64,000 bases of DNA. Origin: Coffea arabica (Eukaryota; Streptophyta; Magnoliopsida; Gentianales; Rubiaceae). Where the stretch lies: positions 24,942,001 through 25,006,000 of the forward strand of contig NC_092312.1 of the NCBI RefSeq assembly GCF_036785885.1. The letters run 5' to 3'. The position numbers were made by a program, and so were the translations under genes. The notes below the pieces were generated by a model. The model was not told the DNA's origin, did no database searches, and worked only from the letters and a program-made list of their open reading frames with translations. How positions within the stretch are numbered: position 1 is the stretch's first letter; each line of letters begins with the position of its first letter. Positions 1-64,000 of this stretch are shown here, piece after piece.

Positions 1-689
1 TCCCTGATTGTAGTGCTTATGATTGTTTAATTAATTGATTGTCTTGGATCCGGATAATTAGTTAATTTAATAATCTATCGTCAATTAGGGTGTTAAATCC
101 GTAATTGTTTAATTGCTCTAAAATAGTGACAACTGGCATGATTAGATTTGTGTCAGGGGAATACGCGGGCTAATCTAAAATAACCCTGGTAGTGCGTTAT
201 TTGGTTAGAATAGGGTTCCTCTAATACGTAAGGCAATTGGGAAATTAAATTCTACGGGCGTACCTAGGATTATTTCTCAATTAGAGCAGTGATTAACGGG
301 CGTACCTTGATCACCGACACAGTAAGGAGGGGTTGATTGCCATCGCTTGTTTGGTAGTTATAACCTATTTATTGATAAATAATTGGAATTGCCTTTGTTT
401 CGATGATCAATTAGGTGCACCATTGCTGAAGTTATTTCTTGACTAGATTCTTAATTATCACTCATTTGATTTTAGTAATTTGTTATTTAATTTTTAGTAG
501 TTTCTTAGATTTTATTTGAACTTCTTTTATTGTCACCTTCTGCACAAAAACACCCCCTTTGTTACTGTGAACTTGAAAAGAAACAATTACTCCCAGTCCC
601 TGTGGATTCGACCCTGCTTACCACTATCTACAGAAATTAACTTTAGTTTGAGCAGGTTTTATTATTGCACAGGTTTCGACAACCTGTCA
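1..689 (+). repeat. LTR-like retrotransposon fragment (left part outside window)
   Basis: This AT-rich stretch ends with a phrase common near the 3' end of plant Ty3/gypsy LTRs: a 'tccctgtggattcgaccct' motif at about 597-615, then a short inverted motif and a TGTCA end at 685-689. Just after it, the sequence becomes homologous to the block at 53142, so 689 is a plausible insertion edge. The left end lies outside the window. No coding region is supported; a 64-codon frame at 516-710 crosses the LTR end and is chance. Confidence 0.4.
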
Positions 690-694
690 GAGCT

Positions 695-2480
695 TGTAAA
701 TATAGAGTAATGCCCATGGAAGAGGAACTGTTCCTGCTAGTTCATAGTCAAAATTTGATTAAAAAAAAATGTAAGGTCCAAATTTTATTTTGTACCTCAA
801 TTTTTCACCATTATATATGAAACTCATAAAATTTTGTTATATAATTATATATTATTAAAAATAAATAATATCGTGTGAAATTAAAATTACACCGTATATA
901 TTTTGCACAAAATTACCTCCAACGATTTTTTTTGATAATCGTTCGGCCCTTGTCCAATGCCCATTCATTTGATAATCGCATTCTTCTTTCCTTTTTTAAT
1001 ATTGACATTGATTGACACTAAGATATCAGACACCCCGAATGTGACCATTCTTGTCCTTTCGCAGAATCTTAGAACCGGTCCATACTAAATTATTGTCCCC
1101 CTGCCGAATTTTGGGAATTGGGACCAGTCTTTCTTGTGAGTTCCGCCTTTTGTTAAATTACTCAGGCAACTTGTTCTCCATTGTCACGTCTCTCATTTAA
1201 TTTTTCTTTTATATCTTCTAGAGTAGTAGATATAATTTTTAATTATAATTATTTTAAATGTAATTGTCTTGATATCCAGCCATCATTCGTACGAGGATTT
1301 GCGGTTGTTAGCCATCATCCATCACGATGTTGAAGGATGGTGGAGGACATTGAGGAGTAGAGAAAATTGGGTTCCATGGATTAAATATTCCTCAGGGTGC
1401 CTTTCAAAAAAACAATATTGTAATATTGTATTTTAAAAGCTTTACTAATACAATATGTATTTTAGAGTGTTTTATAATTTAAACCTTTTTCAGTTACTTT
1501 TTAAGATTTAATTAAAATGTTTTTGTCAATATTTTTAAATTCGAACCAATAAGTGAACCAGTCAAATGTCCAGATCACGATTCAATTGATCTTTACAATT
1601 CAACCTCGATTCAAGGACTTTAATATATCCAAAACAAAAAAGAAAAATTCAAAAGCTCACATAAAGTGGAGAGAAGAATATTTAGAATTTTCTGAGAGAG
1701 CCCTCGAACGGACTTAAAGACTGCTGGTGTAGATAATACGAGAGATACCACCCCATGTTTAACTTTTTGGTTAGGGGCCATTTGTAACAAAAAAAAAAGG
1801 AGGTTTAGAATGTCCAGGCAGCTCCCAATTCTTCACACCAATCATCTTCTTCATTTTTAGGTGCGGCCAAAACATCAAGAAGCTTGACCATAGGAAGTCG
1901 CCATCATCATCATTGATGAATACCAGATGCATACCACCGTATCTTGAACAAAGTTCACCACAAGGCATCGCCTTTGTCATTTAAACTATTTCTAGAAATG
2001 GAAATTAAAAACAATCAATTTAAAAAAAAAGTCGTTGAAGAATGTCTACAAATAAGAGGCCAATCATCACCATTTAATGATTTAACGCACATTATCATTT
2101 TCTAAATTAACTAAAATCAAACTATTTCTACAAAACCCAACAAACGTTGTTTCTTTTCATCCCACAAAAGACAAAAAAAGATGAAAATCAAGCACTAAGA
2201 AAAATCATAAGAATATATATATATATTTATTTATTTATTTATATTAGGACGGGTGCTTTTAGGAGAGGCGGTGTTCATGGGGCAAGGGGTAATTTTAACG
2301 GTGGGTGCTTTTAGGAGAGCCATAGGACGGGCGAGTATACACCGCACCAATTCCGCGCCCTGTCCCTCGCCTTATATATATATATATTATAATTATAGAT
2401 ATATCATATTTAATATTATTAATTATAATAATTATATTATTAGTTATAGATATCAAATTATGTACATTTAATATAATTAG
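695..2480. repeat. Third partial copy of the P450-flanking non-coding block
   Basis: Segments here match the upstream non-coding blocks of both P450 genes: about 695-1440 matches 53142-53725 (and 13565-13980), 1395-1850 matches 53905-54345, and 1860-2215 matches 16800-17160 and 54735-55140. The AT-rich part at 2385-2480 matches 17150-17270. A GC-richer piece at about 2245-2375 interrupts it, with the phrase 'ggtgcttttaggaga' occurring twice. No P450 exon follows; the block is cut by the gag fragment at about 2490. Small open frames in it are not conserved between copies. Confidence 0.65.
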
Positions 2481-2485
2481 TATTA

Positions 2486-4027
2486 TCAGTCATACATTGT
2501 TTTTAGCCAAAAGAGTAAAAAATTAAAGAATGTTTTTGGATAGGATATTATTTGAAATATTTTCCTTTTGTCATTAATCAAACTCTCTTGTTTTTCCTTT
2601 TTTTCTTCTCTCTTAAGCCCAACATTAGAAGAGCCATCATATTGTTTACCACTTCGGAGAATAATTTGTCTTGCAATGCTCCTTTGGATTGACTTGGGTT
2701 TTGTTTGATAACTCCCCTTGGTTTCTAGGTTCACGGTGTTGATAATTTGGCCGAGTTGGACTTCGACATTTTTATACGTTGAGGTTAATTGGTCCATTCT
2801 TTTCTCTAGTCTTTCAAATCTCTCCAAGGTTGTTTTAGCTAATCTATCCATATTACTAATTGTAGTATTAGCTAATTTTGTAATGGCCATCTCCTATGAG
2901 GGTTTGGATTCAATAGGTGCTTGTTTTGATTGAAAATCCGGTGGATTGGTTGGTCATTGTTAATTTTCATGGTCTCTCCACTCGAAATTTGGATGATTTC
3001 TCCATCCATAATTGTAAGTGTTGGAATAAGGATTGTTTTGATTCGGTCAGTTGATACACTTCATATATTGTACCTGTGCAATAGTAACACAATTAGTACT
3101 TTCATGATTTTTTTCCAAAAAGAGTACAACACGCTACATTACCATTAGACGTTGGATCAACCTCACCTTATCTATTTAGCACTTTCATCACATTGTCCAT
3201 TTTTGTACTTAACATGTTTAAAACGTTCAACTCATTCATTCCTGCATGTCTTTTAGTATTACCTCTATCGTTAGTTCATTGGTAGTTATTGGCCGCCATT
3301 TCTTCAATTAATTGTTGAGACTCATTGGCCGACTTTCCCATAAGTGCTCCACTGTAGCAGCATCACTATGAGTTTTCATAGGATATATTAAACCATTATA
3401 GAAAATTTGTACAATTAGCTACTCGAGAAGTCCATGATGTGAACATTTCCATTACAACTCTTTGTACCTCTCCCAAGGCTCATATGATGATTCACCATCC
3501 TACTGACCAAAACTTGATATGTCCATGCGTAGTTTAGCAGTTCTTCTAGGTGAAAAGTATTTATTCAAGAAAGCCTTCGATAAATCGGCCCAAGTAGTGA
3601 AAGTGTTTGGTGCATGTGAATTAAGCCACACCTTAGCATTATTTCTTAAAGAGAAAAGAAACAATCGAAACTTTATAGCATCTTCACTAACTCCATTAAA
3701 CTTGATTGTGTCACAAATCTCCACAAAATTAGCTAAATGACCATTTAGATCATTCGTTGTAGTGCCTCCAAATTGTTCTTGTCAGAGAATTTGAATCAAT
3801 GCTGACTTAATCTCAAAGTTATTTGCATTGACTGCCGGTCGTGCAATAATTGTTTGAGATCCTTCCGTATATGGCAAAGCAAAATCTCTTAAGACTTGTT
3901 GATTGCGATTTGTGTGTTCCTCTGCCATTTCTTCTAAATGGAGCAATTCAATTACAATTTCACCTTCACTCTCCACTTCTTGTTGTTGAGCTTTCCGTCA
4001 TGCCAAACGCCTTCTCCTATTTGCCAT
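2486..4027 (-). pseudogene. Ty3/gypsy gag pseudogene (Athila-like)
   Basis: Read on the minus strand, an ATG at 4027 opens a gag-like frame with an in-frame TGA at 3998-4000. Three recognisable pieces follow. 3976-3782 resembles the N-terminal gag segment of Athila-type elements ('NNFEIKSALIQIL'). 3724-3500 carries the capsid-like pattern with 'AKVWLNSHAPNTFTTW' and 'FLNKYFSPRRTAKLR'. 2890-2486 carries the later segment with 'VEVQLGQIINTVN' and 'ARQIILRSGKQYD'. The pieces are separated by frame breaks and stops, so no full gag can be made. Protease, RT and integrase are absent. The left edge near 2490 is shared with the copy at 63726-64000. Confidence 0.75.
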
Positions 4028-5339
4028 TTTCTCAATTTTAGGATTAAATGGTAGTATGTTACGGAGAGATCGGTGCATGCACTACAAAACATCAAAGTTC
4101 AGACGAGTTAGTACAAATTCTACTACTTAATATAAAGTAGTAAATTGGCACCGTTTATACAAGGAAAATTAAAACTGTGTAAGAATCGAAGATAACCTAA
4201 GAGGGGGTGAATAAGGTTGATTAAAAACCTAATTAACTTATGGGCACTTTTTGCTCAATATGAAATTTACCCTCTTTTCTAAGTGATCACACAAAGAATC
4301 AATTAATGAATGAACAAGATCGCTTGAGAGAAGTAAAAGAAATAAGCAATGTAAAGATCACAAACGTAACAATAAGTAAATAAAAAGGAAAGAATTGCAA
4401 ACCAATTAACTACCCAACTCCTCTTGAACTTGTAGATTAATTCAAATTGATGAATTACAATCACTCTTGTGTATAAAGGAAGGTTCACCTCCTTCTTACC
4501 CCAAACTCCACTCGGTCAAGTTAGGAAGTTTTACTATCCCTCAGGATAACCCTCGTAGAGCTACACTCAGGAAGTATTCACTCACAAATGAAAAGCTTAC
4601 AATGAACCTCACACCACTAAGACTACAAATCTTCCTTGGAGAGTATTTTCTCACTAAAATCACTCTAGATCTTTTGTATCTTCAGTGTGCAAAAGTTATT
4701 TGAAGTTTCTGACCATGCTCCATTTATAGGAGACCAAGAAAGTGCTTCATTAATGCTTCCAACGGATAGAAAGTAGCTGAAGAGTCAACTAGCCGTTGGA
4801 GTATCGGACGTCCGGTAGTCTGGTTTCTTGCGTCCGACAGTAGGTAGTGAGTTTGAAAAATCTTCTTCAATTCTATCGGACGTCCGGTGCTTGCATCCGA
4901 AAGTAGACAATGAGTTAGAAGGAATATCTCAATTCTATCGGACGTCTGGTATTGTCTTTGTGAGCGTCCGACAGCTTTCGTCGAATTTGAACGATCCTAT
5001 CGGACGTTCGATACTTGCGTTCGATCGAGGTTAGTGAGTCAAGGGAAATGTTTTATTTTCTTCGGACGTCCGATGGTGGAGTTCTTCATGCGTCTGAAGT
5101 TGCGCAATGATTATCGGACGTTCGATCCAAGCGTCCAACAGTTTTCAGCAGTCTTTGTCCCTTTCAATTGCACTTGATCTTTGAATCTGATTTGCTTTAT
5201 AACTGAAAATATTTCTTGAAGAGATATTAGTATTATCCATTGTTTTGTAAATATAAAAAACTAGGGACCAAGGTCAACAAACTGAAACAGGTTTAGATTA
5301 ATAAAGCTTGTTTTTGCCCTAATATTATTTGAAATCCCC
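4028..5339. repeat. Retroelement-derived non-coding DNA with spaced TCGGACGTCCG motifs
   Basis: No gene is supported. From 4803 to about 5135 a near-palindrome, TCGGACGTCCG and one-base variants, recurs six times (near 4804, 4878, 4936, 4998, 5060 and 5114), 54-74 bases apart. Most are preceded by 'tat' or 'ttc' and many are followed by a partner half such as 'gcgtccgacag'. This kind of array is known to me from untranslated or LTR regions of plant LTR retrotransposons; the assignment is inference. The surrounding sequence has no recognised domain. Confidence 0.45.
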
Positions 5340-6200
5340 GACAACGAGCCAAAAACTTGATGTGATCTAAGCTTTCAAGTTAAATTCTCCCAATTATCAA
5401 TCAATTTTTGCCTTTATACTCTGATTTTTTGCAAGTATACGGATCGTGTATTGAGTATAGTGATAATTAAGGATCGATCCCCCAAGGACTTGATTAAATA
5501 CTATGGCTTTTTAACTTGCTTTATTATTTAAACACTGATTAAGTAAATAAACAAGAAATATAAAGGATTAAGCGGCACAACCGGCCATAAAAAGTAACAT
5601 AAAATCGACCGTAAGTTGGTACAACCAACCATGTAGGCAGTAGAGAACAAGAGTTAAATCAAAAGCAAAGAACAAGTTAGATTAAGTTAGCTTAAGATTC
5701 AAATAAAGAGAAATCCTAAGGATTAGGATCCCTTATAACTCAAAACAAGTGCTTAACTTGGATGATTAGGGTTATTGATTTGTGGCTTGTTAAGGAAGTA
5801 ATTTTCACAATTGTTTGTATATTGCTTTCACAAATAAACAAACATACTTATACTAAATCTTCACCTATTGACATGATGAATTAATTTAGCACAAGTTCAT
5901 GAAACTCAAAAAAAATTGCAAGCTTGAATTCACTTAGATGCACCTTCTACTAACGTGAAAATGCAAACTAAGGTTCATATATCACGAACTACACCTGCAA
6001 GGCAATTTCATGCAAAAACACATGATTGGATGATTTATAGTTTGTGATCAATAACCGTAAATGCGAGATTCAAATAAATGAACAACCAAGTTCACAAATC
6101 ACCCTTGAATAAACTCAAGTGAACACAAGCTAAGAAGCTATATACTCATCTTTCTCCTTAGGAAGAAAGAGTTTAACTACTCATATGTATTAAACACACA
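5340..6200 (-). repeat. LTR-like fragment, minus orientation
   Basis: The phrase 'gcaagtatacggatcg' followed by 'ggatcgatcccccaagga' at about 5432-5486 has the same organisation as 34722-34772 inside the solo LTR at 34652-36640, and both continue with matching AT-rich text and 'accgacc/accggcc' phrases. It is therefore probably a decayed member of the same LTR family in the same orientation. No TG/CA ends or target duplication could be fixed. Confidence 0.4.
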
Positions 6201-7128
6201 AAACTTCATGTTGGTATATTAAATCAAGACTCAAATTTAGAAATTTTCATATTATTATTCAGTAGTATTTTAGTCATGTTAAGATCTTTGTAATTCTATT
6301 TGATTCAAATTATGATAGCTTTATTGTTTAGGAATTAATATTTTATTAGAAAATTTCTTGTAGTCATAGGGCTTGTTTGCTAAGTCTTCTAATCTATACA
6401 TAGGGAATGTTAATATTATTTTCAGTTGAGAAGAATGAAATTTGAGAGCCTTGTTATTATGGTGTGTGATTAATATATTATTATTGATATTTATACTTTT
6501 TCTCCTACACATATACCTGCATGTGTGTAAATTGTCTCCCCATCTATATTAGTTTCATTAAATGTTTCTCCTATGACTTTTTGGTGAAATTTTTTGAGTT
6601 TTACACTTCATGAACAATAATGTTTAACTGTAATTGTCTTGCTTGTCTGGAAGACCAATATCCAAAAGGAGTAGTTGTTCCTAGTCAATAAAAACACAAA
6701 AAATGGGAAGAAACAAAAAATTGCTCTAGCTTAAGTCCAAAGAGGTTAATAGGAATGGAGTCTGTAGCTGTCCAATATATATCACAAGTTTTACATTTTT
6801 TTACTAATGCAACTTCACGAGAGGCAAAAAGGGTACAAATGAAACAAAATTAATATCTCACTTCTTAAAAGACTTTCTTAATGGTACTTTCTCTGACATT
6901 GGCTGAATTTGCTATCAAAACTTTAAGTTCAGGGGAAGTTAGTGCTATTTTCAAAACCTTAGGAAAGGTGAATGCAACTATCAAAAACCTCAAGAGAGGT
7001 TTCTACAGTTATCCCATATGTACTTTAGCACATGCTTCCAAGTTAGATATTTTGGGACGGACTGGTCCCAAAGTTCTGCAAAACAAGGAACGCACAGAAT
7101 GGACTAGTCCCAAATTTCCATGGACGGA
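6201..7128. repeat. Non-coding dispersed repeat
   Basis: 6201-6780 shows nothing recognisable. About 6800-7040 is clearly homologous to 45715-45920 (shared text around 'gaggcaaaaagggtacaaatgaaac' and its relatives), with many differences and no conserved frame. The tail at 7051-7128 matches 15622-15700 and 47318-47410 and begins with an inverted repeat: TTTGGGAC at 7051-7058 and GTCCCAAA at 7065-7072. The open frame at 6881-7141 is not preserved in the 45.7-kb copy, so it is not called a gene. Confidence 0.5.
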
Positions 7129-7454
7129 TGTCAAGTTCTAGAATTTAATTTTCCTAATTAGGTCTGGAATTAGAGGAGGTGGAGAAAGAAATGGAGTAAG
7201 AGACGAAGAGAAAGAGAAGAAGAAGAAAGCATAACAGAATAGAGAGAGAAAGTAATTTTTGTATTAAGTTCCGTAACCATTTTTCTGTTACAAGGGAGGG
7301 TTATTTATGCAATTATTCATAACTAACTGCAGTAAGGAAATAACTATCAGCTTAAATCTAACGATGTAGTATTCAAGTAAGCTAATCCTCTTTGACCCAA
7401 ATGCATATCTTCTTGAATAAAACGACATCCTCTTAATTTGAGAAGTTCTTGACA
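7129..7454 (-). repeat. 3' LTR of the chromovirus
   Basis: 326 bases. The plus strand starts TGTCAAGTTCT and ends AGTTCTTGACA, so the termini form the expected TG...CA with a short inverted repeat (TGTCAAG...CTTGACA). The first ~95 bases match the start of the second LTR at 12102. Immediately inside lies a pyrimidine tract that reads as a polypurine tract on the minus strand. Confidence 0.85.
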
Positions 7455-7472
7455 ATCCCTTCCCCTTAAAAG
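7455..7472 (-). other. Polypurine tract
   Basis: The minus strand reads AAGGGGAAGGGAT directly before the TG of the 3' LTR. This is the usual place for the plus-strand primer of an LTR retrotransposon. Confidence 0.6.
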
Positions 7473-7504
7473 AAGCTTGTCCTCAACCTTAGATTTCTAG
7501 AAAT

Positions 7505-8880
7505 TGTTTGTCAATGAAGCTCCTATTCTCCCAAGATGATTCTAACTCTGGCAAATCACTCCACTTCACCAAGTAATGCATAATTGGATGCAAATTTCAC
7601 ATGATAACCCGCCTTTTAAGAACCTTCTCAGGTTTCAAAAAACAATGATCTGCTACATCCAGTTCTGGCAGAGTAGATGCAATAGTTTGAGTAATCCCAA
7701 CCTTCATTTTCAGTAAAGAAACATGGAATACTGGATAGATCGAGCTCCCTCTAGCAATTTTAGTTTGTAGGCTACTGCTCCCATTTTCGCAATAACTTGG
7801 AAAGGCCCAAAATAGTTAGCGGTCAACTTCAGATTCCTACGAATGACTACTGTCTGCTGCCTATAAGATTGTAACATGAGGAACACCCAATCACTTTCCT
7901 GAAAAACTCTTTCAGTCATGTGTTTGTCAGCGAAATGTTTCATACGATTTTGAGCTTTGGCTAGGTTCTCCTTGATGAGGGATATAACTTGGAACCTTTC
8001 CTGTACCATGTTAGTTGTAGCAGGTATGATACTCTAATCGAAAGGTCCCAGAGGTATATGGTTTGGTTTGTACCCATATAATGCTTCAAATGGCGTTACC
8101 TACAAGCTTGTATGGAAATTAGTGTTGTACCAAAGTTAAGCTGTAAGTAACCAACTAGTCTAGTGTGAAGGATGTTTACTGCACATACACCTGAGATAAT
8201 TCTCTAGGCACTGGTTCACCCTTTCACTTTGACTATTAGACAGAGGATGATAGGATAAACTGTAATGTAGATTTATTCCTAGCATGCTAAACAACTCCTG
8301 CCAAAATCTGTTAATGAAGATTCTGTCTCAGTCAGAAATTATTGATTCTGGCAGACATGTAATTTATATACATTGTCAGGAAAAACCTAAGCTATTTGTT
8401 GTGCTGAATATGGATGATTGAGCTTAATGAAATGATTGAACTTGGTTAACCGATCCACCACTACTAAAATAGTATCAAATCTATGAGATAGAGGAAGTTG
8501 TTCAATAAAATCCATGGACAGGTATGACCAGGCCTGTTGGGGTATTGGTATAGGTTGTAGCAGTCTGGGGTAAAGGACATTTTCATGTTTGCTTCTCTGG
8601 CAAACATCACAAGATCTGACATACCAAATGATGTCTCTCTTAATCCCAAGCTAGTAGAATAGAGTTTGTACCCTATATAAGCACCTCCTCTGACCAGAAT
8701 GTCCCCAATAGCTGAATCATGTAGAGCTCTAATTAAGTTGATTTTGACATTATTAGTAGATCCCACATACCTTTGAACTTTAGCACCCCATTTTCCAGAT
8801 GATAATCTGAAATTGCATTCGGATCTAACAGGAACTCAGATATTTTCTATTGAGCTTCTGCATCCCCATCATAGCTCTCA
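7505..8880 (-). pseudogene. Integrase with chromodomain (broken)
   Basis: Read right to left: 8766-8464 contains remnants of the zinc-binding region ('LIRALHDSAIG') and, after a frame change, the start of the catalytic core. The core continues in fragments to about 8020. 8009-7710 is a clear integrase C-terminal segment ('AKAQNRMKHFADKHM', 'ANYFGPFQVIAKMGAVAYKL'). 7680-7505 has a chromodomain signature ('LKPEKVLKRRV', then 'LVKWSDLPELESSWE'), interrupted by a TGA. At least three frame breaks are visible. In intact relatives this protein inserts the cDNA and the chromodomain steers it to heterochromatin; this copy cannot do so. Confidence 0.8.
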
Positions 8881-8888
8881 AGCAACTC

Positions 8889-10360
8889 TTACATCCAAGC
8901 TGGTTGTACTACGGAAATGGCACATATCTGATGTACAACTGCATTACTGTCACTAGTTCCCTCTACCCTTCTCCTAGAAAGAGCATCAGCCACTCCATTG
9001 TCTGAACCCCTCTTGTACTGTATCTTATAATCTAAGCCTAACAATTTGGTGAGCCATTTGTGTTGTAATGGATTTGTAAGCGTCTGTTCCAATAGGTGTT
9101 TGAGGGCTTGGTGATCTGTCCTAATGACAAAGTGATGGCCAACCAAGTAGTGCTTCCATTTGGTTACAGCCAGTACTAAAGCAAATAGCTCCTTTTCATA
9201 TACTGATAGTCCCAGGTTCTGGGTTGATAGGGCCTTGCTAAGGAAGGCTACAAGATGTCCTTGATGCATCAATACTGCCCCAATGCCTACTTCACATGCA
9301 TCAATTTCTGTTACAAAACGAAGTTCAAAGTTTGGCATGCTCAATACTGGTGCAGTAGTCATAGCTTTTTTGAGATCTTCAGAAGCTATTTGAGCATTAT
9401 GGTTCCATACAAACCTCTCTTTATTTAATAGTTGAGTTAGAGGCTTACAGCTCACCCCATAGCCCTTAATGAATCGTTTGTAATATCCATTTAACCCCAA
9501 AAATCCTCTCAATTCTTTGACTGTACTGGGAATAGGCCAGGTTTTTATACATTCTATCTTAGTTGAATCCATACTTACTCCAGCTTTAGAGATCACATGT
9601 CCTCGGTATTTTATTGAAGTCTGAGCAAATGAGCATTTGGATCTCTTACAGTATAGTTGGTTATCAGCCAAAACTCTTAGCACAGTTTGCAAGTGTTGTG
9701 CATGCAACTCCAAAGTTGGACTTCAAATCAGGATATCATCAAAATTAACACAAATTTCCTCAAATATGGCTGAAATATCCTATTCACCAAAGCTTGGAAA
9801 GTAGCTAGAGCATTTATCAATCCAAAGGGCATCACCAAGAATTCAAAATGGCCGTGATGTGTTTGAAAGGCAGTCTTAGGGGTGTCAACCGCTTTAACCA
9901 CTAGTTGGTGATAACTAGCTCTAAGTTCTAGTTTGGATATGTACTTTGTGCCATGCAACTCATCTAGTAATTCATTTATGTTTAGGATGGGGAACCTATC
10001 CTTTACAGTTAACTCATTCAGCTTCCTGCAATCTATGCACAACCTCCAAGAATTGTCCTTCTTTTTAACTAGCAGTATAGGGGAAGCAAAAGGACTAGTG
10101 CTATGTATAATAATCCTATTTGAGAGCATGTCAGTAACCTATTTTTTAATTTCTATTTTTTGGGAATGGGGGCACCTGTGTGGTTTGAGCTTGAACGGCT
10201 CAGCTCCTGGTTTAAGAATGATCTGGTGGTCCAGCTCTCTTTCTGGAGATAGCCCCTTTGGAGTAGCAAACACTTGGGGTATTGTTGCAGGACTCTTTCT
10301 ATTGTTTCTGGGAGACTCTCCTCTTGATTCCCTTTTAGTTTTGCCTGCAAGGCTACACAA
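8889..10360 (-). pseudogene. Reverse transcriptase and RNase H (broken)
   Basis: Three open pieces. 10360-10139 holds the segment leading into RT ('KGLSPERELDHQIILKPGAE') and ends in an in-frame TAG. 10129-9728, in the same frame, holds the RT fingers and palm ('[20 protein letters not shown]', '[14 protein letters not shown]'). The metal-binding FDD motif near 9745 is read only after a frameshift. 9713-8889 holds the RT thumb and RNase H ('LRGFLGLNGYYKRFI', 'TEIDACEVGIGAVL', 'YEKELFALVLAV', 'IRTDHQALKHLL', 'GVADALSRR'). The catalytic pattern is typical of Ty3/gypsy, but the stop and frameshift make it non-functional. Confidence 0.9.
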
Positions 10361-10512
10361 CTTCTCTACTTTTCCTGTATAAATGATCTGAGGTCCTTGC
10401 CTCTCACCAGCTCTATTGCAGGTTGGTTTATGAAGCCTTAAAGGTGCAGTAAATCTCCCCTGCTGCTAAGAGCAATGTTGAGAGTATGGAAGTTGGATGT
10501 GATAGGATTGAA

Positions 10513-10765
10513 TTAACACATCCAGTCTACTCCAAGGATGATATCCCATCCTCCCAGCTCCATTATCTTTAGATCAAACTGGAATTGGTATTCTTGTATT
10601 AACCAGGCCATGTTGGGATAGATTGCTCCACTAGTTATGTTAGTCCCATCTGCCAGGATCACAATCAAAAGAATTAACTGCTTGACGGGACAAAAGCAAC
10701 AGGTTGACAATCCTATGACGAATGAAGCTATCAAAGCTTCCTGTATCTACCAAAATCTTGACTGG
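10513..10765 (-). pseudogene. Retropepsin-type protease remnant
   Basis: The minus strand reads 'KILVDTGSFDSFI', with the D-T-G-S active-site motif at plus positions 10736-10747. The segment continues after a frame change to 'GGWDIILGVDWM' near 10513-10545, the usual end of the gypsy protease. It lies between the zinc knuckle and the RT as expected. Confidence 0.8.
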
Positions 10766-10939
10766 CAAACCTCCTAGATCACCTATCAACATTATTGACT
10801 TTCTCTTTATGGCTCTAGATAAGGCATTTTAGGATACCTCGGCAAGTTCACCCACTCTACCTGTGTGTTCATCTTGCTCCCTTTCTGCATCCTCAAAGTT
10901 GGTTCTTCTTCCTCATTAATGCCTATGTAGTTCAAACTC

Positions 10940-11975
10940 CTGGTTTACACTGATGGCCAACTCCAAACTTCTTCCCACATTTGTAACACAAGTTATGTTT
11001 GCGCCTATACTATATTTCCTCAACTGAAATTTTACTGAACTCTCTGTGTGCAGAATCAATTTTCTTGGAAGTTGGAGCAGTTACGTTAAGTCTTTATGAG
11101 CTAGGATGGCTCTGACCACTTGCATGATTCTTATACATCCCAAATATAGGCTCTAATGCAATCTTCCCAGAAGACTTAGATTGTTTGGACTGAATTTCCA
11201 AGAAGCATTCTTGCAACTTAGCAACTTCAAAGGCTTTTAATAGTGTCTGTGGTTTGAACATCTTTACCATGGGTTTGATCTCATCTTTTAAGCCACTGAT
11301 AAAATTGGAAATAAAATATGACTTGTCAAATTGTGGATTCCTGGTTAACATCAAAGTCTTTAGTTCTTCAAATTTTTCCTCATACTCCTCAACTGTCCCT
11401 CTCTGTTGCAATTTATTAAACTCCTCCGCTATATCAAGGGACCCTTTTCCAGAAAACCTCTCACATAACAATTCACTGAATTCCCCCCAAGATAACCGAG
11501 GCCTTGCTCTCTTCACCCCTTGAAATCAATTGTCAGCTTTTCCTTCCAAAAACATTTCAACCATATCTATTTTCTAATTCTCTAGTATTTGATAATTCAA
11601 GAAATATTTCTGACATTTTGTTAACCATTCCCTAGGGTTACTCGAGGAGAACATTGGCAACTCTATTCTAGGCAAATTGGGTACAAATGGTTTACCTCTT
11701 GGTTCATGTTGGGATCCTGGCACCCCATTTGGAGTCATCAATTTCAAATGTACTAGTGGAGTTGGTAGAATTGGTTCTAATGCTCTTACGTCATTGTCCT
11801 GAAGCCCCTTTTCCTTCATCATCACCTTTAATAGGGTGTTGAACTTTTGCTCCATCTTGTTGAACTTCTGATCTAGATTGCCCACAATTGCCTCCAATCT
11901 AGAGTTATTGTGTTCCATCTCATTGTGGAACTTCTGCTGCAACTCATTCTAACAAGTAGCTTGAAATGTGGCCAT
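10940..11975 (-). pseudogene. gag with CCHC zinc knuckle (broken)
   Basis: The frame opens with an ATG at 11975 and soon meets a TAG. Open pieces at 11942-11574 (coiled-coil-like start, then 'IELPMFSSSNPREWLTKCQKYF') and 11516-11094 ('LSWGEFSELLCERF', 'VEEYEEKFEELKTLM', 'FISGLKDEIKPMV') are in the same frame, separated by a TAG and a TGA. The zinc knuckle 'LCYKCGKKFGVGHQCK' lies at about 10943-10992 in another frame. Several stops look like C-to-T decay of CAG or TGG codons, typical of methylated, silenced elements. Confidence 0.85.
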
Positions 11976-12087
11976 GGATTACACTATCTCTTGGGGTCTA
12001 CTTTCTTATTTCTTGAGTTGATCTTCCGGAGACCGATATCGAGTATTCTTTGCCATGGTCGATATCACCAGCAGCCAAGGATCGATA

Positions 12088-12099
12088 GCTCTGATACCA
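12088..12099 (-). other. Primer-binding site for initiator tRNA-Met
   Basis: The minus strand reads TGGTATCAGAGC, complementary to the 3' end of plant initiator methionine tRNA, two bases inside the LTR end. This fixes the element's orientation and the inner edge of the 5' LTR. Confidence 0.9.
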
Positions 12100-12101
12100 A
12101 A

Positions 12102-12196
12102 TGTCAAGTTCTAGAATTCAATTTTCCTAATTAGGTCTGGAATTAGAAGAGATGGAGAAAGAGATGAAGAAAAGAGAGAGAAGAAGAAGAAGAATG
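12102..12196 (-). repeat. Truncated 5' LTR of the chromovirus
   Basis: About 95 bases match the start of the LTR at 7129 (TGTCAAGTTCTAGAATT then a GA-rich run). At about 12197 the match stops and the text becomes that of 51776 onward, so the outer two thirds of the LTR are missing. Confidence 0.8.
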
Positions 12197-13980
12197 TGTA
12201 ACCAGGCAAGAAAGTAACCCGAATGCATAAGCTGTAAGTTGAAAAATTAGCGTATAAGTCTAAATACACCTTTGGTCAACAGTAATTTTTCCTAGAGAAG
12301 TGAATATTTTCTATAGGTCATTAGAAAAGAAAATGGTACATTACATATAACCTCCCAAAAGATTTACATTTTACCATATGATCCCCTAAAGTTTTAACAT
12401 ATCCACATCATCCCCTATGATTTTATGCCAACTGAAAAATAGATAGAAAGCACTACTGATCACTGCGATTGAATCAAATGCCCTCCAAAAATACGTGTGA
12501 TAAAATCATAACATTTACTTAATTTGACTATAATCTGTATGGATATATACTTTACTCCTGTAGTTTTTGCCTTTATCTACAAAATCCCCTAGAATTTTGT
12601 TCAAGGTGATAAGGCCGTGGTTCAATTTAGTGTTTAAATGAGGACAATATTTATATTTCAATTAACGATATTATGGAGGCTATTTTCTATCAAGTTTCTT
12701 ATTTACATGGAACTACAAGGACATGAAGTTGATATTTTGAAATGTTAGAGAATCATATGATAATGTGCGAAACTACAAGAGTGTTATGTGTAATTTACCG
12801 TTAAAAAATTTTAAACTCACTTACAGAGAGAGAGAGAGAAGCTTTGCAACACCAAGTTTATATATCTACTTAATTATATGGGGTCTCTTGCATGCTCATC
12901 TATTTAATCAATCATAGCTAACATATTTTGCCCTATAGCTTTGTGTCCATCGGGACAAGTGAAGGGTCTTGCATGTCATGATATCAATGATTTAACTTTA
13001 AACAGTTTATCAAATAAATTTAATATAGATCGTAAATGAGATTCTCCTTTTCGTTAGAATTTTTTCCATCGATCTCTCCATTTGTTCAATATCTTAAGTG
13101 CCATAAACTTATAAAATCAACACAGGTTATAATACATTTCACCACTTGTGTCAATTATACATAAAACGATGTAGTTTTAACTTGAATTAGCATTGAAGTA
13201 TGAGCGTGTGTAAAAATTTGTCAATTTATAATTTTTTTTATTTTTATTAACTACATAAAAATGGAACATTTAGAAAAAAAAAAAAAAGTGTCACAACGAT
13301 CAGTCCTTCCAAACTGTTGTGTTTCCATATTGTTATTGGACCATTCCATGTTTATTATGTCGATACGAAATCTGTCAAGTTTTAATTAGTGCCCTTCCTT
13401 CTTGTGAAATATTTTTGTCATCAAAATAGACAAATTAATTTTTGATTCTATTTGTCTAATATGTAGAGGTTTGATTAATGGTGAAAAGTTTGGTGTGGCG
13501 ACAACTTATATTAAATAGTTAAAGTAATTTTCACTTTGCTTGACATTTTTGCGCCACCACGTTGGAACCTGTAAATACAGATTAATGCCCATGTTCTTCA
13601 CGCTAGATCGCATTCTTCTTTCTTCTTTTAATATTGACATTGATTGGCACTAACATATCATACACCCCGAATGTGACCACTCTTGTCCTTCGGCAGAATT
13701 TTAGAACCAGTCCATACTAAATTATTGTCCTCCTACAGAATTTTGGGACAAGTCATTCTTATGAGTTCCGTCTTTTGTAAAATCACTCAGGCAACTTGTT
13801 CTCCATTGTCACGCCTCTCATTTATGATATCCAGCCATCATTCGTACGAGGATTTGAGGTTGTTAGCCATTATCCATCATGATGTTGAAGGATGGAGGAG
13901 GACATTGAGGAGTAGAGAAAACAGGGTTCCGTGGATTAAATATTCCTCAGGGTGCCTTTCAAAAATAAAATTGTAATATT
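12197..13980. repeat. Duplication copy 1, left non-coding block
   Basis: Collinear with 51776-53725, beginning at 'gaatgtgtaaccaggcaaga', with small indels. It holds no conserved reading frame; the frame at 13683-13976 is broken in the other copies. A short (AG)n run lies at 12824-12839. 13565-13980 also matches 700-1440. This is the left limit of the large direct duplication carrying the P450 genes. Confidence 0.75.
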
Positions 13981-14824
13981 GTATTTTAAAAGATTTACTA
14001 TACAATGTATTTTAGAGTGTTTTAGAATTTAAACCTTTTTAAAGTTATTTTTAAAATTATTTACTGTAGGGTAGGAGGAGCCTAAAGTGACTTGTATGGG
14101 AAGTACAGGATGAATTATCAGGTCAAACAAGTGCACTGCCGCACTCTGATAGGTTATACTTTTGTTATTAAATTTATGGTTGTTTTTCCTTTGATTTCAG
14201 TCAAATATTGCATTAATTGATAGATTCTACTCATATTTGATATTTGATATTAATTATAGAAAAATGAAACAAAAAGTGAATAAAAGGGCGATTTTTAGAA
14301 GGTTATGAACAAATTTGACATGGGGTGCGGTCAAAATTTCCTGTCAAGTCCGCGAAACTCGGGATTCGTATGCATGGAAGTCGCCGAGTCCGAGTTGCCA
14401 TTGTTGGAATTGAATTCCTTTTTTCCGCGGATGATTAGTCTTCCACTCATATTAGGAATTTACATCAATTTGTCTTATTTTACTTTGAGGGTACCTTTTT
14501 CTAGAATAATTAGAGTAGTGCCAGGTAACCAAAAGGAAAGGACGGCTGGCTCTTATATTTAGTGCTTCCAAATAAGAAACGCAGTGTGGGTTTTTGGTGG
14601 CCGCATGTCCATCGGGATTTCACCGTAAATTTGCGTTGGAATTTTTCTCAACAATAAAGAACTAAACTCTCTTTTCTAATTAAGGGTCAACTTGAAAAAG
14701 TGGTTCCATACGCTCTGGATTTTTTTTAAGAACAAAGAAGCTACACACTTCCGTATAATGCTTTAGGCAGGGTTTGAATCTTTAATCTAATACACAAGAG
14801 AGTTTAAAGAGGTTTTTCCTAATC
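13981..14824. other. Non-coding, unassigned
   Basis: The first part (13981-14045) still follows 1440-1500 and 53910-53980. After that no match within the window and no coding signal was found until about 14740, where a short stretch matches 47040-47130. Confidence 0.4.
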
Positions 14825-14829
14825 ATACC

Positions 14830-15422
14830 TGAAGAGGTGATTTCTGGTTAGGTAGCCGAGCTGACCTAATTTAGCTCCCTCTTTCTGTGAAGTGAAAGTA
14901 AGAGGCAGGAGTGCTGTTCCGAAGTGAGAGGCGGGGCTTTGTCCCCTGGAATCACTCCGACGGTCAAGTCAGTATAGAGAGAGAATAAAAAGTAATGAAC
15001 AGTACGAGTGTAACAGTAGTCTTACTTGTGAGAAGTGAACAACAGGTATTTATAGAGTGTGAGAGTGAAGGGAAGGACAGTGGGTTTAAGCCACTGGGTC
15101 CCGCTTCCTGAGAATTACTGCTCCGCTCTGTACCTGCGGCCTCTGTTCCTGACAGGGGACAGTAGCTCAGGTACTTTGTCTGGTGGTCCCGCATATTCTC
15201 AATAAAGGGTCCTAGGGTCTTCAGTTAAAGTGGTGGCCCTTAATGACATGTCAGGCTAGCTGACATCAACCGCGTGCGGCTGAGATACGACGGCCATCTG
15301 GGTCATAAAGGCCGAGGCTCACAAGAGGTTGTAGAGACCTAGCCGAGATCTATTCGAGGTGACAGGAAGAACCACGGCCATGGCACCATTTCGGATAAGG
15401 CGATCCGAAGTGACCGCCTTCA
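14830..15422 (-). mobile_element. Solo LTR with perfect 5-bp target duplication
   Basis: 593 bases with TGAAG...CTTCA inverted ends, flanked on both sides by ATACC (14825-14829 and 15423-15427). The related sequence at 47131 runs across this point without the insert, which confirms insertion. A TATA-like CTATAAATA on the minus strand (about 15048-15058) suggests the LTR points left. There is no internal region or second LTR, so this is a solo LTR left by LTR-LTR recombination. The superfamily cannot be assigned. Open frames inside it are chance. Confidence 0.8.
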
Positions 15423-15427
15423 ATACC

Positions 15428-15814
15428 ATTGGACCAAGATCCAATGGTTCCCCCAGATGACTTGATTGCTTTCTATGGTGGATGATTAATACACTAATAC
15501 GCTGACATGCAAATCATATATATTGTTTTAGTTGTTTATGTTTAAACAAAATTAGTAATCAGTGAATATAAATTCACATGTTATTATACATGCAATTTTA
15601 GCATATGCTTTCAAGTTAGTTACATATTTTGGAGCTGACTGGTCCCAAAATTCTGTAAAACAAGGAACGCATAAGATGAACTAGTACCAAAATTCTGGGG
15701 ACTGGACTCTGCGGGACACCCGTTCCAATTGCCATCCTATCAATAATAAAGGGATGAGCCTGACTAATTTGACAACCACCGTTAGTGATAAAGGGATCGT
15801 TACATGGTAGGAGA
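15428..15814. repeat. Dispersed repeat tail
   Basis: Continuation of the sequence also present at 47135-47420, including the 'ggtcccaaaattctgtaaaac' phrase and its 'aaggaacgca' follow-on shared with 7065-7100. No coding signal. Confidence 0.5.
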
Positions 15815-16268
15815 TAGGGGTGCAAACGAATCGAGTTGAGTTGAGTTTTGGTCTAATCGAATCTAATATCAATTTAATTTTATGAAACTCGAACTCGAGT
15901 TCGAATTCGATGAGTTTTCAATGTAAAGCTCGAGGGCGAGTTCGACTCAAATTCGAGTTGAGTTCGAACTTAAAAAAATAAAAATAATTATTTTATTTTT
16001 AGGAAATAAATAAAATAATTATTTTTAACAAATAATAAAATATTAGGGGTACGTATGTAATTTTACTATTAAAATAAAAAAATGTATACATATATATAAT
16101 CGATTCGGCTCGCGAGCTAACGAAATAAGTGTCTGTAAGCGCGAATTCGAGTTTGAATTTGGCTTGATCAACTCAAACTCGTGTCTCGAGTTCGATTTGA
16201 TCAACTCGAACTCAACTTGAACTTGGGTTCAAATTATTAGCGAGCAGTTCGATTCATTTGCAATCCTA
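15815..16268. mobile_element. hAT-like MITE rich in CTCGAA/TTCGAG
   Basis: Terminal inverted repeats: TAGGGGTGCAAACGAATCGA at the left and its imperfect complement (TCGATTCATTTGCAATCCTA) at the right. The interior repeats CTCGAACTCGAGTTCGA-like text around an AT-rich core. The TAGGGGTGCAA start is typical of non-autonomous hAT-type elements, but a clean 8-bp target duplication is not visible. A relative lies at 54351-54729. Confidence 0.6.
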
Positions 16269-16448
16269 ATAAAAGCTGTCGTAATAGCGTGTCGCATCCG
16301 CGACAGATGAATGGCTGGGCTCTTCGTAATTTTATTCGCGTGCCTAAATTAAATAGAGTTTCTAGAAGGAGGCATGCAGAAGTCCTTGCAATTATTTTCA
16401 ACTTGTGCACATAACTTCGTCAACAACAAAAATAAATAAATAAAAAAT

Positions 16449-16799
16449 GCACAACTGTTAGCTTTTTCTAAACACGTAGCACGTGCCAAAGATTAATTGT
16501 TGGAAAGCTCTGGAATCTGGAACGCAGGAGAATGACTGGGAGAACTTGTGCACCTAAAAATAAATAAAAAAATGCACAACTGTTAGCTTTTTCTAAACAC
16601 GTAGCACGTGCCAAAGATTAATTGTTGGAAAGCTCTGGAATCTGGAACGCAGGAGAATGACTGGGAGAACTTGTGCACCTAAAAATAAATAAAAAAATGC
16701 ACAACTGTTAGCTTTTTCTAAACACGTAGCACGTGCCACAGATTAATTGTTGGAAAGCTCTGGAATCTGGAACGCAGGAGAATGACTGGGAGAACTTGT
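16449..16799. repeat. Tandem repeat, three copies of a 125-bp unit
   Basis: Units start at 16449, 16574 and 16699 with 'gcacaactgttagc' and end with 'gagaacttgt'. They are almost identical; the third differs at one visible base and lacks the trailing spacer. Each unit contains a palindromic CACGTG G-box (16480-16485, 16605-16610, 16730-16735). The block is about 3.1 kb upstream of the first P450 start and has no counterpart upstream of the second. Confidence 0.95.
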
Positions 16800-17642
16800 C
16801 TGGCAAAACTTCAAGAAACTTGACCATAAGAAGTCACCGTCATCATCATCGATGAATCGCACACGCATACCAGTATATCTTGGACAAAGTTCACCATAAG
16901 GCATCACCTTTGTCATTTAAACTATTTCTAGAAATGAAAATTAAAAACAACCAACTTAAAAAAAAAGACGATGAAGAATGTCTACAAATGAGAGGCCAAT
17001 CATCACTATTTAATGATTTAACGCACATTGTCATTTTCTAAATTAACTAAAATCAAACTATTTCTACAAAACCCAACAAATGTTGTTTCTTTTCATCCCA
17101 CAAAAGACAAAAAAAGATGAAAATCAAGCATTAAGAAAAATCATAAGAATATATTATAATTACATGTATAACATATTTAATATTTTAATTATAATAATTA
17201 TATTATTAGTTATAGATATCATAGTATGTAGATGTAATATAATTAATATTATCAGTCATACTAATAATTATATATTTATACTAATATAAATTATTGATTA
17301 GTTATACTAATACGTTTATACTAAATGACTAATTACACTTTTTATTAATGATATATTTATTCTATTATATACTTTTTATTAATGATATACCTTTTACTAA
17401 TTATATATTTATACTAAATTATTAAATATATTTTTTACTAATTATATATATATTTTTATTCATTATAAACTTTTTTCCCTTAGGCGCGCAGGGCGGATTA
17501 GGTGCGGGGGCAATGGATGTTTAGGCAATAGGGAAGAATTTGGTTTCTCTCCAATGAATTCTCTCTCAATTTCCTACAATGTACATTTGGATGAATGACA
17601 CGTGTCTTTATTTACTAAGAAGTAACAAGATCATTTTAAATT
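16800..17642. repeat. Duplication copy 1, AT-rich upstream block
   Basis: Matches 54735-55700 and, in part, 1860-2215 and 2385-2480. It contains a long AT-rich run of TATACTAATTATA-like text (17150-17470), then a GC-rich 'ggcgcgcagggcggattaggtgcggg' region near 17485. No gene. Confidence 0.7.
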
Positions 17643-18700
17643 GAGATAATTTCAGAAACCTTCCCTGAGGTTTCTGACAATTTCACTGAGCTCCCTTGAG
17701 ATTTTCAATATTACACTTACCTCCCTTGATGATAGACAATGTTATAATAACGTTCATAATTTTTCAAAAGATAAACCATTGATAAAAAAGAGAAAAGATA
17801 ACAGTAAAAAGGAAAATGAAGAAAGGAAAACAATTATTCTTAACCAGGCCATATATTGTGGCCAAATTATTTTAGCCTTGACCATTAAATAATAACCTTT
17901 TTTTACTCAAATATGATAATCAAGAAAGATGCCTCCTTCCTTCCATCACTCAAATATGTCACTGCAGTTGATGATGATGGAAGCAATCATCACCATCAAC
18001 AACCCAATTGTTCATATCATTGAATATAAAAAATCTATTGGATTACGGGAAAGTATAATTTGATAGACTGTATTAAAACTACTACTCCAACCTTACACTT
18101 TGTTGATATTTTGCCTGGATCATCTTAATGGACATCAAACTTGCTCTCAATAAAACTGTGTCAATTCAGAGAAAAAAATATGGGTTGATTTAGGATGACC
18201 AACCCAAATGTTGACAGCAGAGGTTAGAAGAATTTTGGAAATTGAGAACTTGGATGTTTGAGTGGAAAAAAGGTAAGGATTGTGAGTTGTATAACCAAGG
18301 GTTTGGTGAGCAATATATGGAAGAAACCTATAGAGAGATAAAGATTGTAAATTAAGAATTGCAATGGTGAATTTTGACATCTAAGACAAAGAGTTTGATT
18401 TGAAGAAGAAGTGAAAAAAGTTTGAAAATTTGGGTGGATATAGAAAATTATGGGGATGGAAAATATCAAGACATTAGCTAAGCAATAAAACTCATAATTT
18501 TGGTATTATACAAGTGTATTCTTAACTTTTTACAACTGTTAGATGAGGGCAATTTTGGACTTTCATAAACTTTTTTGGTCTTACATTATCAAGGTGAAAC
18601 CCAAATCTATGTTCTAGGGAAAGTATATGTAATTTTCAAAACGTGAGGGAAGCTGTCTGAAATTAGTAGAAACCTTAAGGGAGGTTTCTAAAATTATCTC
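17643..18700. mobile_element. Non-autonomous Mutator-like element (MULE)
   Basis: 1058 bases with long terminal inverted repeats: GAGATAATTTCAGAAACC at the left and its imperfect complement at the right, with similarity extending about 50 bases inward. A perfect 9-bp target duplication, TTTTAAATT, flanks it (17634-17642 and 18701-18709). The homologous site in copy 2 has a single TTTTAAATT at 55692-55700 and no insert. A 9-bp duplication and long inverted repeats are typical of Mutator. No transposase is encoded; small minus-strand frames at 18147-18469 show no recognisable domain. Confidence 0.85.
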
Positions 18701-18749
18701 TTTTAAATTTTACTAATTTTAATCCTTGTTAATAATTAAAGATACATGT

Positions 18750-18750
18750 C

Positions 18751-18788
<38 letters not shown>

Positions 18789-18790
18789 AT
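18750..18790. repeat. (AT)n(GT)n microsatellite
   Basis: A compound dinucleotide run, about 9 AT units then about 12 GT units. The matching place in copy 2 (55738-55760) has only a short 'gtatacagatgtgtat', so the array expanded in copy 1 or shrank in copy 2. Confidence 0.95.
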
Positions 18791-18959
18791 TGTAGGAAAT
18801 GAAGAAAGAATATAGGAGAGGAGAAGTCCTTGTCCTTTATAGTGATCAAATTTCCAGGAGGGAGCTTTACCTTTTACTTCTAGAAGGTTTCTAGCTTGCA
18901 CTCGTGGCTTGAATTTGCAACCGGCTTTGACCCAGTCCAAGATAGATTTTTTGCTGCCT

Positions 18960-19690
18960 CTCCTCTCGAAAATGGGGCTCACAAGTTCCATTTTGCACAA
19001 GTTAGTATATATTAATAATTTACTCTCAATTTATCTCAAATTACCCTCAATTTATACTAAATGATAATAATCAACTCATACTAAAGTGTATCTGATTTAC
19101 ACCAAATATTAATAAATCAACATACACTAAACTGCACGTGATTTACATCAAATTGGATCTGATTCACACTGAAAATCACCAAATATTGATAAATTAACAT
19201 ACACTAAACTGCACTTGATTTACATTAAATTGGATTTGATTCACACTGAAATCCTATTTATTTACACCAAAGGTCAACTTGTACAAAATTATACGAAACA
19301 CAAATTGTGAGGCCCCGGATCCCTCTCTATCCACCTTGACCAAGCACTATTGGTCTTCACATTAACCTTCCACTGTAGCCAATTTTTCCTTTGCCTCTTT
19401 ATCAATTTCAGAAATGGGGTTTCACAAGTTCCATTTCGTACAAGTTGATGTAGTATTAACAATTTATTTTCAATCTATACCAAATTGCAACTTATACTAA
19501 ATGACAATAATCAACTTATACCAAAGTGTATCTGATTTACACCAAATAATAAGGTAACATATACTAAACTGCACTTGATTTACATCAAATTGGATTTGAT
19601 TTGCACCAAATCCTACTAATTTATACTAGAGGTCTACTTATATGAAATTGTATGAAACACAAATGGTGAGGCCTCGGATCCATCAATTTC
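18960..19690. repeat. Upstream tandem duplication of P450 gene 1
   Basis: Two related units of roughly 300-440 bases. Each opens with 'cacaagttccatttt/cgcacaag', runs through TACTAAA/ACCAAA-rich text ('ctgatttacaccaaat', 'aaactgcac') and closes with 'gtgaggcc(c/t)cggatcc' (near 19308 and 19665). The first unit also has an internal duplication of about 75 bases. The same two-unit arrangement precedes gene 2 (55860-56955), so it predates the segmental duplication. No open frame is shared. Confidence 0.75.
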
Positions 19691-19771
19691 CTGTGAAATT
19701 CGGATCACCAGGTAATATGTCTATGGCCAATAGTCTTACAGCGCGTCGTTATCAAAGCTTGCGCTCTCCAT

Positions 19772-19780
19772 CTATTTAAG
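19772..19780 (+). promoter_or_regulatory. Probable TATA box of P450 gene 1
   Basis: CTATTTAAG, 115 bases before the ATG, in sequence well conserved with the matching place before gene 2 (57046-57054). Position fits a plant core promoter with a short 5' leader. Confidence 0.6.
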
Positions 19781-19894
19781 CAGCTCCAACTTCCAAATTT
19801 CCTTATACAACGACTCTTTATCTAAAACAGTAACAATTTTAGCTACTCTCTTTTCCTTTCTTTCCTTGCGTTTCGGGTGCAACAACCAAGGACC

Positions 19895-22800
19895 ATGTTG
19901 TTTGCTTGTGCTATCATTGCTCTTATTGTTATGCTATTCAGCCACTGGGTGTATAGGTGGAGAAACCCCAAGTGTAACGGGGTATTACCACCAGGTTCGA
20001 TGGGACTACCAATTATAGGAGAAACAATTGAGTACTTGACCCCTTATGCAACAGATGATCTCCCACCATTCCTACAAAAAAGAATCTCAAGGTATACGTA
20101 ACCCTTTTTTTTTTACCTCCTATCCCTCTGTACACCATTCTCATTCCAATCTATCAGATACAGTATTCAAATCTTGAATTAGATAATGAAAAAAATTCTA
20201 ATAGCCCTCTTCTAACTGTTGGACCAACCTCAATACTCCTGGTTATCTAACCACTTCTAGACTAGCTATCACATATATATTTTAACAATATTACAGCAGT
20301 AGTAGTAATAGATTAAGAGACGGGTTTATTTGAATAGAGTATTATTTAGAATAATTACTGTAGTATTTTTTGTGATGTGATGTATGTGAGATAAAAAGGT
20401 GATTGGAAATATAAAAAGATGAGCTGAAAAATGTGTTTATGATGCAAGCGAAATATTATTTGGAATAAGTTTACTATCCAAACAAACCCTGAAATTTGCC
20501 TTTGTAACATATCATCATGTCATTTGTAACATAACATCATCAGGAGTAAGATATACTATATTACCCTTTTTGTCAACTCCTCTAATATTCTTTTGCATTT
20601 TATTTGTGCTTTTGTCTTGTCTTTTCTTTGTTTCTTTGTGAATTTTCAGGTACGGGCCAATTTTTCGCACGAATATACTTGGGCAGTCGGTCGTTATATC
20701 AACTGATGCTGAAGTCAACTACCGTGTCTTCCAGCAAGAAAATAATTGTTTCGAGCTCTGCTATAGTGAGAGTTTCACCCGGATAACTGGGAAACAAGGT
20801 TTAGCTGGCTATCATGGAGACTTCCACAAGTACCTCAGGAGCTTAATGTTGAAGCTTGTTAGCCCTGAAGCCTTAAGAGAGAAGATGATAAACGACATGG
20901 TTGACAACACTCGAGAGCATCTAAGTTCTTGGAGTAAACTTGGAAAAGTAGATGCTAAAGATGGAACTGATGAGGTAAATTAATTAGCATCCTACTATTT
21001 GATTATATTAATCAGGATGAATTTGGACTATACGTACAGAGCATTGCATGAAAAGTAGTAATTAACAATCTCATTTTCTACAGTTGTTATTTAAACTTGC
21101 TGCCGAGAAGATGCTTGGCTATGAAGAAAGCAAGGCTCGGAAAAAATTGAGAGAATGTTATTCGACACTCATGGATGGCTTGATCTCAATTCCTCTCAAC
21201 TTCCCTGGAACAGCATTCTATGCTTGCTTACAAGTAATCAATTGTAGTGGTTGTTCGTCATTTGGAATTCTTTTTATATTGAAAGATCGAAGTCCATTAT
21301 TCCTAAAAAAAAAAAAGATTTTCATTATAAATATATGTAAAATATAAATGCTTTCATATATGCTGTATCAGATTGAACGAACTATATGATTTTCATTTTC
21401 CAGGGACGTAAGAAAGCAATGAAGGTCATCAAGGACATCTTTGAGATGAGGCGCTCAGGCAATCACACTAAGAGAGTCCTTGTGGATCATTTACTTGAGG
21501 AAATAGAGAAAGAAGACACCTTTTTGAATGAAGAAATTGCGATGGACTTACTATTCTTGTTTCTGTTTGCTGCCCATGAAACAACTGCAACAGTTATGAC
21601 TTTGACCCTGAGGTTTCTAAATGACCATCCAAATGTTATGGCTGAACTAAAGGTCCATGACTTTCCAAAACAATTACTCCCGTTGTTATCCGTATCTACC
21701 CTCTAATTCTCCAATTCTTGTCCAAGTTCAATACTTAAAGGATTAATATTCTCTATACATTGACAGTGTACATTATCATCATTGGATGTTTATGTTAACA
21801 GAGTGTATAAGATTACTTCACACTTAAATAGCTAATCATTTTTGCAGAGAGAGCATGAAAAAATTCTTAAAATGCGAGAAACTAAAAATTCTCGTGTTTC
21901 ATGGAAAGAGTACAAGTCTATGACTTTCACGCACATGGTACGTTTCAATTAACCAGACATTTCATTGTATCTAGCATTTGAATCATATAGTGAGCTACAC
22001 CATTTACATATTAAGTTTTGTTGTCTGCTGTAGGTTATAAATGAAGTAGTTAGGGTTATAAATGTTGCCCCTGGGATTTTTCGCAAAGTTCTCAAGGATG
22101 TTGAAATAAAAGGTATACTTCAATCTGTCATTTGGCATCTTCTTGAAAATCATTTATCACACTTTCTTTATTTTGAACCCATGATGCCTTTCTCCTACAG
22201 AAAAAAAGAAAATAAAAACTCTCTTTAGTAACTTGGGTTGGGCATCTTTTTCATGGGAGTAAAACTATAGAAATAAACAATTTGTTTCCTTTGTTCTTCC
22301 TTTCCTCCATTATAACTTATAGTTTTGACTAATAAGTACGAATGATTTGTAGGGTATACAATTCCTGCTGGTTGGAAGATAATGGTTTGTCCAGCATTAA
22401 TTCATTTGGATCCTAATCGATACGACAACCCCTATGAATTTAACCCATGGCGATGGGAGGTAATTTAATTATTGACAGATTCAAGTAATTTACACACAAG
22501 AAATATAAAATTGCAGAACAAAAGTTATACAAAATCAAGCAAAAATAATTTAGGTTTTCCCTGCTGTTATTTCAATCAAAAGGGCAAAGACTTGCATACG
22601 GGATCAAAAAATTTCATGGCATTTGGTGGAGGTGTGAGGCTTTGTGTTGGTGCTGACTTTGCAAAGTTGCAGATGTCAATTTTTCTGCATTACATGGCCA
22701 CAAAATATACGTAAGGGTTTCTAAATCACAATTCCCGCCATCTTTGCTTAAATATATATAGAAGCTAATTCTAATATATTATAAATTGATGTCAACTTAA

Positions 22801-22974
22801 CTTCTTCGGTTTTTTAATATGTACGATTGCAAGAAGAAAATGATAACTGATCAAAAAGCTTGTATAATTTGAATTTTCAGCTGGAGAGTTATCGATGAAG
22901 GAGACAAAATCCGGATACCTATTGGTGTTCGTTTCCGCAAGGGATTGCGTATTGAGATTTCGGAGAACGAATAG
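19895..22974 (+). CDS. CYP87: Cytochrome P450, CYP87 family (gene 1)
   Basis: Heme-thiolate monooxygenase, probably ER-anchored. Nine exons: 19895-20091, 20650-20974, 21084-21233, 21404-21652, 21848-21937, 22034-22112, 22353-22459, 22583-22710, 22881-22974. All introns are GT-AG and every junction keeps frame, giving 472 residues, normal for the family. Seen: N-terminal hydrophobic anchor (residues 2-19), hinge LPPGSMGLP (31-39), I-helix AAHETT (280-285), ExxR EVVR (341-344), FNPWRW (393-398), heme loop FGGGVRLCVG with Cys420. Sequence resembles CYP87A/CYP87D, known to oxidise sterols, triterpenes and cucurbitadienol; this substrate is unknown. The ATG at 19895 is chosen because upstream in-frame codons begin with GTG, not ATG. 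About 72 percent identical to gene 2 by hand alignment, and the less family-like of the two in exons 2, 6 and 9. Confidence 0.93.
20322..20489. mobile_element. MITE in intron 1 of P450 gene 1
   Basis: 168 bases with inverted ends GGGTTTATTTGAATAG and CTATCCAAACAAACCC. Gene 2 intron 1 lacks it (sequence runs straight through near 57580-57595). A relative with the same internal phrases ('gatgtatgtgagataaa', 'gatgcaagc') lies at 53733-53899. The target duplication is not clear. Confidence 0.75.
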
Positions 22975-23828
22975 ATTGTCAGCAGGGCAGTTCTCCAGTG
23001 AATTTACCTTTCAGAAGCGTATTTGTGATGCAATAATATACTGTGTTTTGCAAAATTAATTAGTTTGCTTACTACTTTGGGTTGTATTACATTGTAATGT
23101 TGTAAGTGCCTAATAAACAACATTCTAGCTGGTTTCTTTATTGAAACTATGGAGAGTGTTGTCCTTTCTCTTTTTTAGTTGCTTTCCACTTATGTAATTG
23201 TTGAAGATTTTATAATAGTTGCAGTTTGAGCTTGGACTAATTGTTTTTCTTCACTAAATCAATACAATGATTTTATTTATGAGGACAAATCAAGCCAAGA
23301 ACAAAAAAAATATGTAGTAAGTATTACTCTTTCCATCTTGTAAAGTTTGTCGCACTTAATGAATTGCAATTTGTATTAACAGAGAATAGAATTTGAAACT
23401 TGATGTGCCATTTCTCGTTTCATGAAAAGCTAAGTGCTGTACTAGCACGTAAAGAATTGTGGGGCATGATACTTGTTCAATCCCGTGTTTTATTCAAATC
23501 CTAGATATTGAAAGTTTTACCAATAGTTTTCAAAATTTTACCAAATCTTAGATTATTGTGGTTTTAGTTTCTGGGTAACTGTTACATACTACAAAAGTTG
23601 TTTTAGTTTCCTTGATAATAATCTGTAGGCCCATAAAATGGCACATGCATTGAACATTTACGGAGTGTCTAATGAGTAATGACTAAATGGAGAAATTAAA
23701 TACAAATATGTTAGCCAATTTACAGAGGTGACAAATAATTTGGAACAGTCCAACAAAGAAAGTATGACAATATCAATGGCATGAAGGGAATTTCTCTATG
23801 GCCTGACCCTCTTTATCCTGAAATCCAT
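22975..23828. repeat. Duplication copy 1, 3' flank of P450 gene 1
   Basis: 3' UTR and downstream sequence collinear with 60163-60957 and 61760-61835. No further gene. Confidence 0.75.
23113..23118 (+). terminator. Poly(A) signal of P450 gene 1
   Basis: AATAAA 139 bases after the stop codon; the same signal is conserved at 60301-60306 after gene 2. Confidence 0.6.
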
Positions 23829-24880
23829 GTTTTCAAACTTAGACCAGACCATTTGGTCAAACTGCAAATCGGCCAAGTGTTTGGTTCAAATCTTCCTCAA
23901 AAGCCAGTTGTCAAAAGCTCAATCAAACCCAATAAAAACTCAAGTTTGACCAAAAACCGGCTAGAACCGGTTTTTCCATTTTTCTATCTTGAAGGTTTTT
24001 TTTTCCTTTGACTCTTTGACCATGTAGAGAGTTTCATATATTTGCAACTTTCCAACAACTAAAAAATCCAAATAAAATGGTGAATGTCAACTAATTCACT
24101 TGGAGATTGTAGCATGATTTATGCCATAGATACGTATAATTTTCTTCTCAACTCTGCTGTCATTTATGCCTCTTCTTTGCTTGAATTTGAGATTAATTCA
24201 TGGCTTAGGTGAATTGTTCTTTTTATTGAATCTGAAATGTTTCATTAAGAACCCAACTCAAGGGAAGAATTCCATTCTCTAAACTCTTTAAGTTCTCGAA
24301 AGATTTCATATTAAATAAGAAAAATAGAAAACAGAAAAGAGAAGAGAGAGGAGGGGAAAAAAAAGAATGAAGAAAAGAGAAAGCTTTCATGTTTATTTAT
24401 TGTGTGTGATGAAAGAAAAAAAAATAGAGTTCTGATATAGAGAAAGAAGAAGAAAAATGAGAGAGAGAGAGAGTAGAAGGAGGAGGAATTGGCAGAGAAA
24501 GTATAAGGAAGATGGATTAGATTTGATATTTGTTAGCATTGATGAATACCCTAAAAGTTTATGTTAATTGCATTTTGGCCCTTCATTATTTTAACAAAGT
24601 GTAGGATAATCTAATCTATTTTCAAGTTACATTTTTATCTATAATTTTTAAATTTTTTTAAATTGAATCTTTTTGAACTAAATCTAAACTTATCAAATAT
24701 GTAAATGAAGTTGTAAACCACAAATTTATGGATAAATTTTATACATTATTATTTTTATATATTATTAATATATATAAGATGTGTTTATGACATCATTCGA
24801 TTCGACCTCTTATTGATTCCGATTGACTGACCTTTGATTCGGCTGAGTTCGATTCTTGATCCGAATCTGAAAACATAGCT
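23829..24880. other. Copy-1-specific insert, non-coding
   Basis: About 1.05 kb between two stretches that are adjacent in copy 2 (joined near 61836). It starts with Rich 'ccagaccatttggtcaaac' and 'aaaaccggctagaaccgg' text, has a GA-rich middle (24330-24500, including (GA)7) and ends with 'gattcgattcttgatccgaa'. It is probably a non-autonomous DNA element, since both ends carry similar Gly/Arg-codon-like 'gattcg/accgg' repeats, but no exact inverted repeats were fixed. Confidence 0.35.
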
Positions 24881-25393
24881 GTAATTGGATATAGTAGGAA
24901 TGGAATGGACTTTCCCACCATAAAACGTCAATCTAATGGCATTTAAGCACGACACGTAGTTGAATTCTGGAAGGCACTCCACGACTAACACAGAGCATCA
25001 CCTATGACCACGCACATATTGCCCCCAAAACTCTGACATTATTTTTTCTTCTCTCTTTCCCCACAAACACCAAAGCAATATCGTGTAGGAGGTCTTCGGC
25101 AAGTTGATGCATTGCCGATGCAGGTGAAGTTGCGGATGCATCTAATTTTTTAAAAGAAAAACATCAATGACCTCAAAATCACCAAAATCTAACAATTTTT
25201 GGCTTGAATTAAGAACATGCTTCCAAGTCTCCATCAAAGAACTATCAAGCTCTATAGAAGTAATTGATATAAAAAAAATAATAATTAAAAATTAAAAACC
25301 TCTTCGGCCACACCTCATAATTTGATGGACACGAAGTTGGGGATAGTTATAATTTACCACACAAGTTGAAACTTATACAATTTGGCCCCTAAA
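24881..25393. repeat. Duplication copy 1, right end block
   Basis: Collinear with 61836-62312 (for example 'ggacacgaagttggggatagt' and the nearby 'cttatacaatttggcccct'). The match ends at 25393/62312, which marks the right limit of the segmental duplication. Confidence 0.75.
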
Positions 25394-27419
25394 TTTCTTA
25401 TCTGATTTTCTTTCCTATATCAGGAATCAATTGTTATGAAGCATATCTGTGCATTGAACAATGCCAATCAGCCAAAACAGATAAAGAAGAAAATCTGAGA
25501 CATTTTTTAGGGGCCAAATTGTACAGAGAATAACTTCCTTTCTTGGTTTTAAAAAACTTCTACAGCAAGTTACAGTAAAGTTTTAGACAAACACCCAAAA
25601 AACTCACCTTCCAAATGGGGCCTATGTTTGGCACTACTACTCTCATTCTTCAGTTTTTCTTTTTTATTGTACAGCTTTTTTTTTTTTTTACCTTTTCATA
25701 TACTATTTTCCATTTCTTTTGCATGTGCTTACAAAACGTCAACCTGTTTCTTCAATTGAAGCTGGCTGCTCTGTTTGGTGTGTATCTTTTGCTTCAAGAA
25801 GTTGGTATCTTCTATTCTTAAGTTTGTCTAAGAAACCGAATTCTGTGTTGCCCTTTTTTTTTGTCACAAGGATTTTGATTTTGTTCTGTTGTCGATTATA
25901 CTAGAAGATCCATGTCTCACTTTAAAAAGTTTCAAGCATTGATCATATTAATTGCCATGTATTTGCTTTTTGCATGATTATTTAGTCTATTTCTATATTG
26001 CTGATAAGAAAAGAAAAAAAATAACAGCACCTAACAAAAAAGTGTATAAATAGTAGAATAGAGCTCAATGATGTAATTGATAGTTTTTTTCTGTTAGAAA
26101 AGTAAAAGCCTTGATATGATAAGCATGAATGTTGGTTATCTAGAAACCTTTGGATAATAGTCTTCTGTTTTTGCCATGGATTATGTGATCAAAGAAAATT
26201 CTAATAGTATTCCTACTATGATTCCTCAATTTGATCTGGGTCAAATCATGAGGAAAAACGATTGTACAAAAGATGCAATTCTTAGATAGAAAAAAAAATG
26301 ATTAGACAGAGCAATAAGCCTCATAGCCTAGAAACTTTGCCTCCTGGTATTGCATCTCCTTCGCCACTTGTAATATGATAAATGGTTCATTGCTTCAACT
26401 TTTGGTATGAATCAATATCAACTTTTTTAAGTAAAAAATGAAAAGTAACATCTGTAATTTACCTGTAGTATTTGTCAGATTATCTTGAAAACTTATACTG
26501 TGTAATGAAAAAAATCTTTTATGAACATTTTCTTAAGGAGAAAGTGTATGCTGACATGACATGCTTTACATAACTTTTAGCCAATACAATCACATTTTTT
26601 CATGGTTCACCTCCAACCAATAAAGTTTTTGTGTTACCTGGACATAGCAAGAGAGTGCAACTTTGTTTACTTGTTGATATTTAGCAAATGTGTTCTACAA
26701 TCATGTACTGTTTGACGCTGCACTCTTATTTTTATCAGTTGTATTTCACATAGTGACCCTTTAATTCAGCCTATAATGAAACCATTTAACCACTTATCCA
26801 ATATCAGAAAAATATGCTTTATTAACAGCAACAGGGACCTTTACATAATATAAACATGATGACATTTCTCAAACTTTACAATATGTCAGATATATGTATA
26901 GTTCATAGAATTACAATTAAGTAGTTTTTTTCCTGAAGTTGCTGCAATTAATAACCGTCCAGTCCTGCACTTTGTCCATCATTTTGACTAAGGTTGCTCC
27001 CTTGATTGCTGCGAAAAAACTGCGCTAAAGACAAAAAACCAGCCTCTCCAAAATATGCTCATATGACTTCCTCAAGAAACCATGTGAAGCAAACTATACA
27101 ACTTCATATCCTCTTTTGTTCATCATATATATTCTTGAAACTCTTGGTTGCTATTTTTTGTCATCATATTAGAATTCATTAACATTCTCTCCATCGCTAG
27201 AAGTTAATGGATCCTAATATATGATATTAAGTAATTAAAATAAACTTTAAATTAGACAATTAGCATGCCAATGTATCTCTACTTGAGACCTAATTCTGCT
27301 GGAAGGTGTGTAACTGCAACTAAAATAGCTTGACAGCTACATATGAATGATAGTTATGGTGTTATTAGGATATCTTTATAGCCATTTTGTACCTGTTTTT
27401 CCAACTAGAATTGTTATAC
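25394..27419. other. Non-coding, nothing recognised; may include the LINE 5' UTR
   Basis: AT-rich with poly-T runs (25671-25692). No domain, RNA gene or repeat was recognised. The last few hundred bases may be the 5' untranslated region of the LINE, whose 5' end could not be set. Confidence 0.4.
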
Positions 27420-29819
27420 ATGGCTGCCCTTCAGCCGTCGGCTGAGGGGCAAGGATCTCCTACAGGAAAAAAATCTTTCTCCCAACTTTTTTCACAACCT
27501 TCAACATCTGTTATCCCAATTCGGCAAGCGACTGTCTACAAAGGTGAAGCTGCAGTCATTTTCTCCAGAGCAGATGCAGAAAAACTTGCGGAGCCTTTTC
27601 GATGGTCTTTAGTTGGAAAATTCTCTCATGGGAGACCTTCTTTAGAAGATATTCGCAAGTTCTTTGCTTCATTAAATCTAAAAGACCACATTTTCATTGG
27701 CTTGATGGATTATAGGCATGTTCTAATCAAGTGCTCCGCTGAAGCAGATTTTAACAGGATTTGGACGAGAGGGATTTGGCAGTTAGGCAAATTTCCAATG
27801 CGTGTATTTCGATGGTCCCAGGAATTTCATGTGCTCAGAGAATCCTCTCTGGTTCCAGTTTGGGTTGAACTTCCAAATTTACCTATCCATTATTTTGATA
27901 AACATTCGTTGTTTTCCATATTATCTCCAGTAGGAAGACCATTGTTTTTGGATTTGGCAACGGCTGCTGGGACGCGTCCTAGTGTGGCAAGGGTATGCGT
28001 GGAGATCGATGTAGCAAAGCCTGTTTTATCGAGAATCTGGGTGGCGGTTGAAGGAGAAACCGGCTTTTGGCAAAAAATTGTACCAGACGATATGCCAAGA
28101 TATTGCTCAGCTTGCTGGAGATTGGGTCATTCATCTGAAAACTGCAAGAAGAACTTCGTCGATGGGGGACATCAACACCAAAACAATCAAACCAAAAGGC
28201 TTAAGCATGGTTCAAAGCTGTCTGGAAATACTCAGCATAAATTAGTCATTACAAATGAATGTAATGACTTAGAAGCTAAAGATAAATTATCAAAAGAGGG
28301 TACAATAGCTCCTGAACAAATGCAAAGTTCTGGTGAGAAAGAAGACGAAGGAATTACAACAGCTGTAACAAAGGAATCTGAGGGAACTGCTGATAAATGC
28401 AACACTGAAGCCAAAGGGAAAGCATCAATGGAATTCAAGTCAGCTACTGAAGAGGCTCGACTTACGGGCGTAATCCAAATTGAAGGAACGTCAATAGGTG
28501 CAATGTCTGGAGCACCTGAGCAAAACGATGCAGTTGCCGACGCTTACATGGTCAAGGAGGGAAAAAAAACAGCAGCTTTAACAACTGATGCACATCCACA
28601 GTCGGTTGCTGATGGCACCATGCATGTCCATAAGGAGCATTCGGTAGTGGAAGACCAATTGACAGTTTGCTATGGAAATGATTGTGAGGGGCCACAAAGT
28701 CTCAGGAAACATAACGTGGGAATGGTTCAGCATCAAATGATCGACACCACAAGCACAACTAATCAACTGTCCGACAATTCCAATGGGAATATTTCAACGG
28801 GGCCCCAGCTTATTGAGGAGCATAATTTGGGATTAGTTTATAATGAAAGGTCCGACACCAATAATCTTTATGTTGACTTGCGTGGAGATGATGATGAAGA
28901 TTCCAAATCCAATGCGGCTGATGAAGTAGCTTTGCCAACTAACGCAGGAAATTTATCTCCGAGATTGGTTATACCACGTGAGAAGTTGGCTGAGCCATCA
29001 ATACACACTCTAAACATTGACCAATCTGTAGGTGTTCAAATGGATTGCCGACAAGATCGTGTTAAGGGTGTGCGAGAGCTGGCTTCACATCCGACAGACA
29101 GCTACGTTCAGCGACATCATCTCAAAACTCTTTCCAGGTTTTTTCTCATGATTAATGGTTTATTTTGGAATATCAGAGGGGTTGCAAAAGCCCCTAATCT
29201 AAGAAGATTGATAAATTTAGTTCGTGCTCATCATTTGAAGTTTGTTGTCATTTGTGAACCGAAGTTAGACGTGTCCAAAATTGAGTCCATTCGTCTACGA
29301 TTATTATTTGATTATTCCTTTGTTAACTTATCGGGTGATATTTGGATATTCTATAATAGCCCTTTTGTGTGTTCCATTATTGGTAGTTCGGATCAGCATA
29401 TTTCCATACATGTTCAAAGTCAATTGTTTTCTTCTCCAATCATCATGTCTTTTGTCCATGCTAAATGTTCATTAGAGGAGCGGTGTGGCTTATGGTGTTC
29501 TTTATTAAATGATAAGCCTGTGTCACTACCTTGGTGTATTGGGGGTGACTTTAATGTTATTTTAGCCCCTCACGAAAAACGAGGTGGACGTCCGTTTGCT
29601 ATAGCGGAAGGAGCGGATTTCATGTCTTTTATGGAAGAGGCAGGGGTTTTGGATGTTGGCTTTTCAGGAGCTAGTTTCACGTGGTCTAATAATCGGAGAG
29701 GTAGAGCTCGGGTTTCAAAGAGATTAGATAGATTTTTAATTAATGGGTCTTGTTTGGATCTCTCAGACGTGATTCTGTACTCCATCTGTCAAGACATCCC
29801 TCGGATCATGCACCATTGA
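27420..29819 (+). pseudogene. LINE ORF1 (gag-like) in frame with ORF2 endonuclease
   Basis: One open frame of about 800 codons from ATG 27420 (an upstream TTG at 27387 is not a credible start). Residues about 30-240 resemble the DUF4283 RNA-binding domain ('ALQPSAEGQ' start, 'LVGKFSHGRPSLEDI', 'VWVELPNLPIHYF'). A CCHC knuckle 'CSACWRLGHSSENC' follows. Then comes a ~330-residue polar linker, and from about 29148 an endonuclease ('LFWNIRGVAKAPNLRRL', 'CEPKLD', 'IGGDFNVILAPHEKRGG', 'DVGFSGASFTWSN', 'RLDRFLING'). A one-base loss near 29776 breaks the frame before the final SDH motif, which is read in the next frame. An ATG at 29148 could be the ORF2 start, in the same frame as ORF1. Confidence 0.85.
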
Positions 29820-32713
29820 AAATTACTTTTTCTGATCGATCAGACAATAGTCCACGACCTTTCAGATTTTTGAATGTCTGGACGAGCAAACCAGAACTAT
29901 TGGATGTGATTCGACAGTCTTGGAATCAAGATGTGAGTGGATCTCCGCTACGTGTTTTGTGCTCTAAATTATTGGCAACGAGGAGGGCTATTCATACATG
30001 GAACAAGCAACATTTTGGGAATATATTTGATGCTGTACGTTCTGCGGAAGTGGTGGTCCAACAAGCAGAAGAATCGATGGATCAATATGCATCGGAGGAA
30101 TCTCAGGTTGAGCTCAGTAAGGCTCAGGCAGAGTTGCGGAATGCATTGTCAATAGAAGAGCAATTTTGGAGTCAAAAAGCCAGGGCAAAATGGCTTAAAG
30201 AAGGAGATCGTAATTCAAAATATTTCCATGCGGTTGTAAGACAGAGACGAATTAAAGGAATGATACACCGAATCAAAAAGTCAAACGGAGTTTGGGTGGA
30301 CACCAATGCTGACATAGCAACTGAGGCCATATCATATTTCTCTGATCTCTTTACTGGATATCTTGAGTCATCTTCTGATATGCAACATATGATTCCGCAC
30401 ATGATATCGGAAGAGGAAAATAGAAAATTAGAAGAAATGCCTTCGATTGAAGAGATTCATCGAGTTCTAAAGTCAATGGATGGAGATAGTGCTGCTGGCC
30501 CCGATGGCTTCACAGGCAAATTTTTTACATTCGCCTGGAAAATTATTGCTCAAGATGTTTACAAGGCAATTCTCAGTTTTTTCTGTGGTGCAGAGTTACC
30601 TCGTTTTATCACCTCTACCTCAATTGTATTAATTCCAAAAAAACCAAATCCTCAGGAGTTTTCTCATTATAGGCCAATCAGTCTGTGTAACTTCTTCAAT
30701 AAGATGCTATCCAGGATCTTAGCTGATAGACTGGCTTCTCTATTGTCCAAAATTATCTCGCCCCAACAGACAGGCTTTGTGAAGGGCCGTAATATAACAG
30801 AAAATTTTCTGCTAGCACAGGAGGTAGTATCGGGTATTGGGAAAAAAACTAGAGGTGGTAATGTGGTAATGAAGCTGGACATGTCTAAGGCATATGACCG
30901 AGTGGCATGGGATCATATCATTGGTGTTCTCAGGAGATTTGGCTTTGGAGAAAGATTCATTGATTTGGTTTGGCGATTGATCTCCAATGTCTGGTTTTCT
31001 ATCATTATAAATGGGGCATCGCATGGTTTCTTTAAATCTACACGAGGCCTACGTCAGGGTGATCCATTATCGCCTGCTTTATTCATTATAGGAGCTGAGG
31101 TGTTATCTAGAGGATTGAATAATCTTGCTATGCAATCGGGGTTTGTGGGTTTCAAAGTCCCCTTGGCATGTCCTACTATAACTCATTTGGCTTTTGCGGA
31201 TGATATTCTAATTTTTTCAAATGGATCCTCTTATTCTCTAAAGATTATCATGCAGGTGCTAGATGCGTATCAAAGGTGTTCTGGACAATTGATAAATGTG
31301 CTGAAAAGTTGCTACTTAGTACATCCCTCGATATCACCGGCAAGAAGAAGGGTGATTGAACGTATCACCAAATTTAATTATCAACCATTTCCGATACGTT
31401 ATTTGGGATTCCCCCTCTACTTTGGCAGATGTAAATCATCATATTTTGGGGAAGCTTGCCAATCTATCCTAGGGAGAATAAGGTCATGGAAATCAAGGAT
31501 GCTTTCTTTTGGAGGCAAAATAGTTCTAATCAAACATGTGTTGGCAACGATGCCAGTACATCTGTTGTCAGCAGCGGTTATCCCGGGTAAGGTATTTAGA
31601 ACTATAGAAAAAGCCTTCTCGACCTTCCTATGGGGGTCATCCTCCGATGAGTCTAAATTTCACTGGATACGGTGGTCTCAGATGTGCTATCCGGTTGATG
31701 AGGGAGGAGTTGGTTTCCGGAGGTTACAGGACATCTACACAGCATTCTCATTCAAGTTTTGGTGGAACTTCAGAAAGGGATACTCGTTGTGGGCTTCGTT
31801 CATGAAAGCTAAGTATTGTAGACTACTACATCCTTGTCAGGTAGAAATCAGGTCAATGGACTCCGCAATCTGGAGAAGGATGGTCAATGTAAGTCGACAA
31901 GTGGAGCTATCTATGCTATGGGATATAAAAAACGGAGCTTGTCATTTTTGGTACGACAATTGGTTGGGAGGGGGTGCCTTATTTCTCCGTACGACGGTTG
32001 TCTCTAATTTGTCGTTTGGTGATTTTATCATCAATGGACACTGGGATGTGATTAGATTATATCAGACCTTGCCGACGGATCTGGTTCCCTCTATTTTAGA
32101 GCATCCAGTCCCGGAAGACTGGGGTGAAGCTGAAGTCATTTGGATGTCCACAACATCTGGAAACTTCTCTCTAGCTTCGGCATTCCGGGATATTAGGCAA
32201 GCATGAAACAAGTCTATGGTTTTTGATAGCATTTGGCATCCTCAGATCCCACTCAAAATTTCATTCTTCATGTTAAGATTGTTGCTGGAAAGGCTGCCTT
32301 TACCGGATAGGTTATGTAATCTTGGTTTACATTTACCATCAAAGTGTTTCTGCTGCGATACCGCATCAGAGGAGTCAATTGAACATTTATTTTCCAAAGG
32401 CCATATAGCTTCAACAGTTTGGAATTACTTTGGAGCTTCATGTGGATTGACTTTTCCAGGCTCTTCTTTACGCTCCCGTATAGTGAGTTGGTGGTTGCAC
32501 TCATATGATTCAGAGATACAGCGATTTATTGGACGCATTCTTCCCAGTATAGTATGTTGGCAAATTTGGAAAGCAAGAAATAAAGCTTTTTTTGAGGATG
32601 TACATATGAGATCGCCCCGCCATTTGTGTTGCCATTTCCTTGGAAATCCATACCATTGTGGAAATTTATTTCAAACAAGTTTTCAAGGCACATTCAATCT
32701 ATCATTTGTATGA
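29777..32713 (+). pseudogene. LINE ORF2: end of endonuclease, reverse transcriptase, zf-RVT
   Basis: Continues ORF2 after the frameshift with 'SDHAPLKI'. RT landmarks: 'AAGPDGFTGKFF', 'LIPKKPNPQEFSHYRPISL', 'QTGFVKGRNI', 'KLDMSKAYDRV', 'GLRQGDPLSPALFII', and the catalytic FADD at 31193-31204. After the RT lie 'PIRYLGFPLYFGR' and 'WKSRMLSFGGKIVLIK', typical of plant L1 elements. A TGA at 32204-32206 replaces a sense codon; the same frame continues through the zf-RVT-like part (32216-32620: 'IPLKISFFMLRLLLERLPL', 'CFCCDTASEESIEHLF', 'WQIWKARNKAFF'). The frame shifts near 32600-32640 into RNase H. Confidence 0.92.
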
Positions 32714-33284
32714 TTGGCCGTATTCATCTCACACTTATGTCACGTACAAACTTGTTTGTTGGGAACCAAAGGAAACCGGTCGGTTTACACTAAATACCGA
32801 TGGCTGTTCTAAGGGTAATCCAGGATTGGGTGGAGGAGGTGGGGTTCTTCGGGATTCACATGGCATTCCTTTGATTGGTTTTTCGGCATATCTTGGAGAA
32901 ACTACATGTCTAAGTGCAGAGGCCCGGGCTCTTCTTATTGGCATTCAAACATGCATACATTGGGGTTTTGAGAATCTCTATATTCAATCGGATTCTTTGG
33001 TATTAATTGGAATTCTTCAGAAACGTATTCACTGCCCTTGGAAGATTCGACGAGAGATTAGGCATATTTGGCAGTTCGTGGAAGATCCTGATCGTTTTTC
33101 ACATTGTTATAGGGAAGCTAACACAGTCGTTGATGCATTGTCCAATGTGGGCGTCTCTCATCCAGAGCATCAACTCAAGTTATACGACTCCTTCCACATG
33201 TTTCCAACTATGGCTCGTGGAGCAATTCGCCTCGACAGATTAGGGATGCCTTCAATTCGGAAAATTAAGCATATGAAGGGCTGA
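32640..33284 (+). pseudogene. LINE ORF2 C-terminal RNase H domain
   Basis: A separate frame carrying an RNase H of the plant LINE type: 'TLNTDGCSKGNPGLGG' (first Asp), 'CLSAEARALLIGI' (Glu), 'IQSDSLVLIGIL' (Asp) and 'REANTVVDALS' (fourth acidic position). It ends at a TGA at 33282-33284. In intact elements this is continuous with the RT; here it is offset by one frameshift. The 3' untranslated part with AATAAA and A-rich tail follows. Confidence 0.9.
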
Positions 33285-33440
33285 GGATAATGGAGAATTG
33301 GAGCTATTTTGCTTTTCAACTAAGCACCAAACATTTCTGGTTCATTTGTTGTCTTTAGAGTTCAATCCTGTACTTCAAAATGGTGTTTCTTTCTGTGTAA
33401 CAATTATTCTCATCAATAAAAGACTACAAATTTAAAGAAA

Positions 33441-33849
33441 AAAAAAGACTATATTTTTGGGAGGGCCAAGGCTGTGCATTGCAAAACATGTTTCCTCTAG
33501 TATTGTGCTAGAATGAAATAATTTTTAAGAAGTAAAAATAAAATGAGAAATCCGTAATGATCAACCGATCGGAGCACATCGATTAGGAAATAGGCGGACA
33601 CAGGACAATGTGTAAATGGATTGTTTGGTTCGTGGTTGAGTAATTGGCAGTGCATAATAAGTTGTAAAATTTCATATGGAAAGGTAGACAGTAGGGCGAG
33701 CAATGGTGCAAATTTGGTAAATTCGGTGCAATGAATTTGTTAAATTCGGTTATTTGATTGGTAAATCTTTAAACCTATTTGGCGATTTCAATTTCGAATC
33801 GGGGGTAACCAATTTCATTTCACTTCCAAATTAAATTCAGAAATGGTTT
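33441..33849. other. Non-coding, nothing recognised
   Basis: AT-rich spacer between two LINE-derived segments, without a recognisable feature. Confidence 0.4.
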
Positions 33850-34055
33850 GCTATAGGTAGGTCCTATAATAGATGATGTTAAGGAGGCAATACTAGACAC
33901 TCAGATTATTGATCTCAATTGGGCTCCAAGGTATTGTAATAAAGATGCAGACACTTTAGCACACTGCTAAATCGGGCTCTTTAATTGATTCCATATGGAA
34001 ATTATCTCCAAACTTTGTAAAACAATTTGTGTTGAATGATTTCCAACAGATTTAG
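33850..34055 (+). pseudogene. 5'-truncated LINE tail: RNase H C-terminus
   Basis: A short stretch reads 'QIIDLNWAPRYCNKDADTLA' and, after a stop and a one-base frame change, a segment ending in 'FVKQFVLNDFQQI' and TAG at 34053-34055. The pattern (WAPR..NKDADTLA) is the last acidic motif and C-terminus of plant LINE RNase H. It is a different LINE family from the one at 27420 and lacks everything upstream. Confidence 0.75.
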
Positions 34056-34149
34056 TAGTAACATTTTGTATGTTTCTTATTAAAAAAATTTGAAAATGGT
34101 AATGACAACGGGTTAACTATTTTCAAGAGCAGGGAAATGGGAAATCAAA

Positions 34150-34651
34150 GGTGAAAAAGAACCGTTCATCAGCCCATAAAATCTACTTTTTGGGTCTCAC
34201 AGTCTGAGTTCTTCCATTGCAAGGAGATAGCATCGACAACGAGTTCTGCGGTCTTTCTATCTTTTTCTCTGCCGTCTTTCCTGGTAAGACTAATAACTCC
34301 TCTTTTTTTTTTAAGTCTAATTTTTTTCCTATCAGACAAATTGGATAGTTTGTATACTTTTGGCCCAATTGGTAATTTCCTTCTGGGTATTACTTTCATT
34401 GAAAACTTCAGTAGTAGACAAATTGGATAATTTGTATACTTTTGGCCCAATTGGTTCTTTCCTTCTGGGTATTACCTTCATTGAAAACTTTTTTTAGGGC
34501 TTTTCTTAGGGTTCATAAGGGCACTGAACAATTTGCTTGAAATCGAGATCGGTTCCTTTTATTCCTTCACTATATACGCAGATTTTTGTGACTAGTTTTG
34601 TTGTGCTTCGTCCTCATATTTTGATAAGCACATTGCTGTCCTTTGTGATTG
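34150..34651 (+). other. Exon-like 5' segment with 82-bp tandem duplication
   Basis: 34180-34282 looks like a pyrimidine-rich 5' leader or exon ending in 'cctg|gtaag', a good splice donor at 34283. In the following intron-like part a unit starting 'agacaaattggata' at 34334 is repeated at 34416 (period 82), the two copies nearly identical. No start codon with a meaningful frame follows, and the solo LTR interrupts at 34652. This could be the remnant of a host-gene 5' end; identity unknown. Confidence 0.35.
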
Positions 34652-36640
34652 TGACGAGGTTAAAATTTACCAATTAAATCAACTCACAAGTTATAACCTA
34701 ATACCTCATTTTGCTGCAAGTATACAGATCGAAATATAGTATAGCAAAGGTACAAGGGTCGAATCCCACAGGGAGCAACTTAACAAATACCAGAGTTTTA
34801 AACCTTATCTTATTATCTAAACTTTTCAAATTATGTGTTGATCAAAGAATTAAAAACAGATTAAGTGCATGAATCCCAACTAACAAATATGTCAAAAGAA
34901 AAGATGTTCTAGGGGAATTAAATCCACTAGCTAGTAAAGATCAGATTTGCCATGTACTTTGTAGTCACAATTCACTCTTGTCTTGGTAGGGAACATTTCC
35001 AAATGTATACTTATCTCACTGTCGTGCAGAAAAGCTTTGTCACGATCACTAGGTTCCACCTACTGTCGTGGTGAAAATCAACCAGTGATGATCTTAGGCC
35101 TTTGTGAAATATTATGAAAAACCCTTCTAGTGATTCACTACTGTCGTGTGTTTCATGCTAGAATTCAATTAATCTTCTTTCCATTATTGTTTACCACTGT
35201 CGTGCGATCACAATAACTGATATAATTTGCAAAAGATGATCAAGCTTTAACAAATGTGAAAATCAAGATTAATGAATTACCAAGAACAAGGTTAGTGAAA
35301 ACTAGCAGCATACAAATCCAAATCTTGCACCAACCAGTTTCATCTACCCCTAGAACAAGAGATAGATCTAGCTAGCTAGACATGATTATCAAAATAACTC
35401 CAACTTCTAATAAAGTAGAAGAAGAGTTAGAAATGAAGGAAAAATGGTAGAGAAAGCTCATATGCAAAACCGACCATAGAAAAGCAATTAAAACCAATCC
35501 GATTAGGGTGGTAGAACCGACCCTAGGTGGTGGTAGATAAAAGCTTAATTCAATTACAGAATAAACAAACTCTCCAACTCTTTAAGCACTCAAGCTTTGA
35601 TAATCAAACCAGCAAGAAGTGAATTTATAAAGATAAAAACTAGAACAAGGTGTTTAGAAATATGAAAACTAATATCTAACAGAGCTAAAAACGAAACTAG
35701 CTCAAAGAGCTTTATTGAATCTGAAAACTAATCTATTCTAAGCTCTCTATCTACTAACAAAGGTTGGCCAAAAAAATCCCCATTGTTCTTGAATTGTAAG
35801 GGGTATTTATAGGTGTTTGGATGAGTTTAAGACAAAACTTAAATTATCATCCATGACCTCATTGCTTAATTATTGTCAAGAATCTTCAAAATCGCAGCTG
35901 CAAATTCAACTAAAATACACAAAAAGTTTTCAAGAAAAGTTGCACATGTATCAAAGTCAGGATTTGCTGCTGGAATTTCTTTTTGACAGATTGCATGAAT
36001 TATTTCTCCATGAAAACGGCAGAATCTACTCTTGTGCTAGTCTTGAAAGTCGTACCTCTTTGAATTATCTTTCCATAGCATCAAGAATCATCCCATTTGG
36101 ACTTTTGTAGGCTGAGATATGGTCAAAATACCATCCTCTGGTCAAACCCCTGTTTCAATTTCCGACCACAGAATGCAGCTTCTGTATTTCGACTTTTTGT
36201 CTATGAAAACAGCAGAATTATATTTCGATGTCTTCATACCAATTGTAGGTCTCTTTCTTAGCTTTAAAATGATATAAAGATCACCTCAATCAGATAAGTA
36301 TAGCTCCAGATATAGCCAAAATACCGAAGAATGTCAAAACTGTCTTGACTTGCATTTTCTCACTTGAACATTTTTCACTTCATTTCTCTTTTCTACCACT
36401 TGAATTCATCACCAATTATCTACTTTTCACCTCATTTGACATCTTTTGGTGATTGGATCATTAACCTGCAAGAAAATGAAGTTTTTACCATTAAAATCAA
36501 TAGAAATGCAATATTATCCACTTTTACCAAAAATATATAATTTTACCAAAAACCTCTTTATTTTAATTATAAAACTAAATAATCAACTGAAAATTAACTA
36601 ATAAAATGCACTTAAAAATACGTAAAATAAACTCTTATCA
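34652..36640 (-). mobile_element. Solo LTR (about 2 kb) with 5-bp target duplication
   Basis: 1989 bases starting TGACGAGG and ending CTCTTATCA on the plus strand, i.e. TGATAAGAG...CCTCGTCA on the minus strand. It is flanked by GATTG at 34647-34651 and 36641-36645. It contains the 'gtatacagatcg' and 'gggtcgaatcccacaggga' phrases common to large plant gypsy-type LTRs. No internal coding region exists, so it is a solo LTR or a large non-coding derivative. Related, less complete sequences lie at 5340-6200 and 48226-49850. Confidence 0.8.
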
Positions 36641-36645
36641 GATTG

Positions 36646-37559
36646 CATGTTCATGATCAACATTCCAGTTTTCCACTTCCTTGTTAGTCATGCTTTTTCA
36701 GTTATTGGTTCTTTTACTTTTACTTTAGTTCAAATGTTTAATTTGTGTGTTTGTTTGTGAACAAATGACTGTGTATTTTAGTCGCTAATTGTGGGTGTCC
36801 GGTGATTTTGATAATCTAAGTGTAAATTTTTTCTCGGTGTCCTGTGATTTGTTTGTGTACTTTGACTTCAGTTGTTGTATGTTCCACAATTGGACTGAAT
36901 TCCGGATGGAGCTGCGGACCCATACCTTGGCAGGGCAACCTGGATGGCAGCTGTTGGGGTAACAAATTTAACGATTTTCCTTCACTTGTATACAACCAGG
37001 TGGTAGCCATGGCATTGCTCTTTCCTCCTGGTATTGACTGGGCTGCAACTTGACACCATACTTTTACCTCTTGGGACTTTGCCATTATGGCTTTTATATT
37101 CATTGAGCAATCTCCCAAGGAGCATCAAGTAAGGAAAACAAAATTTTGATTCATATGCGAGAAATGGATTGAGAATTTGAGTCTCAATTGGTGTAGGACG
37201 AACGGGGTTTTCTACCCTGCGTACGTACTATTCCTATTTTTGTCTCTAATCAGTGGTTAGAATTTTTGTGGATTTATCAGACATAAATTTTATGCCTGCT
37301 TGTATAGATGACTGTTAGTGATTCTTGTAGAATTAATATTCTCTGTGTTTGGCATGCAATTTTTTGGCTCATTTGGAGCGTATGCACCGGGAATATCAGA
37401 GTTGTTGTCCATCTTTTCCTAGGCAATTTTTTATTTGTTGCATTAGATTCGTCAGAATTGCTTAATTTGCTGTTTGCAGGTTTGCTTTAATTAACAGATT
37501 AATTGCCTCACTGGTTTTCTTTACACCTGAAAATTTTATAGATGTTATAGATTCCTGCT
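36646..37559. other. Non-coding, no recognised gene
   Basis: Short frames occur on both strands (36844-37053, 36816-37118, 37308-37490) but none shows a known motif. A moderately GC-rich patch near 36900-37050 could be old coding sequence; not identified. Confidence 0.35.
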
Positions 37560-37991
37560 CACTACAAGAAAATTGGTCATCAGTGACAACTTTTCTCTGT
37601 GACGAAAAAAAGTTGTCACAAAAGTGGATCCTTTATTGACGACTTTGTAACTCGTTACAAACTTCTAATGGGAGCCAACTCATTTGTGACGACTTAGAAA
37701 AGTCGTCACTAGTAAATTCCCGCCAAGATTTAGTAAGAGCGCGGGAGTGCTTAAAACACACAATAGTGACGACATTAAGAACATCATCACTATTGCTTGG
37801 CCTATTTACGGACGACTTTTTGTTGTCGTCACTAATCACTAAAAAAAAAAAGTTATTAGTGACAACATTTTGTAGTGATGACAATAGGTCGTCACAAAAG
37901 GAGCTTCTTTAGTCGCGACACCTAAAGTTGTCACAATTGCATCAAAGCAACTAAATGTTTAGTGACGACCCGTTATTTTCGTCACAAACTA

Positions 37992-38022
37992 CACTGCAAG
38001 AAATATGGTCATTAGTGACAAC
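37992..38022 (+). repeat. Internal second terminus of the CACTA-like element
   Basis: CACTGCAAGAAATATGGTC followed by ATTAGTGACAAC closely repeats the element's own left end at 37560, 432 bases inside it. This suggests a nested insertion or a duplicated terminus. Confidence 0.65.
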
Positions 38023-38239
38023 ATTTTTTAGTGACGACAAAAGTCGTCACAAAACGTGGTTGTTTAGTGACGACAAGGAAAGTTGTCATAATTGCTCAAA
38101 GCAACTAAGTCTTCAGTGACGACCTTGAAAAAGTTGTCACTAAAATGCTCTATATAGTGACAACTTCTAATATCGTCACTGTCACTCTACTGATTCGGAT
38201 TTAGTGACAAGAATTGATCGTCACTGTTTAAAATACTTA

Positions 38240-40250
38240 TTTCTAAGTCACTTTCATTAATTCTACTGTGCCACCCTAACTTTTGCGATTTAGCCCCAAA
38301 TGTTGTAAAAAATTCCATTAATTCCATTATGATACCTTAACTTTTACAATTTAGCCCCATATGTAGTACACCGATTTCTTTAATTCTATTATTACTCCCT
38401 AACTTTTGTAATTTAGCCCCATATGTAATTCACCAATTTCATTAATTCTACTATGGCACTCTAACTTTTACAATTTAACCCCCATATGTAATACACCGAT
38501 TTTATTATTTCTATTATGGCACCCTAACTTTTACAATTTAGCCCCTATTTTTTTATTAGGAAATTGCGAATGGTATCTTGATAAACTATGCATAAATATT
38601 TTATAATTTTCTCAAACTTAAGTAATAATTTGTTATAAACTCTAAAGATATATCTTTCATTACAATAGTTATAAGGCAGACAGGTCTTTTTATCAATGGA
38701 ATAAGAAATTTATGCCAGATTTATCCTTTGTACTACATGCCAAGTAGTATTAGTAAAGGAATAACAAAGTACTACAAAGTAATTAACAAAATAGCCTTCA
38801 GGGAGTGTAATTTATGGGCAAATGAGCATTATCTATTCAAAGTACCAACTTTTTATGGGCATTTTACTCTCAAACATATAATTTATGATAATTTATAAAT
38901 GTTTGTAAGTAAAATTCAAAAAGTGTTACACTGATTTCTTACAAAACGAAAACTGGCAGGTTATCTTTTCAACATAAATTAAATTTTTTTAAAAAAAGAA
39001 ATGGCCCAAAAAGTACCAACTCTTTGTGGGTTTCCTCCATTACATGAACAAATATTCTGCTCTTTATGGGCATTTCACTCCGAATCATTTAATTTATGTT
39101 AAATACATAAATGTTTGTAAGTAAAATTCAAAAAGTGTTGCAATAATATTTTTATGGAAGGGAAACTGGTAGGTTTTGTATTTAACATAAATTAAATATG
39201 TGAAAGCAAAAAAAAAAGAAATTACCCATAAATCTATGTCTTGCAAATGTATACTAGTAAAATAGTTTCAAACAAAATTAAACATTAAAATAAACTGTAA
39301 TTTATACACATTAAAATATTTGTAATTTATACACATTTTGCAACTATTACTTTGTGTTTTCTCTGTAATGAATTTTTTAACTATTAAGAACTTAAGTTTT
39401 GTCTTGCAAATCTATACTAGTACAATAGTTTTAAACAAAATTAAACATTAAAATAAATGTTTCAAAAAGAACAAAAGTACATTTATCACTTGCGGTAATG
39501 TAACAAAATTTTCTCAACCATTATCAATATTTTCACAAAAGTATTAAAAACTAGCAATTGACAATATTAAAAACTAGCAATTTAATTAGTGACGACTTTT
39601 CTTGTCATTATAATCTTGAATAAATTAGTGATAACATTATGTCATCACTAAATTTTCTTTGATTTTGACTTAACAATAATGTCTTATTAATAGCATTTGA
39701 TTATTTTTAATGAAAGTCTGTTATAACCATAGAATTTGGCTTTCGTTATTTTCAATTAATGATGTACTTTAGTGCTGTAATTATAAAAAATTGCAGGGCT
39801 AAAATATTTGCAAATTGTAAAAGTATATTTTCACTTATATGTAATTAACAAATTTTGCCACCTATATTGATGAAAATTTGTGTTTTTGTACTAAAAAATA
39901 AAGAATAATACTATAGCAATAAAATCTATGCTTCAAACCAAATTAAAAATAAAAAAAAAACATTGTGTTTTTGTAATCATTATGTGTTCTCTAATGATTT
40001 TTAACTGTTATATACTTATGAGCCTCATTGTTAATTTAATTTTCTTGTATATGTAATAACTTCATTAGAATAAAAATAATTGAATAAATAAATAATTCAT
40101 TAGTGTAAATAAACTTGTGACTACTTAACTTAGAATGATTATCAGTTAATTTGATATGAAAATTTGTGCCCAAGTTTTTTGGATATTGTTTGAGTTATGG
40201 GTGAAATCATCTCCACTAGAATTATTTTAGTTGTGAATACATTACTTCAT
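38240..40250. other. AT-rich interior of the CACTA-like element
   Basis: No frame of interest. 38260-38550 contains four imperfect tandem units of about 65-75 bases ('ctaacttttacaatttagcccca' and relatives). 38800-39200 has two related copies of a segment containing 'gggcattt' and 'gtaagtaaaattcaaaaagtgtt'. One isolated AGTGACGAC lies at 39590. Confidence 0.6.
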
Positions 40251-40369
40251 TTTTTTATTGTGCAAGATAAAGGTTTTCAGCGGAGTTGGTGGTGGAAACG
40301 GGTTTGAGAGATTGAGTTTGGGGACGAAGGTGAAGGTTTTAATTAGCTATAGTGGTAGGAGTGGATCCC

Positions 40370-41671
40370 TTTCTTCATCCACCTCTTCCACCGAGATTAA
40401 CCCATCTAACTCCACTTCCTTCAACCACCAAAACGGTGGTCCTGCTCCCCACCGCATCGCTGCCAGAGCAAATAACTCCGACTCGATGCACTCCTAGTGG
40501 GAGTCCATATCAAAAGCCCGCACTCGAATCCATCTCCTCTCCACTCTTCTCCCCGGAACCTCCTCAGTTCTCTCGTTCCTTGCCGACTCCGACCGCCCTG
40601 CCCGCTCCCTCCTCCTCTCTTCCGCCGCCTATTCTTCCATCTCATCTTCCCTCTCCTCCCCTTCATCCGGCTCCGACGACGACTCTCTTTGCCTATGGCT
40701 ATACGACACCTTCCTCTCCGCTGACTCCGAACTCCGCCTCGTTGTCCTCTGCTATATCCCTCTCCTCTCCTCCTTCTATCTATCCCGCATCCACTCCTCC
40801 TCCACCACATCCACTATCTCCCCCACCCCTAATCTCGCCGGCTTCGAAGCTGTCCTTCTTGTCCTCTACTCATCTGAAGTCAAGGCTCATTCGGGTATAC
40901 CCGTGCTCATTTCAATCCCTAATCTCTCTCAACCTTCTCTTTATCACTCCTCTCGAAATCCCCCTTCGAATAAATCGAACCCCATTAACAATAACCCCTC
41001 GTCTCGGCCTCTAGTCAGCGTTCTATCGCCTCCTCTCGAACCCCAGATGGCGGTGAAGTCTACTAAACGAGCTTCCATTGTAGGCATTGCCCTTGATTGT
41101 TATTATAAGCAGATCTCGCAAATGCCCAGTTGGTCAAAGCTTGATTTTTGCAAATTTTCGGCAGATTGGGCAAGTCAGGATTGCCCTTGTAAATCTGATT
41201 TCGATGATTTTACTACCCAAAAACCTGATAATTTTACTGAAAGTAGCCATGGGCTTTCGGGTGACTCGAGGGGTCACAATGAGATTGAGGATGTTGTGGA
41301 AGAAATTCGGCATTTGCGAAGTGAGGGAAGGGATGACGAGTTGAGGTCACAGGGGGTGAGAATTCCGCTGCCATGGGAGTTATTACAGCCGGCATTGAGG
41401 ATTTTGGGGCACTGCTTGCTAGGGCATTTGATTACAGAGGATGTGAAAGCAGCAACTTCAGTGGCAATAAGGAGATTGTATGCTGGGCCTCTCATGACCT
41501 GAACCCGTAGGCCATTTTGGCGACTAGCAGTCTGATTTAGCTAGATAACAGGGCACGCGAGGCTGTTGTTGCAGCTGCAACTGCCAGTGCTACCTCGAAT
41601 GCTAATACACCCAGTAAGGCTAAAAAGCCTGAGATCCTTTTGGTTTCTAAGTGATATCAAAAGTGAATGAG
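40370..41671 (+). pseudogene. Captured hyccin-like gene fragment
   Basis: Plant hyccin (FAM126-like) is a subunit of the plasma-membrane PI4-kinase alpha complex. One frame runs through a Ser/Pro-rich start, an in-frame TAG at 40495-40497, then 'WESISKARTRIHLLSTLLP', 'LCLWLYDTFLSADSELRLVV', 'NLAGFEAVLLVLYSSEVKAH', 'ALDCYYKQISQMPSWSKLDF' and 'LPWELLQPALRILGHCLLG'. Near 41482 one base is missing, and the continuation in the shifted frame has TAG stops before a 'NTPSKAKKPEILLVSK' segment. A possible splice donor (gag|gtaatt) follows at 41672. The GC-rich, C-ended codon use differs sharply from the AT-rich element around it, as expected for captured host sequence. The family call is from memory of its conserved text; non-functionality is certain. 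Confidence 0.65.
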
Positions 41672-42095
41672 GTAATTTGCTTTAATTCTTGAATGTGAGT
41701 TTGTATGTGGAATTATGTAGGTATAGGTGTAGATTATACGCGAGTAATGAGTAGCTTATTTTGAACTTGGAACTCAGCCTGAAAGTTGTGTATCATTATT
41801 ACTGTGATATGAATAGGTGTTCCAATTGCTTATATTTGGACTTAAATAAAATATAAATAAATAAATCGAATGAATATGTAAGTTTTGATGATTATGTAGT
41901 GCTCTTGGAATATGTAGTTGTAACATAATTAGGTACAAGTATAGATTAGTACCAAAATTAAAAGAAGAAAACATATGTTTTATATGCAAACATTTTCTTA
42001 TAAGAACTACAGCTACCATTTTATTCATTGTCTTCGAGCTTATAATGCACATTATCATTTCGTAGGGACATCATTGGTTTGTTATTGTCTTGCAG

Positions 42096-42154
42096 CTCAT
42101 TATGCTGATGCTATTGGTCCCTGCTATGGAATTCCCAATTATTGTGATGTTTGG
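42096..42154 (+). pseudogene. Exon-like segment A inside the CACTA-like element
   Basis: Preceded by 'ttgtcttgcag' and followed by the strong donor 'gtaagt'. With two leading bases completing an upstream codon it reads HYADAIGPCYGIPNYCDVW (19 codons, no stop) and leaves phase 0, which agrees with segment B. The protein is not recognised. Confidence 0.4.
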
Positions 42155-42573
42155 GTAAGTATATACTCCTTTCTATCTATGTTAGACTTGTTTCAAATGG
42201 TTGGGTCTTGTCAACAAAGTTTCTGTAAAAGTGACAATTTTCACTTTGTTCTAGGAGACATTTGCATATAAACAAGCTACAAGTGGTCTCTGATTTGTGT
42301 TTGATTTTCCTGCCAATTAATGAATATGATAGGAGTAATTTTCTTTTCCTTCCTTTTGGAAGTTTTTGCATGGTTTAGTTGAGTTGTTTGTGTGAGAGTA
42401 ATTGATTCAGCTTCCTTTTTTTTGCATTATTGTTTGCTGACTTATTGGCCAAGAGGGCTCTCAATTAGTTTTAGGACCAAGAATTCCTTCTATAGTTTTC
42501 TAGTGCTAGTATTAGCTTCAAGTTAGCTTCTTAATGTCTCATGCAGTCGACTGATTTTTGTTATTATTTGTAG

Positions 42574-42660
42574 GAATTGAACCTGTTGACAGAGGCTTCG
42601 GATTCGGATTTGGGTCTAGGATATTACAATCTACCAATCAAGCTACCATTTTCGCTTGTG
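42574..42660 (+). pseudogene. Exon-like segment B inside the CACTA-like element
   Basis: Preceded by 'ttatttgtag' and followed by 'gtaccc'. Exactly 29 codons without stop: ELNLLTEASDSDLGL then GYYNLPIKLPFSLV. It joins segment A in phase. No family recognised; it may be a further exon of the captured gene or another host gene. Confidence 0.4.
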
Positions 42661-44363
42661 GTACCCTTATACTCTCTATCTCCTCTTTGCTTCTTTTTTT
42701 CTGTTATTTATAGCCAATCCAATTCACTATAAATTTATACTTTCTAAATCATCCTAAAAATTGAAATGTTGCTATACAGCTACTAAATGCACTATGTATA
42801 TAATGCATATGTAGGTGCACAGTGGTTAATGTGATTTAATAGCTAAGACTAATTACTATGATTTTTTTTTGTACTTTTTTGTGTTCTTGCTCCAGTTCAT
42901 GACAATCTCAAATATGGCTGTGTTCCATTTTGTTTACTTTTCATTGTTGTTGTTTGGGAAGATTAAATTAACTGCCGTGTCTTCATTATGTTACTTGCTG
43001 CCCTTTTATGGACAACAAGTGATTTTCCAGCACAAGCCTATTTTCAACTATATATACTTGTCTAAATTGTATTATGTTTGTAAATGAGACGCTCTTGTAA
43101 TTTTCCAGCATATATGAGACCTTAAATTGTGACTAAGGCATATTTATTATAGATACAGTGGCTGTTGCGATTCAAAAATAGCATAAGTTATTGAACCTTA
43201 ATCCTTGGTCTGTGACAATATTAACATGTAATTTGCCAAAGAATTTAGTAAATGCTTGTTACTTTTGTTTTTTTATTTAGGAAATTTGAAGGCTGTTATA
43301 CGTCTTTGATATTAAGAGTTTTCTTTGTTTGTGACAATACCTGGTTTTTACTCTCTATAATTGGTTCCTATGTGCCTATTAAGAGCTATCTTTGCTTTTA
43401 TTTTGTCTCTTATTCTGCTCTTTATGTAGTCACTATTTGGATGAGAGTTTAAATAAATGAGACTTTATTTTTTGTGAATCCTCATTTGATTTTCCTTGTC
43501 TCAAGTTTGTTTTGTCACCTACTAATAATTGTATTTTTCTATTGCAGATATATTGCACATTTTAGAGTTTTGGAAGATGAGTAGCCAAGGCTACTTATTA
43601 GCTCAAAAACTGGTTATAGTGCTATCTTATGCTTAGGAAATGTTTCGTATAACACAAAAATGTTTTGGGACTTGGATTCGTTTTGTACTGCTCCCTTACC
43701 TTATATGATACAACTCATTCTAAAACTACTTGTCAAACTCTTTATAATGTGATGTTGCACATGATTATGATATTGGAAGGATTATTATAATATTTTGGCA
43801 TTTTCTATTGTAATGGGTGAATGTGTTTGTTATTCATTAAGCATTGTTGGTGGCTCCCATTTTTTTTATATTACTCTAGCAAGAAATACATCAAACTACA
43901 CAGTGACAAGATATTGTAACTGAATCACATTTCTCCAATGACAAGTGCCTATTGTCAGTAAATCAAATGTCTTTATTGACAACAATTGTTGTAATTGAAT
44001 TAAATTCTATATTGACAACAATATGTTGTCACTGTTGAAAGGTGTTTAGTGACAACAAAATTGCTAGTAATTGGACCGTATACTGATGACCATTGTTGAG
44101 TTTTAGTGACGATATTGTTTCATGCATCATTGATAAGAAGTCATGTTGTCACTAAACTTAAAGCATTTATTGATGAGAAAAGTTGTCACAAAAGCTCTTT
44201 ATTCACTGACGACTTTTAAGTCATCAGTGTATACTTTTACCGACGGGCATTCAGTGACGACCCTGTGACGACCGAAAAGTTGTCAGTAAAATCCATTAGT
44301 GATGACTTTTTACTTTTTTGTGACAAGAATAGATTGTCACTAAAGGTCAAATTTCTTGTAGTG

Positions 44364-44957
44364 CTGATACCTTTCATCTTGCATTTGGTTGTACAACCTG
44401 ATATGAACGATATCATGGTGTGGAATGCTTCCGCTAATGGCTGTTTCATGACTAAATCAGCTTATGAATTGGTGAGAAAGCGGCGGAATACTTCTGATGT
44501 GTCCGTGTAATATGGAATTCTTCCCTGCCACTGAAAATGTCATTCCTGGGATGGAGGGTGATGAATGGTTTGCTGCCGGTGGATGTGTTGCTCCAGAAAT
44601 GTCGTCTGGCAGTCCTAGGAAAGCAACAGGCATTTGTTTTTTGAGGGGCAAGTGGCCCATCATGTATGGCTGCATTGTGCTCGTGCCTTTGCATTTGTTT
44701 ATCTTCAATTATAATGCAGTGGGTTTTGTTTTATGGGACTCATTATTGTGTGGTGTCTATGGCGCGCAAGGAATGAGCACAGGTTTCAAGCATGTCCCAT
44801 GGTTCTAGCCAAAGTAATCTTCAGAATTAACAGGTTCCTTGCTTTATTTGGAGCTGCGACTGTTGTCAAAAAATCGCTCCTGGAGAGGGATGAAGACTCG
44901 CTTCTAGCTTCATTCTTCCGAGGTAAACAACAGCCAAGGAAGCAGCTTCTTAAATGA
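44364..44957 (+). pseudogene. LINE remnant: zf-RVT region
   Basis: 44380-44510 reads 'PDMNDIMVWNASANGCFMTK' followed by 'SAYELV', the stretch that in plant LINEs lies between RT and the zinc-finger-like domain. In changing frames the text continues to 'WCLWRARNEHRFQACP' (44750-44800), the conserved W..W.ARN motif. Several frameshifts; no RT or RNase H. The CACTA-like element lies directly to its left. Confidence 0.7.
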
Positions 44958-45710
44958 AGTTTGGTGGCATTGAAGTATTAGAGGCAGCAGCTGTGTATTG
45001 ACGGAGGAGAACAGAGAGTCTGCGCAGAAGTGGGTTCACATATAGTATATCAGCTCATCAGTTCCAACACGGTGTCGAAATGGCCTCTATGCAATATATT
45101 AGCAAAGATACGGGTCCAAATGAGCTGATGAACACTGCTGATTCTGTATTAAGTGAATGTTTTACATGAACCTATAATGTTACTCAACTGGCCGGCTATG
45201 TTATTACGAGTGTTGACCTTTGTTTCATGGTAAATAAACAAGGGAAAAAAATGGAACCTGAAAAGAGGAAAGGCAGACTAAAGCTTCAACAAAAGCAAGA
45301 AACCATGTACATCAAGCTGAGAACTTTCATTAGATGTATATTACATCACGTACAAGAATTCAACACCAAAAAATGTGTGCAAAAATAGGGCGCACCACTA
45401 CACTCTAAAGTAATGTGACACACTATCCTCGAGATTGCAATTTGTCAAGTTTATTGTCTCAATTAGCTGCATATATTATTTCCAGATGCCAAAAAATATT
45501 TAGGAAAGAGAATATAGTACATATTTGTGTTTAAGAATCATCCAAGAGCATTATATACGACTAGACTTGAACTTTTATTAGGTATCTTGAATTACAGATT
45601 TTAGACAACCTAGATAAAATTGTACCTATATATAAAAATGAAAGTGGCAAGAAACTTTTCGATTTTTTTGACACAACCCATTGGGCATTGGCATAGCCAA
45701 AAAAATTATA
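44958..45710. other. Non-coding, nothing recognised
   Basis: May contain the 3' end of the LINE remnant (an 'aataaacaaggg' run near 45233). No gene or clear repeat. Confidence 0.35.
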
Positions 45711-45925
45711 GTACTAATACAACTTCACAAGAGATAAAAAGGGTACAAATGAAACAAAATTATTATCTCACTTCTCAAAAGAATTTCTTAATGATAATTT
45801 CTTTGACATGGGTTGAATTTACTATCAAAGCCTTAAATTCAGGGGAGGTTAATATTATTTTCAAAACCTCAAGAAAGGTGAATGCAACTATGTACTTTTA
45901 GCATTTTAGCACATGCTAGCATTAT
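45711..45925. repeat. Dispersed repeat, copy of 6800-7040
   Basis: Homologous over about 200 bases with many substitutions ('aaaagggtacaaatgaaac', 'aggtgaatgcaacta'). Not coding. Confidence 0.65.
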
Positions 45926-47030
45926 TTTCAAAAAGTCCTAATGACTTTCCAACTTTTTTTCTTTTTTTAAATAAAGCTTTAACTCTTCAATAATTAATAA
46001 TAAAGTTTTGTTTCTTAACCTAAAAAAAGCATAATTATCACCCTCCTATCAAATTGAGTAATTAAGATTGATAGGAAACATCATCATCACGTGAGACGAA
46101 TGTTGAATTTCAAGAGCATTATCATCGGAGCAAGAGCATTTACCGAGGAAAAAGACAACTTCTCTTCTTGCCTTCAATTCGTAGATAATATAGAGCAACA
46201 AAAATTTCCACTGCTATCAAAGCCGGAACTCAAAATGGGAAGAATGAATAGTTCCCCTCTGCCCATGCACACGTGACAAAGAGATATGGTTAACTTAGAC
46301 GTTAAGTTTGTCGATTTCAAGTTTCAACGCAAAGACAGAGAGATCCGGTGATAAAAGAACAAGACTTGTCGCATCAGAGTGCAAGTGTCAATGAACGACA
46401 CTAGTATAACAAGAAAAAGAATGCAATCTTCACGCACCCGTGACGGAAACGTGCAAGGATCTGTGGGGCTCAATATATTTACTCGAAAATTGTGCATCCC
46501 CAAAGATGTACAAGTGGACACTTTCTTTGGAAAAAAAACGAAAGAGTGATCTGTAAACCCCACTGCACAAGTGGACTCTTTCTTATTCATCAAATTTGCA
46601 TAAACCATTTTTTTAAGCCTAAGAAAAGTTCACACTATAGGATGTTCAAGTATGAGATAACCTTCGGTGAAGAGAGATGGTTAATCGGACCTACTCATCG
46701 TCAATTTTGATTCACGTGTTCCAACCCGTTGGCACAAAAATATCAAGCAAAGTGAAAATTATTTTAACTATTTAATATAAATTATCACCACACCAAACTT
46801 GCACTCTCTCTTTCCGAATCGTCCTGACCCATACCTTCCCCCTCCTCCAAATGTCTTTTTTTTTCTTTTTTTTTTTATGTCATTAGAAGCAACTTCTAAT
46901 CTACTTCTACATCAACCTATATTACGGGAGAAGAGAAGTCTAAAGAAACATATCAGAGATATGGGATGAACCACTAGATTAGACAAAGTTCACTATCGTA
47001 CTCTCTGAATTTTTTTTTTTTTTTTTTTAA
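45926..47030. other. Non-coding, nothing recognised
   Basis: Two weak copies of a 'cacaagtggac(a/t)ctttctt' phrase occur near 46510 and 46565. 46690-46800 shares text with 13490-13560 in the opposite strand (the 'gtggcgacaact' segment). No gene. Confidence 0.35.
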
Positions 47031-47420
47031 ACAAGGAAGCTACACACTTCCTTGTAATGTATTAGGTGGGGTTTGAACCTTTAATCTAGTGCACAAGAGA
47101 GCTTAAAAAGGCTTTTCCTAATTATTGGACCAAGATCCAAATTCTCCAAATGACTTGATTGCTTTCAATGATAAAAGATAATACGCTAATATGTCGATAT
47201 GCAATTCATATGCAATGTTTTAGTTATTTATGCTTAAACAAAATTAGTAATTAGTAAATATAAATTCGCATACTATGTATACACTTTCAGCGTATGCTTG
47301 CAAGTTAGTTACATATTTTGGGACGGACTAGTCCTAAAATTCTGTAAAACAAGGAACGCATAGGACGGACTGGTACCAAACTTCTGTGGAAGGACGGACG
47401 GACTGGTACTAAGTCAAAAA
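47031..47420. repeat. Dispersed repeat with the empty site of the solo LTR
   Basis: Matches 14740-14824 joined to 15428-15700, without the 593-bp LTR: text runs 'ttcctaattattggaccaag' at about 47116-47135. It also carries the TTTTGGGAC inverted-repeat phrase at 47318. Confidence 0.7.
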
Positions 47421-48225
47421 TTTATTGAGGCATAAGAATTGTAAATCTTTTAACACCATCGTACTGAGGACGTTCTTTGTGGTATGTTAATTATTGTCAA
47501 ACCATCGCCAAAGGGACACCTATCTTATAACCTATTACTAACATTTAAATTGCTTAAGTTTTCCAACATCAAGTTTGAATTGGATATGCTTAGGATACAT
47601 AATGTCTAGCAGCTTTAGTCATTGTTTTGATTGAGAAATTGTCCCCTAAGCCTAATTTCTTCCTAAGTTTGTTATCTATTACGATAATATTGAGTAATTT
47701 TCACTCTCAAAGCATATCATCTTTAAGTGCTAGAAAGACTAATAGGAGAGTAATGAGATGCCATTATTACAATCTTTCCACAGAATAATCCCTTACTAAT
47801 TTCAAAAGACCCAAAACAACTACTCTTGCAATGGGAGGGTTTGTTTGTGACTAGCAATCAAGACTTGAACATTTGACTAAGTTACCCAACCTAAATTACT
47901 TGACTGCAATCCATTGTGAAACTAGATTAGCCAAAAGATAAATTAGTCATCGTCCAATATATGGACGGCCATTATAAAAATTTTTCAATACTAAGTACTT
48001 ACAGTTTTGTAATTCTTTTATGATGTTTTGCTCAAATATTTCTCTCTCATGGTCAAGATAAAGTAGCCATCCTTCATTGCAATGGTCATTATAAACTCTA
48101 TTTAGCAGTGAGTACTTTCACTTTTATTGTTTCATTAAAATAATTAATCGGGTGGGATGCAATTTCTACAGCAGAAGTAATATAATAATGTTGTTTCATG
48201 ATTGTTTTATTATATGTGCGGGCAG
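47421..48225. other. Non-coding, nothing recognised
   Basis: AT-rich with no recognisable frame, repeat or RNA gene. Confidence 0.35.
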
Positions 48226-49850
48226 TGATAAGTGCATATTTTGTGTTTTTATTATTTAGTTTTGGTGTGTTTTACTTATTTTTGTAACTAATTAACTAGG
48301 TTTCCAGTGAAAATTGACATTTTGTGGTTTTAGTGTCAAAAAATGCATTTATATGGATTTTATTGGTTAAAACTTCATGTTTTTATATGTTTAATGATTC
48401 AATCATCAAATGGAGTAACTTAAAAAGATAATTGGATGATTGTTGATGATTTGAAATAATTTAAAAAGAATATAAAGTGCAAAATATTCAAGAGACGCAA
48501 TGCAATTAAATATAAATAAAAGGGAGTTTGACAGGTTTGACACTTATTCGTATTTCAACTATATCATAAGTTACACATATTAGATTTAGGTGATTCTTAA
48601 GCCATTTTGAAACTAATACATAACTATATATTTCTTATAAGATGTCGAAATCTAGTTCATAAGATCTCCTAGTCAAAATGTCGAAATATAGTTGGCCATT
48701 TCTGTTGTCAAAAGCTAAAACAGGAGATTGACTAGTTAAGAGTATTTTGGTCATTTAGCAGTCTACAGAGCTCCAAATTAGATGATTTGTAGTCATTGGA
48801 AGGCTAACACAAAGCTCTACAACCTTTATGTTTTATACAAGAGCTAGTTCAGCCTCTATCATTAAGAAAAGATCAGTTAAAGTTGGTACAAAAACAAAGC
48901 AAAATTAAAGACTGATCAGAAATAAGAAAACCTGCAAAAATAAGCCTGCATTTTCTTCAATTGCGGTTGCTACTTACTCTGCAACTTGTGCTTTGTTCAT
49001 ACAAGTTTTTTGATCCATTTTTCTGCAAGAATTCCAGCTAGATATGAGCAAGCAAGTATAGAAACATGTAGAAACAACCTTTGGATATTCAAGAGGCAAA
49101 TTTGCTAACTAGAAACAACTCATCTCGATCTTTAATTCCTCTATAAGTACGGTCTTTAGAGAGCTTGTTTGAGGGGTTGAACCTCATGTGACAAGGGTTA
49201 TCTCTTCTCCAACTCTTTATCTTTTGTATTGGATTCTTAAATATGGTTAAAATGCAAGTTTTGGATTTGTATTTCAATATGTGTTTCTAAGGTTTATGCC
49301 TTGGATTTTGATTGAATTTTCTATGTTGTATTATGTTGATTTCTTGGTTATTTGACGATATTATTTTGATAAGTTATTTAACACTTTTGTTCCTCTAAAT
49401 CATGATTAACTTGGTACCATTAATTGTGATTATCTAAAGGTGTTGTTTTTCAATGAAAATCGAAATTTTACACTAGTTCAAAAAGTGATAAATCTAGAGA
49501 GTACACTCACGAAAGTAAAGGTGCACCTTTGTGATTTTAGTGATTCATTTCATGTAATTTGATAGAGGTAATTAACTTGTAACTAATTTCACAACCATGA
49601 GAGTAGGTATGGTTAGTTATACATATAGTTGATTCACTACGAGAATAGGTTTCACATGTGTAAGGAAATTACGCCATAACTAATCAAGATAGTAGTACTC
49701 AATTATTTAAAAATTATACTTGCATGAGTAATGAGGGATACCATGACCTAAGTAGTTTTCATTTGCTTTTTTAAAAAAAAAAAATTAACTTAGTTTTGTT
49801 TTCTTTAATTTGTTGATTGTCTAAATAATAGAAGAGTTTTAGTAGTGCCG
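48226..49850 (+). repeat. LTR-like fragment, plus orientation
   Basis: Starts TGATAAGTGCATATTTTGTG, matching (in reverse) the end of the solo LTR at 34652-36640, and shares 'tttattggttaaaacttcatgttt' and 'gattcaatcatcaaatgg'-type text with it. The right end is lost near 49850 before the expected 'gggattcgaccc' part. No coding region supported. Confidence 0.55.
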
Positions 49851-49927
49851 GTAATTGATATTCTTAGGAGCCCGTTTGAATTATAATTCCACCAATTCTT
49901 AGAAGAGTTTCAACCGCCTGCTCCTCT

Positions 49928-50113
49928 CTAATTCTTTAACTGCATTGCTTGATGATTTTGTCCCTGCAACCGGTTCTGTATATCCTGTTTCGACAATATC
50001 CCAAATTCCAATAACTTTGAAAAAAAAATCTCCATCATTGGCCTCCACATCTCAAAATAATTTTTACCATCAAAGAAAAAAAGGGGACAATTTTGTAAAT
50101 AATTTGAATACAT
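49928..50113 (-). pseudogene. Ty1/copia gag start, fragment
   Basis: Minus strand reads 'CPLFFFDGKNYFEMWRPMME', then 'IFF'. The F-x-G-x-N-Y-x-x-W pattern opens many plant copia gag proteins. The frame ends after about 60 codons and no protease, integrase or RT follows to the left. The A-rich 50191-50340 segment to its right, with a minus-strand TATAAATA near 50318, could be the matching LTR. Confidence 0.5.
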
Positions 50114-51300
50114 ATTTCAATTTCTCAGTACCACTTTGTAGGAAATTTACCCACAGGATAACTAATACAAACGAATCAATCAATCAATAGTCTTGGCAGC
50201 GGAAAATATAAACAATCGGAACGGCACAAGGAAGAAAGAAATGAAGCAAGGGAAAGCTTCGGGAGCCAAATTCTCTAATTCTTTATTTTTCCAATTCTTG
50301 ACACGCACAAATCAGCAGTATTTATAGACTAGCTAGTGTGAATTATTGTCCTTGCGGAGAATTTTGGGACCCGTCCTTCCTGTGCGTAAATTATTCAGTT
50401 TTAATTTACTCAACTTATTAGTCATCATCCATCAATTGAATTATTGCCCTTCCACCTATTAATTTATTCAACTTATTAGTCATCACCCAAATTGTTCTTC
50501 CACGGAAGTTTGGGATCAGCCCTTCATCTGCGTAAATTACTCAGGTTTTAATTTCCGCCACAGAGATGGATGACGATTCCGAGGTTTGGAAAAAACTGGA
50601 GTCCCCTACGGATTAAATAATTAGTTAATCAAAAGTAAGTTTACTATTGAACTTGAATTGATTACAATTTATGAAGTCCAATAATTGACAAGCGAATAGA
50701 TGATTGAAGTACTCTCGTCATCAAAATAGAGAAATTAGGTAGAGATTTGATGATTGAATAGGTAGAGCGTTGATTAATGATAAAAAGTTTGACGTGGCGA
50801 TAACTTATTAAATGCTTAAAAAATTTGTCATTTTGCTTACTAATAATATTTTTGTGCCAACAGGGTGGAACATGTAAATACAGTTTTTAATATTGACGTT
50901 GATTGACACCTCACACAGCCTGAAAGTGACAGATTTTTGGGGCCAGTCCTTCCTATGCGTTCTATGTTTTGAATTATTACTCAGGTTTTTATTTCCTCTG
51001 ATTGTCTTCCATTGTTATTTCTCCCATTTATGATATCCAATCATCATTTGTCTTTTTCAAAATAAAAAAGAAAAAAATCATTTGTCCTACGTGGATTTGA
51101 GCTTATTAGCCATCATCCATCGCTGCAGGCAAGGGGCACAAACGATTGTTACGTGCATTTTTTACTGTGCGTAACTTTGATTGCACACGGTATAACTTTC
51201 TTTGCACACGACGTAACTTTAGAACAAATTTTTATGGATCCCACGCATGACGTGAAAATCAAATTACAAGATGTGATCTAAATCACACAAAATTTTTTGG
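50114..51300. repeat. LTR-like and dispersed repeat sequence
   Basis: 50191-50340 resembles an LTR in minus orientation. From 50345 on, variants of 'gaattttgggaccngtccttc' recur (50360, 50500, 50935), as also at 1085, 13735, 53560, in a family that precedes P450 copies. No gene. Confidence 0.4.
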
Positions 51301-51640
51301 CCAAATCATGGCCATCAACTACCAGGAATGGTTGTCGCCCCATTTCCCATCACTGTGTCCTCTTTCCCTACACTGGCTCCTCGTCCCCTCTTTACCCCCC
51401 CCCCCAACCCCACTCCTGCCCAGCCTGATCAGGCACCACAAGCACAAATCTAGTCACAAGGAGGAGGAGCAGCAGGGGTGGGGGGTGGGGGAGGGGGAGA
51501 GGAGGCTGGAGGACAGGGGAAAAAGGTTGAAGGAGAGGGAGAGAAGGAAGGAGGGAAGGGGGAAAATCCCGAGGTTTACGTATAGGTAGACAGATTATGG
51601 CTACTTTACATATAAGATCTTGGATCCTCATGTATTTCAA
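51301..51640. repeat. Strand-asymmetric low-complexity block with G-quadruplex motif
   Basis: An 11-C run at 51395-51405 lies in a pyrimidine-rich part; 51461-51560 is almost pure purine. GGGG-T-GGGGGG-T-GGGGG-A-GGGGG at 51475-51497 is a G4 motif with one-base loops. The frame covering it (51308-51589) is compositional, not a gene. Confidence 0.8.
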
Positions 51641-51727
51641 TTAATTTTTAGATGGCAACTCTTCTTTTTTCTTTTTTCTTTTATCAATAATCATTATACT
51701 TTTGAAGGCATGATGACTGTTGACAAG

Positions 51728-51780
51728 GTTGGGTTGAATGTAAAAAAAAAAAAAAAAAAAAAATCAGTTGGGTTGAATGT
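51728..51780. repeat. Poly(A) run between 14-bp direct repeats
   Basis: GTTGGGTTGAATGT at 51728-51741 and again at 51767-51780 flank 22 A bases and TCA. This has the form of a retroposition target duplication around an element reduced to its tail. Confidence 0.7.
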
Positions 51781-53725
51781 GTAACCAGGCAAGAAAGTAA
51801 CCCGTATGCATAAGATGAAAGTTGAAAAATTAGCGTCACCTTTGGTCAACAATAATTTTTCCTAGAGAAGTGAATATTTTCTCCAGGTCATTGGAAAGGA
51901 AAAAGATACGTCACATATAACCTCCCTAAAGTTTTACATTTTACCATATGATACCCTAAAATTTTAATATATCCACATCATCTCCTATGATTTTAAGCAA
52001 ACTGAAAAAATAGATAAAAAGCCCTACCAATCACTGTGATTGAATCAAATGCACTCCAAAAATATGTGTGATAAAATCATAATATTTATTTAATTTGTCT
52101 ATAATCTGTATGGATATATACTTTACTCCTATAATTTTTGCATTTATTAGCGAAATTCCCTAGAGTTTTGTTCAAGGTGATAAGGCCGTGGTTCAATTTA
52201 GTGTTTAAATGAGAATAATGCTGATATTTCAATTAACGACATTATGAAAGCTATTTTCTATCAAGTTTCTTATTTACATGGAACTACAATGAAATGAAGT
52301 CAATATTTTGAAATGTTAGAGAATCGTATGATAATGTGCGAAACTACAAGAGGGTTATGTGTAATTTACAGTTAAAATATTTTAAGCTCACTTAAGAGAG
52401 AGACAGAGAGAGAGAGAGAGAGAGGAGCTTTGCAACTCCAAGTTTATAGATCTACTTAATTATATGGGGTCTCGTCCATGCTCATCTATTTAATCAATCA
52501 TAGATAACATATTTTGCCCTATTGCTTTGTGTCCACTTGGACGAGTGAAGGGTCATGATATCAATGATTTAACTTTAAACAGTTTATCAAATAAATTTAG
52601 TACAGATTGTAAACGAGATTCTCCTTTTCATTAGAATTTTTTCCATTGATCTCTCCATTTGTTGAATATCTTAATAGCTATAAATTTATAAAATCAACAC
52701 AAGTTATAATATATTTTATCACTCGTGTCAATTATACATAAAACAATGTAGTTTTACGTTGAATTAGCAGTGAAGTATGAGCGTGTGTAAAAATTTGCCA
52801 ATTTATAAATTTTTTTATTTTTAATAACTACATAAAAATGGAACATTTAGAAACAAAAAAGTGTCACAACAATCAGCCCTTCCAAACTGTTGTGTTTCCA
52901 TAATGTTTTGGGGCCATTCCATGTCTATTATGTCGATACGAAATCACTCAAGTTTCAATTAATGCCCTTCCTTCTCGTGAAACATTTTTGCCATCAAAAT
53001 AGACAAATTAGTTTTTTATTCTATTTATCTAATATGTAGAGATTTGATTAATGGTGAAAAGTTTGGTGTGGCACAACTTATATTAAATAGTTAAAATAAT
53101 TTTCACTTTGCTTGATATTTTTGTGCCAACGCGTTGGAACCTGTAAATACAAAGTAATGGCCTTGGACGAGGAACCGTTCCTGCCAGTTCATAGTCAAGA
53201 TTTGGCCAAAAAAGAATGTAAGGTCCAAATTTTATTTTATATTTTTGTTTTTCACGTCATACGTGAGATTTACAAAATTTTATTGTATAGATACATGTTA
53301 TTAAAAGTGAGTTACGTCATAAACACAGACAGAATTACATCGCGTGTAATTTGCACAAAATTGCTCCCAACGATTTGTCTGATAACCCTTGGCCCCTTTT
53401 ACAATGCCCATGTTTTCACGCCAGATCGCTTTCTTCTTTCTTTCTTTTAATATTGACATTAATTGACACCAACATATCGTACACCGCGAATGTGACCACT
53501 CTTGTCCTTTCGCAGAATTTTAGAACCGCTCCATGCTAAATTATTGTCCACCAACCGAATTTTGGGATCAGTAGTCTTTCTTAATGCGTTCGGTCTTTTG
53601 TTAAATTGCTCAGGCAGCTTGTCTCCATTGTCATGCCTCTCATGTACGTGGATTTGATGTTGAAGGATGGAGGAGGACATTGAGGAGTACAGAAAACTGG
53701 GTTCCGTGGATTAAATATTCCTCAG
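51776..53725. repeat. Duplication copy 2, left non-coding block
   Basis: Collinear with 12197-13980 with about 5-10 percent differences and indels, including an expanded (AG)n run at 52391-52421. 53142-53725 also matches 695-1440. No conserved frame. Confidence 0.75.
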
Positions 53726-53732
53726 GTGCCTT

Positions 53733-53899
53733 TGTTTGGATGGGAGATTATTTGAAATATTTATTTGAAATAATTATTGTAATATTTTTTATGATACGAT
53801 GTATATGAGATAAAGAGGTGGTTGGAAATTATGTGTATAATGCAAGCAAAATAAATTTTGAAATTTTTTTTTTTTGAAAACCTTGTAATTCAAACAAAC
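53733..53899. mobile_element. MITE, relative of the P450 gene 1 intronic MITE
   Basis: Inserted in 'ggtgccttt...cctattgtaat' relative to 1400 and 13960. Inverted ends TGTTTGGATGGGAG and TTCAAACAAAC; internal 'gatgtatatgagataaagagg' and 'aatgcaagcaaaat' match 20322-20489. Confidence 0.7.
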
Positions 53900-54350
53900 C
53901 TATTGTAATATTGTATTTTAAAAGCTTTACTATACAATAACGTATTTTAGAGTGTTTTAGAATTTAAAACTTTTTCAGTTACTTTTTAAGATTTATTTGA
54001 AATGTTTTTGACAATATTTTTAAATTCAAATCAGCAAGTGTCTAGGTCGCGATTCAATTGGTTTATGCAATTTAACCTGGATTCAATGATTTCAATATAT
54101 CCAAAACAAAAAGAAAAATTCAAAAGCTCGCGTAAAGTGTAGAAAAGTATATTTAGAATTTTTTGAGGGAGCCCTCGAACGGGTTTAAAGACTGCTGGTG
54201 CTGGTGTAGGCAATATGAGGGATACTACGCCATGTTTAACTTTTATGCCAAGGGCCATTGGTCCTCCCTTGTAACAAAAAAAATAAAAATAAAAAGAGGT
54301 TTAGAATGTTCAAGCAGCTCCCAATTCTTCACACCTATCATCCACTTGAC

Positions 54351-54729
54351 TAGAGGTACTATTGAGTTGAGTCGAGTTCAAGTAGCACCATACTCGCGCT
54401 CGAATTCAATCAGAATCAGTGCTACTCGAACTCGAGCTCGAACGAGTAAATAAATTTGGATTCGAGTTTGACTCAATAAAATAAAATTAAATTCGAGCTC
54501 GGCTCGTTTGAGCTCAAATAAGCTCGAATAAATATCAAATCCGATCTACTCGAGCTTGAGTTTTGAACTAAACCTATAAATTTTTTTTCAAAATATATAA
54601 TATAAATATAATATGAAAACTTGATTAAGTTTGTCAAGCACTCGAGTATTTATTTTTGAAACTCGAACTCGACTCGTTGAATGTAACGAGTAGCTCCGAG
54701 CTTTTGACCAAAACTTGATTGCACCCCTA
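54351..54729. mobile_element. hAT-like MITE, relative of 15815-16268
   Basis: Ends TAGAGGTACTATT and TTGATTGCACCCCTA; interior rich in CTCGAACTCGAGCTCG. It is absent from the homologous block at 1850. Flanks CACTTGAC and CACTAAGA share only CACT, so the target duplication is uncertain. Confidence 0.55.
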
Positions 54730-54734
54730 CACTA

Positions 54735-55950
54735 AGAAGTTGCCATCGTCATCATCGCGAATAGCAGCATATGAATACCACTCTATCTTGGACAAAGTTC
54801 ACCATAAGGCATTACCTTTGTCATTTAAACTTTTTTTTTTCTTTCTTTTTTGTGCATCAGCCCTCAGAAAAAGTTGCTTATAATTCACCTTTGTCATTTA
54901 AACTATTTTTAGAAATGGAAATTAAAAACAACCAACTTTAAAAAAAAAGACGTTGAAGAATGTCTACAAATAAGAGGCCAATCATCACTATTTAAAGATT
55001 TAACACACATTATCATTTTCTAAATAAACTAAAATCAAACTATTTCTACAAAACCCAACAAATGTTGTTTCTTTCCATCCCACAAAAGAGGAAAAAAAGA
55101 CGAAAATGAAGCATTAAGAAAAAACCATAAGAATATATTATAATTACATGTATAATATATTTAATATTGTTAATTTTCATAATTATATTATTAGTTATAG
55201 ATATGAAATTATGTAGATGTAATATAATTAATATTATCAGTCATACTAATAATTATATATTTATACTAATATAAATTATTGATTAGTTATACTAATACAT
55301 TTATACTAAATTAGTAATTACAATTTTTATTAATTATACATTTATTCTATTATACACTTTTTATTAATTATATACCTTTTACTAATTATATATTTATACT
55401 AAATTATTACTTATATTTTTTTACTAATTATATATATTTTTTATTCATTATAAACTTTTTCCCCCTGGGTGTGCGGGGCGGAGTAGGTGCCCTATATTTT
55501 TATTCATTATAAACTTTTCCCCCCTGAGTGCACGGGGCGGCGTAGGTGCGGGGGCACGGGATGTTTAGGCAACATGGAAGGATTTGGCTTTTCTCCAATA
55601 AATTCTCTCTCCAATAAATTCTCTCTCCATTTTTTACAATACACATTTGAAGGAATGACATATCTTCATTTACTAAGAAGGGACAAGATCATTTTAAATT
55701 TGACTAATCTTAACCCTTGTTAATAAATAAAGACACATGCCATGTATACAGATGTGTATTGTGAGAAATGAATAAAGAATTGAATAGCTTGAATTTGCAA
55801 CTGACTTTGACACCATCCAAGATAGATTTTTTGCTGCCTCTCTCTCTCTCTCGAAAATAGGGCCTCACAAGTTTCATTTCGCACAAATTGGTGTAAATTA
55901 ACAATTTACTCTCAACCTATACCAAATTACCCTCAATTTACACTGAACGA
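54735..55950. repeat. Duplication copy 2, AT-rich upstream block
   Basis: Collinear with 16800-17642 plus 18710-19060, skipping the MULE. 55438-55560 holds a local tandem duplication of about 63 bases ('tttttattcattataaactt' then a GC-rich 'gcggggcgg' part). 55692-55700 is the empty MULE target site. Confidence 0.75.
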
Positions 55951-55952
55951 TA

Positions 55953-56391
55953 CTCCCTCCGTCACATTGAAAGTGTCATATTTTTCTTTTTTTGGTATGT
56001 ACCAAAATTAATGTCACTTACCACAATTGGCAATAAAAACTTTCCCCCATTTTCTTCTCATACCCTTAAATATACCAGATTCTTTTAATCTTTCAATGGA
56101 CCCAGAAAACAACAAAGAATTGCACTTGATGCATGTGAGTCCCTAGTCCCAGAGCAAGTGCAAACAATGGTCGTGCAAGATACTTTCCCAAAACAGCAGG
56201 AGACATTCTTGAGGCATGGGTCCCACATGTCTTGTCACCACTCCATTATCTTTCTGCCATTTGACAAGTTATAATGCACAGGAACTAAATAAAGGTATTG
56301 CCCGAACTTAGACCAAAACATTTGAAATCTTGGCACTATTGAAAATAAGTGTGAGACCCAACGTGCGACAAATGTTTCGGGACGGAGAGAG
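55953..56391. mobile_element. Stowaway (Tc1/mariner) MITE
   Basis: 439 bases. Left end CTCCCTCCGTCACATTGAAA, right end TGTTTCGGGACGGAGAGAG: the standard Stowaway-type inverted repeat. A TA precedes it (55951-55952) and the right TA appears as CA (56392-56393). The orthologous place in copy 1 (about 19061-19070) has a single TA and no insert. It lies about 770 bases upstream of the P450 gene 2 start. Confidence 0.9.
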
Positions 56392-56960
56392 CAATAATCA
56401 ACTCATACCAAAGTGTATCTGATTTACATCAAATAATAACAAATTAACATATACTAAACTGCACCTATTTACATCAAACTGGATCTGATTCACACTGAAA
56501 TTCTATTTATTTACACAAGAGGTCAATTTGTACAAAATTATACTAAACACAAATTATGAGGCTTCGGATCCCTCTCTATCCACTGTGACCAAGCACCTTT
56601 GGTCTTCACATTGACTTTCCACTGTAGCCATTTTTCCTTTACCTCTTTGTCAATTTCGGAAATGGAGCCTCACAAGTTCTATTTCGCACAAGTGTATAAT
56701 AACAATTTATTCTCAATCTACGCCAAATTACCTTCAGCTTATACTAAATGACAATAATCAACTTATATTAAATGATAATAATCAACTTATACCTAAGTGT
56801 ATCTGACTTACACCAATTAATAACAAGTTAACATATACTAAACTGCACCTGATTTATATCAAACTGGTTTTGATTCGCACCAAATGCTATTAGTTTACAC
56901 AAGAGGTCAACTTATACGAAATTGTACGAAACACAAATTGTGAGGCCTCGGATCCATCAA
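56392..56960. repeat. Upstream tandem duplication of P450 gene 2
   Basis: Remainder of the first unit and the second unit of the repeat described for 18960-19690, each closed by 'tgaggc(c/t)tcggatcc' (56546 and 56940). Confidence 0.7.
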
Positions 56961-57045
56961 TTTCCTGTGAAATTTGGATCACCAGGTAATATGTCTATCG
57001 CCAATGGTCTTACAGCGCGTCGTTACCAAAGCTTGCGCTCTCCAT

Positions 57046-57054
57046 CTATTTAAG
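57046..57054 (+). promoter_or_regulatory. Probable TATA box of P450 gene 2
   Basis: CTATTTAAG, 102 bases before the ATG and conserved with 19772-19780. Confidence 0.6.
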
Positions 57055-57155
57055 TTGCTCCAACTTCCCAAATTCCTTATACAGCAAACAATAACAATTT
57101 AGCTACTCTCTTTTCCTTTTCTTTCCTTGCATTTCTGGTGCAACAACCACGGACC

Positions 57156-60100
57156 ATGTTGTTTGCTTGTGCTATCATTGCTCTTATTGTTATACTTTTC
57201 AGCCACTGGGTATATAGGTGGAGAAACCCCAAGTGTAACGGGGTATTACCACCAGGTTCGATGGGACTACCAATTATAGGAGAAACAATTCAGTACTTCA
57301 CCCCTTATGCATCAGATGATGTTCCACCGTTCGTACAAAAAAGAGTGGCCAGGTATTTCTAATCCCTCTTTTTCTCTCGTCACCTATTTTTCTTCATACC
57401 CTTTTTTCCCCCCAACTATCCGATACAGAATTTCAAATCTTGAACTAGACAGTAGAGAAAACTCTAATACTCGCTCCTAATTATTGGGCCAACCTCAGTA
57501 CTCCAGTGGTCATCTAACCATTTCTTAACTAGCTATCACATATATATTTTAACAATATTACAGCAGTAATAGTTATAAATTAAGAGATGATATTTGTCTT
57601 TGTAACATATTATCATGTCATTTGTAACATAATATCATCAGCTGTAAGCTATATTATGTTACCATTTTTGTCAACTCTAGTATTCTTTCACATTTTATTT
57701 GTGCTTTGTTTTGCCTTTTCTTTGTTTCTTTTTTTTTTTCTCCTTTGGGAATTTTCAGGTACGGGCCAATTTTTCGCACGAGTATAGTTGGGCAGCCAAT
57801 CGTTGTATCAACTGATGCTGATGTTAACTACCGTGTCTTCCAGCAAGAAGGTAATGCTTTCCAAATTTGGTATACTGAGAGTCTCTTCCAGATAATTGGG
57901 AAACAAAGTGTTGTTGCCCATCATGGAGACTTCCACAAGTACCTCAAGAGCTTAACGTTCAAGTTTGTTAGCCCCGAAGCCTTAAGAGAGAGGCTGATAT
58001 ATGAAATGGATGCCAGCACTCAAGAATCTCTAAGTTCTTGGAGTAAACTTGGAAAATTAGATGCTAGAGATGGAACTGCAGAGGTAAATTAATTAGCATC
58101 CTACTATTTGATTATATTAATCAGGATGAATTCGGACAATACGTACAGAGCGTTGAATGAAAAGTAGTAATGAACAACCTCATTTTCTACAGTTGGTATT
58201 TAAATATGCTGCCAGGAAGATGCTTGGCTATGACGAAAGCAGGGATCGGCAAAAATTGAGAGACAGTTATAAGGCATTCATGGATGGCTTGATCTCATTT
58301 CCTCTCAACATCCCGGGAACACCGTTCCATGCTTGCTTACAAGTAATCAATTGTTGTTGTTGTTGTTCGTCATTTGGAATTCTTTTTATATTGAAAGATC
58401 GATGTTCATTATACCTAAAAAAAAAAAAAAGATATTCATTATAAATATATGACTAAGTAAAATATTTTTGCTTTCATATATGCTGTATCAGCTTGAACGA
58501 ACTATATGAGTTTCATTTTCCAGGGACGTAAGAAAGCAATGAAGGTCATCCACGACATCTTTGAGAAGAAGCGCTCAGGCAATAATGGCGCTACGAATGA
58601 CTATGACTTTGCGGACCATTTACTCGAGGAAATAAAGAAAGAAGACACTTTTTTGAATGAAGAAATTGCGAGGGACTTGGTATTTTTGTTTTTATTTGCT
58701 GCCCATGAAACGACTTCAACGTCTTTGACTGTGGCCTTGAGGTATCTAGATACCCATCCACGAGTTATGGCTGAACTAAAGGTCTATGACTTTCCGAAAC
58801 AATTTCTCCCGTTGTTATCTGTATTTACCCTTCAATTCTCCAATTCTTGTCCAAGTTCAATACTTAAAGGATTAATACTCTATATATATATTGATAGAAT
58901 TTTTTTTTCGTCAAAGGTCAATTTATATATATATATACACTGATAGTGTATATTGTTATGATTGGATGTTTACACTAACAGAGTATGTAAGATTTTTTCA
59001 TACTTAAATAGCCAATCATTTTTGTAGAGAGAGCACGAAAATATTCTTGAAAAGCGAGAAACAGAAGATTTTGGTGTTTCATGGAAAGAGTACAAGTCTA
59101 TGACTTTCACACATATGGTATGTTTCAATTAACTAGACATTTCATTGTATCTATCATTTGAATCATATAGTGAGCTACACCATTTACATCTTAAGTTTTG
59201 TTGTCCACTGTAGGTTATAAATGAAACGGTTAGACTTGCAAATATTGCCCCTGGGATTTTGCGCAAAGTTGTCAAGGAAGTTGATGTAAAAGGTATACTT
59301 CAATCTGTCATTTGGCATCTTCTTGAAAATCATTTGTCGCACTTTCTTTATTTTGGACCCATGGTGCCTTTCTCCTGCAGAAAAAAGAAAAAGAAAAACT
59401 CTGTTTGATAACTACTTGGGTTGGGCATTTTTTCATGGGAGTAAAAATATAGAAAATAAATGATTTGTTTCCATTGTTCTTCCTTTCCTCCATTATAACT
59501 TACAGTTCCGACTAATAAGTGTGAATGATTTGCAGGGTATACAATTCCTGCTGGCTGGACGATAATGGTTTGTCCACCAGCTATTCATTTGGATCCTAAT
59601 CTATATGAAAACCCCCTTGAATTTAACCCATGGCGATGGGAGGTAATTTGATCATCGACAGATTTGAGTAATTTGCACACAAGAAAGATAAACTTACAGA
59701 ACAAAAGTTAAACAAAAACAAGTAAAAATAATTCAGGTTTTTTCTGCTTTCATTTCAATCAAAAGGGCAAAGAATTACACGTGGGATCAAAAAGTTTCAT
59801 GGCATTTGCTGGTGGTACGAGGCTTTGTGTTGGTGCTGACTATGCAAAGGTGCAGATGTCACTTTTTCTGCATTACTTGGTCACACAATACACGTAAGGA
59901 TTTCTAAATCACAATTCCCTTCATCTTCGCTTAAATACATATATATAGAAGCTAATTCTAATATACAATAAATTGATGTCCACATAACTTCTTCCGTTTT
60001 TTAATATGCATGATTGCAAGAAGAAAATGATAACTGATAAAAAAAGCTTGTATAATTTGAATTTTCAGCTGGAGAGTTCTTCCTGGAGCAGAGAGAATCC

Positions 60101-60162
60101 GAACACCTACTGGTATTCAATTCCCCAAAGGATTGCCTATTGAGATTTCTAAGAACAAATAG
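57156..60162 (+). CDS. CYP87: Cytochrome P450, CYP87 family (gene 2)
   Basis: Tandem paralogue of the gene at 19895. Nine exons: 57156-57352, 57759-58083, 58193-58342, 58524-58781, 59028-59117, 59214-59292, 59536-59642, 59766-59893, 60069-60162. All junctions are GT-AG and in phase; 475 residues. Exon lengths equal those of gene 1 except exon 4, which is 9 bases longer (a residue insertion in a charged loop near 246). Seen: N-terminal anchor, LPPGSMGLP hinge, AAHETT (283-288), ETVR (344-347), FNPWRW, heme loop FAGGTRLCVG with Cys423. The heme loop has Ala where gene 1 and most CYP87 have Gly. Other positions (ETVRLANI, RTPTGIQFPKGL) are closer to the family than gene 1. Likely role: oxidation of a triterpene or sterol at the ER; substrate unknown. 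Confidence 0.93.
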
Positions 60163-60957
60163 ATTTTCAGCAGGGCAGTTCTCCAGTGAATTTACCTTTC
60201 AGAAGCGTATTTTGTGATGTAGTAATTTACTGTTGGTTGCAAAATTAATTAGTTTGCTTACTACTTCGGCTTGTAGTACTATGTAATATTGTAAGTGCCT
60301 AATAAACAACATTTTAGCTGGTGTCTTTTTCTTTTTTAGTTGCTTTCCTCTTCTCTAATTGTTGAAGATTTTATAATAGCTGCAGTTTGAGCTTGGACTA
60401 ATTGTTTTTCTTCACTAAATCAATACAATGATTTTATTTATGAGTACAAACCAAGCCAAGAAACAATATATACGTGTGTATATATATATATATATATTGT
60501 TGCAGTTTCAAGAAACAATATATATAAATTTATATTTACTGCATATATATGTGCAGTAAGTATTACTCTTTCCATCCTGTTAAGTTTGTCGCACTTCACG
60601 AATTGTAATTTTTATTTACAGCGAATAGAATTTGAAACTTGATGTGTCATTTCTTATTTCGTGAAAAGCTAAGTGTTGTACCTGCACATAAAGCATTGTG
60701 GGGCCATGATACTTGTTCAATCCGGGGTTTTGTTCAAAATCTTTAGATATTTGAAAGTTTTATCAATAGTTTTCAAAATTTTACCAAATCTTAGATTATT
60801 GTTGTTTTAGTTTCTGGGTAACTGTTACATGCTACAAAAGTTGTTGTTTTGTTTCCTTGATAATAGTCTGTGAGCCATTGCACTTTTACGGAGTGTCTGA
60901 GGAGTAAATGAGTAAATGGAGAAATTAAATAGAAACATGGTAGGCAACTTACATACC
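60163..60957. repeat. Duplication copy 2, 3' flank of P450 gene 2
   Basis: Collinear with 22975-23730. It contains the conserved AATAAA at 60301-60306 and an (AT)n run at 60476-60500 that copy 1 lacks. Confidence 0.75.
60301..60306 (+). terminator. Poly(A) signal of P450 gene 2
   Basis: AATAAA 139 bases after the stop, conserved with 23113-23118. Confidence 0.6.
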
Positions 60958-61759
60958 CCAGTGTCATTAAACTTGATTCGATCCAACGGTTTAACCGATC
61001 AACCAGATGAACTAGTAATTAAGTCGAGCTGGATCATTAATTGGATTGTTCAAGTAATTAGACCGTTGATTTGTCAACGGACCGACGGTTCAACCAATAA
61101 ATCCAATGAATCCGCCGATTTTTCAAGGAATCCGGTACATATGTTGTTATAGGAAAAAATTTGTGTAGATGATTCAATGAATGTTCAAACATGGAACTTT
61201 ATGCATAGAAGTAGAGAGCAATCACCACTGGGCCAACAATTCATTTGTTAGTAGTTTTGTTCTTCTTATATTATATATTATATATTTATTCTTATTTAAT
61301 TTCTTCAAAACAAAATTTATTTAGAATCTTTTAATAACATTTTATTATTCCCCAAACTCTATAAGTTATGAAATAGACTTAAAAAATAATATATTACACA
61401 ATTCATTTTAAAGGTAAATATCGTTCTTAATAAACTTTTGCACTTAAAATTCATAAATAAACTAGATAATTACAAAGATAAAATTTTATACTTGAAGTTT
61501 GGTGGATTACTAATTAAATTTAGATTGTTAATACTTTAATTTTTATAAGAATTAATTATTCTATAATAAATTAGGCTAACTGAGCATTTATTATAACATA
61601 GTTTATTATAGTTTCAACCATATAAAAAATTATGAGACATAATATTTAAATATATTTAATGACCCACCGATTGAACTACTAATCCACTGATTGAATCATT
61701 AATCCGTTGATCCACCTCTTTCACCGATCGCTCCTCGGGTCGGATTTAATAACTATGAA
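60958..61759. mobile_element. Copy-2-specific insert, probable non-autonomous DNA transposon
   Basis: About 800 bases absent from copy 1 (whose flanks join near 23730-23745). Ends are weakly inverted: AGTGTCATTAAACTTGATTCG at the left and, on the other strand at the right, AGTTATTAAATCCGACCCG (first 19-20 bases). The interior has 'accgatcaacc/gattgaac' repeats. No coding region. Confidence 0.4.
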
Positions 61760-62312
61760 CAATCCAACAAAGAAAGCATGACAATATCAATGGAATGAAG
61801 GGAATTTCTCTATGGCCTCACCCTCTTTATCCTGGAATTGGATATGGTAGGAAGGGTATGGGCTTTCCCACCGTAAGAACGTCAATCCAGTGGCATTATT
61901 TAAGCACGACACGTATTTGAATTCCGGAAGGCACCCGACAACTAACAAAGAGTATCAGCTAAGACCACGCACATGTTGCCCATTCTTCTCTCTTTCCCGA
62001 CAAGCACCAAAGCAATACTGTGGAGGAGATGCATGGCCGATGCAGGTGAAGTTGCCGATGCATCTAATTTTTTAAAAGAAAAACATGAATGACCTCAAAA
62101 TCACCAAAATCTAACTATTTTTTGCTTGAATTAAGAACATGCTTCCAAGTCTCCATCAAAGAACTATCAAGCTCTATGGAAGTAATTGATATAAAAAAAC
62201 AAAAATAAAAAATAAAAAAACCTCTTGGGCCATACCTGATAATTTGATGGACACGAAGTTGGGGATAGTCATAATTTACCACACAAAGTGAAACTTATAC
62301 AATTTGGCCCCT
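61760..62312. repeat. Duplication copy 2, right end block
   Basis: Collinear with 23745-23828 and 24881-25393. Homology stops at 62312, the right edge of the duplication. A frame at 61890-62075 is not conserved in copy 1. Confidence 0.75.
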
Positions 62313-63725
62313 TAACTAGTTCTAATCCAGGCTGACAAATTACGAAAACAACTTGCATTTTGGAGGACTCCTCTGAATGAGTGTGACAGTCTTTTATGAT
62401 AGGAATGGCCTGTGTGAAAGTATAGAAGTGAAATTAAGTTTAAGTGATCGGTTAGAAGTTGAACACATATGCTTTACAGATGAAAATGAAATGTGGTTAA
62501 TTTATAACTCGCTTGTGGCTAAAAGATCTCACATAGTTTATGGAAATAATTTCTTGTTTTTATGGAATAAATACAAAATTTTCTAAATTATGCATATAAG
62601 GTACATAATGAAGATGTAAGTAGCAGTTGTCGATGTCAATTTCGTTGTGATAGTGCATGGTGGATAACGTTATTTCTTTAAGTATCGTTTCGCGATTAAG
62701 AGAATCAATCATACGATATTTGGTATGAAAGAAGAAAAAATAGATGAGGAATAGAAAAGAAAAAAAAGTCACACAAAGGTTAAAATAAATGTGGAATAGA
62801 AAAGAAAAAAAGTCACACGAAGGTTGAAATCACTTTGTCAATAGTTTTGTAGAAAACATTGTGGCAAATGAAATATAAAATTTGATAATAGTACTACATT
62901 GGCTATATCAAAACAATGCAGAGGCACATGATTATACGTGAATACTTGTTTGATACAAGAAAGGGTATTTCGTTAAAGAAAAATACATGATACTAGGAAG
63001 AAACGAATCATTTAGATAGAGTAACATACGTAGTACGAATAAGAAAGCATTCATTAAACAAATACGATAATCAAGGCAAATAAGGATTTTTTGTTATACT
63101 GGACCTGTATCATCAAGCCAAATAACAACCACTGCCAATATCTCATTTTATCTATCATCTCATAACACCTAACAAATATTTTCCTTAATGTAGAAATTTA
63201 ATAACACAACTATGTAAGTACATATTTGTTTTAAACAATGGGCATTTATACAAGCTAATATGTAAATCTAATTATTTTACTTTTCAATTAAGTTAGTTAG
63301 TAAATCTTAACTTTTAATAGTAATACCAACTATGCATATGTATCATGATAATATATAAACTGTTCAAGTATATAGGATTAACTCTTACTAGAATAATCAT
63401 TTTTTATTTCTACTTTTTATTTTCCCAATTCTTGTGCATAAATAATTGTTAAAATACCTGGGGTAACATAAAACAAAAAAAAAAAAGTTAAGGGAGAAGG
63501 GTGCTTAAGTGAAAAAATAGTTGTTACAATAGCTTTTTTTAATGAATTTTTATATTTTCTCTTCCAATTGTTTTACCTAAATTATTATCAAAATAGCAAA
63601 GAAAATATTTCCCTTAATGTAGCATACCAAAATTTTTATATTCTTTTAATGAGGCATAGGTTAGTGACATCTTCTGCATAGTTTTTTCTTAATTATTCAT
63701 TACAGTTTAGAATGAGTTGGTACAT
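62313..63725. other. Non-coding, nothing recognised
   Basis: AT-rich. Two adjacent copies of 'ggaatagaaaagaaaaaaa(g)tcacac(a/g)aaggtt' at 62748-62828 are a small tandem duplication. No domain or RNA gene. Confidence 0.4.
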
Positions 63726-64000
63726 TTTTTATAGCCAAAAGAGTAAAAAATTTAAAAAGTATTTTTGGATAAGGTATTATTCGAAATATTTTCCTCTTGT
63801 CATTAATTAAACTCTCTTGTTCTTCCTTTTTTTTTTTTTTTTATCTCTTAAGCCCAACATTAGAAGAACCATCATATTGTCTACCACTCCGAAAAGTAAT
63901 TGTCATGTGATGCTCCCTTGGATTGACTTTGGTTTTGCTTGGTTTTTCTAGGGTTTACGGCGTTGGCTATTTGACCGAATTGGACTTCTACATTTCTATA
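63726..64000 (-). pseudogene. Ty3/gypsy gag fragment, second copy
   Basis: Homologous to 2497-2770 in the same orientation ('tagccaaaagagtaaaaaatt', 'aagcccaacattagaagaac'). It corresponds to the late gag segment of the Athila-like element and runs off the window. It has its own indels (long T run 63829-63843). Confidence 0.7.

Follow-up and report, generated by a model that had tools for sequence, protein, structure and literature searches.

In primates, gene conversion between the neighbouring red and green opsin genes homogenised the introns while selection kept the exons apart. In the phospholipase A2 isozyme genes of crotaline snake venom, a 1995 study by Nakashima reportedly found that the coding sequences outpaced the introns and untranslated regions after duplication, and read this as positive selection. 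The coffee genes described here show the same excess of coding over intron divergence, but the snake genes belong to an animal venom family and are said to show a stronger contrast than the 1.3-1.6-fold one in coffee. The sterol side-chain-cleaving CYP87A enzymes of the cardenolide pathway produce pregnenolone from sterols.

Among plant cytochrome P450s, the sections cited here on Bx2-Bx5 (CYP71C) of grass benzoxazinoid synthesis describe ω > 1 on the branches defining the BX3, BX4 and BX5 clades, followed by functional divergence (PMC3449204), and this precedent indicates that positive selection following tandem duplication of plant P450 genes is already established. Like the coffee pair, these are tandemly duplicated plant P450s with selected branches; unlike it, they belong to another P450 family, have known substrates and, in the same sections, show selection on few sites (PMC3449204). 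For the CYP71AJ bloom of Apiaceae, the cited part of the study proposes that variable substrate-recognition regions track substrate change and judges the sites on which both selection methods agreed to be likely false positives (PMC4482195). The coffee genes also form a plant P450 bloom, but here the branch-wise tests are significant and the region enrichment is not. Within the family of the coffee genes, CYP87A of Digitalis, Calotropis and Erysimum acts in cardenolide synthesis; in the passages cited, its sterol side-chain cleavage was gained by lineage-specific change and its activity is decided by single residues (PMC10581899, PMC10329713), with isoleucine 210/209 controlling it (PMC10581899). 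Coffee A and B fall in a different clade from the canonical CYP87A one, and the literature listed names no assayed coffee copy. Judged by titles, the papers listed on coffee CYP87, on positive selection in CYP87 and on exon-intron contrasts in P450s include none on this cluster, which points to an undescribed coffee CYP87 cluster. The kind of event is already known.

The window analysed here, a stretch of 64,000 nucleotides on Coffea arabica chromosome C3, contains two CYP87-type genes, A and B (Table 1). Each has GT-AG borders at all eight introns and a single open frame, and every splice site is common to both. Both proteins carry the P450 domain PF00067 (5.7e-62 for A and 7.4e-63 for B), and the haem FxxGxRxCxG, I-helix AxHETT and EXXR motifs are kept in A, B and all seven further copies checked, while 130 of the 472 aligned residues differ between A and B. 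By the naming rules, a protein belongs to the CYP87 family at more than about 40% identity to named members, and to the CYP87A subfamily at more than about 55% identity to the named enzymes and a place in their clade. The nearest proteins to B, among the matches listed, are Coffea "cytochrome P450 87A3-like" proteins, and the non-Coffea full-length "cytochrome P450 87A3(-like)" matches listed are mostly 50-60% identical to B, which places it in CYP87. In the subfamily comparison, identity to the listed proteins is 48-64%, and the protein tree separates the coffee copies from the canonical CYP87A clade that holds the Catharanthus protein P0056. The best explanation of these sequence features is that A and B are probably functional P450 paralogs from a side branch of CYP87 that has expanded specifically in coffee. 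A scan of viral contigs found no relative.

Table 1. Positions in the window of the two CYP87-type genes, their parts and the duplicated segments around them.
Feature	Position	Strand	Counterpart	Details
Block with gene A	690..25390	+	Second copy 50.7 kb upstream, same chromosome	24,779 aligned bases, 99.2% identical
Older A/B duplication unit around A	12192..25393	+	Stretch around B, 51775-62315	Pieces match at roughly 70-93% identity
Gene A, CYP87-type cytochrome P450	19895..22974	+		9 exons, 472 aa, intact; splice model, PF00067
Gene A exons	19895-20091, 20650-20974, 21084-21233, 21404-21652, 21848-21937, 22034-22112, 22353-22459, 22583-22710, 22881-22974	+		
Gene B, CYP87-type cytochrome P450	57156..60162	+		9 exons, 475 aa, intact; splice model, PF00067
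Gene B exons	57156-57352, 57759-58083, 58193-58342, 58524-58781, 59028-59117, 59214-59292, 59536-59642, 59766-59893, 60069-60162	+		
Proximal 5' flank of A	19661..19894	+		14/220 differences from B (6.4%)
Intron 1 of A	20092..20649	+	B 57353-57758	63/384 aligned sites differ (16.4%), more than exons
Exon 2 of A	20650..20974	+	B 57759-58083	50/325 differ (15.4%); 42.0 nonsynonymous, 8.0 synonymous; includes B-C loop
Intron 2 of A	20975..21083	+	B 58084-58192	6/109 differ (5.5%), lowest of eight introns
Exon 3 of A	21084..21233	+	B 58193-58342	21/150 differ (14.0%); 19.0 nonsynonymous, 2.0 synonymous
Exon 9 of A	22881..22974	+	B 60069-60162	20/94 differ (21.3%); 15.5 nonsynonymous, 4.5 synonymous; beta-4 hairpin

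The pair belongs to a much larger set of copies. A genome search with exon 2 of B finds, at 62% identity or more, at least 27 places, at least 9 on C3 and at least 18 on C4, which look like a homeologous chromosome pair. A-like and B-like copies lie near 25 Mb, and a cluster at 34-35 Mb holds many B-like copies together with one slower copy, O (73% and 76% identical to B exon 2); C15 and C16 have one relative each, at 44-45%. All ten gene-copy models read (A, B and eight fetched) are open. In the protein tree, O falls outside the group of A and B/C (support 96/97), and the branch lengths are 0.23 for the A stem, 0.12 for the B/C stem and 0.044 for P0003.

Over the whole alignment, the exons of A and B differ at 198 of 1,419 sites (14.0%), and the introns at 161 of 1,486 (10.8%; Fisher p 0.011) or, for introns 2-8, at 98 of 1,102 (8.9%; p 8e-5), so that coding divergence exceeds intron divergence 1.3-1.6-fold. 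Introns 3 to 8 differ at 6.5%, 12.8%, 6.2%, 8.8%, 13.8% and 7.1% of sites, respectively, and exon 1 (7.1%) and exon 7 (10.3%) have diverged little. Indels number 18 in the introns and one in the exons, a 9-bp in-frame one. The re-derived gene models confirm the coordinates of the earlier note, and re-alignment returns exactly its counts for intron 2 and exons 2, 3 and 9, as well as its 37 replaced residues in exon 2; the roughly 12 differences (about 7%) that it reported over some 165 bp after the stop come to 15 of 161 (9.3%). The reversal that it described, with exons diverging faster than introns, is real, but its two- to threefold figure is rejected because intron 2 is the least diverged of the eight introns (5.5-16.4%). 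A hand-picked short intron can thus double the apparent size of such a contrast. Likewise, its statement that almost every exon difference changes the amino acid is true of exons 2 and 3 but not of the whole gene, where 153.8 nonsynonymous and 44.2 synonymous differences are found over 1,115 and 301 sites.

These counts give a pairwise dN of 0.152 and dS of 0.164, with an ω of 0.93 (bootstrap 0.66-1.36), and a second estimate gives an ω of 0.86 with a dS of 0.177. A pairwise ω above 1 is therefore rejected, and the pair alone does not show the positive selection that had been read from it: dS is as high as dN, an outcome that the earlier note itself had named as speaking against its reading. 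Synonymous sites of A and B are more diverged than introns 2-8 (p 0.005) or all introns (p 0.06). Pairwise ω is 0.22 for B-B4, 0.29-0.32 for B-C and 0.31 for O3-O4; A and A4 differ by 16 nonsynonymous and 2 synonymous changes. The A-B dS of 0.177 is about 5 to 9 times that of homeologs (0.037 for B-B4 and 0.020 for O3-O4), indicating that the A/B duplication is not recent in coffee terms.

The codon tests cover nine of the at least 27 copies (A, A4, B, B4, C3a, C4a, C4b, O3 and O4), all from one genome assembly, with A4x and A' left out as near copies of A, and were run with purpose-written code rather than PAML or HyPhy. The three clades (A, B/C and O) join at one node, so the topology between clades is not at issue. 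Under the branch model, ω is 1.31 on the A stem, 1.33 on the B/C stem, 0.92 on the O stem and 2.56 on the A tips, compared to 0.34 on the rest of the tree, and freeing the three stems improves the fit over one ω (2ΔlnL 21.8). The branch-site test gives p values of 0.0023 for the A stem, 0.0006 for the A lineage, 0.017 for the B/C stem, 0.075 for the O stem and 0.0001 for the A and B/C stems together; after a Bonferroni factor of 5 for the five foreground sets, all are below 0.05 except those of the B/C and O stems. The negative controls, the stem of B+B4 and the stem of the C copies, show a 2ΔlnL of 0. None of 17 simulated nulls reaches the A value of 11.77, and none of 36 reaches the two-stem value of 14.96. 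The site models give 2ΔlnL of 7.26 (M1a/M2a), 7.33 (M7/M8) and 7.26 (M8a/M8). The comparison with outgroups that the earlier note had proposed, made here with homeologs and paralogs from the same genome, thus places the excess of replacements on two branches, the A lineage and the B/C stem.

We used the introns as a neutral reference. On the A stem, dN is 0.0905 and dS 0.0693, with an intron length of 0.046-0.051; the corresponding values are 0.0515, 0.0387 and 0.017-0.020 on the B/C stem and 0.0434, 0.0475 and 0.067-0.072 on the O stem. In a joint codon and intron model, silent and intron rates are tied by one factor, and the synonymous-to-intron rate ratio is 0.92 or 1.16, not different from 1 (p 0.2-0.43). 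The joint ω for the A lineage and the B/C stem is 1.63 with all introns (p 8e-4) and 1.72 with introns 2-8 (p 5e-4), and it rises to 1.90 and 2.01 without exon 1 (p 4e-5 and 3e-5). As single foregrounds, A gives p values of 0.054 or 0.014 and B/C of 0.0006 or 0.009. The models show that replacements in the A lineage and along the B/C stem accumulated at or above the pace of silent and intron change, whereas within each of the B, C and O clades orthologues differ mostly by silent changes.

The family-level evidence for positive selection is of moderate strength. Positive selection after the A/B duplication is likely, and it would have been episodic, acting on the A lineage and the B/C stem. The claim of strong positive selection after a recent duplication therefore keeps its core, likely selection on two branches, while the selection appears episodic and on both sides of a duplication that is not recent. 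We consider it probable that, in the coffee CYP87 bloom, such selection after duplication was directed toward differing substrates or products, with introns and flanks changing at the neutral rate. Selection would have pushed the A and B/C enzymes to different substrates or products (neofunctionalisation); B would then have settled under purifying selection, and A may still be changing. Introns and flanks that stay at the neutral rate would make the exons look faster than the introns.

The changes were placed on the protein with a region mask whose secondary structure comes from a predicted model of P0004, a close relative of A (mean pLDDT 86.8). Between A and B, 11 of 22 residues are changed in the B-C loop and 8 of 13 in the beta-4 hairpin. 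In exon 3, A carries F210I and I214F within the GLISFPLNIPG stretch, which is widely conserved: a GLISFPL-IPG-like form occurs in most of the plant CYP87 panel. With the structure-based mask, which is a stringent one, changes derived on A are not significantly enriched in the substrate-recognition regions (11 of 72 residues vs 33 of 350 elsewhere, p 0.14), and all A-B differences show 30 of 82 vs 100 of 390 (p 0.056). A by-eye mask, set after the differences had been seen, gives 20 of 88 vs 24 of 334 for changes derived on A (p 1e-4; 0.056 with each region trimmed by 3 residues and 0.0006 with each extended by 3); its third region turned out to be misplaced, at the opposite end of the G helix, and we do not claim this enrichment.

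An unlikely alternative is relaxed constraint. Under it, purifying selection on A, and for a short time on the B/C ancestor, was mostly lost, replacements accrued at roughly the neutral rate, and the apparent excess over introns reflects chance and uneven rates. It agrees with the whole-gene ω from codons alone, which exceeds 1 significantly in no branch or branch set tested (best p 0.055), and the 16 and 2 changes between A and A4 are compatible with an ω near 1. In addition, among 171 columns where 107 other plant CYP87s show at least 90% conservation, A departs at 24, B at 18 and the slow Coffea protein P0003 at 9. However, simulated drift on the A stem, with about 110 unconstrained substitutions, produces 3.95 stops on average and none in only 1.2% of runs, and A has none; the exons carry the single in-frame indel against the 18 of the introns. 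On the same two grounds, we reject pseudogene drift of A. The copy of A in the upstream duplicate block (A') is intact, as are the three other A-type copies read (A, A4 and A4x). Relaxed constraint is also disfavoured by the branch-site tests, whose nulls already permit a foreground ω of 1, and by the joint model, where ω exceeds 1.

Gene conversion between A and B appears improbable. It would have homogenised introns and flanks while selection kept the exons apart, making the introns look young rather than the exons old. The intron lengths of the A and B/C stems are indeed below the silent ones (0.069 and 0.039), and the 5' flank groups A and B against C and O at 7 of 99 sites, with no site for the two other groupings. 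The introns, however, group A with B against C and O at only one of 1,145 comparable sites, compared to 14 that group B with C against A and O and 6 that group A with C, a count that pertains to the time after the B/C split; the exons, with 1,319 comparable sites, show 3, 42 and 1 for A+B, B+C and A+C. Conversion limited to introns after that split is rejected on these counts, and the earlier note, which had thought conversion limited to non-coding parts less likely, was right to that extent. Over the tree as a whole, silent and intron rates that do not differ significantly argue against conversion, as do the noncoding flanks outside the genes, which are as diverged as the introns.

The branch-site signal of positive selection persists when double substitutions are allowed (p 0.0025 for A and 0.0006 for both stems) and when exon 1 is left out (0.002 and 0.0008). 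The B/C stem alone is marginal, at 0.017 in the basic test, 0.047 with doubles allowed and 0.080 without exon 1. When every column in which codons differ at more than one nucleotide is removed (65 of 477), the p values rise to 0.21, 0.13 and 0.11, with branch ω still at 1.44 and 2.09; this loss of significance is a real weakness, though such a filter inevitably strips the fastest sites. Positive selection could be mimicked by multi-nucleotide mutations or by the exchange of short exon tracts with other paralogs, as the 36 of 160 changed A-B codons that differ at two or three positions and the effect of the filter would suggest, but such an artefact is very improbable given that the double-substitution model stays significant on A and both stems, that the filter discards the fastest amino-acid sites, and that the derived residue is seldom the one carried by most of the family (6 of 44 cases on A, 3 of 30 on B/C). 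Most derived residues are new ones, making import from ordinary CYP87 unlikely, and exon-segment import from that source is rejected.

Under the favoured reading, positive selection after duplication, a broader account can be put forward tentatively. In this undescribed coffee CYP87 bloom of at least 27 loci on C3 and C4, a promiscuous sterol/triterpene oxidase could have been split under selection, with whole-gene replacement above neutral, into at least two enzyme types (A and B/C), of which A might still be selected. To our knowledge, intact plant enzymes with a whole-gene replacement rate at or above neutral are uncommon. If the account is true, the bloom would be a candidate for making coffee steroids or triterpenoids not yet identified. 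The cluster sets slow, settled and fast paralogs next to one another, with homeologs for each, which makes it a compact natural experiment on how P450s gain substrates, in a crop whose CYP87 enzymes are absent from the literature listed.

The region upstream of the genes shows a separate pattern. In the last 300 or so bases ahead of the start codon, A and B are like each other and unlike their paralogs of the 34-35 Mb cluster. The 5' flank is the only part that ties A to B, as though the promoters grouped by cluster and the coding parts by clade.

The 5' flanks and the coding parts of these genes group differently. When the 300 nt before B (window 56856-57155) were compared with the 5' flanks of the gene copies L029-L035, the flanks of A and B grouped together, as did those of C and O, whereas the coding parts group B with C. 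This conflict places a putative recombination point close to the start codon.

The A block itself has been duplicated recently. Window 690-25390 matches C3:24,891,912-24,916,673 over 24.8 kb with 99.2% identity, and the second copy, A', is intact and differs from A by a single, silent coding change. The A copy on C4 (L036, C4:25,187,200-25,190,900) shows no intron differences from A on C3 (0/1661), whereas the intron divergence of other homeologous pairs here is about 3%. This identity could reflect either homeologous exchange or an assembly matter.

A genome search also located an A-like copy at C4:25,252,418-25,259,932 that may carry an insertion, since a gap of about 6 kb separates its exons 1-2 from exon 4. 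Among the matches listed, many B-like copies, nearly identical to one another and lying in either orientation, make up a second and larger CYP87 cluster at C3:34.27-34.67 Mb and C4:34.85-35.31 Mb.

Successive open frames of the non-LTR retrotransposon in the window carry a DUF4283 domain, an endonuclease domain whose weak match falls short of the Pfam threshold, a reverse transcriptase and an RNase H.

Other elements in the window
Element	Window position	Strand	Remarks
Non-LTR retrotransposon	27387-33284	+	Between A and B
Ty3-type LTR element, broken fragments	8889-11942	-	gag, reverse transcriptase, RNase H
Hyccin-domain open frame	40903-41502	+	PF09790, 4.7e-27; profile matched in part; between A and B
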